A DNA stretch of 64,000 bases from Homarus americanus (lineage: Eukaryota; Arthropoda; Malacostraca; Decapoda; Nephropidae): contig NW_024753828.1 in the NCBI RefSeq assembly GCF_018991925.1, forward strand, positions 5,949,942-6,013,941, given 5' to 3'. Made by a program: the position numbers and the translations under genes. Positions within the stretch are counted from its first letter, which is position 1. Every line of letters begins with the position of its first letter. Below are positions 1-64,000 of this stretch, piece after piece. The notes beneath the pieces are model-generated. The model ran no database searches. It saw only the letters and a program-made list of their open reading frames with translations, and was not told the DNA's origin.

Positions 1-125
1 ACTCACCCTGGCACTCTTACCTGTACTCACCCTTGCACGCTTACCTGTACTCACCCTGGCACTCTTACCTGTACTGCTCACCCTGGCACTCTTACCTGTA
101 CTCACCCTGGCACTCACCTGTACTC
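1..125. repeat. 24-bp tandem repeat
   Basis: Units of CTCACCCTGGCACTCTTACC plus TGTA repeat about five times with small indels; cut by the window edge. Confidence 0.85.
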
Positions 126-162
126 GCCTATCCATATCCACCTTCTCACACTCCCACATAAA

Positions 163-935
163 CCAGGTATACCACTCCTCCGTCCAGGGTATACCACTCC
201 ACCGTCGGGGTATACCACTCCACCATCAGGTATACCACTCCACCATCAGGGTATACCACTCCTGTCAGGGTATACCACTCCACCATCAGGAGTATACCAC
301 TCCACCATCAGGTATACCACTCCCACCATCAAGATGCTTCCACTCCTGCGTCAGGGAGTGTCTGCCTCCACCGTCAGGGTATACCACTCACCGTCAGGGT
401 ATACCCGCCTCCACCATCAGGAGTATACCTCCACCGTCGAGTATACCACTCCACCGTGGGGTATACCACTCCACCGTCAGGGTATACCCTCCACCATCAG
501 GGTATACCACTCCACCGTCAGGGTATACCCTCCACCGTCAGGGTATACCACTCACCATCAGGAGTATACCACTCCACCATCAGGGTATACCACTCCACCA
601 TCAGGGTATACCACTCCACCGTCAGGGGTATACCACTCCACCATCAGGGTATACCACTCCCACCATCAGGAGTATACCACTCCACCGTCAGGGTATACCA
701 CTCCACCGTAAAGGGTATACCACTCCACCATCAGGGTATACCACTCCACCATCAGGGTATACCACTCCACCATCAGGGTATACCACTCCACCATCAGGGT
801 ATACCACTCCACCGTCAGGGTATACCACTCCACCGTCAGGGTATACCACTCCACCGTCAGGGTATACCACTCCACCGTCAGGGTATACCACTCCACCATC
901 AGGGTATACCACTCCACCGTCAGGGTATACAATCT
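163..935. repeat. 21-bp minisatellite
   Basis: About 36 units of GTATACCACTCCACCATCAG plus G, with A/G variation (CCATC/CCGTC) and occasional one-base indels. The period is a multiple of three, so it yields long open frames on both strands that are not genes. Confidence 0.95.
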
Positions 936-1182
936 GAGACACTCGGTACATATTTTGTGATACAGTATTGTAGGATTTTAATATTATATGTTGATATACT
1001 TGTGAGAGGCATGTATATTTGTATAATGTATATACTGTATACTTGTGAGTCAGGAACGTATACATAGCTCCGGGAGAGTTGGGTGTATGCTCTGTTATGA
1101 ATAATGTGTATAGTATAAATGTATCATGGTGTATGGAATAAGATTTATATAACATACGGGAAGTGTGTATATAATGCCCACG

Positions 1183-1243
1183 TCATGCCCACGTCATGCC
1201 CACGTCATGCCCACGTCATGTCTACGTCATGCCCACGTCATCT
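1183..1243. repeat. 12-bp tandem repeat
   Basis: CACGTCATGCCC repeated about five times. Confidence 0.85.
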
Positions 1244-1569
1244 ATCGGTATGTCCCTTAGAAAAACAAGTTAATAAGAGAGTGATAGCGCCTTGTCTATT
1301 GGTCGTGACGTCATAGATCGTTTATAATACAACCACTAAAATGTCTGGACTCTGCCTACTGATGACGTCACTGTCGCACCTTACCCAATCCTTACTAACC
1401 TGACCAATCGTATTTTCCAATCTCTGTTATTACCTCAAGATTCCATAAACAACCCAATTTAACTAACCTAATCCTATCGCTAAAACTCACTCATTAAACT
1501 AATCTTTTCCAATCTTCTTCCCAAAAACACCAAATCGTCCCAATCTTCTCCCCAAACAACTATCTAGTG
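1244..1569. other. no feature seen
   Basis: Mixed AT-rich sequence without a convincing frame, RNA or repeat. Confidence 0.5.
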
Positions 1570-2212
1570 TCCCAATCCTCTCCCTTTAAACGATTCGAAT
1601 CCTTCCTAGACCTGGTTTATTGGCTGTTCCTCCCTCCACCTCCTTTATTCTCTCCTTCTCTCCCCCTCGACCTTCGTTATTGACTCTACTCTTGTTCCAC
1701 GGCCGTGACTCCCACCTTAATCTATTGACCAACTTTCTCCATCCTCTCCCCACTCGCTTTTCCCTCTCCCATTCATTTTACCTCTCCCTCACTCTCCCAT
1801 TCCCCTCTCACCTTCATTTTACCTCTCTCTCACTCTCCCATTCCCCTCTCCTCTTCGATTTTCCTCTCCCTCATTCTCCCTGACTATCCCACACCCCTCC
1901 ACCCTCACTCTCTCCCTCCTCTCCCTTTCCCCTTCCTCTCACTCCCTTCATCACACACACTCTCTACCCCTTTCCTCCCTTAACCACCCTGCAGTCTACA
2001 CCCCCCCTCCCTCCCTCTCATCTTACTTCCTATCCTCTCACATCTTACTTCTATCCCTCTCACATCTTACTTCTATCCTCTCACATCTCCCTTATATCCC
2101 CTCCCTCTCCCCTCACACCTTCCCCTCCTCTCAGCACATCTCCCCTTCACACCCACCTTCCCATCTCACACACACTTACCTCTCTCTCTCTCTCTCTCTC
2201 TCTCCACTACGC
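1570..2212. repeat. pyrimidine-rich low-complexity tract
   Basis: Almost continuous C/T, including repeated CTCTCACATCTTACTTCTAT units at 2034-2090 and a (CT)n run at 2177-2204. Confidence 0.85.
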
Positions 2213-2407
2213 CATAAACCGCGTCTTTAGTTCCTTGCCTTACAATTGACACATAATAAACACACACCTTCCGGCCTCTCCTCTTGCATTATTAACCATA
2301 TTCTTCCGTGGACAAAATTCTCGTGGGGTAAAAATATGGTCTCTCTTTATTTCTTCTAGTTTATTTCTCTTCCCTCTTTTATTTATTTGTTTTTAGTTCA
2401 GGTCTTT

Positions 2408-2764
2408 AAGGTTGGGTTGGGTTGGGTTCAGGTTAGGTTAGGTTAGTTGGGTTAGGTTGGGTTGGGTTGGGTTGGGTTGGGTTGGGTTGGGTTGGGTTGG
2501 GTTGGGTTGGGTTGGGTTGGGATTGGGTTGGGTTGGGTTGGAGTTAGGTTGGAGTTGGGATTGGGTTGGGTTGGGTTGGGTTGGGTTGGGTTGGGTTGGG
2601 TGGGTTGGGTTGGGTTGGAATTGGGTTGGGTTGGAGTTGGGATGGGATGGGTTGGGATGGGATGGGTTGGGTTGGGTTGGGATTGGGTTGGGTTGGGTTG
2701 GGTTGGGATGGGATGGACTGGGTTGGGTTAGGTTGGGTTGGAGTTGGGTGGGTTGGGTTACTGA
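2408..2764 (+). repeat. GGGTT pentanucleotide array, telomere-variant-like
   Basis: About 350 bp of GGGTT units, with GGAGT, GGGAT and GGATG variants. The first 50 bp pass through TTAGG units (AGGTTAGGTTAG) before turning to TTGGG, one base from the arthropod telomere unit. Confidence 0.9.
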
Positions 2765-3037
2765 AGAGACGTGTCATAACTAATCCCCAAATCTGCTCTC
2801 AACAAGTACAATATACACATAAAATACATATAAAAATACATATATATCATTTACTGTCAAGAAAAACATACAGTATACATCTACATAAACTTAATTTAAG
2901 CTGCAAGAGAACCAAATTAGCTCATCTTAGATAACTCACACGTGACACTATCAGAAATTGAATCTCTGTTAATCGAGTGAAAGTTTAATATGGTTACCCC
3001 TCACCTCCTCTGGGTCCGTTTTCTACAATATATCATA

Positions 3038-3165
3038 ATTGTCCCCCCGCCCTTCCCCCCCTCCCTCAATCTCCCCTCCCCCAATCCCCCCACCCCTCTA
3101 ATCTCCCCTCCCCAACCTCCATCCACTCCTACCCCCTCTCACCACCCCCCACCCCTCATGGCAGC
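3038..3165. repeat. C-rich tract
   Basis: CCCC/CTCCC runs; no coding signal. Confidence 0.7.
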
Positions 3166-3305
3166 AACAGCACGTGCCTCCTCCCACCATTAATCGGGCA
3201 GCTTGCATGCATATTAAGGCTTCAGTCACCCATGAAAAAATAATCATGAGGCCGCGGGTACAAAATGATGTCTGGTCGTGTCATTACGGCACTGAGACCG
3301 GCCAC

Positions 3306-3436
3306 ACCCTAGGGGGGGAGGGGAGAGGGGGGAAAGGAGATGAGGGGTAGAGGGAGGTGAGGGGGGAGGGGAGGGGGGAGACCGGGAAGAGGGAGAGAGG
3401 ACGGAGAGGGGTAGAAAAGAGGGAGGGGGGGAGGAA
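3306..3436. repeat. G-rich purine tract, potential G-quadruplex
   Basis: Many GGGG runs separated by A or GA on the plus strand. Confidence 0.75.
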
Positions 3437-3593
3437 TTCGCTATATTTACTCCAGGTGAGACAAAAATTTATCAATATAAGGACAATAATTCGGGAGATA
3501 AATAAACATTTTTGTTTAATATGAACTCATTATATTTTGGTTATTTTTCATTAATATCTTATTATTATTTGTTTTAATAATTTATTTCGGTTC

Positions 3594-3699
3594 TGTCTGT
3601 GTGTGTGTCTGTGTGTCTGTGTGTCTGTGTCTGTGTGTCTGTCTGTGTGTGTGTCTGTCTGTGTGTCTGTGTTTGTGTATGTCTGTTTGTGTGTGTCCA
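3594..3699. repeat. GT/GTCT microsatellite
   Basis: Alternating TGTG and TCTG units. Confidence 0.85.
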
Positions 3700-4698
3700 T
3701 AAAATAACTCAAGAAAGGGTTTACATATTTTCAACAAACTGGGTAATATTTTTAATCAACATTTGACAACATCCTCATGATAAACTTTATGTTCAACTCA
3801 CGCCTACAGTACACTGACCCCTGAGTTGCCATGGTGACGACAAGCTCAAAGATAACTCATTGGGTTTATTGGGGATTAAAGAAAACGAGACCATGAGACC
3901 GTCTTCAGGGGGTAACTACATTAATTTGTTGCAATATAATTTTTCTTATTTCAATTCACAATTAATTTTAGTTTTCAATTAATTTAACTATTTTAACCAA
4001 ATTTGTTTTACATCTGTATTTTTATCTATTATTTTATTTATGTTTTATTAAATTTAATGTCTAATGGGTTATATTGACTTATTTCTTCCATTTATTCAAT
4101 TGCTTCTCTTCAGGTGTAAATAATGTACTTGTGTTCGTGAGTCATCAGGAGTAGAGATACATATTTATTCAGTAAAGTCCTCATTTATATCCACATTATG
4201 TTATTCAGTAAGTAAATAGACAGTGCAGGTATATAAACAATGTATATAGAATCAGGTGTGTCAGGTAGGTGTGTGTATGTGCGTTAGGCAGGTGTATTAG
4301 AAAGGTGTGTTAGGTAAGTGTGTCAGGCAGGTTTGTTTAGCAGGTGTCGAGTCAATCAATATTATTATATGATAAATTAACTGGATATAGCAAACTTACG
4401 GGTCAACTTAATAATCATCATCATTTGTATTATCGTCATTATCACCACCACAACCACCACCACCAGCACCTGATACCCCTTCCTCTCCTACTGACACTGA
4501 AACCAAAACACACCCTGAGTCCTCGAGTCCTCCCCGTAGCGCCTGACGACCCGTGTGTAATCGGGAAACAATTGCCTCACAAAGAGTTCGAGTACCGCAA
4601 AAATAGGAGAGTTTTCCCTTAAAAAAAAGTTTCCGGTGGGCATAGAAAATGTATACTTTCCAGAGGCGGGAATTTTCTGAGGGTTTAAAAATTAATTT
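3700..4698. other. AT-rich DNA, no gene seen
   Basis: AT-rich, with a short (CAT/CAC)n patch near 4408-4470 and a degenerate GTGTCAGGTAGGT patch at 4253-4345. No supported coding region. Confidence 0.5.
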
Positions 4699-4828
4699 GG
4701 GTCACCTGAAGATTCGACCCACCCCCAGCTTATTACACCTTAAAATTAGTTACCCTAACGTTACCTGGGATCTTAGATTAGATTAGGTTAGGTTAGATTA
4801 GATTAGGTTAAGTTAGGTCAGGTCTTGA
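4699..4828. mobile_element. foldback-family copy, left arm plus TTAGG core
   Basis: GGTCACCTGAAGATTCGACC, a CAGCTTATTACACCT block and a GTTACCTGGG block lead into GATTAGGTTAGGTTAG repeats. The right arm is not evident. Confidence 0.5.
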
Positions 4829-4867
4829 CTTTTCATAGAGCCCCGACGATAGACTCCCAGCTTGACC

Positions 4868-4980
4868 TTAGTACATAAAGCCCTGACCTTCCACAGAGCC
4901 CTGACCTTCTACAGAGCCCAGACGTTACACAGAGCCCTGACCTTACACAGAGCCCTGACCTTAAACAAGAGCCCTGACGA
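4868..4980. repeat. 18-bp degenerate tandem repeat
   Basis: ACAGAGCCCTGACCTTAC repeated about six times with drift. Confidence 0.7.
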
Positions 4981-5621
4981 CGGACTCCTAACCAAAGGTG
5001 TCTATTTTCTCATTAAGGAATTGACAAGTAAACAATGACCTCTCTGACAGGTGAAGTCCCCAAACAATCTGCCCAAGGCCTCCCTGGTAATAAAAACATC
5101 AAGACTATTTCTATGATCTCAGGAGGAATTCTCGGAGGTTTGGCTTGTTTAGGTTGAGTGTTTACAATTGTTTACTTACTAGTGCGTATTTATTTTGTTT
5201 GTTTACTGATTTTAATTTACTCCACCACACAAACTTTACTCCACCACACAAACTTTACTCTACCACACGTTACAAAGTCTTCCAATGTGTACCTTGAAAT
5301 TCACCACAAATCAGAAAACATCAAGTAAAAAATCAGTAAATATATTGTCAGTCGCTTCAGAACCCTGGGGGAAGTTGAAGCACCAAAAACTATAGTGGAC
5401 GGTGCTTCATAACGCTAGAGACAAGTGAAGCACTTACAAAAAATAAAAATATAAATAAACACATTTCGTTCTTTTTAAATACTTTTCTTTCTGTTTGTAG
5501 AATTCATACATTTCATTACCCTACCCCCCCAAAAAAAAAAATAATAATAATAATAAACAGATCATTACTATTGGCTCAGGTTTAATAAAGTTCATTCCAA
5601 AATTAAGTCATTAATATGTGG
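4981..5621. other. no gene seen
   Basis: Mixed AT-rich sequence. ACTTTACTCCACCACACAA is repeated at 5215-5270 and an A/ATA run lies at 5528-5555. Confidence 0.5.
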
Positions 5622-5623
5622 TG

Positions 5624-5624
5624 C

Positions 5625-5668
<44 letters not shown>
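5624..5668. repeat. (GA)n microsatellite
   Basis: Uninterrupted GA, about 22 units. Confidence 0.95.
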
Positions 5669-5669
<1 letters not shown>

Positions 5670-6164
5670 GAGGCTGCTGCAGGTCTGTCTGTCTGTCTGT
5701 CATCAACACACATCAGAGCGTACATGGTGGCGCTGCAGATACTACAAAACGACTAATTATCATTTCTCATTAAAGAGTTAATGACCCTACACGCTCCGGA
5801 GGTTAACGCCAAACATCACCATTTATACAGACATAAAACCTTGTAGTTTAAAAAAATATATATATCCCCCTGCGCCCAACACACAAAAATCGGACATCGT
5901 TTAGAAAGGTTATGAATCTCTCGCTGGAAATTCACGCACTGTTTAATTCCAGCCAAATCCTGGAAACGTTTAAAATACTGGAGGGTTAAAAATACTCGGC
6001 TGCTCGATCATTTGCTCCCGTCATTGGCTACCTCATTGGCCATCTCGCCCGTTGTATTAACATATAAACCTGGCGGGCTGGACGGGGTTAGTATGGCAGT
6101 AGTTGAAGCTTAATGCAGCATGAGGTCCACTGCTGCCTCAGTTACGGCCCTTCAACCTGCTGCT
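5669..6164. other. no gene seen
   Basis: Mixed composition; a short (TCTG)n at 5685-5700. No supported frame. Confidence 0.45.
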
Positions 6165-6322
6165 GCTCTCTTGCCCCCCCCACCCCCTACCTTCCCTTCC
6201 CTGCTTCACCTCTCCCACCCTTCCCTTCCCTGCTTCACCTCTCCCACCCTTCCCTTCCCTGCTTCACCTCTCCCACCCTTCCCTTCACTTCTCCACCTTC
6301 CACCCCCTCTCCCCTCCCCGTT
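6165..6322. repeat. 30-bp pyrimidine minisatellite
   Basis: CCCTGCTTCACCTCTCCCAC plus CCTTCCCTTC repeats three to four times. Confidence 0.85.
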
Positions 6323-6369
6323 TAATAGAACCCTTGATAGCGGTTCCTCTTAATAGGGTCTATTAATAC

Positions 6370-6445
6370 TACTATAATAACAACAATAACAACAACAACA
6401 ACAATAACAACAACAACAACAACAACAACACAATAACAGCAACAA
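6370..6445. repeat. (CAA)n microsatellite
   Basis: CAA/TAA units; a complementary (GTT)n follows at 6593-6700. Confidence 0.85.
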
Positions 6446-6592
6446 CGTTTAATTTTATGCTGTTTTTTTTAATGTATTTGGTAAAAAAAAAATTTAAATC
6501 TGCTAAACTTGGACAGTACACCTTAATTAATATATATGTAACAGGTAAACGGTTATAGACAGGTAATGAAGAGAGAAATGTAAACACTGGCA

Positions 6593-6701
6593 GAGGTTGT
6601 TGTTGTTAGTTATTCTTGTTGTTGTTGTTAGTTATTGTTATTGTTGTAGTTGTTGTTTGTTATTGTTGTTGTTGTTAGTGTTATTGTTGTTGTTGTTGTT
6701 A
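6593..6701. repeat. (GTT)n microsatellite
   Basis: GTT with TTA interruptions. Confidence 0.85.
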
Positions 6702-6822
6702 AGTGTTATATCGGATCACTATAGTCGTTTAATATATATATACACAACAGGTTAAAACTATACTTTAAATAACAACTATTAAAACTCGTATAAATACAGT
6801 CATATATATTGAGCTATATTTG

Positions 6823-7046
6823 TTGGATCACCTCAAGATTAATTAAGACACACCAGCTTAGTTCACCTGACGATTAAACACCCTGATGCTATACCTGGGA
6901 GAGTTAGGTTAAGTTTGGTTAGGTTAAGTTTGGTTAGGTTAAGTTAAGTTAGGTTAGGTTAGGTTAGGTTAAGTTTGGTTAGGTTAAGTTAAATATTTAA
7001 TCATCAAATGAAATAAACTAGGGGGTCTAATCTTCAGATGATCCAA
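6823..7046. mobile_element. foldback element with TTAGG-like core (best-preserved copy)
   Basis: Outer ends TTGGATCACCTCAAGATTAA and its inverted match ending CTTCAGATGATCCAA. Inner arms carry CAGCTTAGTTCACCTG and the reverse form AATGAAATAAACT. The core is a run of AGGTTAAGTTTGGTT/AGGTTAGG. No coding frame. Same family as the copies at 4.7, 28.1, 30.3, 33.8, 52.1, 53.3, 56.2 and 59.0 kb. Confidence 0.65.
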
Positions 7047-7433
7047 TTTGTTTTATTAATCCATATATAAATAATAATGTTTTCTATTTATTCCTCAGCA
7101 TCACATTAAAGATACAAACACGTTCTTTTAATATTTACAAAATCCTCCTTTTTCTATCTTTTTTATTCATTTTCTCATTTTCTTTAATATTTTTTTTTCA
7201 ATTTATATATTTTTTTTACGTTTGTTTACCATGATAATAATAAACAAACAAAGATCTACTCTTGACACACATTGTTCTCCTACAATAGAAGTCTCCAGCT
7301 GTCAACACTGCCCCCTCTCTCTCTCCAAGGCTCGGCACAGGACAAAATACAGTCATTCCTAGAAAGTTTTCAATGGACAGAATCGGAAGAGGTTAATAAA
7401 TATATACTGTATATCCACATTGTCTATTTTCCA
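7047..7433. other. AT-rich, no gene seen
   Basis: T-rich tracts and unremarkable sequence. Confidence 0.45.
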
Positions 7434-7434
7434 T

Positions 7435-7518
<84 letters not shown>
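7434..7518. repeat. (AC)n microsatellite, about 42 units
   Basis: Uninterrupted AC. Confidence 0.95.
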
Positions 7519-7522
<4 letters not shown>

Positions 7523-7663
7523 CCACCAAGTTTTCATTTCTCTTTATTTATTTTCTTATCCTACATAATTCTATCCATTTTTCTTTCCTTTCTTCTTCTT
7601 CATATTTACTCCATCTTCTTTAACTAATCTTTTCTTCTATGTAAACAAAAATAATCAAAGAGC

Positions 7664-7792
7664 TTAAACTCCTTGAGTACGACGACTTAGTCCCTTGAGT
7701 ACGACGACTTAGTCCCTTGAGTACGACGACTTAGCCCTTAGTTAGCGAGTACGACGACTTAGTCCCTTGAGTACGACGACTTAGACGACGAC
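7664..7792. repeat. 22-bp tandem repeat
   Basis: CCTTGAGTACGACGACTTAG plus TC repeats five to six times, with one broken unit at 7737-7752. Confidence 0.85.
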
Positions 7793-7854
7793 TTAGGTTG
7801 GCATCGTACACGAAAGGTTAAAGACCTCACCTTTCACCCCATATCCTCTTATTC

Positions 7855-8310
7855 TTGTCTCCACCATCACCACCACTACCACCACCACCACCATTACCAC
7901 CATCACCACCACTACCACACCACCACCACTACACCACCATCACCACCACTACCACCATACACCACACCACCAACTACTACCATCACCACCACCACTACCA
8001 CCACCACTCACCACCACTACTACCACCATCACCACCACTACTACCACCATCACCACCACTACTACCACCATCACCACCAGTACTACCACCATCACCACCA
8101 CTACTACCACCATCACCACCACTACTACCACCATCACCACCACTACCACCACCATCGCCACTACCACCACTTCCACCACTTCAGCAGCAACAACAACAAC
8201 TACCACCACTACTACCACCACTTCAGCAGCAACAACAACAACTACCACCACTACTGCCACCACTACCACCACTTCAGCAGCAACAACAACACCAGCGGCA
8301 ACAGCAGTAA
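7855..8310. repeat. (ACC/ACT)n trinucleotide region
   Basis: CACCACTACTACCACCATCA units, then blocks of ACTTCAGCAGCAACAACAAC in triplicate. Confidence 0.9.
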
Positions 8311-8552
8311 AAACAGCATCAGCAGGAGCCATTAGGCGGGTTTACGGCCATCCTCCAGGAATTTCACCAGTTACTCTCTACAAGTTGGTTAACTTTTCTC
8401 CACCTCTACTCTGTTCTCATCAACTTTCCTCAACTTTTCCTCCAGTGTATTCAACTGGTTAGTGGTCAACTCGTTTCACCCAGATAAAGGTGTGTACGTG
8501 TGATCGTCTGTAAAGATGTAGTGGTGGTCGTTGTTGCTGCTGTAGTCTACTC

Positions 8553-9118
8553 GGGGTGACTATTATTCCTGGACGGTCTCAACAACGTCTACCTGGGGTG
8601 ACTATTATTCCTGGACGGTCTCAACAACGTCTACCTGGGGTGACTATTATTCCTGGACGGTCTCAACAACGTCTACCTGGGGTGACTATTATTCCTGGAC
8701 GGTCTCAACAACGTCTACCTGGGGTGACTATTATTCCTGGACGGTCTCAACAACGTCTACCTGGGGTGACTATTATTCCTGGACGGTCTCAACAACGTCT
8801 ACCTGGGGTGACTATATTCCTGGACGGGTCTACCTGGGGACTATTATTCCTGGACGGTCTCAACGTCTACCTGGGGTGACTATTATTCTGGACGGTCTCA
8901 ACAACGTCTACCTAGGGACTATTATTCCTGGACGGTCTCAACAACGTCTACCTGGGGTGACTATTATTCCTGGACGGTCTCAACAACGTCTACCTGGGGT
9001 GACTATTATTCCTGGACGGTCTCAACAACGTCTACCTGGGGTGACTATTATTCCTGGACGGTCTCAACAACGTCTACCTGGGGTGACTATTATTCCTGGA
9101 CGGTCTCAACAACAAGTG
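8553..9118. repeat. 42-bp minisatellite, about 13 units
   Basis: The unit begins GGGGTGACTATTATTCCTGG and ends with CAACAACGTCTACCT. Copies are nearly identical except for three shortened units at 8810-8920. The open frame is a by-product of the 42-bp period. Confidence 0.95.
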
Positions 9119-9285
9119 ACTCAGTGATATGGGTAACACCTTCAGTCTCTCACGGTACACCTAAGAGGTGCATCATTCTCATTTTTTTACCTGTTGATAA
9201 TTAGTACATGAATTAACTTATAATACTCACTTAAAGACCTAAGGTGTTAAAGTTCAGTGATGAGTTGTAACACACACACACACAT

Positions 9286-9755
9286 ATATATATGGAAAAG
9301 GTGCAGAAGAGGGCAAACAAGATTATTCTCTCCCCTTCCTACTCCACATATCAAGAAGCGCTCAACACACTGACCCTCTCGGCTCTCACTGAACATCACC
9401 ACGACCTCATCTGCAAATTTGGTGAGAAGCTTCTGCACCACCCTCGACACCGGCTCCTACTACCACCCAAGATCCCTCGTCCCAACCATTGTAAAAATTA
9501 TCAACAGCTCGTAATCAACCAGTGTATTCACTCCCTGTCAATCTTACTTCTTGCACTGTCACTATATTCAAATGCCCTGTAGTTTGAGCTTCTCCCCACC
9601 TAGTTATTATATATCATATTTGTATCACTTATGTTACTTGTATATTATTCGTCAATCAAGAAAACCCATTCCCCAATTATTTAACTGTATATTTTCAGCC
9701 TTCCGGCTGCCGTGGTCTTTCAATAAACCGTTAATTATTATTATTATTATTACAC
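9286..9755 (+). mobile_element. LINE 3' end with TTA-type tail
   Basis: A 5'-truncated frame beginning MEKVQKRANKIILSPSYSTY resembles the C-terminus of Jockey/CR1-like reverse transcriptases (the motif leading into EALNTLTLSAL). It is followed by a 3' UTR, an AATAAA at 9722 and a short (ATT)n tail ending near 9751, as in tailed LINE insertions. Confidence 0.65.
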
Positions 9756-9959
9756 ACCCACCTCACCCTCTCGCCTGTGTCGACGTGTGGCTTCACCTGC
9801 CGACCGACCCAGTTGACCCACATCTGTATTAAAGCGGTAAGCCACACTCAGGTCACCCTTTAACATAATGACTCGTCCAACACCTTACATTACAGAACAT
9901 ATTAATGTAATTAAATTATCAGTTTAGGTGTTTTTATATTCATACGTGTTCTAATACGA

Positions 9960-9960
<1 letters not shown>

Positions 9961-10008
<48 letters not shown>
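9961..10008. repeat. (GT)n microsatellite
   Basis: About 23 GT units. Confidence 0.95.
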
Positions 10009-10254
10009 ACCAATACACCAAAAAGTGATGTTATCTCCGGATCATAAAGTCCAGATTGGTTCATCTATCTAATACTCACACCTGTATAACCCGGAGGCTG
10101 TACATTATAACTACACCTACATATAAAACTACACAAGCAGGAACTCGTGAAGATAAAAATCCATTACCCCTCAAGGAACTCAAGTAGCACTCGACCATCT
10201 CAAGTGATAATCCAAAACACATTTACAATTTGGAACAGGAAGCGGCAATTTGTT

Positions 10255-10425
10255 TGGGGGTGTGGGGGGGGGACCTGCGGGAGTGAGGGAGGCAGAGGTG
10301 GGGGTGATAGGGGGATGATGGAGTGTTGGGGATGATGGGGTGGTGGGGGATTATTGGGTGGTGGAGGATGATGAATTGGTGGGGGATGGTGGGGTGGTGG
10401 GGTTGGGGACAATGGGGGTGAGGGA
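10255..10425. repeat. G-rich tract
   Basis: GGGGGATGATGG/GGTGGTGGGG words on the plus strand. Confidence 0.75.
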
Positions 10426-10465
10426 TGTCGTCAAATCTAAGCACCTGGGGTTGACTCTGTTCGTG

Positions 10466-10708
10466 ACTCCCCCTCCTGCTTCACACTCCTCCCCCTTTCA
10501 ACCACTATCACCTCCCTCCTTCACTATCACCTCCTCCCCTCCTTCCCTATCCCACCTCCCCTCCTTCACTCCCCTCCTCCCCCTCATACTACTCCACACT
10601 CCCCCTCCTTCACTATCACCTCCCCCCTCCTTCCCTATCACCTCCTCCCCTCTTCACTATCACCTCCCTGTTCACTATCACCTCCTCCCCCTCCCCCCTC
10701 CTTCTCTA
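10466..10708. repeat. pyrimidine-rich degenerate repeat
   Basis: CACTATCACCTCCTCCCCTC units repeat irregularly. Confidence 0.8.
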
Positions 10709-11309
10709 CACAAGTGACGGTACATTTGATCAGATCACGTATACGATATTACACTGAACAAAGATGGTGTGTTAAAATGGCGACGGCTGTGCTGGTGAGA
10801 CTCTACCCTAGTTAAGGGATAAAAGACGAAATAATATTATCACCTGAATGTGTTCTGAGAATCAAGATTTCTTAAAATGTTGATAAAATTTAGCCTGGGG
10901 ACAGCCAGAGAACAGTCACGCTCAAGCTTTTATGCACCACAACATGCTAACTTATTATTGTTATTATTATTATTATTATCTTCTTCATTATATTCCGTCC
11001 TTCATTCAGGTAGTTTTAGTACAAGTCATCTCAGGCGGCGATGCAAGCCACAATGTCCCATAAGCTCTATACTTTCTCGCCAGGGCGGCTACAAATAGCC
11101 ACATCTGCTTCCCGAATGGTGCCGCCACACTCGCCCTACCAAGAACAGGGAACATAACCCACTTGTACCACACTCCCAGTTCCTGTGACCTTATTTGTGA
11201 CAGGTAATTGGCATGACTAGAATGATTGTTTACGCTTCTGTAAATTTGTATTTTGGTTAAAAGTAATTTGTGAGGGAGGACTGTGTGTGAAAGACTCGCC
11301 TCCAGTCAG
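10709..11309. other. no gene seen
   Basis: Mixed sequence with a (TTA)n run at 10951-10980. The GC-richer part 11030-11180 shows no supported frame. Confidence 0.45.
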
Positions 11310-11640
11310 CTTCTCTCCCTCCTTAAGCCGTTCTGTCTTCCTCCTCCATCCACCCTCTCTTCCTCCTTCTCCATCCACCCTTTCTTCCTTCTCCATCCAC
11401 CCTCTCTTCCTCCTCCATCCACCCTCTCTTCCTCCTCCATCCACCCTCTCTTCCTCCTCCTCCATCCACCCTCTCTTCCTCCTCCATCCACCCTCTCTTC
11501 CTCCTCCATCCACCCACCCTCTGTTCCTCCTCCACCCATCCTCTCTCTCACCTGTACCATCTCCTCCTTCCACCTATTCTTTCTCCCTCTTCCTCCCACT
11601 CTCCCTTCCTCTGCCACCCACCCTCTCTCCCATCTGCGCC
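11310..11640. repeat. 21-bp CT-rich minisatellite
   Basis: CTCTTCCTCCTCCATCCACC plus C repeated about nine times, degenerate at both ends. Confidence 0.9.
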
Positions 11641-11749
11641 ACTAAGAGCAACAAAAATAAGACGCCATTAAATCAATTATTTTGTGTTTCAAGTGAAGTA
11701 TTGTCATTTGTGAAGGTTTAATGAAGTTACGTCCATACTGCCAACAATA

Positions 11750-11806
11750 ACACACACACACACACACACTGGAACGTCAGATTAATAGACCTAGGTGTGT
11801 GAATGT

Positions 11807-11833
<27 letters not shown>
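11750..11833. repeat. (AC)n and (GA)n microsatellites
   Basis: AC at 11750-11769 and GA at 11808-11833. Confidence 0.85.
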
Positions 11834-11837
<4 letters not shown>

Positions 11838-12139
11838 CCTATAGTGGAGCTACGCGGACTAACACAAGTATACCAGTATACCTAGAGCACATATACACAA
11901 ACAATACAAAGTAAGAGAGGGATATATATATATACTGTTGTTTAACGTGTATACAAAACAAAAGTACACCTGATAACCCTGAGATCTTTTGTTATTTTTT
12001 TAATCATTCAATATTCGGGGATGTTGAAATGGAGATAGTTTTAATTATGCAGGCGTTTTAATTATTCACGGACGAGGCTTATAGAGTATAGTGTGGATGA
12101 TGAATAGATGCTGCCTTCATAATGCTGGAGTGATAATAG

Positions 12140-12140
<1 letters not shown>
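11834..12140. other. no gene seen
   Basis: AT-rich, unremarkable. Confidence 0.45.

Positions 12141-12211
<71 letters not shown>
12141..12211. repeat. (CT)n microsatellite, about 35 units
   Basis: Uninterrupted CT. Confidence 0.95.
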
Positions 12212-12213
<2 letters not shown>

Positions 12214-12269
12214 ACACACACATACACATACACACGTTCCAGATGGTGTGTGTGTGTGTGTGTGAGACA

Positions 12270-12415
12270 GTGGCAGGCAGGTGTATTTTCTCAGGGTGCA
12301 AGACAGGTATGTTTCTCAGGATGATAGACAGGTGTGTTTCTCAAGGTGCTAGGCAGGTGTGTTTCTGAACGACTGGTAGACAGGTGTGTTTCTCAGGGTG
12401 TCAGGCAGGTGTGTA
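12270..12415. repeat. degenerate 30-bp repeat
   Basis: GGCAGGTGTGTTTCTCAGGG-type units, five copies. Confidence 0.7.
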
Positions 12416-12554
12416 TCTGAAGGCAACAAGGCAACAAGACAGACAGACAGAGAACGAAACACATATAATCCGTTAATAAACAGATAAACAACAAACCATA
12501 AGAGACAAAAATGAAAAGAAAATTAAAAAAAAAATTATTCGGTGTTAATCTTAA

Positions 12555-12567
12555 AGAGGAGGAGGAA

Positions 12568-12599
<32 letters not shown>

Positions 12600-12890
12600 G
12601 GAGGAGGAGGAGATGAGACGCTAAGGAGGAGAGAGAGGAGGAGGTGGAGGAAGAGGAGGGGGGAAGACGAGATGAGAAGAGAAGGAGGAAAAAGAGATGA
12701 GAGAAGAGGAGGAGGAGGAGGAGGGGAAAAATAGTACAGAAGAAGAGAAGATGAGATTAAAAAAGACGAAGAAGGAAGATTAAATTTAGGAGAGAAGGGA
12801 GATGAGGAGGAAGAGGAGGTGGAGAGGACGGTTGAATTGAGGGAAGGAGAAGGAGGAGGAGGAGAAAGAGGAGAGAGATAAGAGTGGAAG
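12555..12890. repeat. purine-rich (GGA)n tract
   Basis: GAGGAGGAAGAGGAGG-type sequence. Confidence 0.85.
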
Positions 12891-12919
12891 TTAATCACAA
12901 TAAGTCACGTTTCTGCTTT

Positions 12920-13202
12920 TGAGTCACCCCTTCTCCCCTCTGTCTCCCCCCTCCCCATCTCTCCCCTCCCTCTGCTCCCCCTCTCCCCTCCCTCCCCCCT
13001 CCTGTCTCCCTCTCTTTTTCCCAACCCCTCCTCTCCCTTCATCTCTCTCCCCCCTTCCTCTCCATCTTTCCCTAGACCTTCCTCCTCTCCCACCCTCTCC
13101 CCTTCCCATCTCACCCTCCTACATCCCTTTTCCACCTCTCTTCCATTACCCCCCTCCTTTCCTCTCCTCTTCCTTCTCAGCTTCCCCTCCCCTCCCCCCT
13201 AC
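12920..13202. repeat. pyrimidine-rich tract
   Basis: CTCCCC/TCTCCC runs, with the purine tract just upstream; the two could pair as a large imperfect hairpin or form triplex DNA. Confidence 0.8.
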
Positions 13203-13212
13203 TTCTTCCTTG

Positions 13213-13346
13213 TGGATGAGGGATGGGTAGGGGAAGGGGTAGGTGGTGGGTAGAGTTAAATGGGGAAGGGGTAGATGGTGGGAGAGGGATGGGTGGGGTA
13301 GGGGGGACGGGTGAGAGGGGTAGGTGGGAGGAGTAAAGAGGGAAGG
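13213..13346. repeat. G-rich tract
   Basis: GGGATGGGTAGGGGAAGGGG-type words; potential G-quadruplex. Confidence 0.7.
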
Positions 13347-13761
13347 TGTGGTAGACTGAAACAGACAGTTAGACAGATATAAAGGTAGACAGACAAACAG
13401 ACGGACAGACAAGCACCTCACACCATCCACTCATCAATATGTAAATGAAGTGTTATGATTAAAAGCCAAACTTACCATTAAAAAAATAGAAAACGGTTCT
13501 TTATTTCCAAAGGCCCCAAATCCACTATATACCGTCCGCTATATACTGTCCGCTATATACTGTCCGTTATATGCTGTTAACTTTGTCAGATGTAATTAAG
13601 AGTATATTTTTATTAATGAATCATTTATTTAACTTCTCAATATACTAATGATTAAACAGAACATTAATTAGCCATGCCCATAAGGGAATCGTGTTAAATG
13701 ACGTCTCTTGACGGTAATGAGTGAAAATATATGTTGTTGTTCAGCTGTTGGCAAGTCATTA

Positions 13762-13763
<2 letters not shown>
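13347..13763. other. no gene seen
   Basis: Contains a 16-bp repeat CGCTATATACTGTC at 13520-13575; otherwise unremarkable. Confidence 0.45.

Positions 13764-13832
<69 letters not shown>
13764..13832. repeat. (CT)n microsatellite
   Basis: About 34 CT units. Confidence 0.95.
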
Positions 13833-13833
<1 letters not shown>

Positions 13834-14063
13834 GACACCTAGGCGTCAATTTGTTAAAGGTGTAGAAGCTGTCGCCAACACAACAACCACACCCTATGTT
13901 AACGAGCTGTATGACCCAGTGTCAAGGAATAATTCAATGAAGACCGGACAACTAGCTGACTGCACTGGCTAACCAATAGGGCCTACCCTCAGAACACGAT
14001 CAGCAAATCGATTAATATCCAGGTTCCCAAATACTGCTGGATAGACGGAGGTGAATGGCGTAA

Positions 14064-14065
<2 letters not shown>

Positions 14066-14100
<35 letters not shown>
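14066..14100. repeat. (AC)n microsatellite
   Basis: About 17 AC units. Confidence 0.9.
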
Positions 14101-14101
<1 letters not shown>

Positions 14102-14339
14102 AAGTCATAGTCGTTCAGTATTTAAAAACATATTAATTTGATCTTTTTAAGTATAATTCAAAAGGTAGAATTAAGCATTTTTTTATCGTATATAGTAAAG
14201 CAATTTCACATTTTTGTTACTTAAATAAATAAAAAGTTATTTAAATCTTTGCTGTGTCAGGTATATTAAAAAATTATATTATTAATAAGAGGAAATAAAA
14301 AAAATTCTTACAGTAGATCATTATGGTGTTTTGTTTTTG

Positions 14340-14495
14340 GTGTTTGTTTTGTTGTTGTTGTTGTTGTTTTGTTGTTGTTGTTTTGTTGTTGTTGTCTAGT
14401 TGTCGTTTTGTTGTTATTGTTGTTGTTGTTGTTGTCTTATTGTTGTTGTTGCTGTAGTTTTGTTGTTATTGTTGTTATTGTTATTGTTGTTGCTT
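14340..14495. repeat. (TTG)n microsatellite
   Basis: TTG units with TTTTG and TTA interruptions. Confidence 0.9.
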
Positions 14496-15020
14496 CGTAA
14501 TAGAAATCACCTTTTTTCATTTACAAGAGAAATTCCAAAATTATTAATCACTTAATATTTTTGTTGCCTTTTCGCTCTTTTCTTTGCCCTAACAAAAGAA
14601 TTTTATTTGTTTTCGCATTTATGAACTATATACGTTTTTATTTTTTTTTGGGGGGGGAGGGGGGGAGGGAGGGTGTTATAAGAGAGAATCTAAAATAAAG
14701 TTAAGACCCTTTGTTGCATTTCGAATTTACAAGAATTTTTATTTTCATTTTTTTTATTCGGGTCGTTTGTTGTCATGGTAACGACTAACACCCAAAACAC
14801 CTGCCATATATAAATTATACTCAACATAACAAGTAAATAAACAACACTAAGATAAAAACAATGATACGTTAAGAAAATATTAAATATAAACTTAATAAGA
14901 GTAAATAGAGGTAACTTAAAAAAATAAACAGTAATAAATTCCATAATATTAAATTAAAGTTGGCTAATAACGCGTGAGCTTATAAACGGGGAAAAGTTCT
15001 AAAATCAACACTGAGGGGAG

Positions 15021-15022
<2 letters not shown>
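14496..15022. other. AT-rich, no gene seen
   Basis: Includes a T8-G8 junction with GGGAGGG words at 14640-14674. Confidence 0.45.
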
Positions 15023-15072
<50 letters not shown>

Positions 15073-15190
15073 AAAGAACAGGTAGAATTAGCAATTAACA
15101 GGTGTACGAGTCAACAACGGGCGGGCGGGCGGGCGGGCGGGGTGACAACAGGTGTTTCCCCACAGGCATACACACACACACACACACAAA
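15023..15190. repeat. (AC)n, (GGGC)n and (AC)n microsatellites
   Basis: AC at 15023-15070, GGGC at 15118-15141, AC at 15170-15188. Confidence 0.85.
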
Positions 15191-16158
15191 CACAACAACA
15201 CACTCACCTATCCTCCAACACACTCACCTATCCTCCACATGTCTTGTCCATCAATTTTGGGAGTGTAGTGGGCGGGAGGACACATCACGCGGCGGAGGTA
15301 AGCTAGTCACTCACTCTCCACGCTGCATCACTCAATGTTTACAAACACCACTCAGATAGCTTACTGCACCAGACCCTTACCCACCATCCTTACCATTTTC
15401 AATTTTTTGTTCTTTCATTTTTTCATGTTCTTCGTTCTCTGTGGATTTCTGTCAATTACGATCACTGTTTGAAATTTTATTTTATGTCTCTAATGAATAA
15501 TATTGACGGTTATATTTACAGTAGATTTGTATATATTATTTTTTTAAGTATATGTAGATATTTTTTATATATATTCGGGAATGGATGAATTAAATTATAC
15601 TAATATGTTTTTACACACCGGAAACTGTCACACGATTATTACTTTCTTGTTATAAAATCTTTCACTCCTTTGATCACGTCACAGACCTCCACTCCCTCAC
15701 GGTGAATAGATAACAGGAAAATTAAATAAAAAATATATGTTTTTCATTCCCACCTCACCTCTATAATATCTCTTAATATGTACAATAACAACTATTAACC
15801 ACAAAATAATACCACCCACCCTCCTTCCCTACCTACCACAGCACACGGCAAATATTAAAAACTACCATTACTATCGTTTGCAGTTAACACTACCCTCCCC
15901 GACACATACATACACACGCCCTCCCACACCAGAGCACACCACTCGCACGTCCGACTACCGCGACGGCCAGAGATGAACTGAGCCTCTTGCAAGCTCCCAA
16001 CACTCACAGTTGAGGATGCCGACTACCGCTTAACTTTCCCGGGAGGTGTTGTCTCTCGCTCGCTCCCCTCACTCATCTGGGGTCATATCGGACCCTCACA
16101 CGTCCCCTCACTCATCTGGGGTCATATCTGGCCCTCACACGTCCCCTCGCTCACCTTC
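15191..16158. other. no gene seen
   Basis: AT-rich, then GC-richer from 15890. CTCATCTGGGGTCATATC is duplicated at 16070-16130. No supported coding region. Confidence 0.45.
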
Positions 16159-16159
16159 T

Positions 16160-16845
16160 ACAGGAGTGTATCAACGCCCGTATGGTTCACCTGGAGTGTG
16201 TCAACGCCCGTATGGTTCACCGGAGTGTATCAACGCAAGTATGGTTCACCTGGAGTGTATCAACGCACGTATGGTTCACCTGGAGTGTATCAACGCCCGT
16301 ATGGTTCACCTGGAGTGTATCAACGCACGTATGGTTCAACTGGAGTGTATCAACGCACGTATGGTTCACCTGGAGTGTATCAACGCCCGTATGGTTCACC
16401 TGGGTGTATCAACTTGCACGTATGGTTCACCTGGAATGTATCAACGCACGTATGGTTCACCTGGAATAATGTCTACGCACGTATGGTTCACCTGGGTGTA
16501 TCAACGCACGTATGGTTCACCTATGGAGTGTATCAACACGTATGGTTCACCGTATCAACACACGTATGGTTCACCTGGAGTGTATCAACACACGTATGGT
16601 TCACCTGGAATGTGTATCAACGCACGTATGGTTCACCTGGGTATCAACACACATATGGTTCACCTGGAATGTATCGTATGGAACACGTATGGTTCACCTG
16701 GAGTGTATCAACACCTGCATATGGTTCACCTGGAGTGTATCAACGCACGTATGGTTCACCTGGAGTGTATCAACGCACGTATGGTTCACCTGGAATGTAT
16801 CAACGCACGTATGGTTCACCTGGAGTGTATCAACGCACGACAAGA
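16160..16845. repeat. 30-bp minisatellite, about 23 units
   Basis: GGAGTGTATCAACGCACGTA plus TGGTTCACCT, with A/C variants and several truncated units between 16400 and 16730. Confidence 0.95.
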
Positions 16846-17029
16846 CTTAATATCTTCTCCACTACACCTAGGAAACTTGTCTCACTTCTCCATGTATTTA
16901 CCCACTTCGTCTCTGTCACCTTACTGGCTAACTAGACTGTCGTTAGGTCAATCCACTGTTGCACCTTGTTCACACGGGGTCTTCTTTACCTCTCGTTATA
17001 TTAATCTTATCAACTATCTTCCCTTTCGA

Positions 17030-17492
17030 GACCTCCTTCTATCCTTTGTCTTTTGCATATCCCTCTTTCCATTCCATCTATTTCCCTCCTCCTCTTTTTA
17101 TTTTCTTCCATTCCTTCTCATTCCTTTCATTTCTATATCATTCTTCCTCCTCTTCCCTACCACTTCCTCTCCTCCTTTCTCAATACTTCGAGTCTTCCTC
17201 CCCTTCTTTCATCCCTCCAATCTTCATCTTGTTAACCTCCTCTACCCTCTTCTACCTCATCCTCCCCTTCTACTCTCACCTTATTCTCTCCATTCCCTTC
17301 TTCCTCTTCTCTCAAGTCCATCTAATCTTTACTCAGTTCCCCATAACTCTTAAACACCCTCCTTGCCTCCTTCCTAACCCTCTCCTCCTCTCTATCCCTC
17401 TTCTCCTCCCCATCCCTCTCCTCCTCCTCTCCTCTTCCCTCATTCATCACCACTCTTCTCTAGCTCCTTCCCCTTCACTTCCCCTCATCAAA
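17030..17492. repeat. pyrimidine-rich tract
   Basis: CT-rich low complexity; the source of long false frames. Confidence 0.8.
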
Positions 17493-17544
17493 AAAAATTA
17501 CCTTGACTGAAACAAAACCACAGGAATGAAAACATTACCACTAA

Positions 17545-17680
17545 TTCATGGACAGAAAGAAAGAAAGGAGGAGAGAAACAAAGAGCGAGAGAAGGGGAGA
17601 AAGAAAGGAAAAGAGTGCGAGAGAGAGAGAAAGAGAGAAAAGGGAGAAAGAAAGACAAAACAGAGAGAGAGCGCGCAACA
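17545..17680. repeat. purine-rich (GAAA/GAGA) tract
   Basis: AGAAAGAAAGGAGGAGAG-type sequence. Confidence 0.8.
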
Positions 17681-17928
17681 TCTTGGTGTGTCCTCCAATT
17701 AGCGAAGTTTCCGATATAGAAAATCCGATTTTCTATGATGCGAAAACTAATGGTGGCAAATTCCAACCATTTTCTCCCTCCGAGGGCTTTATACGCTTAA
17801 AGAAATAATGGTACAGATATTTATGTTTACCTCTGGGAGTACAACTAAAATTTACGGCACTTAATTGGCCCTGGATCATGATTTAACTGTTTTAGTGGAC
17901 GTTAATGTGTTGTGAATCTTAGTACGTG

Positions 17929-17966
<38 letters not shown>

Positions 17967-19612
17967 GAAGGTTTTGTGGTTTATAAGTCCATTGAATTAA
18001 AGGTTTATTGGTCGGAAGGTTTATTGGTTTAACCTAACCTAACCAAACAGCGAGAGATAGGGCGGTTAAATAAAAGTAAATCGGTCAACAATAAAATAAT
18101 GTACTGCCACCCTGTCACCACTACAAAACGTCTAGGTCCCAGTGGTTAATTTTTAGCTTCCTGTGCTGTGTCTTGACAAGAGCTGTACGTGTATGCCTTT
18201 AAAAGTTGATCTGGCAACACTTATGGGATGCGTTCATTGCCTGGGTTTATAAACAGCGTGGGTAGCTGCAGGCAGTGTCCTACTGGCGTCTCAGTCGTGC
18301 TCACGTCGTGGTTGATAGCTCAGTGTGGGAGGAAGGAAAAAACTCAGTCAACCATCAGAAGTATTGATTGTTTAGATAAAGAGATCCATCATTTAGAAAA
18401 CGAAAACAATCATTTAGAAAACGAGAACTACCCATGGAAGAACCACAGTAAGTTGAGCTATCTTATTTTTCTCTTTATAAGTGGATGAGAAAGAGAAATA
18501 CAGGTAGAATAAATCAGAGAAAGAGCGAGAACGTAAGTTATCTCAATGAAATCTTTCGCTTGGTAAAATCCCATAAATGATCGAAGCAGTGTTGAGTTTA
18601 TGAGAGATAACAGGATATATAAAGTTTAATATGATACACCTGCCCATTTATCAATACATCTCTCTCAATCAATCAATCAGTCTGTCTAACCTTTTATCTA
18701 TGTCCAAATATAAATACGTACTGATAAATCTATGTTAATGTCTATCTATGTATACCCATACTTAAATCTATGCTAATCACTGCATCACTATGTCTATATC
18801 TGTCTATGTATATTAATCTACCGCAATATTTAATACTGATAACACCTCGTGTAGTTGGTTATTGTAACCTTATCTCTTTGCACCAGGTAAGATAACGTGT
18901 GCAGCCTCATTAACGGCAGACTGTCACTGAGGTAATACAAGTACGCAAAGCCTCGCCGTAGAGAACCTCTGGCAGAGCCTTCGAGAAATCCACGCCTCGC
19001 CTTGTACATGACTCCATCATCAAACAGGTAAGGACTGGTGACAATAATAATCATAATAGGTATTCAATTTCACAGCGAACTGATGATCTCTCTCTCTCTC
19101 TCTCTCAGCATTATTTTTAGGGGGGGGGGGAGAGGAAGAGTCTCATGAAAATCATTTAATAATCATAAAAATCACGGTTCACTTTTTCCAGCATTAATCA
19201 ATATTCGGTTTAACAGGAGAGAGTTGTTCTTTATGGATGTGTCGGGGTGTGTACCAGGTGTAGCCAGAGGTTAGGTATTAAGAAATGTATTTATCTCATT
19301 ACTCAACAGGTGATTGTCTCACTGTTCGGACCCCAGTATAGAACAGCTGTCCCGGCCCCGTAGAACAACTGCCCAGAACCCACTGTAAACCTCTGTATGG
19401 TTCAAACCATGAATCAGGATTGGAATTCCAGCGACGCCCGAGGATCTGGAAGGTTGTTTGGACCTTCCTTAAGTGTTACATCACAAGACTTTAGTGTTGC
19501 TAATGATGGTCAAAGGTTATAGTTTAAATGTACGCAAGATTACAAGTAAAATCCAGAATATTGCCTTATCTACTCCCGTAAACCGAGGTTATTAATGTAA
19601 CTTTTTTCTAGG
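17681..19612. other. no gene seen
   Basis: Mixed AT-rich sequence with (TTA)n at 17931-17966, a short (TC)n at 19088-19108 and a G10 run near 19119. One weak duplication, CATTTAGAAAACGA, occurs twice at 18389-18424. Confidence 0.45.
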
Positions 19613-19758
19613 CGAAACTGTCACTGTGTCCGGGTACAAACTGTAAGTGAGTAATAAGTTGACTGTGACGAATCATAAAAAGATAGGATGTAAGTATCTG
19701 ACACTCATAGTGTAACCTAAGTCGTTGGCCACAGCCCTCGACCGCAGATGCCAGAGGA

Positions 19759-20004
19759 ATGGCTACAGAGACTAACCTTCACTCCCTCCTGTTTCTGTTA
19801 CTCCTGGTGGCGGGACTGTCTTATATGGCGTACTTGGTGCTCCTGCTGACAGAGGACCGTTGGACCGGGTGGGTGCTGCTCTACCCCTTTGCCTTCGTCG
19901 CCTTCATGGTGCTGGGCATCTGCTGCATCAATACCTGGGAACAGAAATTTCCGTACAGTGATGACGCTGCCGAGCAAGGGGTGAAACTCCTACAGGAAGT
20001 CTGA
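19759..20004 (+). CDS. candidate small two-pass membrane protein, 81 aa, unrecognised
   Basis: An intact ATG-to-TGA frame of 81 codons in a locally GC-richer stretch with non-repetitive composition. Two hydrophobic segments are clear, about residues 9-30 (Leu-rich) and 38-57 (WVLLYPFAFVAFMVLGICCI), separated by a short polar loop (TEDRWTG). A hydrophilic tail (residues 58-81) ends LLQEV. A possible acceptor (CGACCGCAG) ends at 19748, and a possible upstream noncoding exon (19613-19649) is bounded by TTTTTTCTAG and GTAAGTGAG. An AATAAA lies about 520 bp downstream, so this could be a terminal exon holding the whole frame. I do not recognise the family. It could instead be the last exon of a longer gene or a chance frame. 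Confidence 0.45.
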   Translation: MATETNLHSLLFLLLLVAGLSYMAYLVLLLTEDRWTGWVLLYPFAFVAFMVLGICCINTWEQKFPYSDDAAEQGVKLLQEV

Positions 20005-20521
20005 CGAAAACAGGTGATACACAGAGGTGGGTGAGGAAGGAACTGATTCACACAAGGAGATAATAAGAAACGCTCGCATGACGTGTGAAGACCGCTGGCA
20101 GGAAAGTAGCACAACGCAACTGAAGAGGAGGTTGAACGACAGACGAGACGCAACCAGGCATAACCATGTTCTCGTTTGTTTACTGCAATACAACTTGTGA
20201 GAAATCAGTGATCGTTTAGTGGAGGGGAGTGTTAGTTTACGAGAGTGAAGTTAGAAGGACAGTTTTAAAGTGGACTGATGAAAGACGACGAATTGATGAT
20301 CTAACACGATGACTCAAAATTTGTAGAGGGTTTTCTGCAGGGAGATCAGAGTCATAAGTTATTGTGAATAGAGTTTAGGGCGACCCGGCGACACACTACC
20401 GGAAAACAATGTAAAATTAAGTTTGCCTGGGTCAGCATATCCTGCTTTCTGGAGACAGTTAAGAGGAAAATTAATGGTCTGAAATACTACAAAACTGTGT
20501 TTTGTTTTTTCTACAACCAAA

Positions 20522-20527
20522 AATAAA
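20522..20527 (+). terminator. possible polyadenylation signal for the 81-aa frame
   Basis: AATAAA about 520 bp after the TGA of the small membrane-protein frame, followed by T/G-containing sequence. It is the best candidate in the interval, but isolated hexamers are common in AT-rich DNA. Confidence 0.3.
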
Positions 20528-22630
20528 GACAATGAAAACTTGTAGTATGAATTTACGAATTAGTAATTAGTAATTGCCCCACATAAGGAATGGTAAATGT
20601 GTTTAATACTGCCGTCTACAGCGGCTGATGACAACGTAAATAAAGCCATTAGCACCGCATGTTAGAAAATAATGAAATTGAACACTTAGCATTTGATCAT
20701 CTAACAAATCAACAAAAATTAGCGGTGCACACTCCTGCATTTCTTTCAGGTAGTCATCTATTTTGTCATCACTGAACAGAGGTGAACAAACTCTCTTGAT
20801 GCTGATGACAGCAAGTCCACTGCAGTGTAACCAGATATACGACAAGTTCCAGAATTAGTTTTGAGAATAAATTGCACTATTTTCTTTAATAATCCAGAAA
20901 AACCAAGAACCATTTAACAATAACTTGTAGTTTGTTTGGCCTTAGCCTATTCTTATTTTATTAACTAATTTCAATATAACAATGCGTTGTTCACATAATA
21001 TATTTTCAATAAAACGCACAACTTATGAGTATAATTACACACAATAAAGCAGAGAATGATTAACACCTACATTTTAGCAGGACAAATACAGACGCCACCT
21101 ACAGCCTCTGTCAGCCTCCACGTCCTCATGTGAGCACGAGTCCGCGTAGCAAAGTAGTACCTCGGAGTTAGTCTTATTTTATATTCAGCCCTAGCATTTT
21201 GGGGGTGGCATCAAAGATATTTATTAATGTTACATACAGGGTTAACCATTTATCACATACAGACTTTGTTCTAATGTTAGTTTGGGTAATTCAACATTAT
21301 AGCAAGTTTCTCAGAATTGTGGGGCTAGTTCCTAAGATATTATTGCAGTTTCACTCCAAATTGGATTAGAGTAATTTTGGGTTTATAAGAAGTTATATCT
21401 CGTTAATTACAACAACTTTTTCTAATACCACTGTCGTTGCAAATGGATAATAACCGAGGTGGTAAATTGAAGCGGGAAACTCTGCAGATGTACGACAAGC
21501 TTCACGGCCAACTTCACGGCCAAACCGCCCTAAATTCGGCCAAAACTTTATGGATGGGAAGCACAAGGTTATTTTTCCAATCCACACAAAATAAAAGTCT
21601 CCCCTACAATATCCACTTAAAATGTCGTAATAAAACCAAATTTTCACTTAAAATCGAGAGCCCAATAATTACATAAACATAATATCTATAATCAGTGAAG
21701 ATTTACCTTAATCTGAAATGGTGGTGGAGCATGATACTTGATAACACCAGTTGGCGTCAGCTAAACGCCTAGCTCGTCATCGTCCCCCGGTTTGTTATAT
21801 TTTCTACCACTGTCCTAGGACCCTTTCATTTACTAGTGGACATTTTGAAAACTACCACTCGGAATTTCATCAAGTAACTCAGATAGCTTTGTAAGCTCTG
21901 AAGCTTAACCCATATGTTGGACACGTTCACCCTGAACAACTCAAATATGAGAACTTATAAAATTTTGAAATATTTAACAGTTAGGTTGAAGTTATTTAAT
22001 AATTTGCTGAGTCACTGTATATGGTTAGTGTGATCGGCAATGTCATCCGTCAAGAACGTCAGTAAACGTCAAATATGGTCGGCAATTATTAACCTATACA
22101 GTATTATAAAACATAACACATGATAAGGTTCAAGAAATAACTTACCCTTGCTCTGAGTAAACAGTTTCATCTTGGTGTAGTTACTTCCGTCGTTTTTTTG
22201 CCGCCCGAAAGTTCCTAGAGTTGAGGGCAGCACTGGGGAAGAACTATCGTACCGGTGACCCCAGATTGTCGGTTTTCACCCAAATTATCGTGCTTTTTTT
22301 TTTATTAATTTCTCAAGTTATTAAATATTGTGATATTATTTACATGAGAGCGGCCTGGGAGAGTTACCAAACCAAAGGCCAAATTTGACAACTTATATCC
22401 AGTGACCCTGCCATATTACGGTCGGGATTAGGGCCAATTACAAGATCAGCCGTGGTGTACCCCCCTCCCCCCCCGCCCGATGATAGCTACGATGGAACTA
22501 TTTTTGAAACCAAAAGAAAGAAAATTGATTTGGATGCACATAGAATGTATAAATCTGCAAAGGAATAATATTTTTTATACGATATACTCCATATAGAACC
22601 GCACATGCAGAATTGTATTGTGTACGAAAA
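20528..22630. other. no gene seen
   Basis: Mixed sequence; short frames at 20603-20845 and 21393-21676 lack coding features I can support. Confidence 0.4.
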
Positions 22631-22697
22631 ATGCCGCCAGCCTCTACTTGTCTCATCGCCGTTTATATCCTCCTAATTCGCCTAACCATCATAAAAG
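22631..22697 (+). CDS. candidate signal-peptide exon, weak
   Basis: ATG opening 22 codons that are mostly hydrophobic (MPPASTCLIAVYILLIRLTI then IK), stopping at a phase-1 donor GTAAGCC. The purine at -3 (GAAAAATG) is acceptable. No following exon was recognised. The signal is short and could be chance. Confidence 0.22.
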
Positions 22698-22992
22698 GTA
22701 AGCCTTTAAGATAACTAATACAACTAATTTATGTGTAAAAATGTATTGAAATCAAATTACGGCAAAAAAAAAGTCGTAAGTGGTCTATTTGAAGAGTGGT
22801 GAGAACAGCTTCCTCTGGGATGGTGAATGACCTCCTGTATCAGAATTAATATCGACCCAATTTTCGTAATGAGGGCAATTAATAACAGTCCAGCACTACC
22901 AAAATAATTATTTCCTTACTATAAATACTTTGTAGCGTAAATATCATATTTTAATAAGTCCAAATATGCCAGGTAACCAATGCCCCCCAGGC

Positions 22993-23313
22993 GGTCCGAC
23001 TAATTACCCAAATGTAGTCGCAATGAAGTCAAATGATGGTCGTACAAGAGTAAATCGGACTGCCAATCACTTCTCGACTAGTATTTGGTGTCACAAAGTC
23101 ACAAAAAATTGGTAAACTTAATTTAATCTTAGTTGTGTTAGGTTAGGTTAGGTACATGCACTCGATCTATTAACTCAGATTAAAGTAAGTTTTCCAATTT
23201 TTTTTTACTTTGTGACACCAAATACCAGTCGAGAAGTGATTGGCAGTCCGATTTACTCTTGTAGGACCATTATTTGACTTAATTGCGGCTACATTTGGGT
23301 AATTAGTCGGACC
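22993..23313. mobile_element. long foldback (snap-back) element, about 320 bp
   Basis: Left arm 22993-23118 starts GGTCCGACTAATTACCCAAA. Right arm, about 23189-23313, is its near-complete inverted copy ending TTAGTCGGACC. The arms share, inverted, CAATCACTTCTCGACT, TTTGGTGTCACAAAGT and GAGTAAATCGGACTGCC. The loop (about 70 bp) contains TTAGGTTAGGTTAGG. No coding frame. Confidence 0.7.
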
Positions 23314-24505
23314 CACTGACAACGTTTAGACTATATAGCTTGATTTTATGCTCCCTATTTATATTTATAAATATTTAAAATGTAATTATACAATATAAAC
23401 ACACTGAACACCATATTTGGGCGCACTAGATGATTCATGCCGCCACAAGCATAATTTTTTTTTTCACTTTTTTCTTATCATTGGCTGGTAGCTGATAGAA
23501 ATTAAAGAAAGCTTTCCCATTATTGTTGAAACATTCAGCACACAACATTCAATTTTTGACATCTGGGCGGCAAATAACTGCAGTTAGTCGTGCAGCCCTC
23601 GTAAATCAAGCTATGTACTGTATGAACAATGATTATTTTTTTATTATTATTATTGTAATTACTGTATTATTATTATTACTATTACTATTATCATTATTAT
23701 TATAATTACTGTACATATTTATCATTATTGCCAGTAATAATAGTAGTAGTTGTATTGTAATTATTACCGTACCATAATTTGTGTTATAAGCATCATCATT
23801 ATTACTGTTGAGGAGAAGGGTAGGTGTGACTTGGCTACACTGCCCCACTGTGGTGAGGGAAAGTCAGGACCTTGAGAGATGACTGATGTACACAGGGAGC
23901 GTTCGTCACGTCCTGGTCGTGTTGTTGACGTGTGGTGCTGGCGATGATGATAATGACGTGCGATGGTGAAGTATGATGACGATTAAGTGTGATGATGATG
24001 ATGATGATGTTGACGAGTTATGTTCAGAGATGAGGACGGAACAACACTTGTCCCAAACTAATGTGTGATGATGAAGGGTCCGTGTACTGAGTGCTTGATA
24101 GGCGGGTTCACAGTGACTTATGGTGTGGCGGCGGGGTTCTCGTGTGTGATGACATATTCCTTAACAATAGAATGTACTGCAATAAACCAACAATATTGAA
24201 AACACTGAGAAAACGCTAATGAATGTGAAGAAAAAAAGAAGCAATAATAATAGCAGCTAATAAAACTCATATATACAGGTAGACAGAACCACTCGAAATT
24301 GGTACAATGAGCTGTGGTTAATCAAGGAACGTGCAGGGGTAAATAGCGCCCACAGCTCCCGTCCACACGTCAACCTGTACCTGTGGGCAGACAGAGTGGG
24401 AACCCGACACGAGATTTTGACAACTGAGAAGAAACTCAATCCTCGACGTTACCAAGACTGATGATATGGTCAGGGGACGGAGAAAGTGGACCTGCATTGC
24501 TAGTA
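23314..24505. other. no gene seen; microsatellites
   Basis: (ATT)n at 23635-23705 and (GAT)n at 23990-24008 in otherwise unremarkable DNA. Confidence 0.5.
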
Positions 24506-24922
24506 GGTGGGGAGAGGTGTGTGGTGTGGCAGGGGTGGGAAGAGGTGTGTGGTGTGGCAGGGGTGGGGAGAGGTGTGTGGGGTGGCAGCTGTGGTATGAG
24601 GTGTAGCGTGTGGTGTGGCAGGGGTGGGGAGAGGTGTGTGGTGTGTGGGGAGAGGTGTGTGGGGTGGCAGGTGTGTGGTGTGGCTGTGGTGTAGAGGTGT
24701 GTGGTGTGGCAGGGGTGGGGAGAGGTGTGTGGTGTGTGGGAGAGGTGTGTGGTGTGGCAGGGGTGGGGAGAGGTGTGTGGGGTGGCAGCTGTGGTATGAG
24801 GTGTAGCGTGTGGTGTGGCAGGGGTGGGGAGAGGTGTGTGGTGTGGCAGGGGTGGGGAGAGGTGTGTGGGGTGGCAGCTGTGGTATGAGGTGTAGCGTGT
24901 GGTGTGGCAGGCGTGATGTGTG
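24506..24922. repeat. GT-rich higher-order minisatellite
   Basis: Unit AGAGGTGTGTGGTGTGGCAG plus GGGTGGGG. A larger unit including CAGCTGTGGTATGAGGTGTA recurs three times (24587, 24785 and 24874), so short units are nested in a longer one. Confidence 0.9.
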
Positions 24923-26534
24923 GTGTAACCGACCTCGAGGATGTTGCCAACCAGAACGTATAGTGTTGAGAACGAATCCAAAATAAATAGCACGTTTACA
25001 TCATATGCATCAAACATTAAATAGCTCATGAACTTTGATATTCCGTGACACAATTCTTCAACAGTCAGGGTGGAGTGGTCTAACTACAGTGGCATCCTTA
25101 ATAAAACGAGAGAGAAATATTGAGGAATTTGAGACTGAGGGCCCGTCAGTCCTGAACGTGTGCTGTACGCGTGTGTGAGAAGACTGAGGGAGGACGGGAG
25201 TAGTTCTTGTATGAATCTAGATAATACCATGTCAGCCTAGTGTAGTATTTATCATGTTCTTTCCGTCTGGTTGGCTCAGTACGTGTTTAATTCTGGTCAG
25301 GTCTATTTAGTGTTTGTGTTAGGTGTCCGTTTTAGTTCCTGTTTGTGTTACTGTGTGTTTATGTTAGTTTCTTGTTTATCTTAGTATTTCCATGTTAGCA
25401 TTTTTGGATTCGAAATAATTTTGGGGGAAATTATACAACTTTTCAAAATTATTCTAAGATTATATATATACTGTATACAGTTTTATATATCTACAAATCA
25501 GGTACAACACTGTCCTTTGTCTGGTTATTTTAGATCATCCCACACACACACACAAAAAAAAAAATTAATATCACCATTTTCCACATGTGCAGTTTAGAAC
25601 AGAATTCCCTGGACATTATTGACAATATTTAATACTTTTCTTGAGTCACGTAGGTAATGGTTGATTAGGGTTTGATCACCTGTTTACCCCAGGTTTGTCT
25701 ACGTGTGGTGTTATGATTGTTTTGGTGGTGTTATAATGTAAACGACCACCAGCTATAAACAAAATGCCCAGCTGTAAACACAAAATTCACCGACTGTAAA
25801 CAAACAAATCACCAACTGTAAACAAAAGAGCATCACCAATTAGTAAATAAATCACAAGTTAAGTCACCAATCACATAATCACCTAAAAATCATTAATATT
25901 GTCTCTTAATGTAATGGGAATTTTATCTTTTAGTCTCAATAACCATTCAGTGTATAAATGAATAACACAATTACAAGAAACAATGAATTATCTAAATAAA
26001 TTGCCTTACACGATCCAGAAATTATTGTTAAGTTGAAATTAAAACTAATATAACAAAATATACTCATTTTTTTGTTTTTATTATTGTTTATTTTTTTTTT
26101 AGCATTTAGTTTTGTCCATGTCTCAGTTTTGTGTAGTATATATGTTTATTGTAATATATATGACACCTAAAGTAGAAAAACAAAAGACTCTAACCAGAAA
26201 ATAAACTTAATTCTTCCCCAGATCGTCTTTTCAGTAATGTAAGAATCATGTAATGCACAGAATAACCTCTCTCATTTTATTGTTTTTTTCAGATCAAGCT
26301 TATCTATTACTACGACTCGTCTGGATAAATACCGTCTTCATACAGTATCAAAGCTTTCTGTCCAACACAACATTTCGGGGTTCAGTAGCCTTACGTGTAC
26401 CGTTTTATCACGTGTAATTCCATTATCTGAACAATTCACAAAGACTACAGCCCGTCACGCCAATGCTGTCACTCCCTCATTATGCAAACTAGTAGAGAAA
26501 GATCGTAAATTCCTAACACAGTGAACATCCCACA
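24923..26534. other. no gene seen
   Basis: AT-rich sequence downstream of cGLR A. The ACTGTAAACAAA word repeats loosely at 25752-25850. Confidence 0.45.
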
Positions 26535-26540
26535 TTTATT
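26535..26540 (-). terminator. possible polyadenylation signal of cGLR A
   Basis: TTTATT on the plus strand (AATAAA on the minus strand), about 395 bp after the stop of paralogue A. The AT-rich interval between would be the 3' UTR. Confidence 0.35.
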
Positions 26541-26934
26541 ATCTATCATTGTGGATACTAAATTCCTGGTTCCACCTTCACAGTTTCACATCAGGATCAC
26601 CAGTCATCTCACCTAAGCCTTTTCCATCATCCTCGATATACAACAGGGTGAACTCTTTGAAATTTGCCGTGACGAAGCTTCAGTCTTGACGCGAGTTTTA
26701 CCCCAACACAAAAATTTCTTAATCACATGGATCAGATTAAGACACACACCGATTATCGACGTTATACAAACTACTTTATGTTTCCTTAAAATCCTCTGTA
26801 AGATACTGTTGAAATCTCTTCGTCTGAAGGCTATCACAACCCTTATATAGTGCAGTATATTTCCTTATATTACTCACAGATGGATTTTCTGCCATCATGA
26901 AAATCTTCAGACGTAGTACAATATAAAAAAAATC

Positions 26935-29900
26935 CTAAACGAGGCTTCTGACTTTGCAAGGTCTGTAGTCCATCACCACAGCAAGCTCGTCCTGAAAGTC
27001 CATGGGTCTCAGTGGGCAGGTGGTGGAGATGGTTAGACGCCCCTTGACGAATAGGCTGTCTAGCTTCCAGTCGCCGAGTTCACTGTAGAGGAATGTGAGA
27101 AGTGTGCTGTAGCCTTCCCCTGTAGGAGCCAAGAGAAGGGAAAATGAGTTTTAAATTTTATAGTAATAATGAATATTTTCATTTGTATGAGAGAGAGAGA
27201 AAGAAAGTCACTTTCCTCTTTAAGAACATACAGAACCATTCAACTGTTAGAACCCAGACCAAGAACTTACAGGTGGTCTTTTCCTTGAGTTGGTCGGCAT
27301 ACTTGATGGTAAGACGGTGCAGGTGGGAGGGCTGGAGGCTGTACTTGGTGTGCCAGCTGCTGCGGTCAGCCACCAGCTTCAGCAATCTTACCATGTCCCG
27401 TAACTCAGCTGTGAACAAAAAAGAAGTTAACAGTTTGATTTTTTTATAGAAACAAAATTACGTGAGCTGCCAGTAAACAATGTGAGCTGTTATATACAAA
27501 TTGAGATGTTTATAAACAATACTGTTTTTTGTGACCAAAATATACAACTTTTCTCTGCCCCCATCAAGCCACAGTCAGTGAACGAACTGTTTGACACCAG
27601 TTAAAAAAATGGTTCTTGCATCTTGCTGTAGTCTGTCCTCACTCAGAGCTACGATATACTGAGCTGGACGACAAACCCACACCATTGTTTACACCACAAC
27701 GCTAAGTTAACTGTATACAGGTATTAAGATTCAATCCTCAATGAGATGATGCGACTGAACTTGGATGGTTTGTTTACTGTCAACACTAAGCTATGAGGTG
27801 TATGAGGATGGTATGCATACCGTTGTTCCTGATGATGTCATTTTCCAGGAAGGTGAAGGACACATCGGTGAGCCTGTGTCCATCATCCCACGTCTTCCGC
27901 TGAGGGACGGCCAGGGAGAAGAACATGAGGGGGCCGGAACTGTTACGGAGGTCCTCCACGCTCTGTCTCACTGTCTCTGGTAACTCCTGCAGTGAAGTTA
28001 GCCTCGAGCAGTCCTCCCAAGACCTTCCTGCCGGGTTGATTCGAGAAGTCATACTCTCATATTAAGTGTAAAACATCCAAAGCTTCTCCTTAAATAATTC
28101 ATATTACCACCTGAAGATTCCCCCTCCCTTATTTTATTTCACAATAATATTAAACACCCTAACCTAACCTAGAACACTCTGTTACCTGAGGCACTTTAAA
28201 CCAACAAATGATACAACCAGGTAACGTCTTCACACACCTGCAATCAGAGGAGTGAGGTGGACCCGTGTGGCTTCGTTCTTGATGGTGATGGTGACACTGA
28301 GGTCGTTGGGTGTCTCTTTGGCCTGTATCTTGGCTCCGGGTATTACCAGGGTGTCCACCAGAGCACGTAGCCTTTTTAGAGACAGAGAAAGAAGTCACCT
28401 CAGACGATGTACTCACTTGATAAAAGATGTGTAAAGTGAGATAGAGAAAGAGAGATAAATGGAAGAAACATTAAAGCAAATACTCACTCGGAGAAGATCT
28501 TGTTTTGTAGTCTCTGAGTCTTGAGGAAGTCCTCCTTGTCGGCAAAGTCTATTTTCTTGTGTTTCCTCCAGCCCAACGCGTACAACTCGCTATTAGTGTC
28601 GAAATATATCTGTCCAGAGAAGATCCGCAGGTCACTCAATAATAATAATAGACACATCAATACTATAAATAAATACAACAATCACAACATAAAGAGTATT
28701 AACAATAACACTAAAAATAATATACTAATAACTACAATAATAACAATAACAAACTACACAATAATCACAACATAAAGAGTATTAACAATAACACTAAAAA
28801 TAATATACTAATAACTGCAATAATAACAATAACAAACTACACAATAATCACAACATAAAGAGTATTAACAATAACACTAAAAATAACATACTAATAACTA
28901 CAATAATAACAATAACAAACTACACAATAATCACAACATAAAGTATTAACAATAACACTAAAAATAATAACACTAATAATAACAATAACAATAATAACAA
29001 TAACAAACTACACAATAATCACAACATAAAGTATTAACAATAACACTAAAAATAATATACTAATAACTGCAACAATAACAATAAATAAACTACACAATAA
29101 TCACAACATAAAGAGTATTAACAATAACACTAAAAAATACTAATAACTACAATAATAACAATAACAAACTACACAATAATCACAACATAAAGTATTAACA
29201 ATAACACTAAAAATAATATACTAATAACTGCAATAATAACAATAACAAACTACACAATAATCACAACATAAAGTATTAACATAACACTAAAATAACATAC
29301 TAATAACTACAATAATAACAATAACAAACTACACAATAATCACAACATAAAGTATTAACAATAACACTAAAAATAACATACTAATAACTACAATAATAAC
29401 AATAACAAACTACACAATAATCACAACATAAAGTATTAACAATAACACTAAAAATAATATACTAATAACTGCAATAATAACAATAACAAACTACACAATA
29501 ATCACAACATAAAGTATTAACAATAACACTAAAAATAACATACTAATAACTACAATAATAACAATAACAAACTACACAATAATCACAACACAAAGAGTAT
29601 TAACAATAACACTAAAAATAATATACTAATAACTACAATAATAACAATAACAAACTACAAATACATTAATAACAATACCAACCACAACAGTCATCCACAA
29701 CCCTGTACAGTATGTGGTCTTTACTCACGGTGAAATTGTCAGACGAGTAAGGTAGTCCAAGCATCAGTTCCACCTCGAAGTCGCTGAAGGTGGCGACTGC
29801 TAAGCTCTCATGGTGGGCGCCGGAGAACAGGAGGCGAGAACCCCTTAGTTGGCCCTTAGATCTGGCCACCATCGCCTGGAGTTTCGACAAAAAGGTCTCT

Positions 29901-29991
29901 ACCACCTGCAGGATAAAATAAAGTCCTAAGTCCTCACCACCAGTAGGATAAGAAAACACTTATGTATTACGCTTGCGATATATTCTTTCAA

Positions 29992-30051
<60 letters not shown>

Positions 30052-31605
30052 AGGTGACCAAGAAGAGTTGCCGGATACCATAATACGTTCTTTGCTCTTC
30101 CATCACTACTTAACTATTTTTCTTATATAATCAATAATAATCAACACGTAACATTATTCTATGGTGTTGTCATGACCTTAAAACCTTTAGCCTGTGGTTT
30201 AATGGTATATTAAATTTAATAACCTTAATTGTCCTTATGAACATGTTTAAAGTATGGAAGGGTGCAGTACCTTAGGTAATGGTAAGTTATGATAGGTTAG
30301 GCTAGGTCAATCTACATGTGAAATAAGCTGTGGGAGCGAATCTTCAGGCAGGTGAACTATCTTAAATTGTGCCCCACCTGTTGGAGTCGTTATTCATTTG
30401 TTTCTCTATAAAATATAACAGCTGATAGAACACAAGACACTGGTGAAGAATAGTCCCTGGCCAGATATTCGAGCATGCAAACCTGACCAAATATCCAAAA
30501 CAGACAGTCAGTCAGTCAGTCAGTCTCTCTCTCTCTTACCTTCACGTGTCGCTTCACCGCCAAGGTCGAAGTCTTGTCCAGTTTGTTGAAGATCTCCCTC
30601 ACAACTTGCTCCTGGGGGGTGAGAGGGGGAGGGGGGTTAGTTCTCACTCACCTACATGACATTTCAGTAATCACATTAACAAAAACAATAAAATTATCTT
30701 ATTATTGGTAATGTTGAGTGTGTGTGTGTGTGTTGAGTGTGTGTGTATGTTGAGTGTGTGTGTGTATGTTGAGTGTGTGTGTGTATGTTGAGTGTGAGTG
30801 TGTGTGTTGAGTGTGTGTGTGTGTGTTGAGTGTGTGTGTGTTGAGTGTGAGTGTGTTGAGTGTGTGTGTGTGTTGAGTGTGTGTGTGTTGTGTGTGTGTG
30901 TGTTGAGCGTGTGTGTTGAGCGTGTGTGTGTGTTGAGTGTGTGTGTGTGTGTGTTGAGCGTGTGTGTTTATAATCTGTAATCGTGGACGTTCTAGATTGG
31001 AGAAGAAAAAATCTTATTCAGAATTATCAATACTTTTCTAAGGCAATAAAATACGTCACGCAATGAACCACTGATAAAATTAACCTAGTGATTACATAGA
31101 TTACCCACAACACTGTACCGATAACATCATTACACTATAGGAAAATCTCCGCTAATTCATATTACAAAGACTAATTTTGTAACCTGACTAAAATTTATTC
31201 TTATTATACTATATTCTGATTTTTCTTTGTATTTTTCAGTTATTTTAGTTACATATTATGACTGTAGTGATAATAATAATAATAGCTGATGTTGGTGTCA
31301 AACGTGGAAGGAAGTTTGACAATAACACTCAAAATAAACCCTGAGATTTAAACCATCCTCCTATTAAACCACCTTAATAAATCACCTTTAAATCATCCAT
31401 CCTTCTCATAACTACCCAATCAAACCCTCAAACTAGTAAACCATCTTCCTCTTAACCATATTATTAAACCACTCTAGTATCAGTGCTCTTAAACCATAGA
31501 TCTTAATAACACTTACGAGGGAAATATTTCACTCCTAAGATGATTATGGATCCCGACTATACTGTAGCGTTGACCTATACTACATGATTTAGTTACTTTT
31601 GTTCC

Positions 31606-31644
<39 letters not shown>

Positions 31645-31693
31645 TCTCTCTCTCTCTCTCTCTATACTGATGTTTTGCTCCACTTACCGACAT
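26935..31693 (-). CDS. cGAS-like receptor paralogue A, predicted catalytically inactive (pseudo-cGLR)
   Basis: Eight coding exons read on the minus strand: 31693-31688, 30611-30540, 29905-29729, 28609-28488, 28371-28238, 28027-27821, 27408-27271, 27119-26935 (stop TAG). All introns are GT-AG; phases are 0,0,0,2,1,1,1; the product is 346 aa. The first exon encodes only Met-Ser, chosen because it has a perfect GTAAGTG donor and matches the first exons of paralogues B and C. The fold is Mab-21/cGAS nucleotidyltransferase (residues about 27-340). Active-site positions are degraded: G55-A56 replaces Gly-Ser, D68-F-E70 replaces D-x-D, H164 replaces the third Asp, and S267 sits where human cGAS has Tyr436. 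Residues S227-F-T229 and E232 of the base-contact strand remain. There is no zinc thumb. The reading frame and splice sites are all intact, so it does not look like a decayed pseudogene. By inference it binds nucleic acid or nucleotide, or regulates its active relatives, without making cyclic dinucleotide. It is divergent from paralogue B. Confidence 0.85.
28105..28172. mobile_element. foldback-family fragment in intron 5 of cGLR A
   Basis: CACCTGAAGATTCC, TTATTTTATTTCAC and ACACCCTAACCTAACC appear in family order. A half copy within the 210-bp intron. Confidence 0.5.
28655..29658. repeat. satellite of about 81-84 bp filling intron 3 of cGLR A
   Basis: About 12 units built of CACAATAATCACAACATAAA, GTATTAACAATAACACTAAA, a middle ATACTAATAACT and AATAACAATAACAAACTA. 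G is nearly absent. The array occupies about 1 kb of the 1.1-kb intron. Confidence 0.9.
29998..30050. repeat. (AC)n microsatellite in intron 2 of cGLR A
   Basis: About 26 AC units. Confidence 0.95.
30278..30358. mobile_element. foldback-family fragment in intron 2 of cGLR A
   Basis: GATAGGTTAGGCTAGG followed by GTGAAATAAGCTGTGGGAG and AATCTTCAGGCAGGTGAAC: a right-arm copy. Confidence 0.45.
30714..30968. repeat. TTGAGTGTGTGTG minisatellite in intron 1 of cGLR A
   Basis: TTGAGTG followed by variable TGTG runs, about 17 units. Confidence 0.9.
31606..31662. repeat. (ATC)n and (TC)n microsatellites in intron 1 of cGLR A
   Basis: ATC at 31606-31642, TC at 31643-31662, just before the first coding exon. 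Confidence 0.9.
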
Positions 31694-31771
31694 TGTAAAG
31701 AATTTCTAAGAAGCAGTAGCGTTAGTTCTGCTCAGTCCAGGAGTGATGAAGTTCTGTTTGTTCTGGATGAT

Positions 31772-32085
31772 TGTGGTGGTGGTGAAGAGGGTGTGGTGGT
31801 GGTGAAGAGGGTGTGGTGGTGAAGAGGGGTGTGGTGGTGAGGGTGTGGTGGTGAAGAGGGGTGTGGTGGTGATGTGGTGGTGTGGTGGTGGTGATGTGGG
31901 GTGTGGTGATGTGGGGTGTGGTGGTTGTGTGGGGTGTGGTGGTGAATGTGGGGTGTGGTGGTGAATGGTGGTGTGGTGGTGAATGTGGGGTGTGGTGGTG
32001 AATGTGGGGTGTGGTGGTGAATGTGGGGTGTGGTGGTGAATGTGGGATAGTGGTGGCGTGTGGTGAATGGATTGTGTGTGGGAAG
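31772..32085. repeat. G-rich GGTGTGGTGGTGAATGTG minisatellite upstream of cGLR A
   Basis: About 18-bp units with GGGGTGTGGTGGTG cores, beginning 80 bp upstream of the start codon of A. Confidence 0.9.
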
Positions 32086-32118
32086 TGATATTGACAATAG
32101 TAGTGTGTAGTGGTGTTG

Positions 32119-32282
32119 TCAATAGTGGTAGCTTCTAGTAGTGGTGATATCCAGTGTTGCTGTGGCGCTGGTGGTAACACTGGTGGTGATGGCACTAATG
32201 GTGGTAGCACTGGTAGTGTTGGTAGCACGAATGTTAATAGCACTGGTGGTGGTGGTGGCACTGGTGGTAGCACTGAGTAAAG
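32119..32282. repeat. (GGT)n-rich degenerate trinucleotide region
   Basis: CACTGGTGGTAGCACTGGTA-type units. Confidence 0.75.
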
Positions 32283-32557
32283 TTCAACAGGATAGTTGTT
32301 GTGGTGACGAATATAAAATCGATACTTGTTCACAATACACACGGGACAGAGCGACTGACTAGCTACCTCCCTGCCTACTGACTGCCCCAACTCGACGTGT
32401 ATGACTCACGTTCAGCTGGTGGTGGTGGTGGTGGTGGAGTGTTGTGGCGACGCTACGGACACCCTCCCGTCCCCCGTAACCCCACCCCCCAACACCCACA
32501 GTCCCCCACAGACTCTCGCTCACTCACACTCAGCGGAATGTTGTCGTTGCTGAGGTG

Positions 32558-32621
32558 ATGTTGGTGATAACTCTTTTGATCTGCTTGTTAGTTTTACCTG
32601 TATATTATATTAATGCTGATG
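32558..32621 (+). CDS. candidate first coding exon encoding a signal peptide
   Basis: ATG followed by a strongly hydrophobic 21-codon run (MLVITLLICLLVLP...YINADG), ending in a phase-1 donor GTAAGTC. Small, hydrophobic and phase 1 is typical of first exons of secreted proteins. The upstream 100 bp are C-rich and free of microsatellites (a possible promoter or 5' UTR). It lies on the opposite strand from cGLR A, starting about 865 bp beyond A's start codon. I could not find a convincing second exon before cGLR B, so the rest of the gene may be far away or absent. Confidence 0.35.
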
Positions 32622-32661
32622 GTAAGTCTTTTAATATTTGTATTAATCTCTCGTATGATTT

Positions 32662-32663
<2 letters not shown>

Positions 32664-32710
<47 letters not shown>
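32664..32710. repeat. (CT)n microsatellite
   Basis: About 22 units, shortly after the candidate signal-peptide exon. Confidence 0.9.
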
Positions 32711-32712
<2 letters not shown>

Positions 32713-33293
32713 CTGTTTTTATCTCCGTTTTTGTTTAATTTTCATTCTATTTTCTTCAATCATCAATATTCACTTATTTATTATTTGTTTGTAATGTTTA
32801 TCTCGCCCTGTTTACCTTGTTTAGTCATGTTGTTACTCTACAAGTAATACATACCTTATAACACGCCAAAGAGAGGCAAATGGCCTAATAATAAGACGTG
32901 TGTGCAGGTGTTAATTACCGTGATCTCGCACACCTGCCTGACGCGTAGATACATGTGTGAAGTAGGTGTTGAACAAGTTTTTTTTCTTCAAGTTTTGTAA
33001 ATTAAACCCTTTAATCATAGACACTGTTGGTGAGAGAGAGAGAGAGAGAGCAATTGTTAAGAACGAGAGGAACGACAGGCAGACAGAAACAGATCGATGG
33101 AACGAGAGATAGTAAGAACGCCCCAAAAAGATAATTTATGTCAACTAATTAGATATAAAATAATAATAATCTGACCACAGTATATCATTATATCGTTTTA
33201 ATCTGGCGCACAATATTGACTGCTTAACCGCTTACCGCACCGAGGAATGTATACGGTACACACTGACTAATTCATGCCGAGCGACCCCACTAA
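32711..33293. other. no gene seen
   Basis: Mixed sequence with a (GA)n at 33032-33048. Confidence 0.45.
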
Positions 33294-33332
33294 CCTAACC
33301 TAACCTAACCTAACCTAACCTAACCTAACCAC
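33294..33332 (-). repeat. (CCTAA)n run, 7-8 units
   Basis: Perfect CCTAA units, in inverted orientation relative to the TTAGG array 470 bp downstream. Confidence 0.85.
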
Positions 33333-33751
33333 TTCCTGGAACTGTGCTATCGCCCACATTACAAATATAGTGTTATTGGGCTAGAGGGTCACGATAAAGA
33401 GATAGTCAGGGATAGGAATTTGTTTTGTTATATTTTTTTAGTTATTATGAGTAGGTGATACTGTGGGCTTTACGGGTAATGGAGGCAGCAGACATTGCAA
33501 TATTTGAAGTAAGTTTAGGTTAAAGGGAAACGAATCCAATTTGTAATTTTATTCGTCAATTTATATTATTTTAATTATTTGATTTCTCCTTGATTCGCCC
33601 TTTTCTTTCATAATTTTCTGATACAAAAAAAAATTGCGAGTTTTCCTCTTCATTTCATTTTAGAATTTATTGTAAAGTTGTCTTGTTCTACAGTTTATTC
33701 CCATAATCTTTCTTCTCTTGTGTTGCCATTTATATTCCGTGCATTTTGAGA
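33333..33751. other. no gene seen
   Basis: AT-rich, unremarkable. Confidence 0.4.
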
Positions 33752-33912
33752 CACCCTAGTCTAACCACCCCAACGCTTTAATAACCAGATGGATTATGTT
33801 AGGTTAAGGTTAGGTTAGGTTAGGTTAGGTTAGGTTAGGTTAGGTTAGGTTAGCATTAGAGTGATTTAATCTTCAGGTTAGGTTAGCTTAGGTTAATCTT
33901 CAGGTGATCTTA
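33752..33912. mobile_element. foldback-family copy with (TTAGG)n core
   Basis: Left part ACACCCTAGTCTAACCACCC, a core of about ten AGGTT units at 33798-33852, then a right arm with two TTAATCTTCAGGT words ending AGGTGATCTTAAG. Confidence 0.55.
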
Positions 33913-34335
33913 AGACAATAACACTTGATAAAATAATGAGAAGAAAAGAAAACATTAAAATAGAATGAAAAAATAAATAAAATAAATAAAAAAACAAATG
34001 ATAAACTAAATAAAATAAAAGAAAGAGGAGAAACAATAAAATAAAAAGTAAATATAATAAAAGAAGATGAAATATAAAGAGAATACGAAAGAATAGACAA
34101 ACAAGAACAAGGGAAAAAAACAAGAACAGGAGTAGAAGAATTACGAGAAAAATGAAAACAAAGGAATAAACAGAGAAGAACTAAAAGAAGCATAATAAGA
34201 CAAAGAAAATCAAAATAAGAATTTAGAGTGAAATAAGAGAATTGGAAAAGAAGAATTATAGACAAATGGGATAAATAGTAAGAACTAAAAGAAAATGATA
34301 GAGAAAAACGGAAGATGAACGAAATTTATTGTTAT
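33913..34335. repeat. A-rich purine tract
   Basis: AAATAAAAGAAAGA-like low complexity on the plus strand. Confidence 0.7.
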
Positions 34336-35587
34336 AAATGGATGATAATGAACAATAATGATACTATTCAGGAGTGTAGCTGTACTGTCACTTCTAAAGT
34401 ATTAGTGCCTGAGGTCTAATGTGTACATATAAATTTATCAAAGAATAAGATATACTGAGTCATGTACACTCCTATACACACATAGCAATAGAAGCAAGTA
34501 TACTCATTTTCCAACATGTAAAATTTGGGTGAAATATTTGTGTTTGAGAGGATTATCGGTCGTTATAAGATGTCAGTTATAGTGCATATGGTAACCTCTC
34601 TCCCTCACCGGGCCCTCCTCCCCTCAAGGTCCCAGCAGCCAAGCCTCAGCTACGCTCCCTGACTAGACATGACTTGTACACGTCAGTCAGTCTGTAAAAT
34701 ATTTACTTGTGGTGTGTACAATACGTGTATGTGTCCCTGTACGTGTATACTTAAGCCGGAGATAAAAGTGCAACATTTTATCATTAAAGGCATAAAAGTT
34801 TGCCGTACAACACTACGTCATTGATTGAATCGTCGCCCTGTGTGTGTTGCTGCTCACACGGTCAAGGAAGTGATCAGTTGCCTGGTGGTCCTATAGAATC
34901 ATCAACTTGTGCGTTTGTCCCGTACCGTATATGCGTCTCGAGTGTCTAAGACCCGTATGTTTTTGCGAGGGACGTAAACCTACCAATCTTTATCTAATCT
35001 TAACTACTAATATCTCGGGTACATCAAAATAACGTTTTTTAGTCCAGGCAAACATGTATTATGTTATAACAAGGTGCAGGACTTTCACTGTGGTGACCAT
35101 GTTATAAAGGTGAGACTCACATACCTGTAAAATACTAGTGAACTTAATCATCGAGGCCTAAAGGCTAAATCCGTATTGCGAGATAAGGAACAATTTCATG
35201 CGGCGTAGCTCGGTGGTTATCATACATTAGGCAAGGGAGCCGGAAGTAGATAGCTCACCAACACACACCACTGAAGTCAGACAAGACTTATTCATGTTAA
35301 AACTCACTGCCTGTAGTTACTTGGTGGTAGTAATAATTTATTTTTATGACCCTATGACCCTCTTATTATATGAGTCTTCCTCATCTACAAAGAAGATTAG
35401 TTGATCAATCTCTATTCTTTTTTTGGTACATCTAAAATGGTTGTACAGACGGAACTTAGGAAGGACTAATTGAAGAAAACAACGTCCAGCAGCTGGCAAC
35501 TGGAGGGAGCAAAAAGGGTGAGCGTTAAATGCTCTCCTCCCCACAATCCTATCATATAACGTCTTACTACCACTGAGCTGAGGCAAG
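34336..35587. other. upstream region of cGLR B, no gene seen
   Basis: Non-repetitive sequence. An A-box-like TAGCTCGGTGGTTA at about 35211-35224 lacks a matching B-box. No TATA box is convincing near the start codon of B. Confidence 0.4.
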
Positions 35588-38500
35588 ATGGCACGGCGTA
35601 ATGAGGTAAGTTAGTATACTTTAGTTCATTATCATTTTATGTACTAAGTATGAATATGTACAGTTAACACTCATTACTGCCGATCCTCACTCTCGACTTA
35701 TGTAAAGTGACACTAAACTTGGGGGCATTTTGAAGCCATATGCACCTCCAATTTGGAGATTCACGGCGCCATAAGCTCGTTGAACAGGTCACACACATAA
35801 GATCGTGGGTTCGAGTCCTGGCGGGTTGAAATTGTTGTTGATTATATATAGTGGGGTATGCTATAACGAACGTAATTGGTTCCAGAACCTCGTTCGTTAT
35901 AGCATTCGTTCGTTATAGGATTAATCCGTTCCAGGCCCCCAAATACAACCGCTTAAAACTGAAAAAATTATGTGGAAAATGTAAAAAATACGGTACTTTA
36001 TCTTACCTTAGTGTTGTTCAGCATGCACGTATCCCTAAACACTGGCACATCACTATGGAGTCTTGGCTTTAAGGTCCTCAAACAATTGTTTAGCCTTCTC
36101 ACTTCACTAATGCTATCACCTGCCATTTCTTTCTCCTTTATCCACACTAAGAGTAAATTTTCCATCTCTTCAATCACATTACACTTTGCTTTGCTAAGTC
36201 TAAAGATTCCCTTAGCCACTTGCACAGTTTTTAACTCCTCTTTATTCTTCAAAATCGTACATATAGTCGATTTAGTCATCCCATACATCACTAAGTTTGG
36301 CAATGCTTCTTCCATTCTCACGTTTCTTTATAATTTCTTTCTTAGTTTCAAGGGTTATTAGCTTTCTCACTCGCTTTGGACGACTCATTGTTACAATTGT
36401 ATACTTGTATAACAAAATAGTTATACAAATAACGCGAATTTCCACATCAAAAGACGAAATGTCAACAATAACAGTGAGACAAAGATGGCGCCTGTTGTGG
36501 GTCGCGGTACAACAATATTCATGCGCCAGGTGAAGTAGTCCCGTATTCATCCGCCTTCGTTGTAGGAGTTTCGTTCGTTATAGCATTCTCAATTTTATAG
36601 GTAAAACCGTTCGTTATAGGAATATTCGTAGTAGGATCCGTTCGTTATAGCATACCCCATAAATAAATAAATAAATATGCCTATTAAAGATTTTATTTTT
36701 CTTATGGCAACTAAAATTAAATTATTTCCATGTTTTATTGAACTCTCTCCTAGGATGTAGTAGTGAGGAGCGTGTTAGGGCGTCTCAACAAGGTTTCGTT
36801 CGCTGTCAACCAGAATAAGGAGGTTGGTTAATAATAAACTAATTACTGTACACTACGTTAGTTAAAATTAATGGAAGATTTACCAATAGCAATTTAAAAG
36901 TCCTAAAAAATAAGTATGGATTATGGTAGAATTCAGTTGATATATATTTCCTGTATAACAAATTCAGACATCACATAATCCCCTTTAGCTGTAATAAAAT
37001 ATTCTGCCATGACTATAAACTACTGTATTATGATTTGCTTTTCATTTGAGTAAGTTATTCTTGTTCCAGCCAATGTTTTTATCGTTTTTAACATGAATTT
37101 CTGTGCTTGAAACTGAGTGAGGATTTTGCCCCAATGGTTGTGGGGATGAAGTTACTAATAGTGATTTACTGATATAACAGCTGGTGAACAAGTTGGTGAC
37201 AGAATTGGGTCATTGCCTCCAAAGGGAGGAAGGTACTCTGAAGGGTTCCACCATTAGGCACGCCGGCAGTGCTTACGAGAACCTGGCTGTCAAAAACCAG
37301 GCAGACTATGACCTGATCCTACAGCTCGGGGAACCCTTTGTTAGTAACAATTTTACGGTATGTATGACGTTAACTATAGCCAAGTTCTCATGTTTAATCA
37401 ATAATTTTTCTCTCATAACTGTTGAGATAAAAGCACTTCTAAAGCAGGGTTTACAGGTGCAGTAAGTTAAGCATTTTACTTTACAGTACTTAGTGTATAA
37501 ATGCACCACCAGATCAACAGTGTTGCCAAAGTTTTACTAAGGTAGCCTCAAAATCAGATGTGCAAGTAATCAAATGTGGTTTGATGACAGTGCCAACAGA
37601 TGCCTTTTGATTGACCTGAAAAGAAGGCTGGCAATAATTATTGGCAGTGGCATGATGGTAACTCGATACCATATTCTATAACCACTTGCATTTTTATTTG
37701 TAATATACTGTACATCATTTATTATACACCTGTACTGTACTTTGTCACTTTCTTTGTGGGTAGTGACTGAAACCTTCAAATAAATTAAATACAGTACTTT
37801 CAGATTACCTAAATGAATTTTTTAATATTTTTATTAATATTTGCATTTGTTGAGATTTTTTCTCTTGATTTGGGTTTTGACAGGTTTGGATTTGACAGGT
37901 TTGGGCCAGGACACATTGTGTGGTTTACAGACACAACTCCTTGAGGTTAGACAAAATGTTTATTATTCTAGATAATTCAAGACTCTCATGAAAGGTTTAT
38001 GCTGTATACATTGCAAAGAAGAGAAAACCCCTTAATAAGAAATAAGGACATATTCTGCAGCAAGAGGGGCAACCTAAAAACGGAGGAGCTGCGCAATGAC
38101 ATCTTTGAAAGGTAATCTTGTGTTGCGTTTTTGCTTGACAGAAACTACAATAAAGTACAAACTGTATATGGAAGATATGTGGGGTGTATAAAGGTCTTTT
38201 TACCATTGTTAAGTTAGTTTTTAAGGAATACTGTACGGTATTACAGTATTGGATTTCTAAAAGTTTCATTTCAAATTTTATAGTCTTGATACATGATAAC
38301 TAAGCACAGTACTGCTGCAGAAAGCATTCAATTAAAGATTCATGTAGATTATGTACAGTAGTTTTTAATAGTACTGTATACATGATGGATGTACAGTACT
38401 ACACATGATACGGCATTAGTATGCAGATAATTCCCATTTCAAGGTTGTACATGCCACCTGCAAATAGATTTGGTTACCATTCATTACAGTATCTATGAAT

Positions 38501-41500
38501 ATGTCTCTTCCCTTTGAGGAACTTTTCCACATATGGATGCATTTCTGTTAATATTAATTTATTACTTCAACCATTTGTCAGTTTGCTTATACATTTGGGT
38601 AGTTCTTTTTAATGAGTTTTGTTGTCCATGTTAGTTCAGTAAGAAACTGGAGTACAGTACCCAGAGAAAACACTTCTCAACCCTGACCCAGGGAGTTTAG
38701 CTGGAAGAATCTTGTGAGAGAAGACCATGCTACCACTGTACAGTACCACCAACAAATACTGTAGTTAATGAGTTGATTCTGATTGGTGGTTGATATAATT
38801 ACTTTTATTTAATTTTCAGACTGAAGAAAATCCTGAGCACCATCAAGGTCCCTGGGATGACACTTAAAGCATATCCCAAGTTGGCAGCCATGCAACTGAT
38901 CCTCACAACCGGTAATAGAGAGCCAATTGAGATGGATCTCACACCTCAGATTGTTGGTAAGATTTCTTTTGTAATACATTAGTTACAATTTTAATTTGAA
39001 CATGGGAGTGGATAGGATATTTTTTACTTAATGTGAACTACATAAGCTCATTTGGTGAAGAAGAGTTAACACAGTGTTCAGGTACAGTAATTAAGTATTA
39101 TCAGTACAAGTACTGTATAGATTTTTGTATAAATGAAAAATAAATTAATTCCCATGTGGTGACAGTATCACAAACTGGATGCCTTCACTTAGGTATAAGT
39201 TTAATTGTATTTAAAACTTGTGTACAGAGTACAGTACTTGGTTATTTGTTTTGTTGGTGTAATTGGTCCTCTTAATCATTTCAAACATAAAATGTACAGT
39301 ATAGTATATACAGTTGTATTAATGAAGCTTAGGGCTATAATGTACTTCCAATGTACTGTATAGACTGTACAGTATTAATTTTTCCAAGCAAATTTTGCAT
39401 TTAAATTTTTGCTCTGTCCAGCCTGTGAGTGGAAGAATTGCCCTGGTCTGGTATCCCTGGAGAGTCTCCCTCGGTGCCTTGTAGTCTACGTTGAAAGCAA
39501 CTCCAGAAGAAATGCACCAGTTCTGTATTTTACACCAGCAGTATTAAGTGCTCAAAAGAATGAAGCTCATGAGGTCTGTAATATGGTGAGCTTTTCCTTG
39601 TTGGAGAAGCATTTTCTTAAAGAAGAAGGTCAGTGGATGTGACAGTTTAATTACTTTGTCTTTATACTATACATGTGATGACTAAATACTACACAGTTCT
39701 GTACTCGGCTGAAGTCCTACATATCATTTATACAGCTTTCCACTCTTAGGTAAGATATGAGAAAGGTATTGTCCAGCTACCAAATATCACTAAGTTTCTC
39801 TGGATACTATTAGTTTTCTCCTATACAATACAGTACTGACACTAGACAATGAAGGACAATCTCATCAATAACAATGAAATGATTAAACAAGCCACCACCT
39901 TCCCCTACCTAAGCAGTAAATTACTGTATAACAAATGCACTAACATAGACATAAACAGGTTAGAGTTATTTTAATATCCTTTTAATCTTGAGTATGTTTT
40001 CAGTATAAGGGATATCATAGTAATTGGCTAAAGACAAGTGAAATGAGAGTCAGTTTGCACTTAACTTTATGTTGGCAACATTACACCAGGGTGAGAAAAA
40101 GTCGTGTGTAAATTTTTTTCATAACATTGTAACTGAAAATTAGTCATATGATCTGTTTATATCTGTAAAGTTGGTGACAGCTAGCAGATGACAATTAACT
40201 AAGTTATGCTGGGGTCATAATGATCACTGTGTCCATGCCTCTGGTTCACCAAAGTTTGTTCCCCTGATTTCTGAAAATGTATTCGGAGTGAGCAATAAAC
40301 TTTAGTTGGTTTCTTTAACTACATCCCTAGATTACACATTTTTATTCCATCTGATTTTGTACATTGATATTTTGTAGCCAGTGATGGTACAGGTTTTATA
40401 ATCATTGTTCTTTTGCTTTTTATATAAATAATTTTTTCATGCTTGAAAGTATTTTGATCCAATTTATTATCATTCCTCATACAAATATAAATTACAGTTA
40501 ATATCCATGATATGGTGAGGCTGGCCAAGCTTGTCAAGGATCAACAGAATTGGACAAACGATTATGGTCTGAAATCCTTCCATCTGAAACGTCTGGCCAT
40601 CAAGAACGCTGACACACTGAGGACCATGACAACATGTGAGTGGAGTTACGTTGTATATAATTATTGATACTATTTAGCACCATCAATAGGATTCTGAAGC
40701 ACTTGTCTGGAAATATAAGCAGTTAAGAGGTGTACAATAAACACTCATCGGGGGCAGATCCAGGAATATCAAAAGTGAGGGTCCCAGAAGTTGTGGGTGA
40801 GGGAACATGGCGAGCACAGTGAGCCCTTCCAGCTGGGGGTTGGCAGTCCCCCCTCCCCCTGAATTATGATTTTTTAAATCTGACCAATATCATGGGCATT
40901 ATGAGGCCATTTTGAAGCTATGTGTACTTGATATTTGGAGATATTCTGGTCAATAGTAGTTACTTTTTATTTAAGAAAAATACCTGAGTACAATACTGTA
41001 CTGCATTAAAAAAAAAGTACCCTGTATTAGAATTTTCTGAAAAAAAAGGGGGAGTCCAGACCCCAGGACTCCCCCTGGATCCGCCCTGCTAATGAGAACA
41101 TCGTTGCACTCAAATGAGCTTGAGCTCTGTGGAAGAGAACTACTGTACTGGGTACTTAACGGTATATAGGCATTTGAAAGAGAACAACAGAAGAATTGAT
41201 TTATAACATTAAACTCATCTGAAAGCAACATCTGCTTCAATGCTTGTGCAATAGTCAGTATTTAAAGAAGTAATCCTGTAAACCACAATATTACTGTATA
41301 TTTGTAAATAGTTACAATACGTAGTTGACACCTGTGTATGCTGATGTCTTCATTTTTTAACCTTGACAGGGAATGGCTTTAAGGCTCTACTGCAATTCCT
41401 TGATGTGGAACTAGAGGAAAAAGGAGGCATAACTGACTGCTTCGTGAACGGCAATTTTATCTATTACATAACAAAGCCCAATAAAGTGAAGGGTTTCTGT

Positions 41501-41557
41501 CATGCCCTGCGTGATGTACAGCGATGGCAGCCTGATAGGCTGAATTCCATGGTGTGA
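35588..41557 (+). CDS. cGAS-like receptor paralogue B, predicted active nucleotidyltransferase
   Basis: Exons: 35588-35605, 36754-36822, 37181-37357, 37972-38111, 38820-38956, 39422-39628, 40498-40635, 41370-41557 (stop TGA). All introns are GT-AG with phases 0,0,0,2,1,1,1; the product is 357 aa, a normal size for a Mab-21/cGAS core with almost no N-terminal extension. Catalytic signature: G58-S59, then D71-Y-D73, then D174 in a short beta strand (EMDL). These align with human cGAS Ser213, Glu225/Asp227 and Asp319. S237-F-S239 and E242 match the nucleotide-contact strand (human Ser378, Ser380, Glu383), and F277 replaces stacking Tyr436. The cGAS zinc-thumb Cys cluster is absent at the exon 6/7 junction. 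Family knowledge: cytosolic sensors that on ligand binding join nucleotides into a cyclic dinucleotide for STING. The ligand (double-stranded RNA or other) cannot be read from sequence. A Tigger-like element sits in intron 1 and a MITE in intron 7. Confidence 0.9.
35768..35834 (+). other. tRNA-derived (SINE-like) B-box sequence
   Basis: Contains GGGTTCGAGTCC, a perfect RNA polymerase III B-box, about 40 bp after an A-box-like ATAAGCTCGTTGA. The outer bases CGCCA and TGGCG can pair, but the D and anticodon arms do not fold, so this is a decayed tRNA or SINE head rather than a working tRNA. It lies in intron 1 of cGLR B, just before the Tigger remnant. Confidence 0.3.
35852..36659 (-). mobile_element. 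Tigger/pogo-like DNA transposon remnant in intron 1 of cGLR B
   Basis: Terminal inverted repeats of about 20 bp: TGGGGTATGCTATAACGAAC at the left, its complement at the right ending CATACCCCA, flanked by TA on both sides as expected for Tc1/mariner/pogo insertion. Subterminal GTTCGTTATAG copies repeat this word. On the minus strand two frames resemble CENP-B/Tigger DNA-binding domains: one begins MSRPKRVRKLITLETKKEII at 36388, the next (within 35998-36321) reads YGMTKSTICTILKNKEEL. The catalytic DDE part is missing, so it is non-autonomous. Confidence 0.75.
40750..41087 (+). mobile_element. short inverted-repeat element (MITE), copy 1, in intron 7 of cGLR B
   Basis: Begins GGGGGCAGATCCAGG and ends CCTGGATCCGCCC; the ends are inverted copies of about 14 bp. 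The interior shares AACATGGCGAGCACAG and a run of CCCCC/GGGGG words with the second copy at 47462-47780. There is no coding capacity. The superfamily cannot be assigned. Confidence 0.65.
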
Positions 41558-41666
41558 TCAGGTTGGACTAGATTAACATTAAAAATTTCAGGTTCCATTA
41601 TTTTAAGAAGTGTTAAATTTTCCCAATTCAATTTGTTTGAGAAGTGTTCAAGTTGTAAATTTTATA

Positions 41667-41672
41667 AATAAA
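41667..41672 (+). terminator. polyadenylation signal of cGLR B
   Basis: AATAAA 110 bp after the TGA of paralogue B, the first canonical hexamer downstream and well placed for a short 3' UTR. Confidence 0.55.
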
Positions 41673-42033
41673 TTGAGAGACTATGAGTTGATCATGTGAG
41701 GAAAATCAGTAATGGTATAGCTGGTGACATTAATTAGATCTGCTCCAGGATCTTAAAATTATGTACTGATCTTGGCTTAAATTCAGCATTGTGCTTGGTG
41801 TTGTACAGTACTACATAATTTCTATACAGTACTACATAATTTCTGAACATTCTCCACAGATGTTTCCTATACTGTACTCATTCAAGGTCAATGTATGTAT
41901 GTATGTAACTGCCTGTCACCGTTTAAAAGAGTGGCTCTTTACAGGGACCAGCTGTCTTTTTTTTTTTTTATACGGGTATTAGCCCACCCGGACACAGGTC
42001 ACCAACCCACATCAGGGCTCGGGGGGCGAAAAC

Positions 42034-42095
<62 letters not shown>

Positions 42096-43617
42096 TGAGA
42101 TAAGTAAAATTTATAATAAAAAATACTAAAATAAAAATAAAATAATGATAACAATAATAATAATGAAAACACTGCAATAATAATACTAATACTAATAATA
42201 CTAATAATAATAATAATAAGGAACCATAAAGAAATTAAAAAAAAGATCATTAGTGAGAAACGATATATGTATGTTGTGTTGTCAATAGCAAGAGAAACAA
42301 TTGAGACCCTGCAATTGTGTGTACTGTAAATGAGGCAGAAAGTCAGATCAGCAACCTGGGACTTGGTCACAATTTTTGCAATGCCATATAGCAGCAGGGT
42401 ATACCATTAGACAACACGTTATGCTTACAATATCTTCCCAGGCGGTAGTACCTCCCTGTTTGGTAGGGAATATAATTCTTGTACTATTCATACACAGTCC
42501 ATAGGCTTCATATAATAATAATATACTATATATAGTATACTTTGTATAATAAATTAAATATTATTTTTCTCATTTACCAGTTTGTCTATGTACCATAATA
42601 ACTAATTTTTAACATAGCTTTAAGTGTGGTTTCATTTGATCCCTAACCCCATTCATTATAGGACTCCACTTAAATATATTGTTTGGCTAGTGCCATACAT
42701 TTGTATTCGGCAGAGAGCCCCAAATGCAATGGGTGAACTGTATTATGATATTGAATTACGCTGTACTGCTTGATGTTCTGTAATCAAGGATGCAATATTT
42801 CCATTTATTTCATATACATATAATAAAAAGTAAGGATTCCCAACAGTAAAAGTTTTTCATTAAACATTCTTGTACATTAGTACAGTACTGACACTGTACA
42901 TTACCTGTTCAGTAATGTTCTTTACATTTAACGGGTACTGTAGGTCGATGGCACGCAAATATTTGTGTAGTGTAGTTGCCTTAAGTGGGGAAGTTACACT
43001 GGGTAGTGTTGGTTGTATGGTGCCGCCAGCTGTCTCTAATATGGTTACTGCCCGAGTGTTCTGGGTAATGTTTCAGTATGAGTACAAAATATTTATATAA
43101 GATACTACAAAATATTTATATAAGTAAATAAGAGTTAAATACGGTAATTTGATAAATTCTAAAACATTAACACTGGTACAAAGATTTGGAAGTTATGGAA
43201 ACGTGCAGTACCTGTACAAATTTACAATTTAGGAATAACTATAAGTAGAATATAGAAAGAGGATTATTTAAATAGGATATGACAGTACAGAAATGATTCC
43301 AAGTGAAAATGCAAACAAAACTGAAACAGCAGGGAAATTTACAAATACTTTATTGTAAGTGTAAGTCTCCCAATATATGGCTCTTAGGTGAATGATACTT
43401 AAGAACCGTGTAATTAACTAAAACCAAATAAGAAAAATAAAATACCTGTACAGTAATTGTTCTAATGACCCTTGATTATTTGTAATTATTTTGTAATAAT
43501 GCAGGTAATTACTTTACATCCTGTATGTTTGGGCTACTGTATTTTACCGTTATTCTTTTTTAGCTGCTGGAGTAGATTAAACAATCACAAGGATAAAGTT
43601 CTCTTAGAGGTGTATTA
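41673..43617. other. intergenic between cGLR B and C, no gene seen
   Basis: AT-rich DNA with an (AAT)n array at 42035-42093 (about 20 units), AT-rich drift to 42230, and many TACTGTA/TACAGTA words. Confidence 0.5.
42035..42093. repeat. (AAT)n microsatellite
   Basis: About 20 uninterrupted units. Confidence 0.95.
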
Positions 43618-44439
43618 CAGTGACCCCTCGTTTAACGAACGCCTTGGTTAACGAACTGCCTTCCATAAGGATCTTCAATTCGGTTAACGAACAAAAATTC
43701 GGTTAACGAATTTCTTACGAACCGACCTCAACATGTTTTCGCTTGCATTGACCGGGCAACCAGTTTTAGTATCAGTCCGCCAATACATTAATCGGTTCTA
43801 GGGCTTAAATTCCTTACTAGTTTAGTAAATATCAAGAAGTTTATACTATTCAATAATTTTAAAAGTTTAATATTCAATTTTTTAGTCATTTTAACAATTA
43901 TTGAACATAATTGAAGGTAAAGTGACTAGTTTAATGCGCGGCATCCAGCCTCTTAACACAGCAAACAGGTGTTAGTCTCTCTCTGTTTTCACTGGAGGTA
44001 ACATCTTGCTTGAGACTATCCAACTAAACACTTTTTTTCTGTGTTTCCAAGCAAATTATTGGTCATTTTGAAATATATTTTACATATTGACAATATATAA
44101 TGCAGTGCAGTATTGATTTAAAGAAAATAATCTTGAATTACACCAAGAGAGCTAAAATTTTATGGGTGAAATGGCACCATGGGGTGACTTCTCTTCCACC
44201 CCAATGCCTTCTCTTCTTCCTTCTCCTCCACCCCCATTCTAAATCCCATCATCATCATCATCATCCAGGAGCCTTCTACATACACACCTCAAAGCAAGTG
44301 AACTTTTCTACCATTTTTGTTGAATTTAGGAAATTTTCGGTGAGCTGGAACCAATTACCCAAAAACCCATTGAAACAATGGTTTCGGTTAACGACCGATC
44401 TTCTGAAACGGATTGAGTTCGTTAACCGAGGGGTCACTG
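43618..44439. mobile_element. Tigger-like MITE between cGLR B and C
   Basis: Inverted ends CAGTGACCCCTCGTTTAACG and its imperfect complement ending GAGGGGTCACTG, flanked by TA (43616-43617 and 44440-44441). Several internal GGTTAACGAA words flank the ends. The 822-bp interior has a short frame (44100-44477) without recognisable transposase. The CAGTG...CACTG ends with TA duplication are typical of Tigger elements. Confidence 0.75.
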
Positions 44440-44567
44440 TATATGCACCTTCATTTGAGATGGTAATATTCTGGTAAGAACAATTAACAGGGAATACACT
44501 ATATAATATAAAACACCAATGTACCAAAATATTATTTATTAATTTTAGGTACCCGAAAATTTGTCAT

Positions 44568-44645
44568 CCCTGTTGTCATTCTTATCTTATCATCACTATT
44601 GTCATTCTTATCTTATCATCACTATTGTCATTATCATCATGTTAC
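44568..44645. repeat. 26-bp tandem repeat
   Basis: TTGTCATTCTTATCTTATCA plus TCACTA, about 2.5 copies. Confidence 0.8.
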
Positions 44646-45701
44646 TGTGTTCTTATTATCACTGCTGTCATTCTCATCACCATTGCTGTCATCTGATTAA
44701 CCTTTTAGTATGAAGAGAAAGGTTCCCTCACCAGAAGTAAAAAACAGGAATAATAAGGTACAATAACATGTTTTGGGGTAGTGAAATAACTCCATACTTA
44801 ATCAATATAAATGTACGTATAGGTTTTTGCTCTCATTCATCCTTAGGAATAGCTACCAAAGAATCAGAGAAATAATATTCTAGTTATTATCACCAATACC
44901 TGGAAGAAATAAACATTGTAAACTGTACATACCAAATGCACTTAGGGTTTTTATCTACAGTATAACCTAAAACTGTATATGAAAAACAGTGGAATGTAAC
45001 TGAAGAGTAGAATGGTTTGTACAGTATAAGATCACCTTTCCAGTTCCAGGTGACAACTAGGAAAGTGTTATCAGATAAATATATGCCTAAACTTTGGTCT
45101 ATAGTATAATATTATAACATTAATATCTACCAAGGCCAGTAACAGTTTGTTTAAGGATTTGGTTCACACAAAAGGTACAGAAGAAATTCCTAAATATTTC
45201 CAAATCCTTTGTTCCTTTAATAACTAACTTATTTCACCTTCAAATGATTCCAATATATTGTTTCACACCTATACCTCTAGGAATATAGAGTAATCTTCCA
45301 GTAATTTACGCAAAACAATGATGCAGAAATGAGAATACCACGGACTGGAGGTTACGGTAGCTATTCCAGGTACAGTAATGTAATAATTTGGGGGAATTCA
45401 TATGATGGGGCTCTATTTAGTAATGGAATCAGTATGTAAAAGAAATAAGGCCATATTTACTCCATCTTTGACTAGCCAAAATGTGGCAGTTCCTCAGCAA
45501 GGATAACTAGAGAACTTGGTGTTTTAACTCTTAATATTGACAACATGACTAAGTGATCCACCCTGTACAGTACTCAGGAGGGGGCATATAAGCCTTTATG
45601 GCCTCAGGATCGCACTCTTGGCTCAGAGTTGTAATTTACGATTACTGTATCAATATTTTGCAATAGTGACAAAAAAAAAATCAAACTACATTCTTCTGTC
45701 A
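44646..45701. other. downstream of cGLR C, no gene seen
   Basis: AT-rich and TACAGTA-rich; no clear AATAAA for the minus-strand transcript was found close to the stop. Confidence 0.4.
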
Positions 45702-48700
45702 CTACACCATAGCTTTCAGGTCTTCTGGTGTCAGCTGTTGTGCCTCAGTCAGCGCCCGCCGGAGCTTCCTCACTTTACCGAGATGTTTCTCGTAGTATAT
45801 GAACTGTTTCTCCACAAAACAGTCGGTCAGTCCACTACAAGCCTTTAGCTCCCTGTCTATGCATTTCAGTAAAGCCTTGTAGCCATTCCCTGGGTACAAA
45901 AAAAGATAAAAGTTTTTCAATACAGTACAGAATACCTAAAGAGTATTACAGTCTTAAATCCTATGTTAAACATTACAGACAAAAAAAAATTATAAACAAT
46001 TTATTATATTCTCTGAAACCTTTCGCTTTAAATACTTCACTGTCACTGTAATCAACTCAGATTACAGGATATTCAGATTATGTACATAAGTTATAACCAA
46101 ATACACTGTACCCTTTATTACATCTTTCCTCAACAAACTGCTCATAATCAACTCAGGACACGAGTACAGTAACTGTTATTAGTGAGAGGTGGCCATCATC
46201 CAGTCGTGGTGATGATGCTTCACTATAATATTAGGCTACAGAAAAGTGGCACTGGATGTAAAAGTACTCACAGGGCGTCATGGACCTCAGTGTGTTGGCA
46301 TTCTTGATGGCCAGACGCTTCAGATGAAAGGATTTTAGACCATACTCCGTTGTCCAGTTACGATTATCTTTGACGAGCTTAGCCAACCTCACCATGTCCC
46401 AAATTGCAGCTGGAAATATTGATGTGTAAATATGCAGTCTCATAATAAAGTTTATAAGATGATTCACTGCAGTACTAAAGTAACCAGGAATTTCTTCTTT
46501 AGTGCCACAGATCACCTGGTTGATTCTCTTAGAATTAATAAAGTACTGTACAGTAAGTTCTCGTATAACGTCGCCCCGATTAACGGTGTTTCGATACAAC
46601 GTCGTTAGCAAAGGGAGGCTCAGGAACGTAACTCCCATATTTTATCTATTTCTCATGGGGAAAATTGATTTGTTTAACGTTATTTCCTATAACTTCGCAT
46701 TTTCAGGAAAGTAACCACGACTTTAACTTTTAATTTACTTCTATCCTCTTCGCCACTGGTTGGCTTGTTCGCCGCTTGGGCGATCGGTCACATCTCTGTC
46801 ACGCACTGTTGGCAAATACTGGGCATGCACCGGCTCCTGAATGTACCTGAACCCGCTCCAGTGTTGGTCAAGTCTTGTCTTGAAAGAGCTCACACTCTGT
46901 GCCATCACAACACTCTCTGGTAGATTGTTCCAAGAGTTTACAACCCTCACTCCAAAAAAGTTTGCCCTCACAGTTTTCTGGACTTGCAGCTTCTTCAATC
47001 TTGAGCTGTGACCCCTTGTGGGGCGAGCGTCAGCCAGCTCCAAGTAAGGACACTCGACTGAGTAGTGCCCCTTGAGATGCTTATACACCTCACTAGGTCC
47101 CCCCTTGCCCATCTGTAGTATAAGCTAGGCAAGTTCAGGCCCTCCAATCTCTCAGGGTAGCTGAGGTGCCGAAGTGCAGGCACCAGTCTGGTGGCCCTCC
47201 TTTGAACATTTTCAACCAACTAACATTCATTTTCTTTTAAACTTAACATTACTAACTGTTTCTCAAACAACTTTGACAATTTGTGGCAATAACTGAAAAG
47301 ATAAGATTGTTATTTCCATTATTTCCTGCAATGTGAAGCACAATATGTAAGTTATGATTTGTATTCTATTCTTTGTTACATATTAGTTTATGAACTTTTC
47401 ATTACATTCATTCCATTAATGCATCAGGTACTTGTACTGATACAAGTAGAGTACATCGCCAGGGACGGATCCAAGTATATAAAAAGGGGGAGGGGTTCAT
47501 GAAGTCGTGAGTGGGAGAACATGGCGAGCACAGAGAGCCCACTCAGCTGGGAGGTTTTGTAGGGCGCTGTAAGGCCCCCCCCAAGAATTTTTTTTAAATC
47601 TAACCAATATCATGGTCATGTGCACTTAATATCAGGAGATATTCCGAGGCTAATAGTACTGTAATTACTTTTTACTTTACAAAAATGCCCGAGTATAATA
47701 CTGCATTAAGGAAAAAATATTGGAATTTTCTGATTAAAAGAGGGGGTCCGAACCTGCAGGACCCCCCCCTGGTTCCGCCCATGCATACTACAGTACAGTG
47801 TACAGTATTAACAGTCAACAAAATCATAAAATTGGTATATAAAAAATTTCAGTATACTATTCAAAAACTCTTCAGATTGGTCATAATCACTATCATGAGA
47901 AATTAATCAAGCTGGCCATCACATTACTTACTTTCCTCCCTAAAAAACTTTTTCTCCATCATGTAGCAGCCAACCATATTGCAGATAGGATGGGAAGGCG
48001 ACCTCTGAGTCCTTGGTGCTGCTGGCGTGAAGTACAGAACTGGTGACCCGTTTCCATCACTTCCCTCAATGTAGTCCTTAAGGCACTGAGGGAGAGTATA
48101 CAGAGGCACCAGGCCAGGACACTCATCCCAGGAACTAACTGTGGACCAGAACAGTGGAGAATGTTTTTCACTAACTTCACATATTTGAGGTCAAAAGTTT
48201 TAAAAGCTTAGATAAGATACTTAAAAGTTTAAAAGCTTAGATAAAAAGGTCAAAAGGGCAGTAATTTTCAAGATGTAAGAACTTTTCATACAGTGTACAC
48301 TTGTGCTGTGTATATCTGATGTCTCTATTGTAGGTGCGTGTGGTGCGTGTGATCCATGTATATGTTGATAACCACATAGGACACAAGAAAACACGAAGTT
48401 CCAAAGCGCTTTCGTGGATGTGTTCGATGTCTGACTCAGCATAGGGTCAGACCGCTAAGAGGGCCCCTAGTCCCGACTGTTATATGACAGCCACTGGATA
48501 TATGTTGTAATGCTTGGCATCTCTGCTGGACCACACTCATGTAAATAAAATCACGGAGATTAATAACCCGAGAAATTAATCAATAATAACGTACGATAAA
48601 TTTGGTGAAAAGCAATAATTCTGGGGTACCGTTACGATAATTCTCATCTGAGCTTGTCTGCTGTCAACACTGTCCTCAATGTGAAGTCAACAAGGTATCA

Positions 48701-51700
48701 AAACAGTTGTATCCTGCAGGTGCAGAAAAACGAAGGACGTAAATACTGTACAAGGAGCTAGCGTTTGCAGCGCAGGAGAGGCGCCCGAATAGCTAACAAC
48801 CAATCAGCAAGTTTCCCCTACTGAAACACTGTGTAAATACGTGGATCATGGCCACTTATGGAGAATATTTTGATTAATATTGAAGAGTTGGGTGCATGTA
48901 AGGCAATAAAAAAATCTGATATAATAATAAAACTATCATGTAATTCTATATTTGATAGTATATTCGATAGGGCCTAAAACAAAGCGTATGGGCGCTGTCC
49001 GATTTCATTAGTCGCTTGTGAATTTTGTGTAAAATATTGCTAATTACTGAAATATGATTAAGATTTTAATATCATTATCCATAAGATACTTTAAATATGG
49101 GTGAACAAATTTATTACAATTCTGTAATTGCAAAAATTAAGACTTAAATTAACATGAAATTAGTCGTATTTCGTGTTTATATATGCGAATACCTGTAAAC
49201 AACACAATGTAGCCGCGAGACGAGAGAGCATACGCAGTGGACAACTTTACCTGTAGAAAATATGGATCAAGCCTTGCAAGTAATAGAGGAAAGATATTAC
49301 ACCAATACCTCACAAATCCTCAATTCTTACAGTACAATCTGCCACTGAAGTAGAAAGCTATCACGGTGTCCTTTACGTTCAGTTCTCACAGTTTTATTGT
49401 TTTCTGAAGACTGTGTTGTAGAACAGTTATTCCCAAGACTCGGTACGGTCGTATTTTTTATTGACAGTCCGGGAAAGCTAACGCGTTAGCTATTCCTCGC
49501 ATCTTAAAATGCCGTACAAAATTTGGCCTTATTGTAACTATACCAACCGGCACTGGAGCTACAACGGGAAGGGTGGTGTACAATGTGTCAATACTACTAC
49601 CATTACTACTACTACTAATAATAATACATGTACTTGGTCACTATTGTATCCAGATGCTGTATAGATAGACACTCACGAGCAATCTGAGGTGTTATATCTA
49701 TCTCAATCGTCCTTCCTTTCTTACTACGAAGGTTCAGCTTCATGGCAGGAGACTGTGGGATTGACGTCACTGACACACCCTGCACTGTGATGGTCCTCAG
49801 AATCTGCTCCAGCCTGAACATGGACAATTATTCTATTTTGTTTGCTGTCAATGACAATTAGATCTGTAACTGCTCAAACAAACTGAAGAATACTCATATG
49901 TACAGTAAATTAACCTTAAAATGTATTCTTTACTTGAATTAATGTGATCACTGCACTAATTTTATGACGTCAATATTTAAAAGATATCAGAGAAAGTTTT
50001 CAAAAGCTAAAATTTCTTACTTCAACTTTTTCATTACAGAGAATGGGACCAAGACTAAACTAGTACTGGTGTACAGAAACCATCACCAAATCTTCAAAGT
50101 ACAATGGATCATCAACTGATAAAGGTTACCTGCCACCAGCCACTTTCTCCTATACGTAATTCAGAATATTGCATTCATTAAACGAATTTTAAAGCAATAA
50201 CACCATCTAACTACCGTACTACATTATACACTTAATGATATCAAGCATAGTAATATCTTAAAAGTATAGTCTAGCTTCTTTTAATAAAATTTAGCTTCTA
50301 CAAACTTTACTGGAGTTTTCTAACATGAAAGAAAGGCAAAGACTTGTAGACAGAATACCTTTCGAAGATGTGGATACGTAGAGCCTCACTGTTCAAGTTA
50401 CGCCTGTTGCTACAGAAGTTCTTCTTCTTATTGATATTCACATTCCTTTTTTTGTTCAGACTGTAATATCGGTACTTTGATCTCTCCTCCCGAGTTATCT
50501 GGAGAAAAGATATTAAGGTCACTCCATCTGCTTGGAGGAACAACATAATATTCACAGGTATAAGATCTCACTCAACAATGTCCCACAGAACTAATAAAAT
50601 GTGTGATTTTTTCTTTCCATGTAGTGTAAGTGTGTTCATGTAAACGTTCTCATCCATGCACACATGGTCTGACCCACCTTAAAGTTGCTACTGACAAAGG
50701 GTTCTCCAAGCACTAAGATCAAATCAAAGTCTTCCTCCATACCAACAGTGAGGTTTTCATAGGCAGTGCCACAGCGCCTGATGGTGGTGCCCTTCAGAAT
50801 GTCCGTCTCCTCCTGCAGGCGATGATTCAGTTCTTTCACCAGCTTGTTCACCATCTGGTGCCGGAGTACAATATGAATCAAATACTGTTAATCATTTACA
50901 GTGTTAGTTGAACAAATATTAAAAACTGTTCACCATCTACAAATAAACTGAGTTATTAGATGCACTAACATTTTTTTTCTGGTTGACAGCACACGAGGCC
51001 TTTTTATTCATCTCATGCAAAATCTTCTGCACCAACACGTCCTGCGGGAATAACAAATAAATAAATTACCGAGACATACACTGCTGTGCTTGTATCATAA
51101 CTGTGCTCACTAAGTAAGATCAACCATGGGAAGAAATTTTCTAAGAAATATTATTATTATTATTTTGATTAATATCATTATTGAACATTGTTATGATTAG
51201 TGTATTATCATCAACTATTTTTATTACTATTATTACAGGGTATTTAGTGTCTTGTATTATAATTAACACACACACACACAACCGCTGCTTGTTGATAAGC
51301 ATTCAATCTAGGAATATTAATTCATCAATATATAACACCAACTAGAACCAATGTATTACCTGTAAATCATTCATGTGCTCAGTTGTCGTCTTCTGTTACT
51401 GAACACTCACATATTATATCCAGCATTTATTTATAACTAAATTACTGTGACTACATCATAATACAGCATGTGGCTTCCAATAAAATTAAATATTTGCCGG
51501 TTGACTGAAAAATGTATATAACTATATGAACCTAATTTGTTTATATTAATTTTCTAAATAATAAACAACTATTCCTGAAGGGTTAGAAATGACAACTTTG
51601 TCTCACCTTCCGGTCGTCTCAACATTATCAGTACAGTAACACCATGGTCACCACGTGTCTAATACAAGCAATAATGGTGTGTCATGGCGGAAATTCCTCT

Positions 51701-51873
51701 AAAATGCTCCACTACAGTATTCCCTACTTTTTCTAAAACAGTTACACCACAACTACCACTACTAGCTATGCTACGTAGTTACAATTAGCAGTGCCGCTAC
51801 TGCCAACACTGCTGTCATGTAGTAAACAGAATATCGGGTATAAAGCATCACTTACCTCTTCTGGGAGCGGCAT
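45702..51873 (-). CDS. cGAS-like receptor paralogue C
   Basis: Exons on the minus strand: 51873-51856, 51041-50970, 50854-50678, 50498-50359, 49813-49677, 48138-47932, 46409-46272, 45889-45702 (stop TAG). All introns are GT-AG with phases 0,0,0,2,1,1,1; the product is 358 aa. Exons 3-8 have exactly the same lengths as in paralogue B, and in exon 7 I count 36 of 45 residues identical to B against 23 of 45 between A and B. Active-site acids D72, D74 and D175 are present, but the Gly-Ser motif is G59-T60, and the strand that is S-F-S in B is G238-C-Y240 here, with E243 kept. F278 replaces human Tyr436. There is no zinc thumb. It is probably still a nucleotidyltransferase with changed nucleotide preference; that is inference. 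It is convergent with B, with about 4.1 kb between the stop codons. Intron 6 carries a LINE fragment and a MITE. Confidence 0.88.
46741..47219 (-). mobile_element. LINE (non-LTR retrotransposon) 3' fragment in intron 6 of cGLR C
   Basis: Minus-strand frames match the C-terminal end of LINE reverse transcriptases: VENVQRRATRLVPALRHLSY and then, after a frameshift near 47105, a part with RGHSSRLKKLQVQK and VVNSWNNLPESVV. The RT catalytic core is absent. A related copy lies at 56946-57250. Confidence 0.75.
47462..47780 (+). mobile_element. short inverted-repeat element (MITE), copy 2, in intron 6 of cGLR C
   Basis: Same element as 40750-41087: starts GGGACGGATCCAAG, contains AACATGGCGAGCACAG, ends CCTGGTTCCGCCC. 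Same plus-strand orientation, so it is antisense to gene C while copy 1 is sense to gene B. Confidence 0.65.
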
Positions 51874-51936
51874 AGTTGTACAGCTAATTGCCGGAAGAAG
51901 AATGACACAGCTGTTCCCAACCTGCGGAGTTTTGGA

Positions 51937-51945
51937 CTTTATATA
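51937..51945 (-). promoter_or_regulatory. TATA-like box upstream of cGLR C
   Basis: TATATAAAG on the minus strand, 64 bp above the start codon of paralogue C, in otherwise mixed sequence. Counting 30 bp downstream puts a start near 51915, leaving a 5' UTR of about 40 bases. An initiator-like TCATTC at about 51905-51900 is slightly too far away. No equivalent was seen for A or B. Confidence 0.35.
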
Positions 51946-51964
51946 CTATTATTGAGCACCTGAT

Positions 51965-51992
51965 AACACACACACACACACACTCACACTCA

Positions 51993-52027
<35 letters not shown>
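51965..52027. repeat. (AC)n microsatellite upstream of cGLR C
   Basis: AC with ACTC interruptions, 90-155 bp above the start codon. Confidence 0.9.
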
Positions 52028-52029
<2 letters not shown>

Positions 52030-52132
52030 CTATCGAAATATAACACCTGTCGCACATGATCTACACGTGTTATCACTGTTTGTTAATATCTTCACCCAAC
52101 CAAACTTATAACTTGCCCACACCTGTTGTATG

Positions 52133-52245
52133 GGAACACCTGATGAACCTAACCTAACCTCAAGCTTCCAGGCAGCATTAGGGTATATAATTATCAGGTG
52201 AAATAAGCTGAGGGAGTTAATCTTCATGCGATCAGAGATAACCTA
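52133..52245. mobile_element. foldback-family copy upstream of cGLR C
   Basis: AACACCTGATGAACCTAACC at the left; CAGGTGAAATAAGCTGAGGG and GTTAATCTTCATGCGATC at the right; a short CCTAA core. About 260 bp upstream of the cGLR C start codon. Confidence 0.5.
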
Positions 52246-52669
52246 CATGCAGAACTATTTTGATCCAGGTATCTGAAGTTGAATTTCAATAACCTACTGA
52301 CTATATACAGTATATATATTTATTTTATTTAATGATTTGGTGTTATCGCACAATACCATGTAAGGCGCAGTGGGGTTAATGTGTGTTATACGTCGCGGCC
52401 GCTTGGTGGTGTCATATTCGGAGGTGAACGCGATCGCCCAATGGAATGCTCTAATGCTCCATGCTCTTATAGCTCCAGAATCGTTGCTTCAACTAATACC
52501 ATACCAAGTTAGGTCGATAGCAGGGAGGTATTGGCCGAGTGTTACCACTAGGGAGGTGGTGGTGGCAGGCAACAACATGTAACAGTGAGTCTGGCAGTGC
52601 AGGATTGAGAGGAAATATGGTTGGCCGCTTGTGATCACAGTGTGGGGACACTAATGTCGCCGCTCCTTA
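52246..52669. other. no gene seen
   Basis: The GC-richer stretch 52360-52620 has an open 70-codon frame without recognisable domains; it may be an upstream part of the adjacent LINE remnant. Confidence 0.35.
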
Positions 52670-53032
52670 TTGACCGTGGCAGATCTAAACGCATTTCATA
52701 TAAAACTCGTCCCTCAATATTGTCAATGCCTACTGTATGTGCCTCCCTCCACCCCTACTGTACCTGTCCCACCACACCATATCACCCCCACTGTACTTCG
52801 CCACTCTGAGTACATAGACAACCCTGAGCCTGGCCGCACTGTTTGTAAACATTGTGGTCAACCCGACTCACACTCTCTCACTACATCCTCACTTGCCCTA
52901 TGACCTCCTCCTACAGGTCCCCAGCCGTTACCAACACCTCTTCCCTCCCTGACCAGATATCCCTCCTCCTAGTGACAGGCCTGGCACTTGCCATTATTAG
53001 GGACCTGCCACACTTTGCTGTAAACAGATGAA
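52670..53032 (+). mobile_element. LINE C-terminal fragment with CCHC-like motif, frameshifted
   Basis: Frame at 52670-52883 ends with VCKHCGQPDSHSLT and resumes in another frame as YILTCPMTSS up to a stop at about 53030. The joined Cys-x2-Cys...His-x4-Cys pattern is typical of the tail of many non-LTR retrotransposon proteins. One frameshift near 52882. Confidence 0.6.
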
Positions 53033-53271
53033 ATGTACCGGGAATTTTCCCTCACACACTCACCATTCTGTCACTTTATGTAACTTGCTGACAAAACCCA
53101 TGACCCTTCAGGCTTTTGCGCCCTTAATGCAGGAGTCATACAGGCAAGCATGAACTCCGCATGCTTCACAGATGGGCGCTGTAAACGCTTCCGCGCTTCA
53201 CCTTGCACAGGATGTACGGGGGTGCCCAACAATCTAGCCCCCCTCGGGGGCAATCTAAAAATCTATTTAGT

Positions 53272-53512
53272 GGATCACCTGAAGATTAGCCACCCCAGTT
53301 TATTTCACCTGATGATTAATCACTCAACGTTAGTCTACCTATCATAATTTAACCTAACAAACTAATCTTATAGTCCCCAGGTAGTGCTGGGGTGGTCAAT
53401 CATCAGGTTAGATAAGCTGGGTGGTCAATCATCAGGTGAAATAAGCTGGGTGGTCAATCACCAGGAGAACTAAGCTGGGGTGTTAATCACTAGGTTAGGT
53501 TAGCTTAGTTTT
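53272..53512. mobile_element. foldback-family copy with duplicated right arm
   Basis: Left arm GGATCACCTGAAGATTAGCC, then TTATTTCACCTGATGATTAA. On the right, GGTCAATCATCAGG and TAAGCTGGGTGGTCAATCA occur three times in tandem. Clear arm symmetry around a CCTAAC core. Confidence 0.6.
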
Positions 53513-53775
53513 ATTCAATGATAGTTTAGTTCTCATTAACGCCTCACCCACCACCACCGTCGTCAATAAGATTTACGTGTTATGAACCTGTGTGGTGAAA
53601 ACTGACGTAATTCCTGTGATTATCACGTCATCAGTTATTGGAACTGGACCTTTACACAAACTTTAACCTCAGTATTTACAGTGAATCTGATAGTCGATGA
53701 ATATGTCTTCATAAATTAATAAATAGATTAATAATTACTATATTACCTCGAGTTGCAATGACAGATGTATGCTAA

Positions 53776-53777
<2 letters not shown>

Positions 53778-53855
<78 letters not shown>
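53778..53855. repeat. (AT)n microsatellite, about 38 units
   Basis: Perfect TA alternation; can form cruciform DNA. Confidence 0.95.
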
Positions 53856-53856
<1 letters not shown>

Positions 53857-54604
53857 ATATATACCTATTGTACATATATAATTTATATTTATGTATGTAT
53901 GAAGTATTTAATTATACGGAATCTGTTAACATGGCAACACTTGTATTATTATAAAGGTTTACCTACATCAGCTGACAATGGTCTCCTACGCTATATACTT
54001 ACCACTTTTACTGTTATTCCTGTTCGCTATGTTGTTTATCTTCTGTTTCTAATCAACTATCAAGATTATTTAGCACCAAGTTATGAGAGCAAGTGTTGGG
54101 ATTGTAATGTTCACCCAACCAACACGTGGAAATTAACTCAGCAAGCGACTTCACTGTCTTCAGAAAATATACACTAGCAGTCAGCACAAGGCGTGTAACT
54201 TATACACTGATCGGTGGGTCACTAGCGCCGTACAGTAGTCTAGGCCACTGTGAAGTGTTCGGTGTGAGCAAACATCTGACACGAAGCGTTCATGTTGTGA
54301 TCTGTATAACTGCCTGACGCACGATGACTCCTACCATCATGCGGTATAACCAGTCAAGGAATGTCAATATCTAGTTATTTTACTATTCATAAGTAAATAT
54401 AGATATAAACTCTGTCAATGATAGATATTAAGGTAGTATCTTTTATGTAAATGGATCTGTTTATTACTTATATGTGACGGTCGGATACAGCAACTTGTCT
54501 CTGCCAGGTCAGCTGTGTGTTGCCTCAGGTGATTGTTGATTGGTCGGTTGAAAGTATGACGTCATAGAGCGGCAGGAGCTGGTCTGAGTTGACGACCGAT
54601 TGGC
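53856..54604. other. no gene seen
   Basis: Unremarkable mixed sequence. Confidence 0.4.
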
Positions 54605-54619
54605 TAATTTTTCTCGTTT

Positions 54620-54875
54620 GCTTACTTTCTCTCACCCTATTTCTCCCTCTCATACACTCCCTCCCGCTTTTTATTTCCCCTCCCACTCAGATCACACCGT
54701 CACCCTTCTCTCTTCCTCTCTTCACCCTCCCATCTTCTCCCCTCCTTCCACCCCCTCCTCCTCCTTTCTACCCGTCACCCTTGGCTTTCTCCTCCCTATC
54801 TCCTCCTTCTCCTCGTATGCCATCACCCATCATCCTTCTCCTCTTTTCATATCATCATCTTCCTTCTCATGCTCC
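54620..54875. repeat. pyrimidine-rich tract
   Basis: CT-rich low complexity with spurious open frames. Confidence 0.8.
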
Positions 54876-54884
54876 TGACAGTTG

Positions 54885-55540
54885 TAGCATTAGTAAATAT
54901 GACAAATTTTGTAACAAGAGGTACCGGTATGGCCAGCATAAGGACAGAACCAGACAATGTGATGTAGTCGTGGCCAGAATTAGGCTAGGATACAGACACA
55001 TCTGGCAAGTTAGTAACGCTGTACCCATACCGGAACACTCAGCATGTAAACTTTGTGATAAACCTTAAAAGCATACACTTGAACACTATATTATTGAATG
55101 TGACACTGTCAAAGACTTCAGGCCACCTGACTTACTGTATCTTGAACTATGTAATTACTTCATTGAATCAGGTGTGCTTGAGGACATTCTTGCTGTTTAT
55201 CCCAAATTTGCTAGCCCACACTGATTAGTCTTCAATTAGAATATGACTCCAATGTATGTGATCCACTGACCTATATATGCTGCTGGTGAATGTGATGTAT
55301 TTCCTTCTTTGTGTACGAACCTCTGTCCTGCATGGCAGTGAACAGTGACATTATCCATATGAACCTGACCTACATGTATATACATTTATAGTTGTTAATG
55401 AATATGATGTATTTCTTTGTGTGTGAACCTCTGTCCTGCGTGACAGTGAGAAGTGATACCACCCTCAGTGTCAAGACCTGACTGAATTACTCAGAATAGG
55501 CAAACTGTACTACAAGCTCTGCCAATAAATTTGTTAAACT
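54885..55540 (+). mobile_element. LINE C-terminal fragment and 3' UTR
   Basis: Contains DVVVARIRLGYRHIWQVSN, CKLCDKP, an in-frame TAA, then HTLEHYIIECD in the same frame and a stop near 55224. This is another Cys-x2-Cys...His-x4-Cys LINE tail, from a different family to the 46.7-kb copy. A possible AATAAA precedes the pyrimidine tract at about 55525. Confidence 0.6.
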
Positions 55541-55544
55541 AGAA

Positions 55545-55768
55545 AACCTCCTTCTCTTTTTCTATCTCCTCCTCTTCTTCTCCTCTACCACTTCTCGTTC
55601 TCTCCTCATTTTCTATCCTCATATTCCTCCTCTTCCTCTTTCTTATTCTCGTTCTTTCTCTCCTCCTGTACTTCCTTTTCTTCCTCCTCTTCCATCTCTT
55701 TCAATCTCTCCCTTCTTCCTCTTTCTCTCCCCTCTTCCTATCTCCCCCTCCCTCCTCCTCCTCCTGGT
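55545..55768. repeat. pyrimidine-rich tract
   Basis: CTCCTCTTCTTCTCC-type sequence flanking the candidate exon. Confidence 0.8.
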
Positions 55769-55783
55769 GACCCCTGCAGGTAC

Positions 55784-55901
55784 TTCCCCCAGCAGGTAGG
55801 CAGCAGGTCTTCTCCCCTCGCTGGTGTAGGAGAGCTCGAGGGCGTCAACGGAAGTGATCGCGTCAATTTGGTGGATCTTAAATTGCATATTCTTCGTCTT
55901 C
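55784..55901 (-). CDS. candidate internal coding exon, unrecognised
   Basis: On the minus strand an acceptor (AGTTTCCAG, 55902-55910) opens 39 codons of balanced, protein-like composition (contains MQFKIHQIDAITSVDALELS, then a stretch with SYTSEGRRPAAYLLGE). A weak GTACCT donor ends it at 55784; a donor a few bases further on is also possible. The entry phase would be 1. It directly abuts a long pyrimidine tract that supplies low-complexity ORF extensions, so only this segment is proposed. No neighbouring exon of the same gene was found, and I do not recognise the protein. Confidence 0.35.
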
Positions 55902-56210
55902 CTGGAAACTGGTCTGGGAGGAAGGGGCGCCAGCCTTTACTATCATCTTACGCACTTACAGAGAGGAACTTTATATTTTAGATTAGTTTTGAGGGGTGGA
56001 CTTGTTTCGGAGGATCTAATGAACGAAATTTTACGATAATGAGATGAGTCACAGGTGATAAAGTGGTCCGGAAAACAGGCTAATCGTCTATTTGCGAAGA
56101 CGATCAACACTTTTATTATTATTGTTATTATTATCGTTTCTCAGTCAATGTTACCTGTCTTAAATTATTTCCCGTGGAAGTTCTCTTAACCAGGTAAGGC
56201 TGTGGGTCTA

Positions 56211-56385
56211 AGATCACCTGAAGATTAGCTTATCCCTTAATTTATTTCACCGTAAGATAACAACCCTAACGTGAACCTAAATTAACCACCCTGACGCTAA
56301 CCCTAACGCTAACCTAATCTAACCACCCTGACGCTAACCTAACCTAACCAACCTAACCTAACCTAACCTGTACATAAGTATCTCC
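56211..56385. mobile_element. foldback-family copy with CCTAA core
   Basis: AGATCACCTGAAGATTAGC, TTAATTTATTTCACCG, then repeated CCACCCTGACGCTAACCTAA and a (CCTAA)n run to 56368. The right arm is missing. Confidence 0.5.
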
Positions 56386-56945
56386 CCAGACCAGGCGAAG
56401 TGTTATTCCCTGAGTCAAGCAAATAAAGCGGGTATAAACAATGTAAACAGTTTGGGATATTTTTTGTCACCAGTTGACTGACACAACTTTGAGATATCGA
56501 TGACGCATTGAAATTGAAATTGAAATACTTTATTGACAATAAAACTATAACATTAAAAGGACAGGTAGTGTATACCGCTCCCTCGATGACGTAAGTGTTT
56601 CCAGGGTTCAGGAACAGCTTTTCGACACATCAGACTCAATCATCCAAAATCGAACCATTTTACGAACTAAAATATTAGCATATAATCTTGTGAAATATAT
56701 TGCCTTATACTTTATAATTAGAAGAGATAAAGACAAAGATATCTAAAGACACATGTGTTGAAAAACGAAGAAGTAAAATACGAGCCAACTCAGTCCTTCA
56801 TGGCACTGGCGGGTTTGGTCACGTCTTGAATCTGTCTCGTTTCACGGCTTCGGATTTATGAGAATGTCAACAGAGGGCTCGCACAGTCGCAGTGCTGTCT
56901 CTGCCTTAGTGCGGGTAAGGAAGTACAGAAGGCTTACTATATACT
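56386..56945. other. no gene seen
   Basis: Mixed sequence, including GAAATTGAAATTGAAATACT at about 56510. Confidence 0.4.
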
Positions 56946-57250
56946 TTTATTCTTTTCGCCACTGATCGGCACGTTAGCCGCTTGGGCGGTCGGTCACGTC
57001 TCGATACGCATTGTTGGCGGATAATGGGCATGCGCTGGCTCCTGAATATATCGGAACCTGCTCCAGTGTTGGTCAAGTCTGACCTTGAAAGAGCTCACAC
57101 TCGGTGTCGTCACAACACACTCTGGCAGATTGTTTCAAGAGTTCACAATTCTCACTCCGAAAAGATTCGCCCTCACAGTTTTCTGGACTTGTGGCTTCTT
57201 CAACCTTGAGCTGTGATCCCTTGTGGGGTGGACGTCCGCCAGCTCCAAAC
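56946..57250 (-). mobile_element. LINE 3' fragment, second copy
   Basis: Minus-strand sequence closely resembles the 46741-47219 fragment (LELADVHPTRDHSSRLKK, then a VNSWNNLPE-like stretch at the nucleotide level), with frame breaks. Dead copy of the same LINE family. Confidence 0.65.
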
Positions 57251-57314
57251 AAGTAGCCGGTGAAGAGAATGGATTTGACGATATCTGCAAAGTATAGCGA
57301 AGTGTCGTCAGTTT

Positions 57315-57560
57315 AGTGGAGGTAAGTGTTTGTAAATGTCTTGAAGCTTTCGCAAGTGTCACAAAGTGTTAATAAGTGTCGTAAATTAGTTCTAAGTGTC
57401 TCAAAGTGGTCTTAAGTTTCAATAACGTACTTTTAAGTGCCGTAAAGTTTCCATAAATATTGGGAAGTGAACATGTGTATCATAACGTGTTCGTAAGTAA
57501 CGTAAAGTGTTCAAAAGTACTGTACTGTAAAACCGTTTGTGTTATGAAGCTTTGTAAGTG
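57315..57560. repeat. degenerate AAGTGTCGTAAAGT repeat
   Basis: Words of the type AAGTGT(C/T)(G/T)TAA recur every 16-22 bp, heavily diverged. Confidence 0.55.
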
Positions 57561-58984
57561 ATGGGAAGTGTTTGGGTCATGGTGGCTTACAGGTGTCACT
57601 AAGTATTGTGGGCGCCAAAAACACCCGTCTCTTATTGCCGGGAAGTAGCAGTGTACAATATGTTGTTTGGGTGAAAACTTGGACTGATAGTTCGAGGATC
57701 ACAAGTGTACAGCAGACGTTGTTGTATTGCTTCCTGTGATCGTCCTCAGGCGTTATAGCATGTGGTCTGCCGCTGCCTGGCCTCGTCTCTACACTTGTCT
57801 CTGTTTTTCATCTTGCAGTCCACACACACACACACACACAGAGTGAACTTCAGAAACCCAGTGTGACTTCACGGTTGCGAAGGTAAATACTTGGGGAAAA
57901 TTGCAGTGAGCGAGTATACACAGTTGTCACCCTCCCGCCCCCCTGCACAAGGCTTATACTCCCTCACACCTGCCAGCTCTATTTCGCGACGCCCTGACTA
58001 ATGAGAAAAATTATGAGAAACGCGGACGATTTTTTTTGGTGGGGGGGAGGAGGGGGGGGGGGAGGATTACGAATGTGTTTTTATTTTTTATTCTGTGTCG
58101 TAAAAAAATATTAAGATGTGATGATTTTATTTAATATACATACTGCATATGTATAAAGATGAGGATGAGAGAGGAAGGTAATTACGAGTTTGTGATGATT
58201 ATATAATAACAAAAAGGGTTAATGTTAGGTTAAGTTAGGTTATTGTTGTCTTTAATTTTTATTGTTATTGGTAAACCAACTAAGCCATGGTGATTCGTGT
58301 TAAGGAGAAGAAGTTTGAATGCAACAATATAATCAGATGATCCGTGAAAATGAAATAAATATGTTTATTCACTCTGGATAGCAGCAATAAGTGCCATAAC
58401 CCAGGACAGTCATAAACTCTTGAAGCTCCACCAGTAGATGATAAGTGACAAATGAGCATCAGATCAAAGCCTTTCTTGCACCCATTAAATGCAATAATCT
58501 GATGGAATAGCAAAGTCAATATTTAGCCCTGCAATACTTGCATTACTCATTCTTTCTCATTATTTCTTATTACTTTGTTCACCTGCTTCCAAGAATAAAC
58601 ACCAAACCGATGATAATGAAGTATTCTATGGATCGACAGATATAAAGAAAAAAGAGAAACATATCAGAGGAACAATGAAACAAGAGAGCTTCACCGCACT
58701 GGCTTTGGAGACGGTATCCGAATCTCCTGCGTGTGTGTGTGTGTGCGTGCGTGCGGGTGGGCGAGTGCTATCGAACACCTTCTGCCAGGCGTTTATTAAA
58801 CTCTGGGAGTATAAGTGTCGGGGTTGAGGCACTTTGATGCCAGTGAGCCGTGTGCGGGCGGTGGAGGAGGAAAAGAGTACGCCGGGAAGAGAAGTGTTTG
58901 AGAGGGACTCCACCCCGGCTTTTTCGCCTCACACAAGAAGGAAGGAATATTGAGACAGAAACCATTAAATAGTGTTAGATATTC
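57561..58984. other. no gene seen
   Basis: Includes a G-run region at 58038-58066 (potential G-quadruplex), (AC)n at 57822-57840 and (GT)n at 58730-58744. A minus-strand frame at 58626-58913 is not supported by splice context. Confidence 0.4.
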
Positions 58985-59110
58985 GGGATCACCTGATGAA
59001 TATCCACCTCAGTTTATTTCACCTAGAGATTAACTACCCCAACCTCTATTTTCGGGAATGAGGTTAATTTAGGTTAGCAATAGGGTGGTTAATCTTAGCT
59101 AATCGACTAA
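58985..59110. mobile_element. foldback-family copy
   Basis: GGGATCACCTGATGAATATC, CAGTTTATTTCACCTAG and ACTACCCCAACC, followed by AGGTTAATTTAGGTTAGC. A left-arm copy. Confidence 0.5.
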
Positions 59111-59164
59111 TTGAAATTTAACGAAACATTTATTTAAGACAAGCCTGATTTTCTAATTTTGCTC

Positions 59165-59365
59165 AGTGGTTAAATTAGGTTAGGTTAACTTAGTGAGGTT
59201 AGGTTAAGCTTGATCAGGTTAGGTTAAGCTTGATCAGGTTAGGTTAAGCTTGGTCAGGTTAGGCTAAATAAAGTTTGGTTAGCTTAATTTTGGTTAGGTT
59301 TAATTAGTTCAGGGTAGGTTAAGTTAGTTTTGACTGTTACGTTACGGTTAAATTAGGTTAAGTTT
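59165..59365. repeat. TTAGG-derived 20-bp repeat
   Basis: GGTTAGGTTAAGCTTGATCA is repeated three times, then AGGTTAAGTTAGTTT drift. Confidence 0.75.
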
Positions 59366-59845
59366 ATAGAATAGGTTAAGTTAGTTTAAGAAAGGCTAAT
59401 ACCGAAGTCACTTATATTACAAGAGAACCAGACAAGGGATAAAGCGTCTTCCCAGGTGTTAATATATTGTACTACAGCTGTGGCTCTTGAACTATGGGTT
59501 GTCAAGGTGTTCGAATAGGTAGCGAGACCATTATCGTTGTCAAGGCTGAAAACACTTCACTCTTCAGTCTTTATTTCGCTGCTGATCATTTAAACATCTG
59601 TGTAATCTGGTATGAGGATCTAGTTTTCTTAGTTGATTTTAATTTTCATCATCTTACGCCTTGTTTCTTCTCCATTCATTCGATCTGGTTGTGTGAGGTT
59701 TGTGTCGAGGGTTGCTGAATTACCCATTGACTCGTATTCTGTATTTTTTTTTCAGGATGGGAAATGTGCTTACATAGATGCATTTTTTTTTATTATTGAA
59801 TTCACTCGCATACTATAGTTTGACAGGAAGGATCTCTGAGCCAAA

Positions 59846-60118
59846 ATGGTTGCTCCAAGTGACCTGACGTTGTGGAAAGGCAAATTGGAGAGAGAAAAGA
59901 CTAAGGTCTGTCTGTCCTTATGCCACCTGTTGGAAGACTTTGAACAAACTGCATCAGCGTCATTTGAGGCCATTCGTGGCAGTGTCTTGGAGACCTTGAA
60001 CAATATCAGAGAAGGATCAAACACTATATTCTTGCCGAAGATACCAAGAAATACTACTGTGTACCTTTCGATATTAATGTGGAAGATTTGCCACTAACAC
60101 TGGATAAACCGCCCAAAC
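59846..60118 (+). pseudogene. protein-like frame broken by one frameshift, unrecognised
   Basis: ATG in good context (CCAAAATGG) opens a hydrophilic, helical-looking frame (begins MVAPSDLTLWKGKLEREK) with non-repetitive composition. After about codon 53 the original frame becomes poor, while the frame reached by inserting one base reads well (it includes YYCVPFDINVEDLPLTLDK) and stops at 60118. The shift point is near 60000 (TTGAACAATATC). A strong acceptor (T9CAG) precedes it at about 59756, and an A9 run follows at about 60151. It could be a real exon with a sequencing error, a decayed gene or a retrocopy. I do not recognise the family. Confidence 0.4.
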
Positions 60119-62584
60119 GGCTAGTAAGGTGGTGGTGAGTGGCGAATATGATAAAAAAAAAGAACTTCATAGCGACGAATTCTTTGTTTGTCGATTATTA
60201 TTGTTGTTATAATGTTATTACTATGTTTCAACTATGAAGATATTTAAGTTCGTAACAAGGTTAATAATATAATGGTCAAACAACACTAAAAATTATGAGA
60301 GATAGAACCCTAATTGTCCACACAGTTGGGTACGAATTTCTATTTAAGTTATCCATAAAATATTGTTCGCGACACATTACAGAAAACGACCCCCGTCTTG
60401 GTCCTGCAGCAGTAACCATAACAGAACAGAGGGCGGATCTTGAACTGAATGGGGAAGAAGAATGGGAAAGAGAAAGAAGGAAGGAAAGTGAGCCATAAAA
60501 ATATTACAAATGTATTTTAAACATAACGCGTCACCCGCCGTTTTTAGTACATATAAAATAAGTTAACTGATCCCAACGGGTTTTTTTGTTTAATGGATTT
60601 TTCCTGTATTTTGTTGATCTGTAACTGTCTATATACATAATGAAGTAATGTGAACTTATAAACGATATGATGTGTATCTGTTTGTCTATCTATCTGTTAT
60701 TTCTTTATCTTACATCGAGGGGGCACTTAATGACTCTCCACGCTGACACGGCATTATGGAGGTACTAGGTCAGGTGCCATCTGTCTGAGATCTGGTTGTT
60801 ACTATAAGCACTAAAGTCGACAATACTTAGAATGTTCGTGTTAAATTCACATGAGTAAGCTTTGGTCCTTACTTTAACCATAACACATTGGGTGAAAGCG
60901 AACTTGGGTTCCATAGGCTTGACAACCCACTAGGGGGCAGAGCGGAGGAGAAACATTACGAGGCTGTGAGGTGTGTGGCCGGCGCTCCATTCACCCTTGA
61001 TTGTGTCGCCTTACTGCCGTGGACATGACTCCGCAGTACCGCTAATGTCTCACCAGTCCCGGAGTCCTGGAATAATTATCAGGACTTAAACTGTGAGCGT
61101 TTGTGACCTCACGTACGCTACATCCAGCCTATGGTACATAATGTCCTTTAGCTCTATATTTCTCCTATCTTCCTACTTCATACCTTCATGTGTGATCTCT
61201 CAGCCTATTCCAAGGTGAGAGAGAGGCAGACTAGTAGACAAAGGGTTGTACAGATACCCAAAGACGGTGATAAAAGCAACTCCTTAGACCATAAAACAAA
61301 CTGCACGGTCCCTCCAGCCAGCAATTAGCAGGAGCCGTGATGTAGGGAAGAGCAACACTAAAAGGAGGTTTTTACGAGGTCATGAAAGTAAAGTGAGTGA
61401 ATAAGTAACCAGAACGCAGATGAGACGAACTCTTACAGCCTTAAGGTATACTCAGGTCTTCCTCTGATTATATAATATTCACCTAACTTCATTGCCATTG
61501 TGAATTTATTTGTCTTTTTCCACGGAGATAGAAGAAATGGGGCATTAATGAAGTAGGATTTAGTGTACCCAGTCGTTAATGAATGGGCTTGCAGTTTTTT
61601 TTTTCTCTTTTAATTCTTGGTAACAGGTCCTACATGTTAGCCAGGAAATCATGCTCGCAAGACTAAGTAACAGGCCCTGCATGTTAGCCAGAGAGTCATG
61701 CATACAACAGGTGACCTTGGCATCTCTGTGTTTGATGATACTATTATAATTATCAACAACATCGACGCGTTCCCCTGCCACTGGTCCTGAGGGGCGATAA
61801 CACTAAGCTTCAGACAGAGAGTAAAACAGTAGCTTCTTACTCAAGGACACCATCACCACTACTCACCATCATCACCACTAACAACACCACCGCCACCATC
61901 ACTACCACATCATCATCACCATCATTATGGGATTATGATGATGACACTGCAGTCCTCTTATGTATACGTTTAAGTGTCGACAATGAACGATACATTGTGT
62001 TACATTATGATAAGTCTGGATACCTTACCACAGGAGGTTCGATGTTATATACGCGTTTATCCCATACACTTGAGATTCGTTTCAAAATTATTCGTAAAAA
62101 GTTGTGGATCGTTTTCTCTGGCGTTTTAAAGTAAAGAAATATTAATTCCTACCATTTAAGCATTGTAGTTTATATAAGAATTCCTATAAATTAAAACAAA
62201 ATGTAAATTATTGTTGTATATAGAAATAAATAATTTTTTTATTGCTTTTGAGGAAACATTTAAAGTAAATTTATCTCCAGGTGTTTTAGCTAATTAATGT
62301 ATGCGTCTCCTTACTTGTATCAGTAGACAGGTACAGGAAGACAGTTTTTGTACCACCAGGAAACTAAGAGACTCACGGGACGGTAACTTAGACAGTTTTG
62401 TTGACTGTCACTCACCTGTCTACCAGTTAAAGTACATATATAACAGCTTAACGTTCCTCTACGTTCTTCTTCTTCTTCCTTCACTATTTTTTCTTTCCAT
62501 TACTTTAATTCATTTATTCTTTGGGTAATTATCAGATTTGCTTACTTATATTCTTTGTTTTAATCAAATGAGATCTCTCAATTG
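60119..62584. other. no gene seen
   Basis: Mixed sequence. A 55-bp imperfect tandem duplication (GTAACAGGTCCTACATGTTA versus GTAACAGGCCCTGCATGTTA) at 61618-61710; (CAC/CAT) patch at 61845-61925. Confidence 0.45.
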
Positions 62585-62660
62585 ATCATCATCATCATCA
62601 TATCATTATTATTATTATTATTATTATTAGTAGTAGTAGTAGTAGTAGTAGTAGTATCAT
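62585..62660. repeat. (ATC)n, (ATT)n and (AGT)n compound microsatellite
   Basis: Three triplets in succession. Confidence 0.9.
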
Positions 62661-63166
62661 CATTAATGTCATTATTATTATCATTATCAGTACTCTTAGT
62701 GTTAATAAGCCTTGAGTACATTATTCCTGTATCACAATAAAAGTTGAACACTGCCACCTGCCACAAATCCCCTTAACGCTAAAACCCCGCAAATCTGAAG
62801 ACGTGGCCACGGTGATAACCCTTTAAGCTCTTCCATTAAGGGAGGCGTCTAACCCTTTACCCCTTTAACCCTTAGTAAAGAAAGGTTAATCATATGACAA
62901 CATCTTTGGATACCTGTTGATTAGCTGTTTTCACCTTTGAGTCTTATTTTGAGGGGTTTAATAAATCAGAAAAAATAATCCGGAAAATAAGGTAGTTTTT
63001 GAAGGTGTTGCCGTTTATGTCAACATGTTTATGGCCGGTTCAAGGAGTTGCCATAATCCCCAGTTTGTGCCGTGACCAAATAATGTTTCTCGTATGATAA
63101 CTCTAATAAATGTTGGGCTGAAATGAGGTAATTCATTTTAGTTATGGAGAGAGAGTGTTTTAGCTT
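62661..63166. other. no gene seen
   Basis: Unremarkable. Confidence 0.4.
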
Positions 63167-63243
63167 CTCTCTCTCTCTCTCTCTCCTCTAAAGCTATAGT
63201 TATCTCGACATATTCCCGTGTCCTCCGAGTGATAAGGGAGAGA

Positions 63244-63292
<49 letters not shown>
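63167..63292. repeat. (CT)n and (GA)n pair
   Basis: CT at 63167-63186 and GA at 63237-63292, complementary, able to form a hairpin. Confidence 0.9.
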
Positions 63293-63295
<3 letters not shown>

Positions 63296-63902
63296 AAAAA
63301 GAATGAGAGAAACAGAAATTCTCTCTCTTCCCTCCATCGTCTTCCGTTTTCTGAGCGTTTTTGTTGACACTAACCTGGCAGGGGAGACTACTTAAACCTT
63401 GTCAGTATTAGGAGAACTGTCGAACCCAGGGACAGGAGCGGGACATATCTTGCTTAGCTTTAGATGTAAGTTCTCAGATTTTCTTACGTTTTGTTTCTCA
63501 TTTGACTGGAACCCTGAAAAATACTACCCTGGTCCACCTTGGGAAATTTTGTGGGTCAGATTTGGTCTTTGTTGTTAAGGCTAATTTACGTAAGAAAAGT
63601 ACCTTCTGAACCGAGTTGTAGTGTCTTTAATGTAGTAATTATGAAACCTGATTATCCTGTCTTAATAAACCCTAAAGGTAAAAACAGAAACTCTCACCTA
63701 ATCCTAAAAACCCTTAAAGAAAATTCAAACCCCATATTATACCTTAAAACTCCCTTAAAGTATAAAGAACCCATTACACCGAATTAAAACTCCCTTAAAG
63801 GAATCTTGTCTTGCATTAAATCCCTGTGAGTGAAAACACGAGTTCTTTTACCAGACCAAAACTTTTATAAGTAACTATAAGAACCCTTTACCCTCCCAGA
63901 AA
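63293..63902. other. no gene seen
   Basis: Contains an irregular series of AAACCCTTAAAG/AAACTCCCTTAAAG words at 63665-63805. Confidence 0.4.
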
Positions 63903-63929
63903 ACCTAACCTAACCTAACCTAACCTAAT
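63903..63929 (-). repeat. short (CCTAA)n run
   Basis: Five CCTAA units near the window end. Confidence 0.8.
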
Positions 63930-64000
63930 AGTATGGCTAATAAATCTATAAGAATCCAGACGAATGCGGATGAATCCTCTCGAATCCACCTCTTTGTTTA

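Follow-up and report, generated by a model that had tools for sequence, protein, structure and literature searches.

The window, a 64,000-nucleotide stretch of a Homarus americanus contig, holds three intact spliced genes between positions 26935 and 51873, which we rebuilt with eight coding exons each and here call A, B and C. The first-pass annotation of this DNA had described three eight-exon genes with equal intron phases and an inversion running minus, plus, minus; our models reproduced this structure, down to the outer ends of the genes, and the same order of strands. The models, in window positions, are:

Gene A, 26935..31693, minus strand: 346 aa, predicted pseudo-enzyme; spliced model aligned to those of B and C, all 7 introns GT-AG
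Gene A exons, minus strand: 31688-31693, 30540-30611, 29729-29905, 28488-28609, 28238-28371, 27821-28027, 27271-27408, 26935-27119
Gene B, 35588..41557, plus strand: 357 aa; spliced model, 7 of 7 introns GT-AG
Gene B exons, plus strand: 35588-35605, 36754-36822, 37181-37357, 37972-38111, 38820-38956, 39422-39628, 40498-40635, 41370-41557
Gene C, 45702..51873, minus strand: 358 aa; spliced model, 7 of 7 introns GT-AG
Gene C exons, minus strand: 51856-51873, 50970-51041, 50678-50854, 50359-50498, 49677-49813, 47932-48138, 46272-46409, 45702-45889

All 21 introns of the three genes together are GT-AG, and the phases after exons 1 to 7 are 0,0,0,2,1,1,1 in each gene. All seven introns share columns in a three-way alignment of A, B and C, the match of intron 1 being dependent on gap placement and the other six being firm. 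Exon 1 of gene A has only two codons; in the four-way alignment it ends at column 2, not at column 6. The lengths of exons 3 to 8 are identical in B and C (177, 140, 137, 207, 138 and 188) and are 177, 122, 134, 207, 138 and 185 in A. Intron 3 of gene A is enlarged by an 83-nt minisatellite. The products are 53% (B and C), 34% (B and A) and 28% (C and A) identical, with blastp E values from 8e-132 to 7.5e-44; the B-C and B-A alignments run nearly full length and the local A-C alignment ends at residue 300 of A. The B-C dN/dS value of about 0.33-0.36 indicates that these reading frames are under constraint (purifying selection, B vs C), and the differences between A and B are heaviest at third codon positions (0.67 vs 0.51 and 0.42). 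At pH 7 the product of gene C is predicted to be strongly basic (+19) and that of gene B to have a charge of +10.

A fourth member, gene D, lies on another contig of the same genome, has an intact catalytic site and is 25-29% identical to A, B and C. Six of its introns are phase-matched to the cluster: four are in the same alignment column, one is one column apart and the remaining one is five columns off, within the gappy N-terminal part. Based on these six same-phase introns in a gene on another contig, four of them in the same column, the exon plan arose before the cluster. Chance or mis-splicing as the source of the models was ruled out, since all three genes agree in the position of seven introns and the fourth adds six that match in phase.

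Other searches in the genome and the window produced little. Two weak genome matches were rejected as further members, that on contig C5576 because the surrounding frames were judged by eye to be a retrotransposon and that on C27645 because it aligns with the same kind of retrotransposon-like sequence; other weak matches were on C19224 (E 9.79), C15842 (E 2.22) and C29269 (E 3.32). A scan of viral contigs with gene B returned seven pattern matches, none of which was confirmed as a relative. A Pfam scan of ten other ORFs of the window gave nothing above cut-off (TMEM128, 18.7 bits, cut-off 23.9); further sub-cut-off matches in these ORFs, to DUF4131, CENP-B_N and APOBEC_N, were all weak, and NCBIfam gave a single weak, unrelated match (E 0.048). 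Gene C is preceded by a candidate TATA element (TATATA) at 72 nt from the ATG and by a candidate initiator (TCATT) at 32 nt, and three further TATATA sequences are found farther upstream. Within 500 bp upstream of the four genes we found no GAAANNGAAA site on either strand and no NF-kB-like site on the gene strand.

Active-site residues of A, B, C and D

The pattern Gly-Ser...D-x-D...Asp, which the first-pass annotation had read in the cluster, is present as such in gene B and as a Gly-Thr variant in gene C, and is broken in gene A. The relevant exons, read in aligned columns, are:

Gene A exon 3, 29729..29905, minus strand: degraded active site, Gly-Ala replacing Gly-Ser and D-F-E replacing D-x-D
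Gene A exon 5, 28238..28371, minus strand: His at the third catalytic position, TRVHLTPLI
Gene B exon 3, 37181..37357, plus strand: Gly-Ser and D-Y-D
Gene B exon 5, 38820..38956, plus strand: third catalytic Asp, IEMDLTPQI
Gene B exon 7, 40498..40635, plus strand: SFHLK in the C-terminal helix, aligning with the cGAS SYHxK segment
Gene C exon 3, 50678..50854, minus strand: Gly-Thr and D-F-D
Gene C exon 5, 49677..49813, minus strand: third catalytic Asp, IEIDITPQI
Gene C exon 7, 46272..46409, minus strand: SFHLK in the C-terminal helix (alignment)

In the five catalytic columns B, C and D have G, S or T, D, D and D, gene A has G, A, D, E and H, and MAB21L1 has D, N, E, E and Q. From these residues gene A is predicted to encode a pseudo-enzyme that has lost its active site, and this loss rules out that A, B and C are all equally active sensors; the proposal of three nucleotide-making sensors is not supported for gene A.

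The cGLR active-site motif is given in PMC9980059 as h[QT]GS-X8-20-[DE]h[DE]h-X50-90-h[DE]h. Coded strictly, the motif as given there was found in none of the four proteins A to D, and six of six reference rows, among them cGAS and cGLR1, failed it too, which makes it a poor discriminator in this form. The deviations are the residue that precedes GS (A, C or V where the motif has Q/T), the GT of gene C, the D-R-D of gene D and, in A to D, a spacer of 97-98 before the third acid, vs the published 50-90. When the motif was relaxed to G[ST], with no restriction on the residue that separates the two acids and with a spacer of at most 110, it was found in B, C and D as well as in cGLR1 and the two cGAS rows. 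It was not found in A or in any of the three MAB21L rows; one of these three is a fragment that does not cover this region. The human cGAS fragment was missed by an earlier relaxed version in which the Gly had to be preceded by two residues. The zinc ribbon of vertebrate cGAS is absent from all four proteins in the alignment.

Relationship to cGAS, cGLR1 and MAB21L

Membership of the cluster in the cGAS/Mab-21 nucleotidyltransferase superfamily, also proposed in the first-pass annotation, is supported by Pfam, PDB and hhalign comparisons of the predicted products. The Pfam Mab-21 model (PF03281, cut-off 24.1) gave 33.6 bits for gene C and 18.4 for gene B, with no match for A or D (one of the four above cut-off). 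Against PDB sequences gene B matched cGAS (6x59, E 1.7e-4). The best match was 4jlx both for gene C (E 6.1e-5) and for a three-row profile (E 1.8e-6), the first row named cGAS being 4ley (E 0.0026) and 5n6i (E 8e-5), respectively; 4jlx is labelled "Uncharacterized protein" in the PDB table and we take it to be pig cGAS. Gene A alone had no significant match among PDB sequences. With hhalign the values were 96.8% against cGAS and cGLR1 combined and 1.2% against the MAB21L pair, and the homology spanned the nucleotidyltransferase core and the C-terminal helix bundle (286 columns, 29-335 of 358). Single references gave 80.4% (mouse cGAS), 71.1% (cGLR1), 27.3% (human cGAS fragment) and 1.3% (MAB21L1), and reversed-sequence controls at most 0.7%. 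The cluster was not listed when the genome was queried with cGLR1 (8gjy), and A to D miss a tblastn threshold of E 1e-5 with cGAS by far.

Placement inside the mab21 developmental clade, which the first-pass annotation had asked to be checked by a tree, was not observed: the MAB21L rows, among them the copy in this genome (one open reading frame on contig C20917), form a clade of their own with support of 96/99 and 95/100 in two trees. In neither tree do the cGAS and cGLR1 rows group together. The tree test (p-AU 0.335) did not separate cGAS from MAB21L as the closer relative of A to D. The trees have 9 or 10 rows, two of them fragments (one from MAB21L and one from cGAS) and none from an insect cGLR (7lt2 was seen as a table row only); the tree tool warned that long branches meet at gene D. 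Gene D is a previously unreported gene. As judged from these alignments and trees, A to D make up a divergent clade of their own within the superfamily.

The cluster proteins resemble metazoan cGLRs, as these are described in PMC9980059, in having a Mab-21 nucleotidyltransferase core with C-terminal helices and, in B and D, Gly-Ser with three acidic residues. Unlike in cGLRs, the C-terminal lobe is shorter and is without the HYF segment; A to D share the lack of a zinc ribbon with the cGLR1 row (8gjy). Insect genomes are said to carry groups of related cGLRs through recent gene amplification (PMC9980059). Likeness to vertebrate cGAS lies in the aligned catalytic columns and in cGAS being the first named PDB match for B and C, whereas the first acidic residue is Asp in A to D and Glu in cGAS, which also has the ribbon. 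The shrimp proteins LvMab21-1, -2 and -3 are likewise Mab-21-family proteins of a crustacean without a zinc ribbon; at 1042, 452 and 374 aa, they are set apart from A to D by their description in PMC12928593 and not by sequence. MAB21L1/2 belong to the same superfamily, but differ in clade, in having E, E and Q at the catalytic positions and in consisting of a single reading frame in this genome, in contrast to eight exons. The first-pass interpretation, a lineage-specific expansion of nucleic-acid sensors, thus stands in part: the superfamily and the separation from MAB21L hold, while the site of gene A is lost and the exon plan predates the cluster. The size of the genome, 2.2 Gb, and its TTAGG-type arrays are compatible with an arthropod.

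Competing explanations and proposed function

We consider it probable, on the strength of the gene models and alignments, that this small cluster belongs to an old and rapidly diverging branch of arthropod, perhaps decapod, cGAS-like receptors, in which B, C and D would be catalytic and A would not. The most likely fold for the products of B, C and D, the last of which lies apart from the cluster, is that of a two-lobed Mab-21 nucleotidyltransferase with no zinc thumb. A basic surface would serve to bind the ligand, a nucleic acid or something else from a pathogen, and the Gly-Ser/Thr with the three Asp would link nucleotides to form a second messenger, which a STING-type receptor would recognize. 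For the cluster products we infer expression, the sensing of nucleic acids, the synthesis of cyclic dinucleotides and the coupling to STING. Gene A aligns over its length but has neither the Gly-Ser nor an Asp at the third catalytic position, and hence most likely works without catalysis, its product perhaps being a ligand sponge, a partner or a kinase scaffold. A search for STING (PF15009) gave no matches in this genome, but also none in 14 control genomes; STING is reported to be patchy across arthropods (PMC10732462).

A rather unlikely alternative is that A to D are all non-catalytic signalling scaffolds that bind and activate an IKKepsilon/TBK1-type kinase, with the Asp of B, C and D as structural relics. 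It would agree with the catalytic residues missing from gene A, with the absence of the strict cGLR motif from all four proteins and with the shrimp work, in which all three Mab21 proteins tested bound LvIKKepsilon and, as far as PMC12928593 describes, yielded no cGAMP that could be detected when ISD or poly(I:C) was supplied. However, retention of the three Asp positions in three of four members, despite the low identity of D, makes relics unlikely. The shrimp proteins are probably different genes as well: human cGAS was the tblastn query that revealed them, at a threshold of E 1e-5 that A to D miss, MAB21L1 was a good modelling template for two of the three, and, according to the authors, the shrimp proteins are without essential nucleotidyltransferase residues (PMC12928593).

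Decay of a once functional cluster, with some of A to C, gene A first, now pseudogenes, appears improbable to us. While gene A has lost its catalytic residues and has a swollen intron 3, its frame is uninterrupted over 346 codons and eight exons with seven canonical GT-AG introns, and the excess of A-B differences at third codon positions is as for a protein long constrained. Slightly more improbable still, and already disfavored, is the suggestion that A to D are diverged developmental MAB21L paralogs without an immune role. The common superfamily, the statistically open nearest relative and the fact that the sole Pfam match is to the Mab-21 model are all compatible with it, but the separate MAB21L clade, the hhalign contrast and the catalytic residues kept in B, C and D and absent from MAB21L all argue against it.

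Returning to a divergent branch of cGAS-like receptors, we tentatively suggest, as something possible rather than probable, that B, C and D are unrecognized messenger synthases of decapod STING-type immunity and A a dead regulator sibling, the whole being a separate cGLR branch, marked by its conserved exon plan, whose product might be a non-canonical cyclic dinucleotide. The divergence of the genes, and their division into many small exons, would then explain why cGAS-based searches overlooked them. Shrimp possess STING, IRF and Vago antiviral signalling (PMC12928593). As no cGAMP was detected with the three shrimp Mab21 proteins tested, no cyclic dinucleotide synthase has been found among those three, at least as that report describes them, which leaves B, C and D as candidate nucleotide-messenger synthases. 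A hidden family with three members that retain catalytic residues would thus provide concrete candidates for a cyclic dinucleotide synthase, and animal cGLRs can be undercounted by surveys that use PF03281 or cGAS queries. The predicted loss of the site in gene A, beside intact siblings, would offer a natural comparison of catalytic and non-catalytic roles.

Gene models of the cGAS-like family

The cluster of three cGAS-like genes, A, B and C, was rebuilt from the sequence, and a fourth relative, gene D, was found far from it on another contig (C13551) of the same genome.

Predicted members of the cGAS-like family in Homarus americanus
26935-31693, minus strand: gene A, eight coding exons, 346 aa
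35588-41557, plus strand: gene B, eight coding exons, 357 aa
45702-51873, minus strand: gene C, eight coding exons, 358 aa
C13551:7720473-7729152, plus strand: gene D, seven coding exons, 356 aa, 6/6 introns GT-AG

The first-pass annotation had described three eight-exon genes with equal intron phases, and the rebuilt models, predicted from sequence, confirm this: every one of the 21 introns is GT-AG, and A, B and C have identical phases behind exons 1 to 7 (0, 0, 0, 2, 1, 1, 1). The seven introns share columns in the three-way protein alignment, with that of the first hinging on gap placement in the short N-terminus of A (column 2 vs 6 in a four-way alignment). Exons 3 to 8 have exactly the same lengths in B and C, whose products are 53% identical (A-B, 34%; A-C, 28%, the local A-C alignment omitting ~46 C-terminal residues). 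The dN/dS for B vs C was 0.33 (NG86) or 0.36 (YN00); pairs involving A were saturated or close to saturation. A and B lie head to head with a gap of ~3.9 kb, and B and C tail to tail with a gap of ~4.1 kb. Beyond the three genes, tblastn of their products against the whole window returned matches only at E 0.1 to 0.6.

A genome-wide search with B as query returned 21 matches (E ≤10), 16 of them in the cluster, two on C13551 and one weak match each on C27645, C5576 and C19224; the C5576 match was rejected as a further member, being surrounded, by eye, by retrotransposon frames. The same search with D gave 11 matches (seven in D itself, three in the cluster and a weak one on C15842). The phases of the six introns of D match those behind exons 2 to 7 of A-C, while their columns are identical in 4/6 cases, off by 1 in one and off by five in another (gappy N-terminal part). 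The argument is carried by intron phases and catalytic columns. A gene with matching introns on another contig argues that the exon plan, as predicted from these models, is older than the cluster, and brings the family to at least four members in this genome, a lower bound since only B and D served as queries.

Other features of the window
19711-20004, plus strand: 97-aa frame of a membrane-like protein, a possible exon of an adjacent gene (TMEM128, 18.7 bits, below the cut-off of 23.9)
28579-29742: 83-nt-period minisatellite with 11 overlapping register copies, occupying most of intron 3 of gene A
33290-33330 and 33808-33853: two inverted arrays of the TTAGG type, (CCTAA)n, in the interval separating A from B; they may be the scar of a rearrangement or simply a common microsatellite
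35998-36577, minus strand: frames in intron 1 of gene B resembling a Tigger/CENP-B type transposase N-terminus (weak Pfam CENP-B_N match, E 0.055, below cut-off)
40779-40837 and 47493-47551: 59-nt repeat, 81% alike, in intron 7 of B and intron 6 of C
46741-47219, minus strand: frames in intron 6 of gene C resembling, by eye, a non-LTR retrotransposon reverse-transcriptase tail (no Pfam match)

Relationship to cGAS and Mab-21-like proteins

The Pfam Mab-21 model matched C at 33.6 bits (cut-off 24.1) and B at 18.4 and did not match A; D had no Pfam match at E ≤1. Against the PDB, B matched cGAS (E 1.7e-4), C matched 4jlx (E 6.1e-5) and a first cGAS-named row (E 0.0026), and A alone gave nothing significant (top cGAS match, E 0.24). 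A three-row profile of A, B and C matched 4jlx at 1.8e-6, the first cGAS-named row at 8e-5 and cGAS-like receptor 1 (cGLR1, 8gjy) at E 0.032, and mab-21-like 1 was absent from its 38 PDB matches (E ≤10). The 4jlx chain, titled 'Uncharacterized protein' in the PDB table, we take to be pig cGAS, and the species named here for other chains (mouse cGAS, human cGAS) are likewise our assumption.

The A/B/C profile matched a profile of two cGAS rows and cGLR1 at 96.8% over 286 columns, a span in which both lobes align, and one of MAB21L1 and the genome's own MAB21L (developmental Mab-21-like proteins) at 1.2%. Since these reference profiles are unequal in depth, the comparison was repeated with single references: mouse cGAS reached 80.4%, cGLR1 71.1% and a human cGAS fragment 27.3%, compared with 1.3% for MAB21L1, 0.8% for the genome's own MAB21L, 0.5% for a fragment of the latter and ≤0.7% for reversed-sequence controls. 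With gene D included, the values climbed to 93.8% for mouse cGAS, 89.5% for cGLR1 and 6.2% for MAB21L1.

Standard searches largely miss the family because its exons are all short and divergent. Searched with PF03281 (E ≤0.001), the genome yielded only two MAB21L-type genes on C20917 and not the cluster; cGLR1 (8gjy) as query found these two genes together with a C5508 fragment and a weak C29269 match, with none in the cluster; and mouse cGAS tblastn, scaled to genome size, came no closer than E 7.2 (B) and 20 (C). The C20917 genes (758935-761446, minus strand) are adjoining and single-frame, and one product matches mab-21-like 1 (5eog) at E 5.3e-182. The C5508 match (196094-196318, plus strand; E 3.4e-4) is C-terminal exon-like, with one internal TGA and a KLPHYFIDKCN segment, and may represent a further Mab-21 or cGLR gene of a more canonical kind.

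In trees of 9 and 10 rows the cGAS-like family formed a single clade (100/100), apart from a MAB21L clade (96/99 and 95/100, respectively), so that the outcome named in the first-pass annotation as refuting its reading, all three genes inside the mab21 developmental clade, was not obtained. Neither tree recovered the two cGAS rows and cGLR1 as one group. With the family constrained to join MAB21L, the tree loses as little as 0.49 log units (p-AU 0.335); either cGAS or MAB21L may thus be the nearer sister in these trees, in which long branches are flagged as meeting at D and the rows are without any insect cGLR sequence.

Active site and proposed function

At the aligned catalytic columns B and D read G, S, D, D, D (with an Arg separating the first two Asp in D), C reads G, T, D, D, D and A reads G, A, D, E, H. 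Among the references, cGLR1 and the two cGAS rows read G, S, E, D, D, and MAB21L1 reads D, N, E, E, Q. The Gly-Ser...D-x-D...Asp pattern first ascribed to the whole cluster is thus present in B, nearly so in C (Gly-Thr) and absent from A, which we predict to be a pseudo-enzyme because of its residues at these columns. In the alignment no zinc ribbon was seen in any of the four. None of A-D carries to the letter the cGLR motif given in PMC9980059: Ala, Cys or Val precedes GS (Ser precedes GA in gene A), and B, C and D have a spacer of 97-98, compared with 50-90 in that motif. The strict pattern as coded also failed 6/6 reference rows and was therefore given little weight; a relaxed pattern set B, C, D, cGAS and cGLR1 apart from A and MAB21L.

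By homology, B, C and D would join nucleotides upon ligand binding, and A may have a role without catalysis. The computed charge at pH 7 is +19 for C, +10 for B and ~+4 for A and D; such basic charge would suit nucleic-acid binding, most of all in C. TATATA and a putative TCATT initiator, which may be chance occurrences, lie 72 nt and 32 nt upstream of the gene C ATG, respectively. The 500 bp upstream of each of the four genes, scanned on both strands for GAAANNGAAA and on the gene strand for NF-kB-like sites, contained neither.

Alternatively, though less probably, A-D may be non-catalytic signalling Mab21 proteins, by analogy with Litopenaeus vannamei, in which, according to PMC12928593, three Mab21 proteins bound IKKepsilon and raised IRF-Vago4 output, and cGAMP was not detected when ISD or poly(I:C) was supplied, other ligands and products being left possible by the authors. 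However, the shrimp genes were identified with human cGAS at E 1e-5 and are for that reason probably other genes than A-D, as compared by search threshold and not by sequence. STING is established in shrimp and reported as patchy across arthropods (PMC12928593 and PMC10732462, respectively); a PF15009 profile search gave 0 matches in this genome and likewise in 0/14 control genomes, and is hence uninformative.

We found no description of a family comparable to the cGAS-like A-D in the accessible literature on cGLRs, crustacean cGAS/STING/cyclic dinucleotides, lobster and LvMab21cp, in which subscription titles are thinly covered; members may stand in the species table of PMC9980059. Recent gene amplification has often left insect genomes with sets of related cGLRs (PMC9980059), and an expansion as such therefore has precedent. 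The novelty seems to lie in the branch itself, with its conserved exon plan, catalytic residues in three of four members, departures from the published motif and escape from standard queries.
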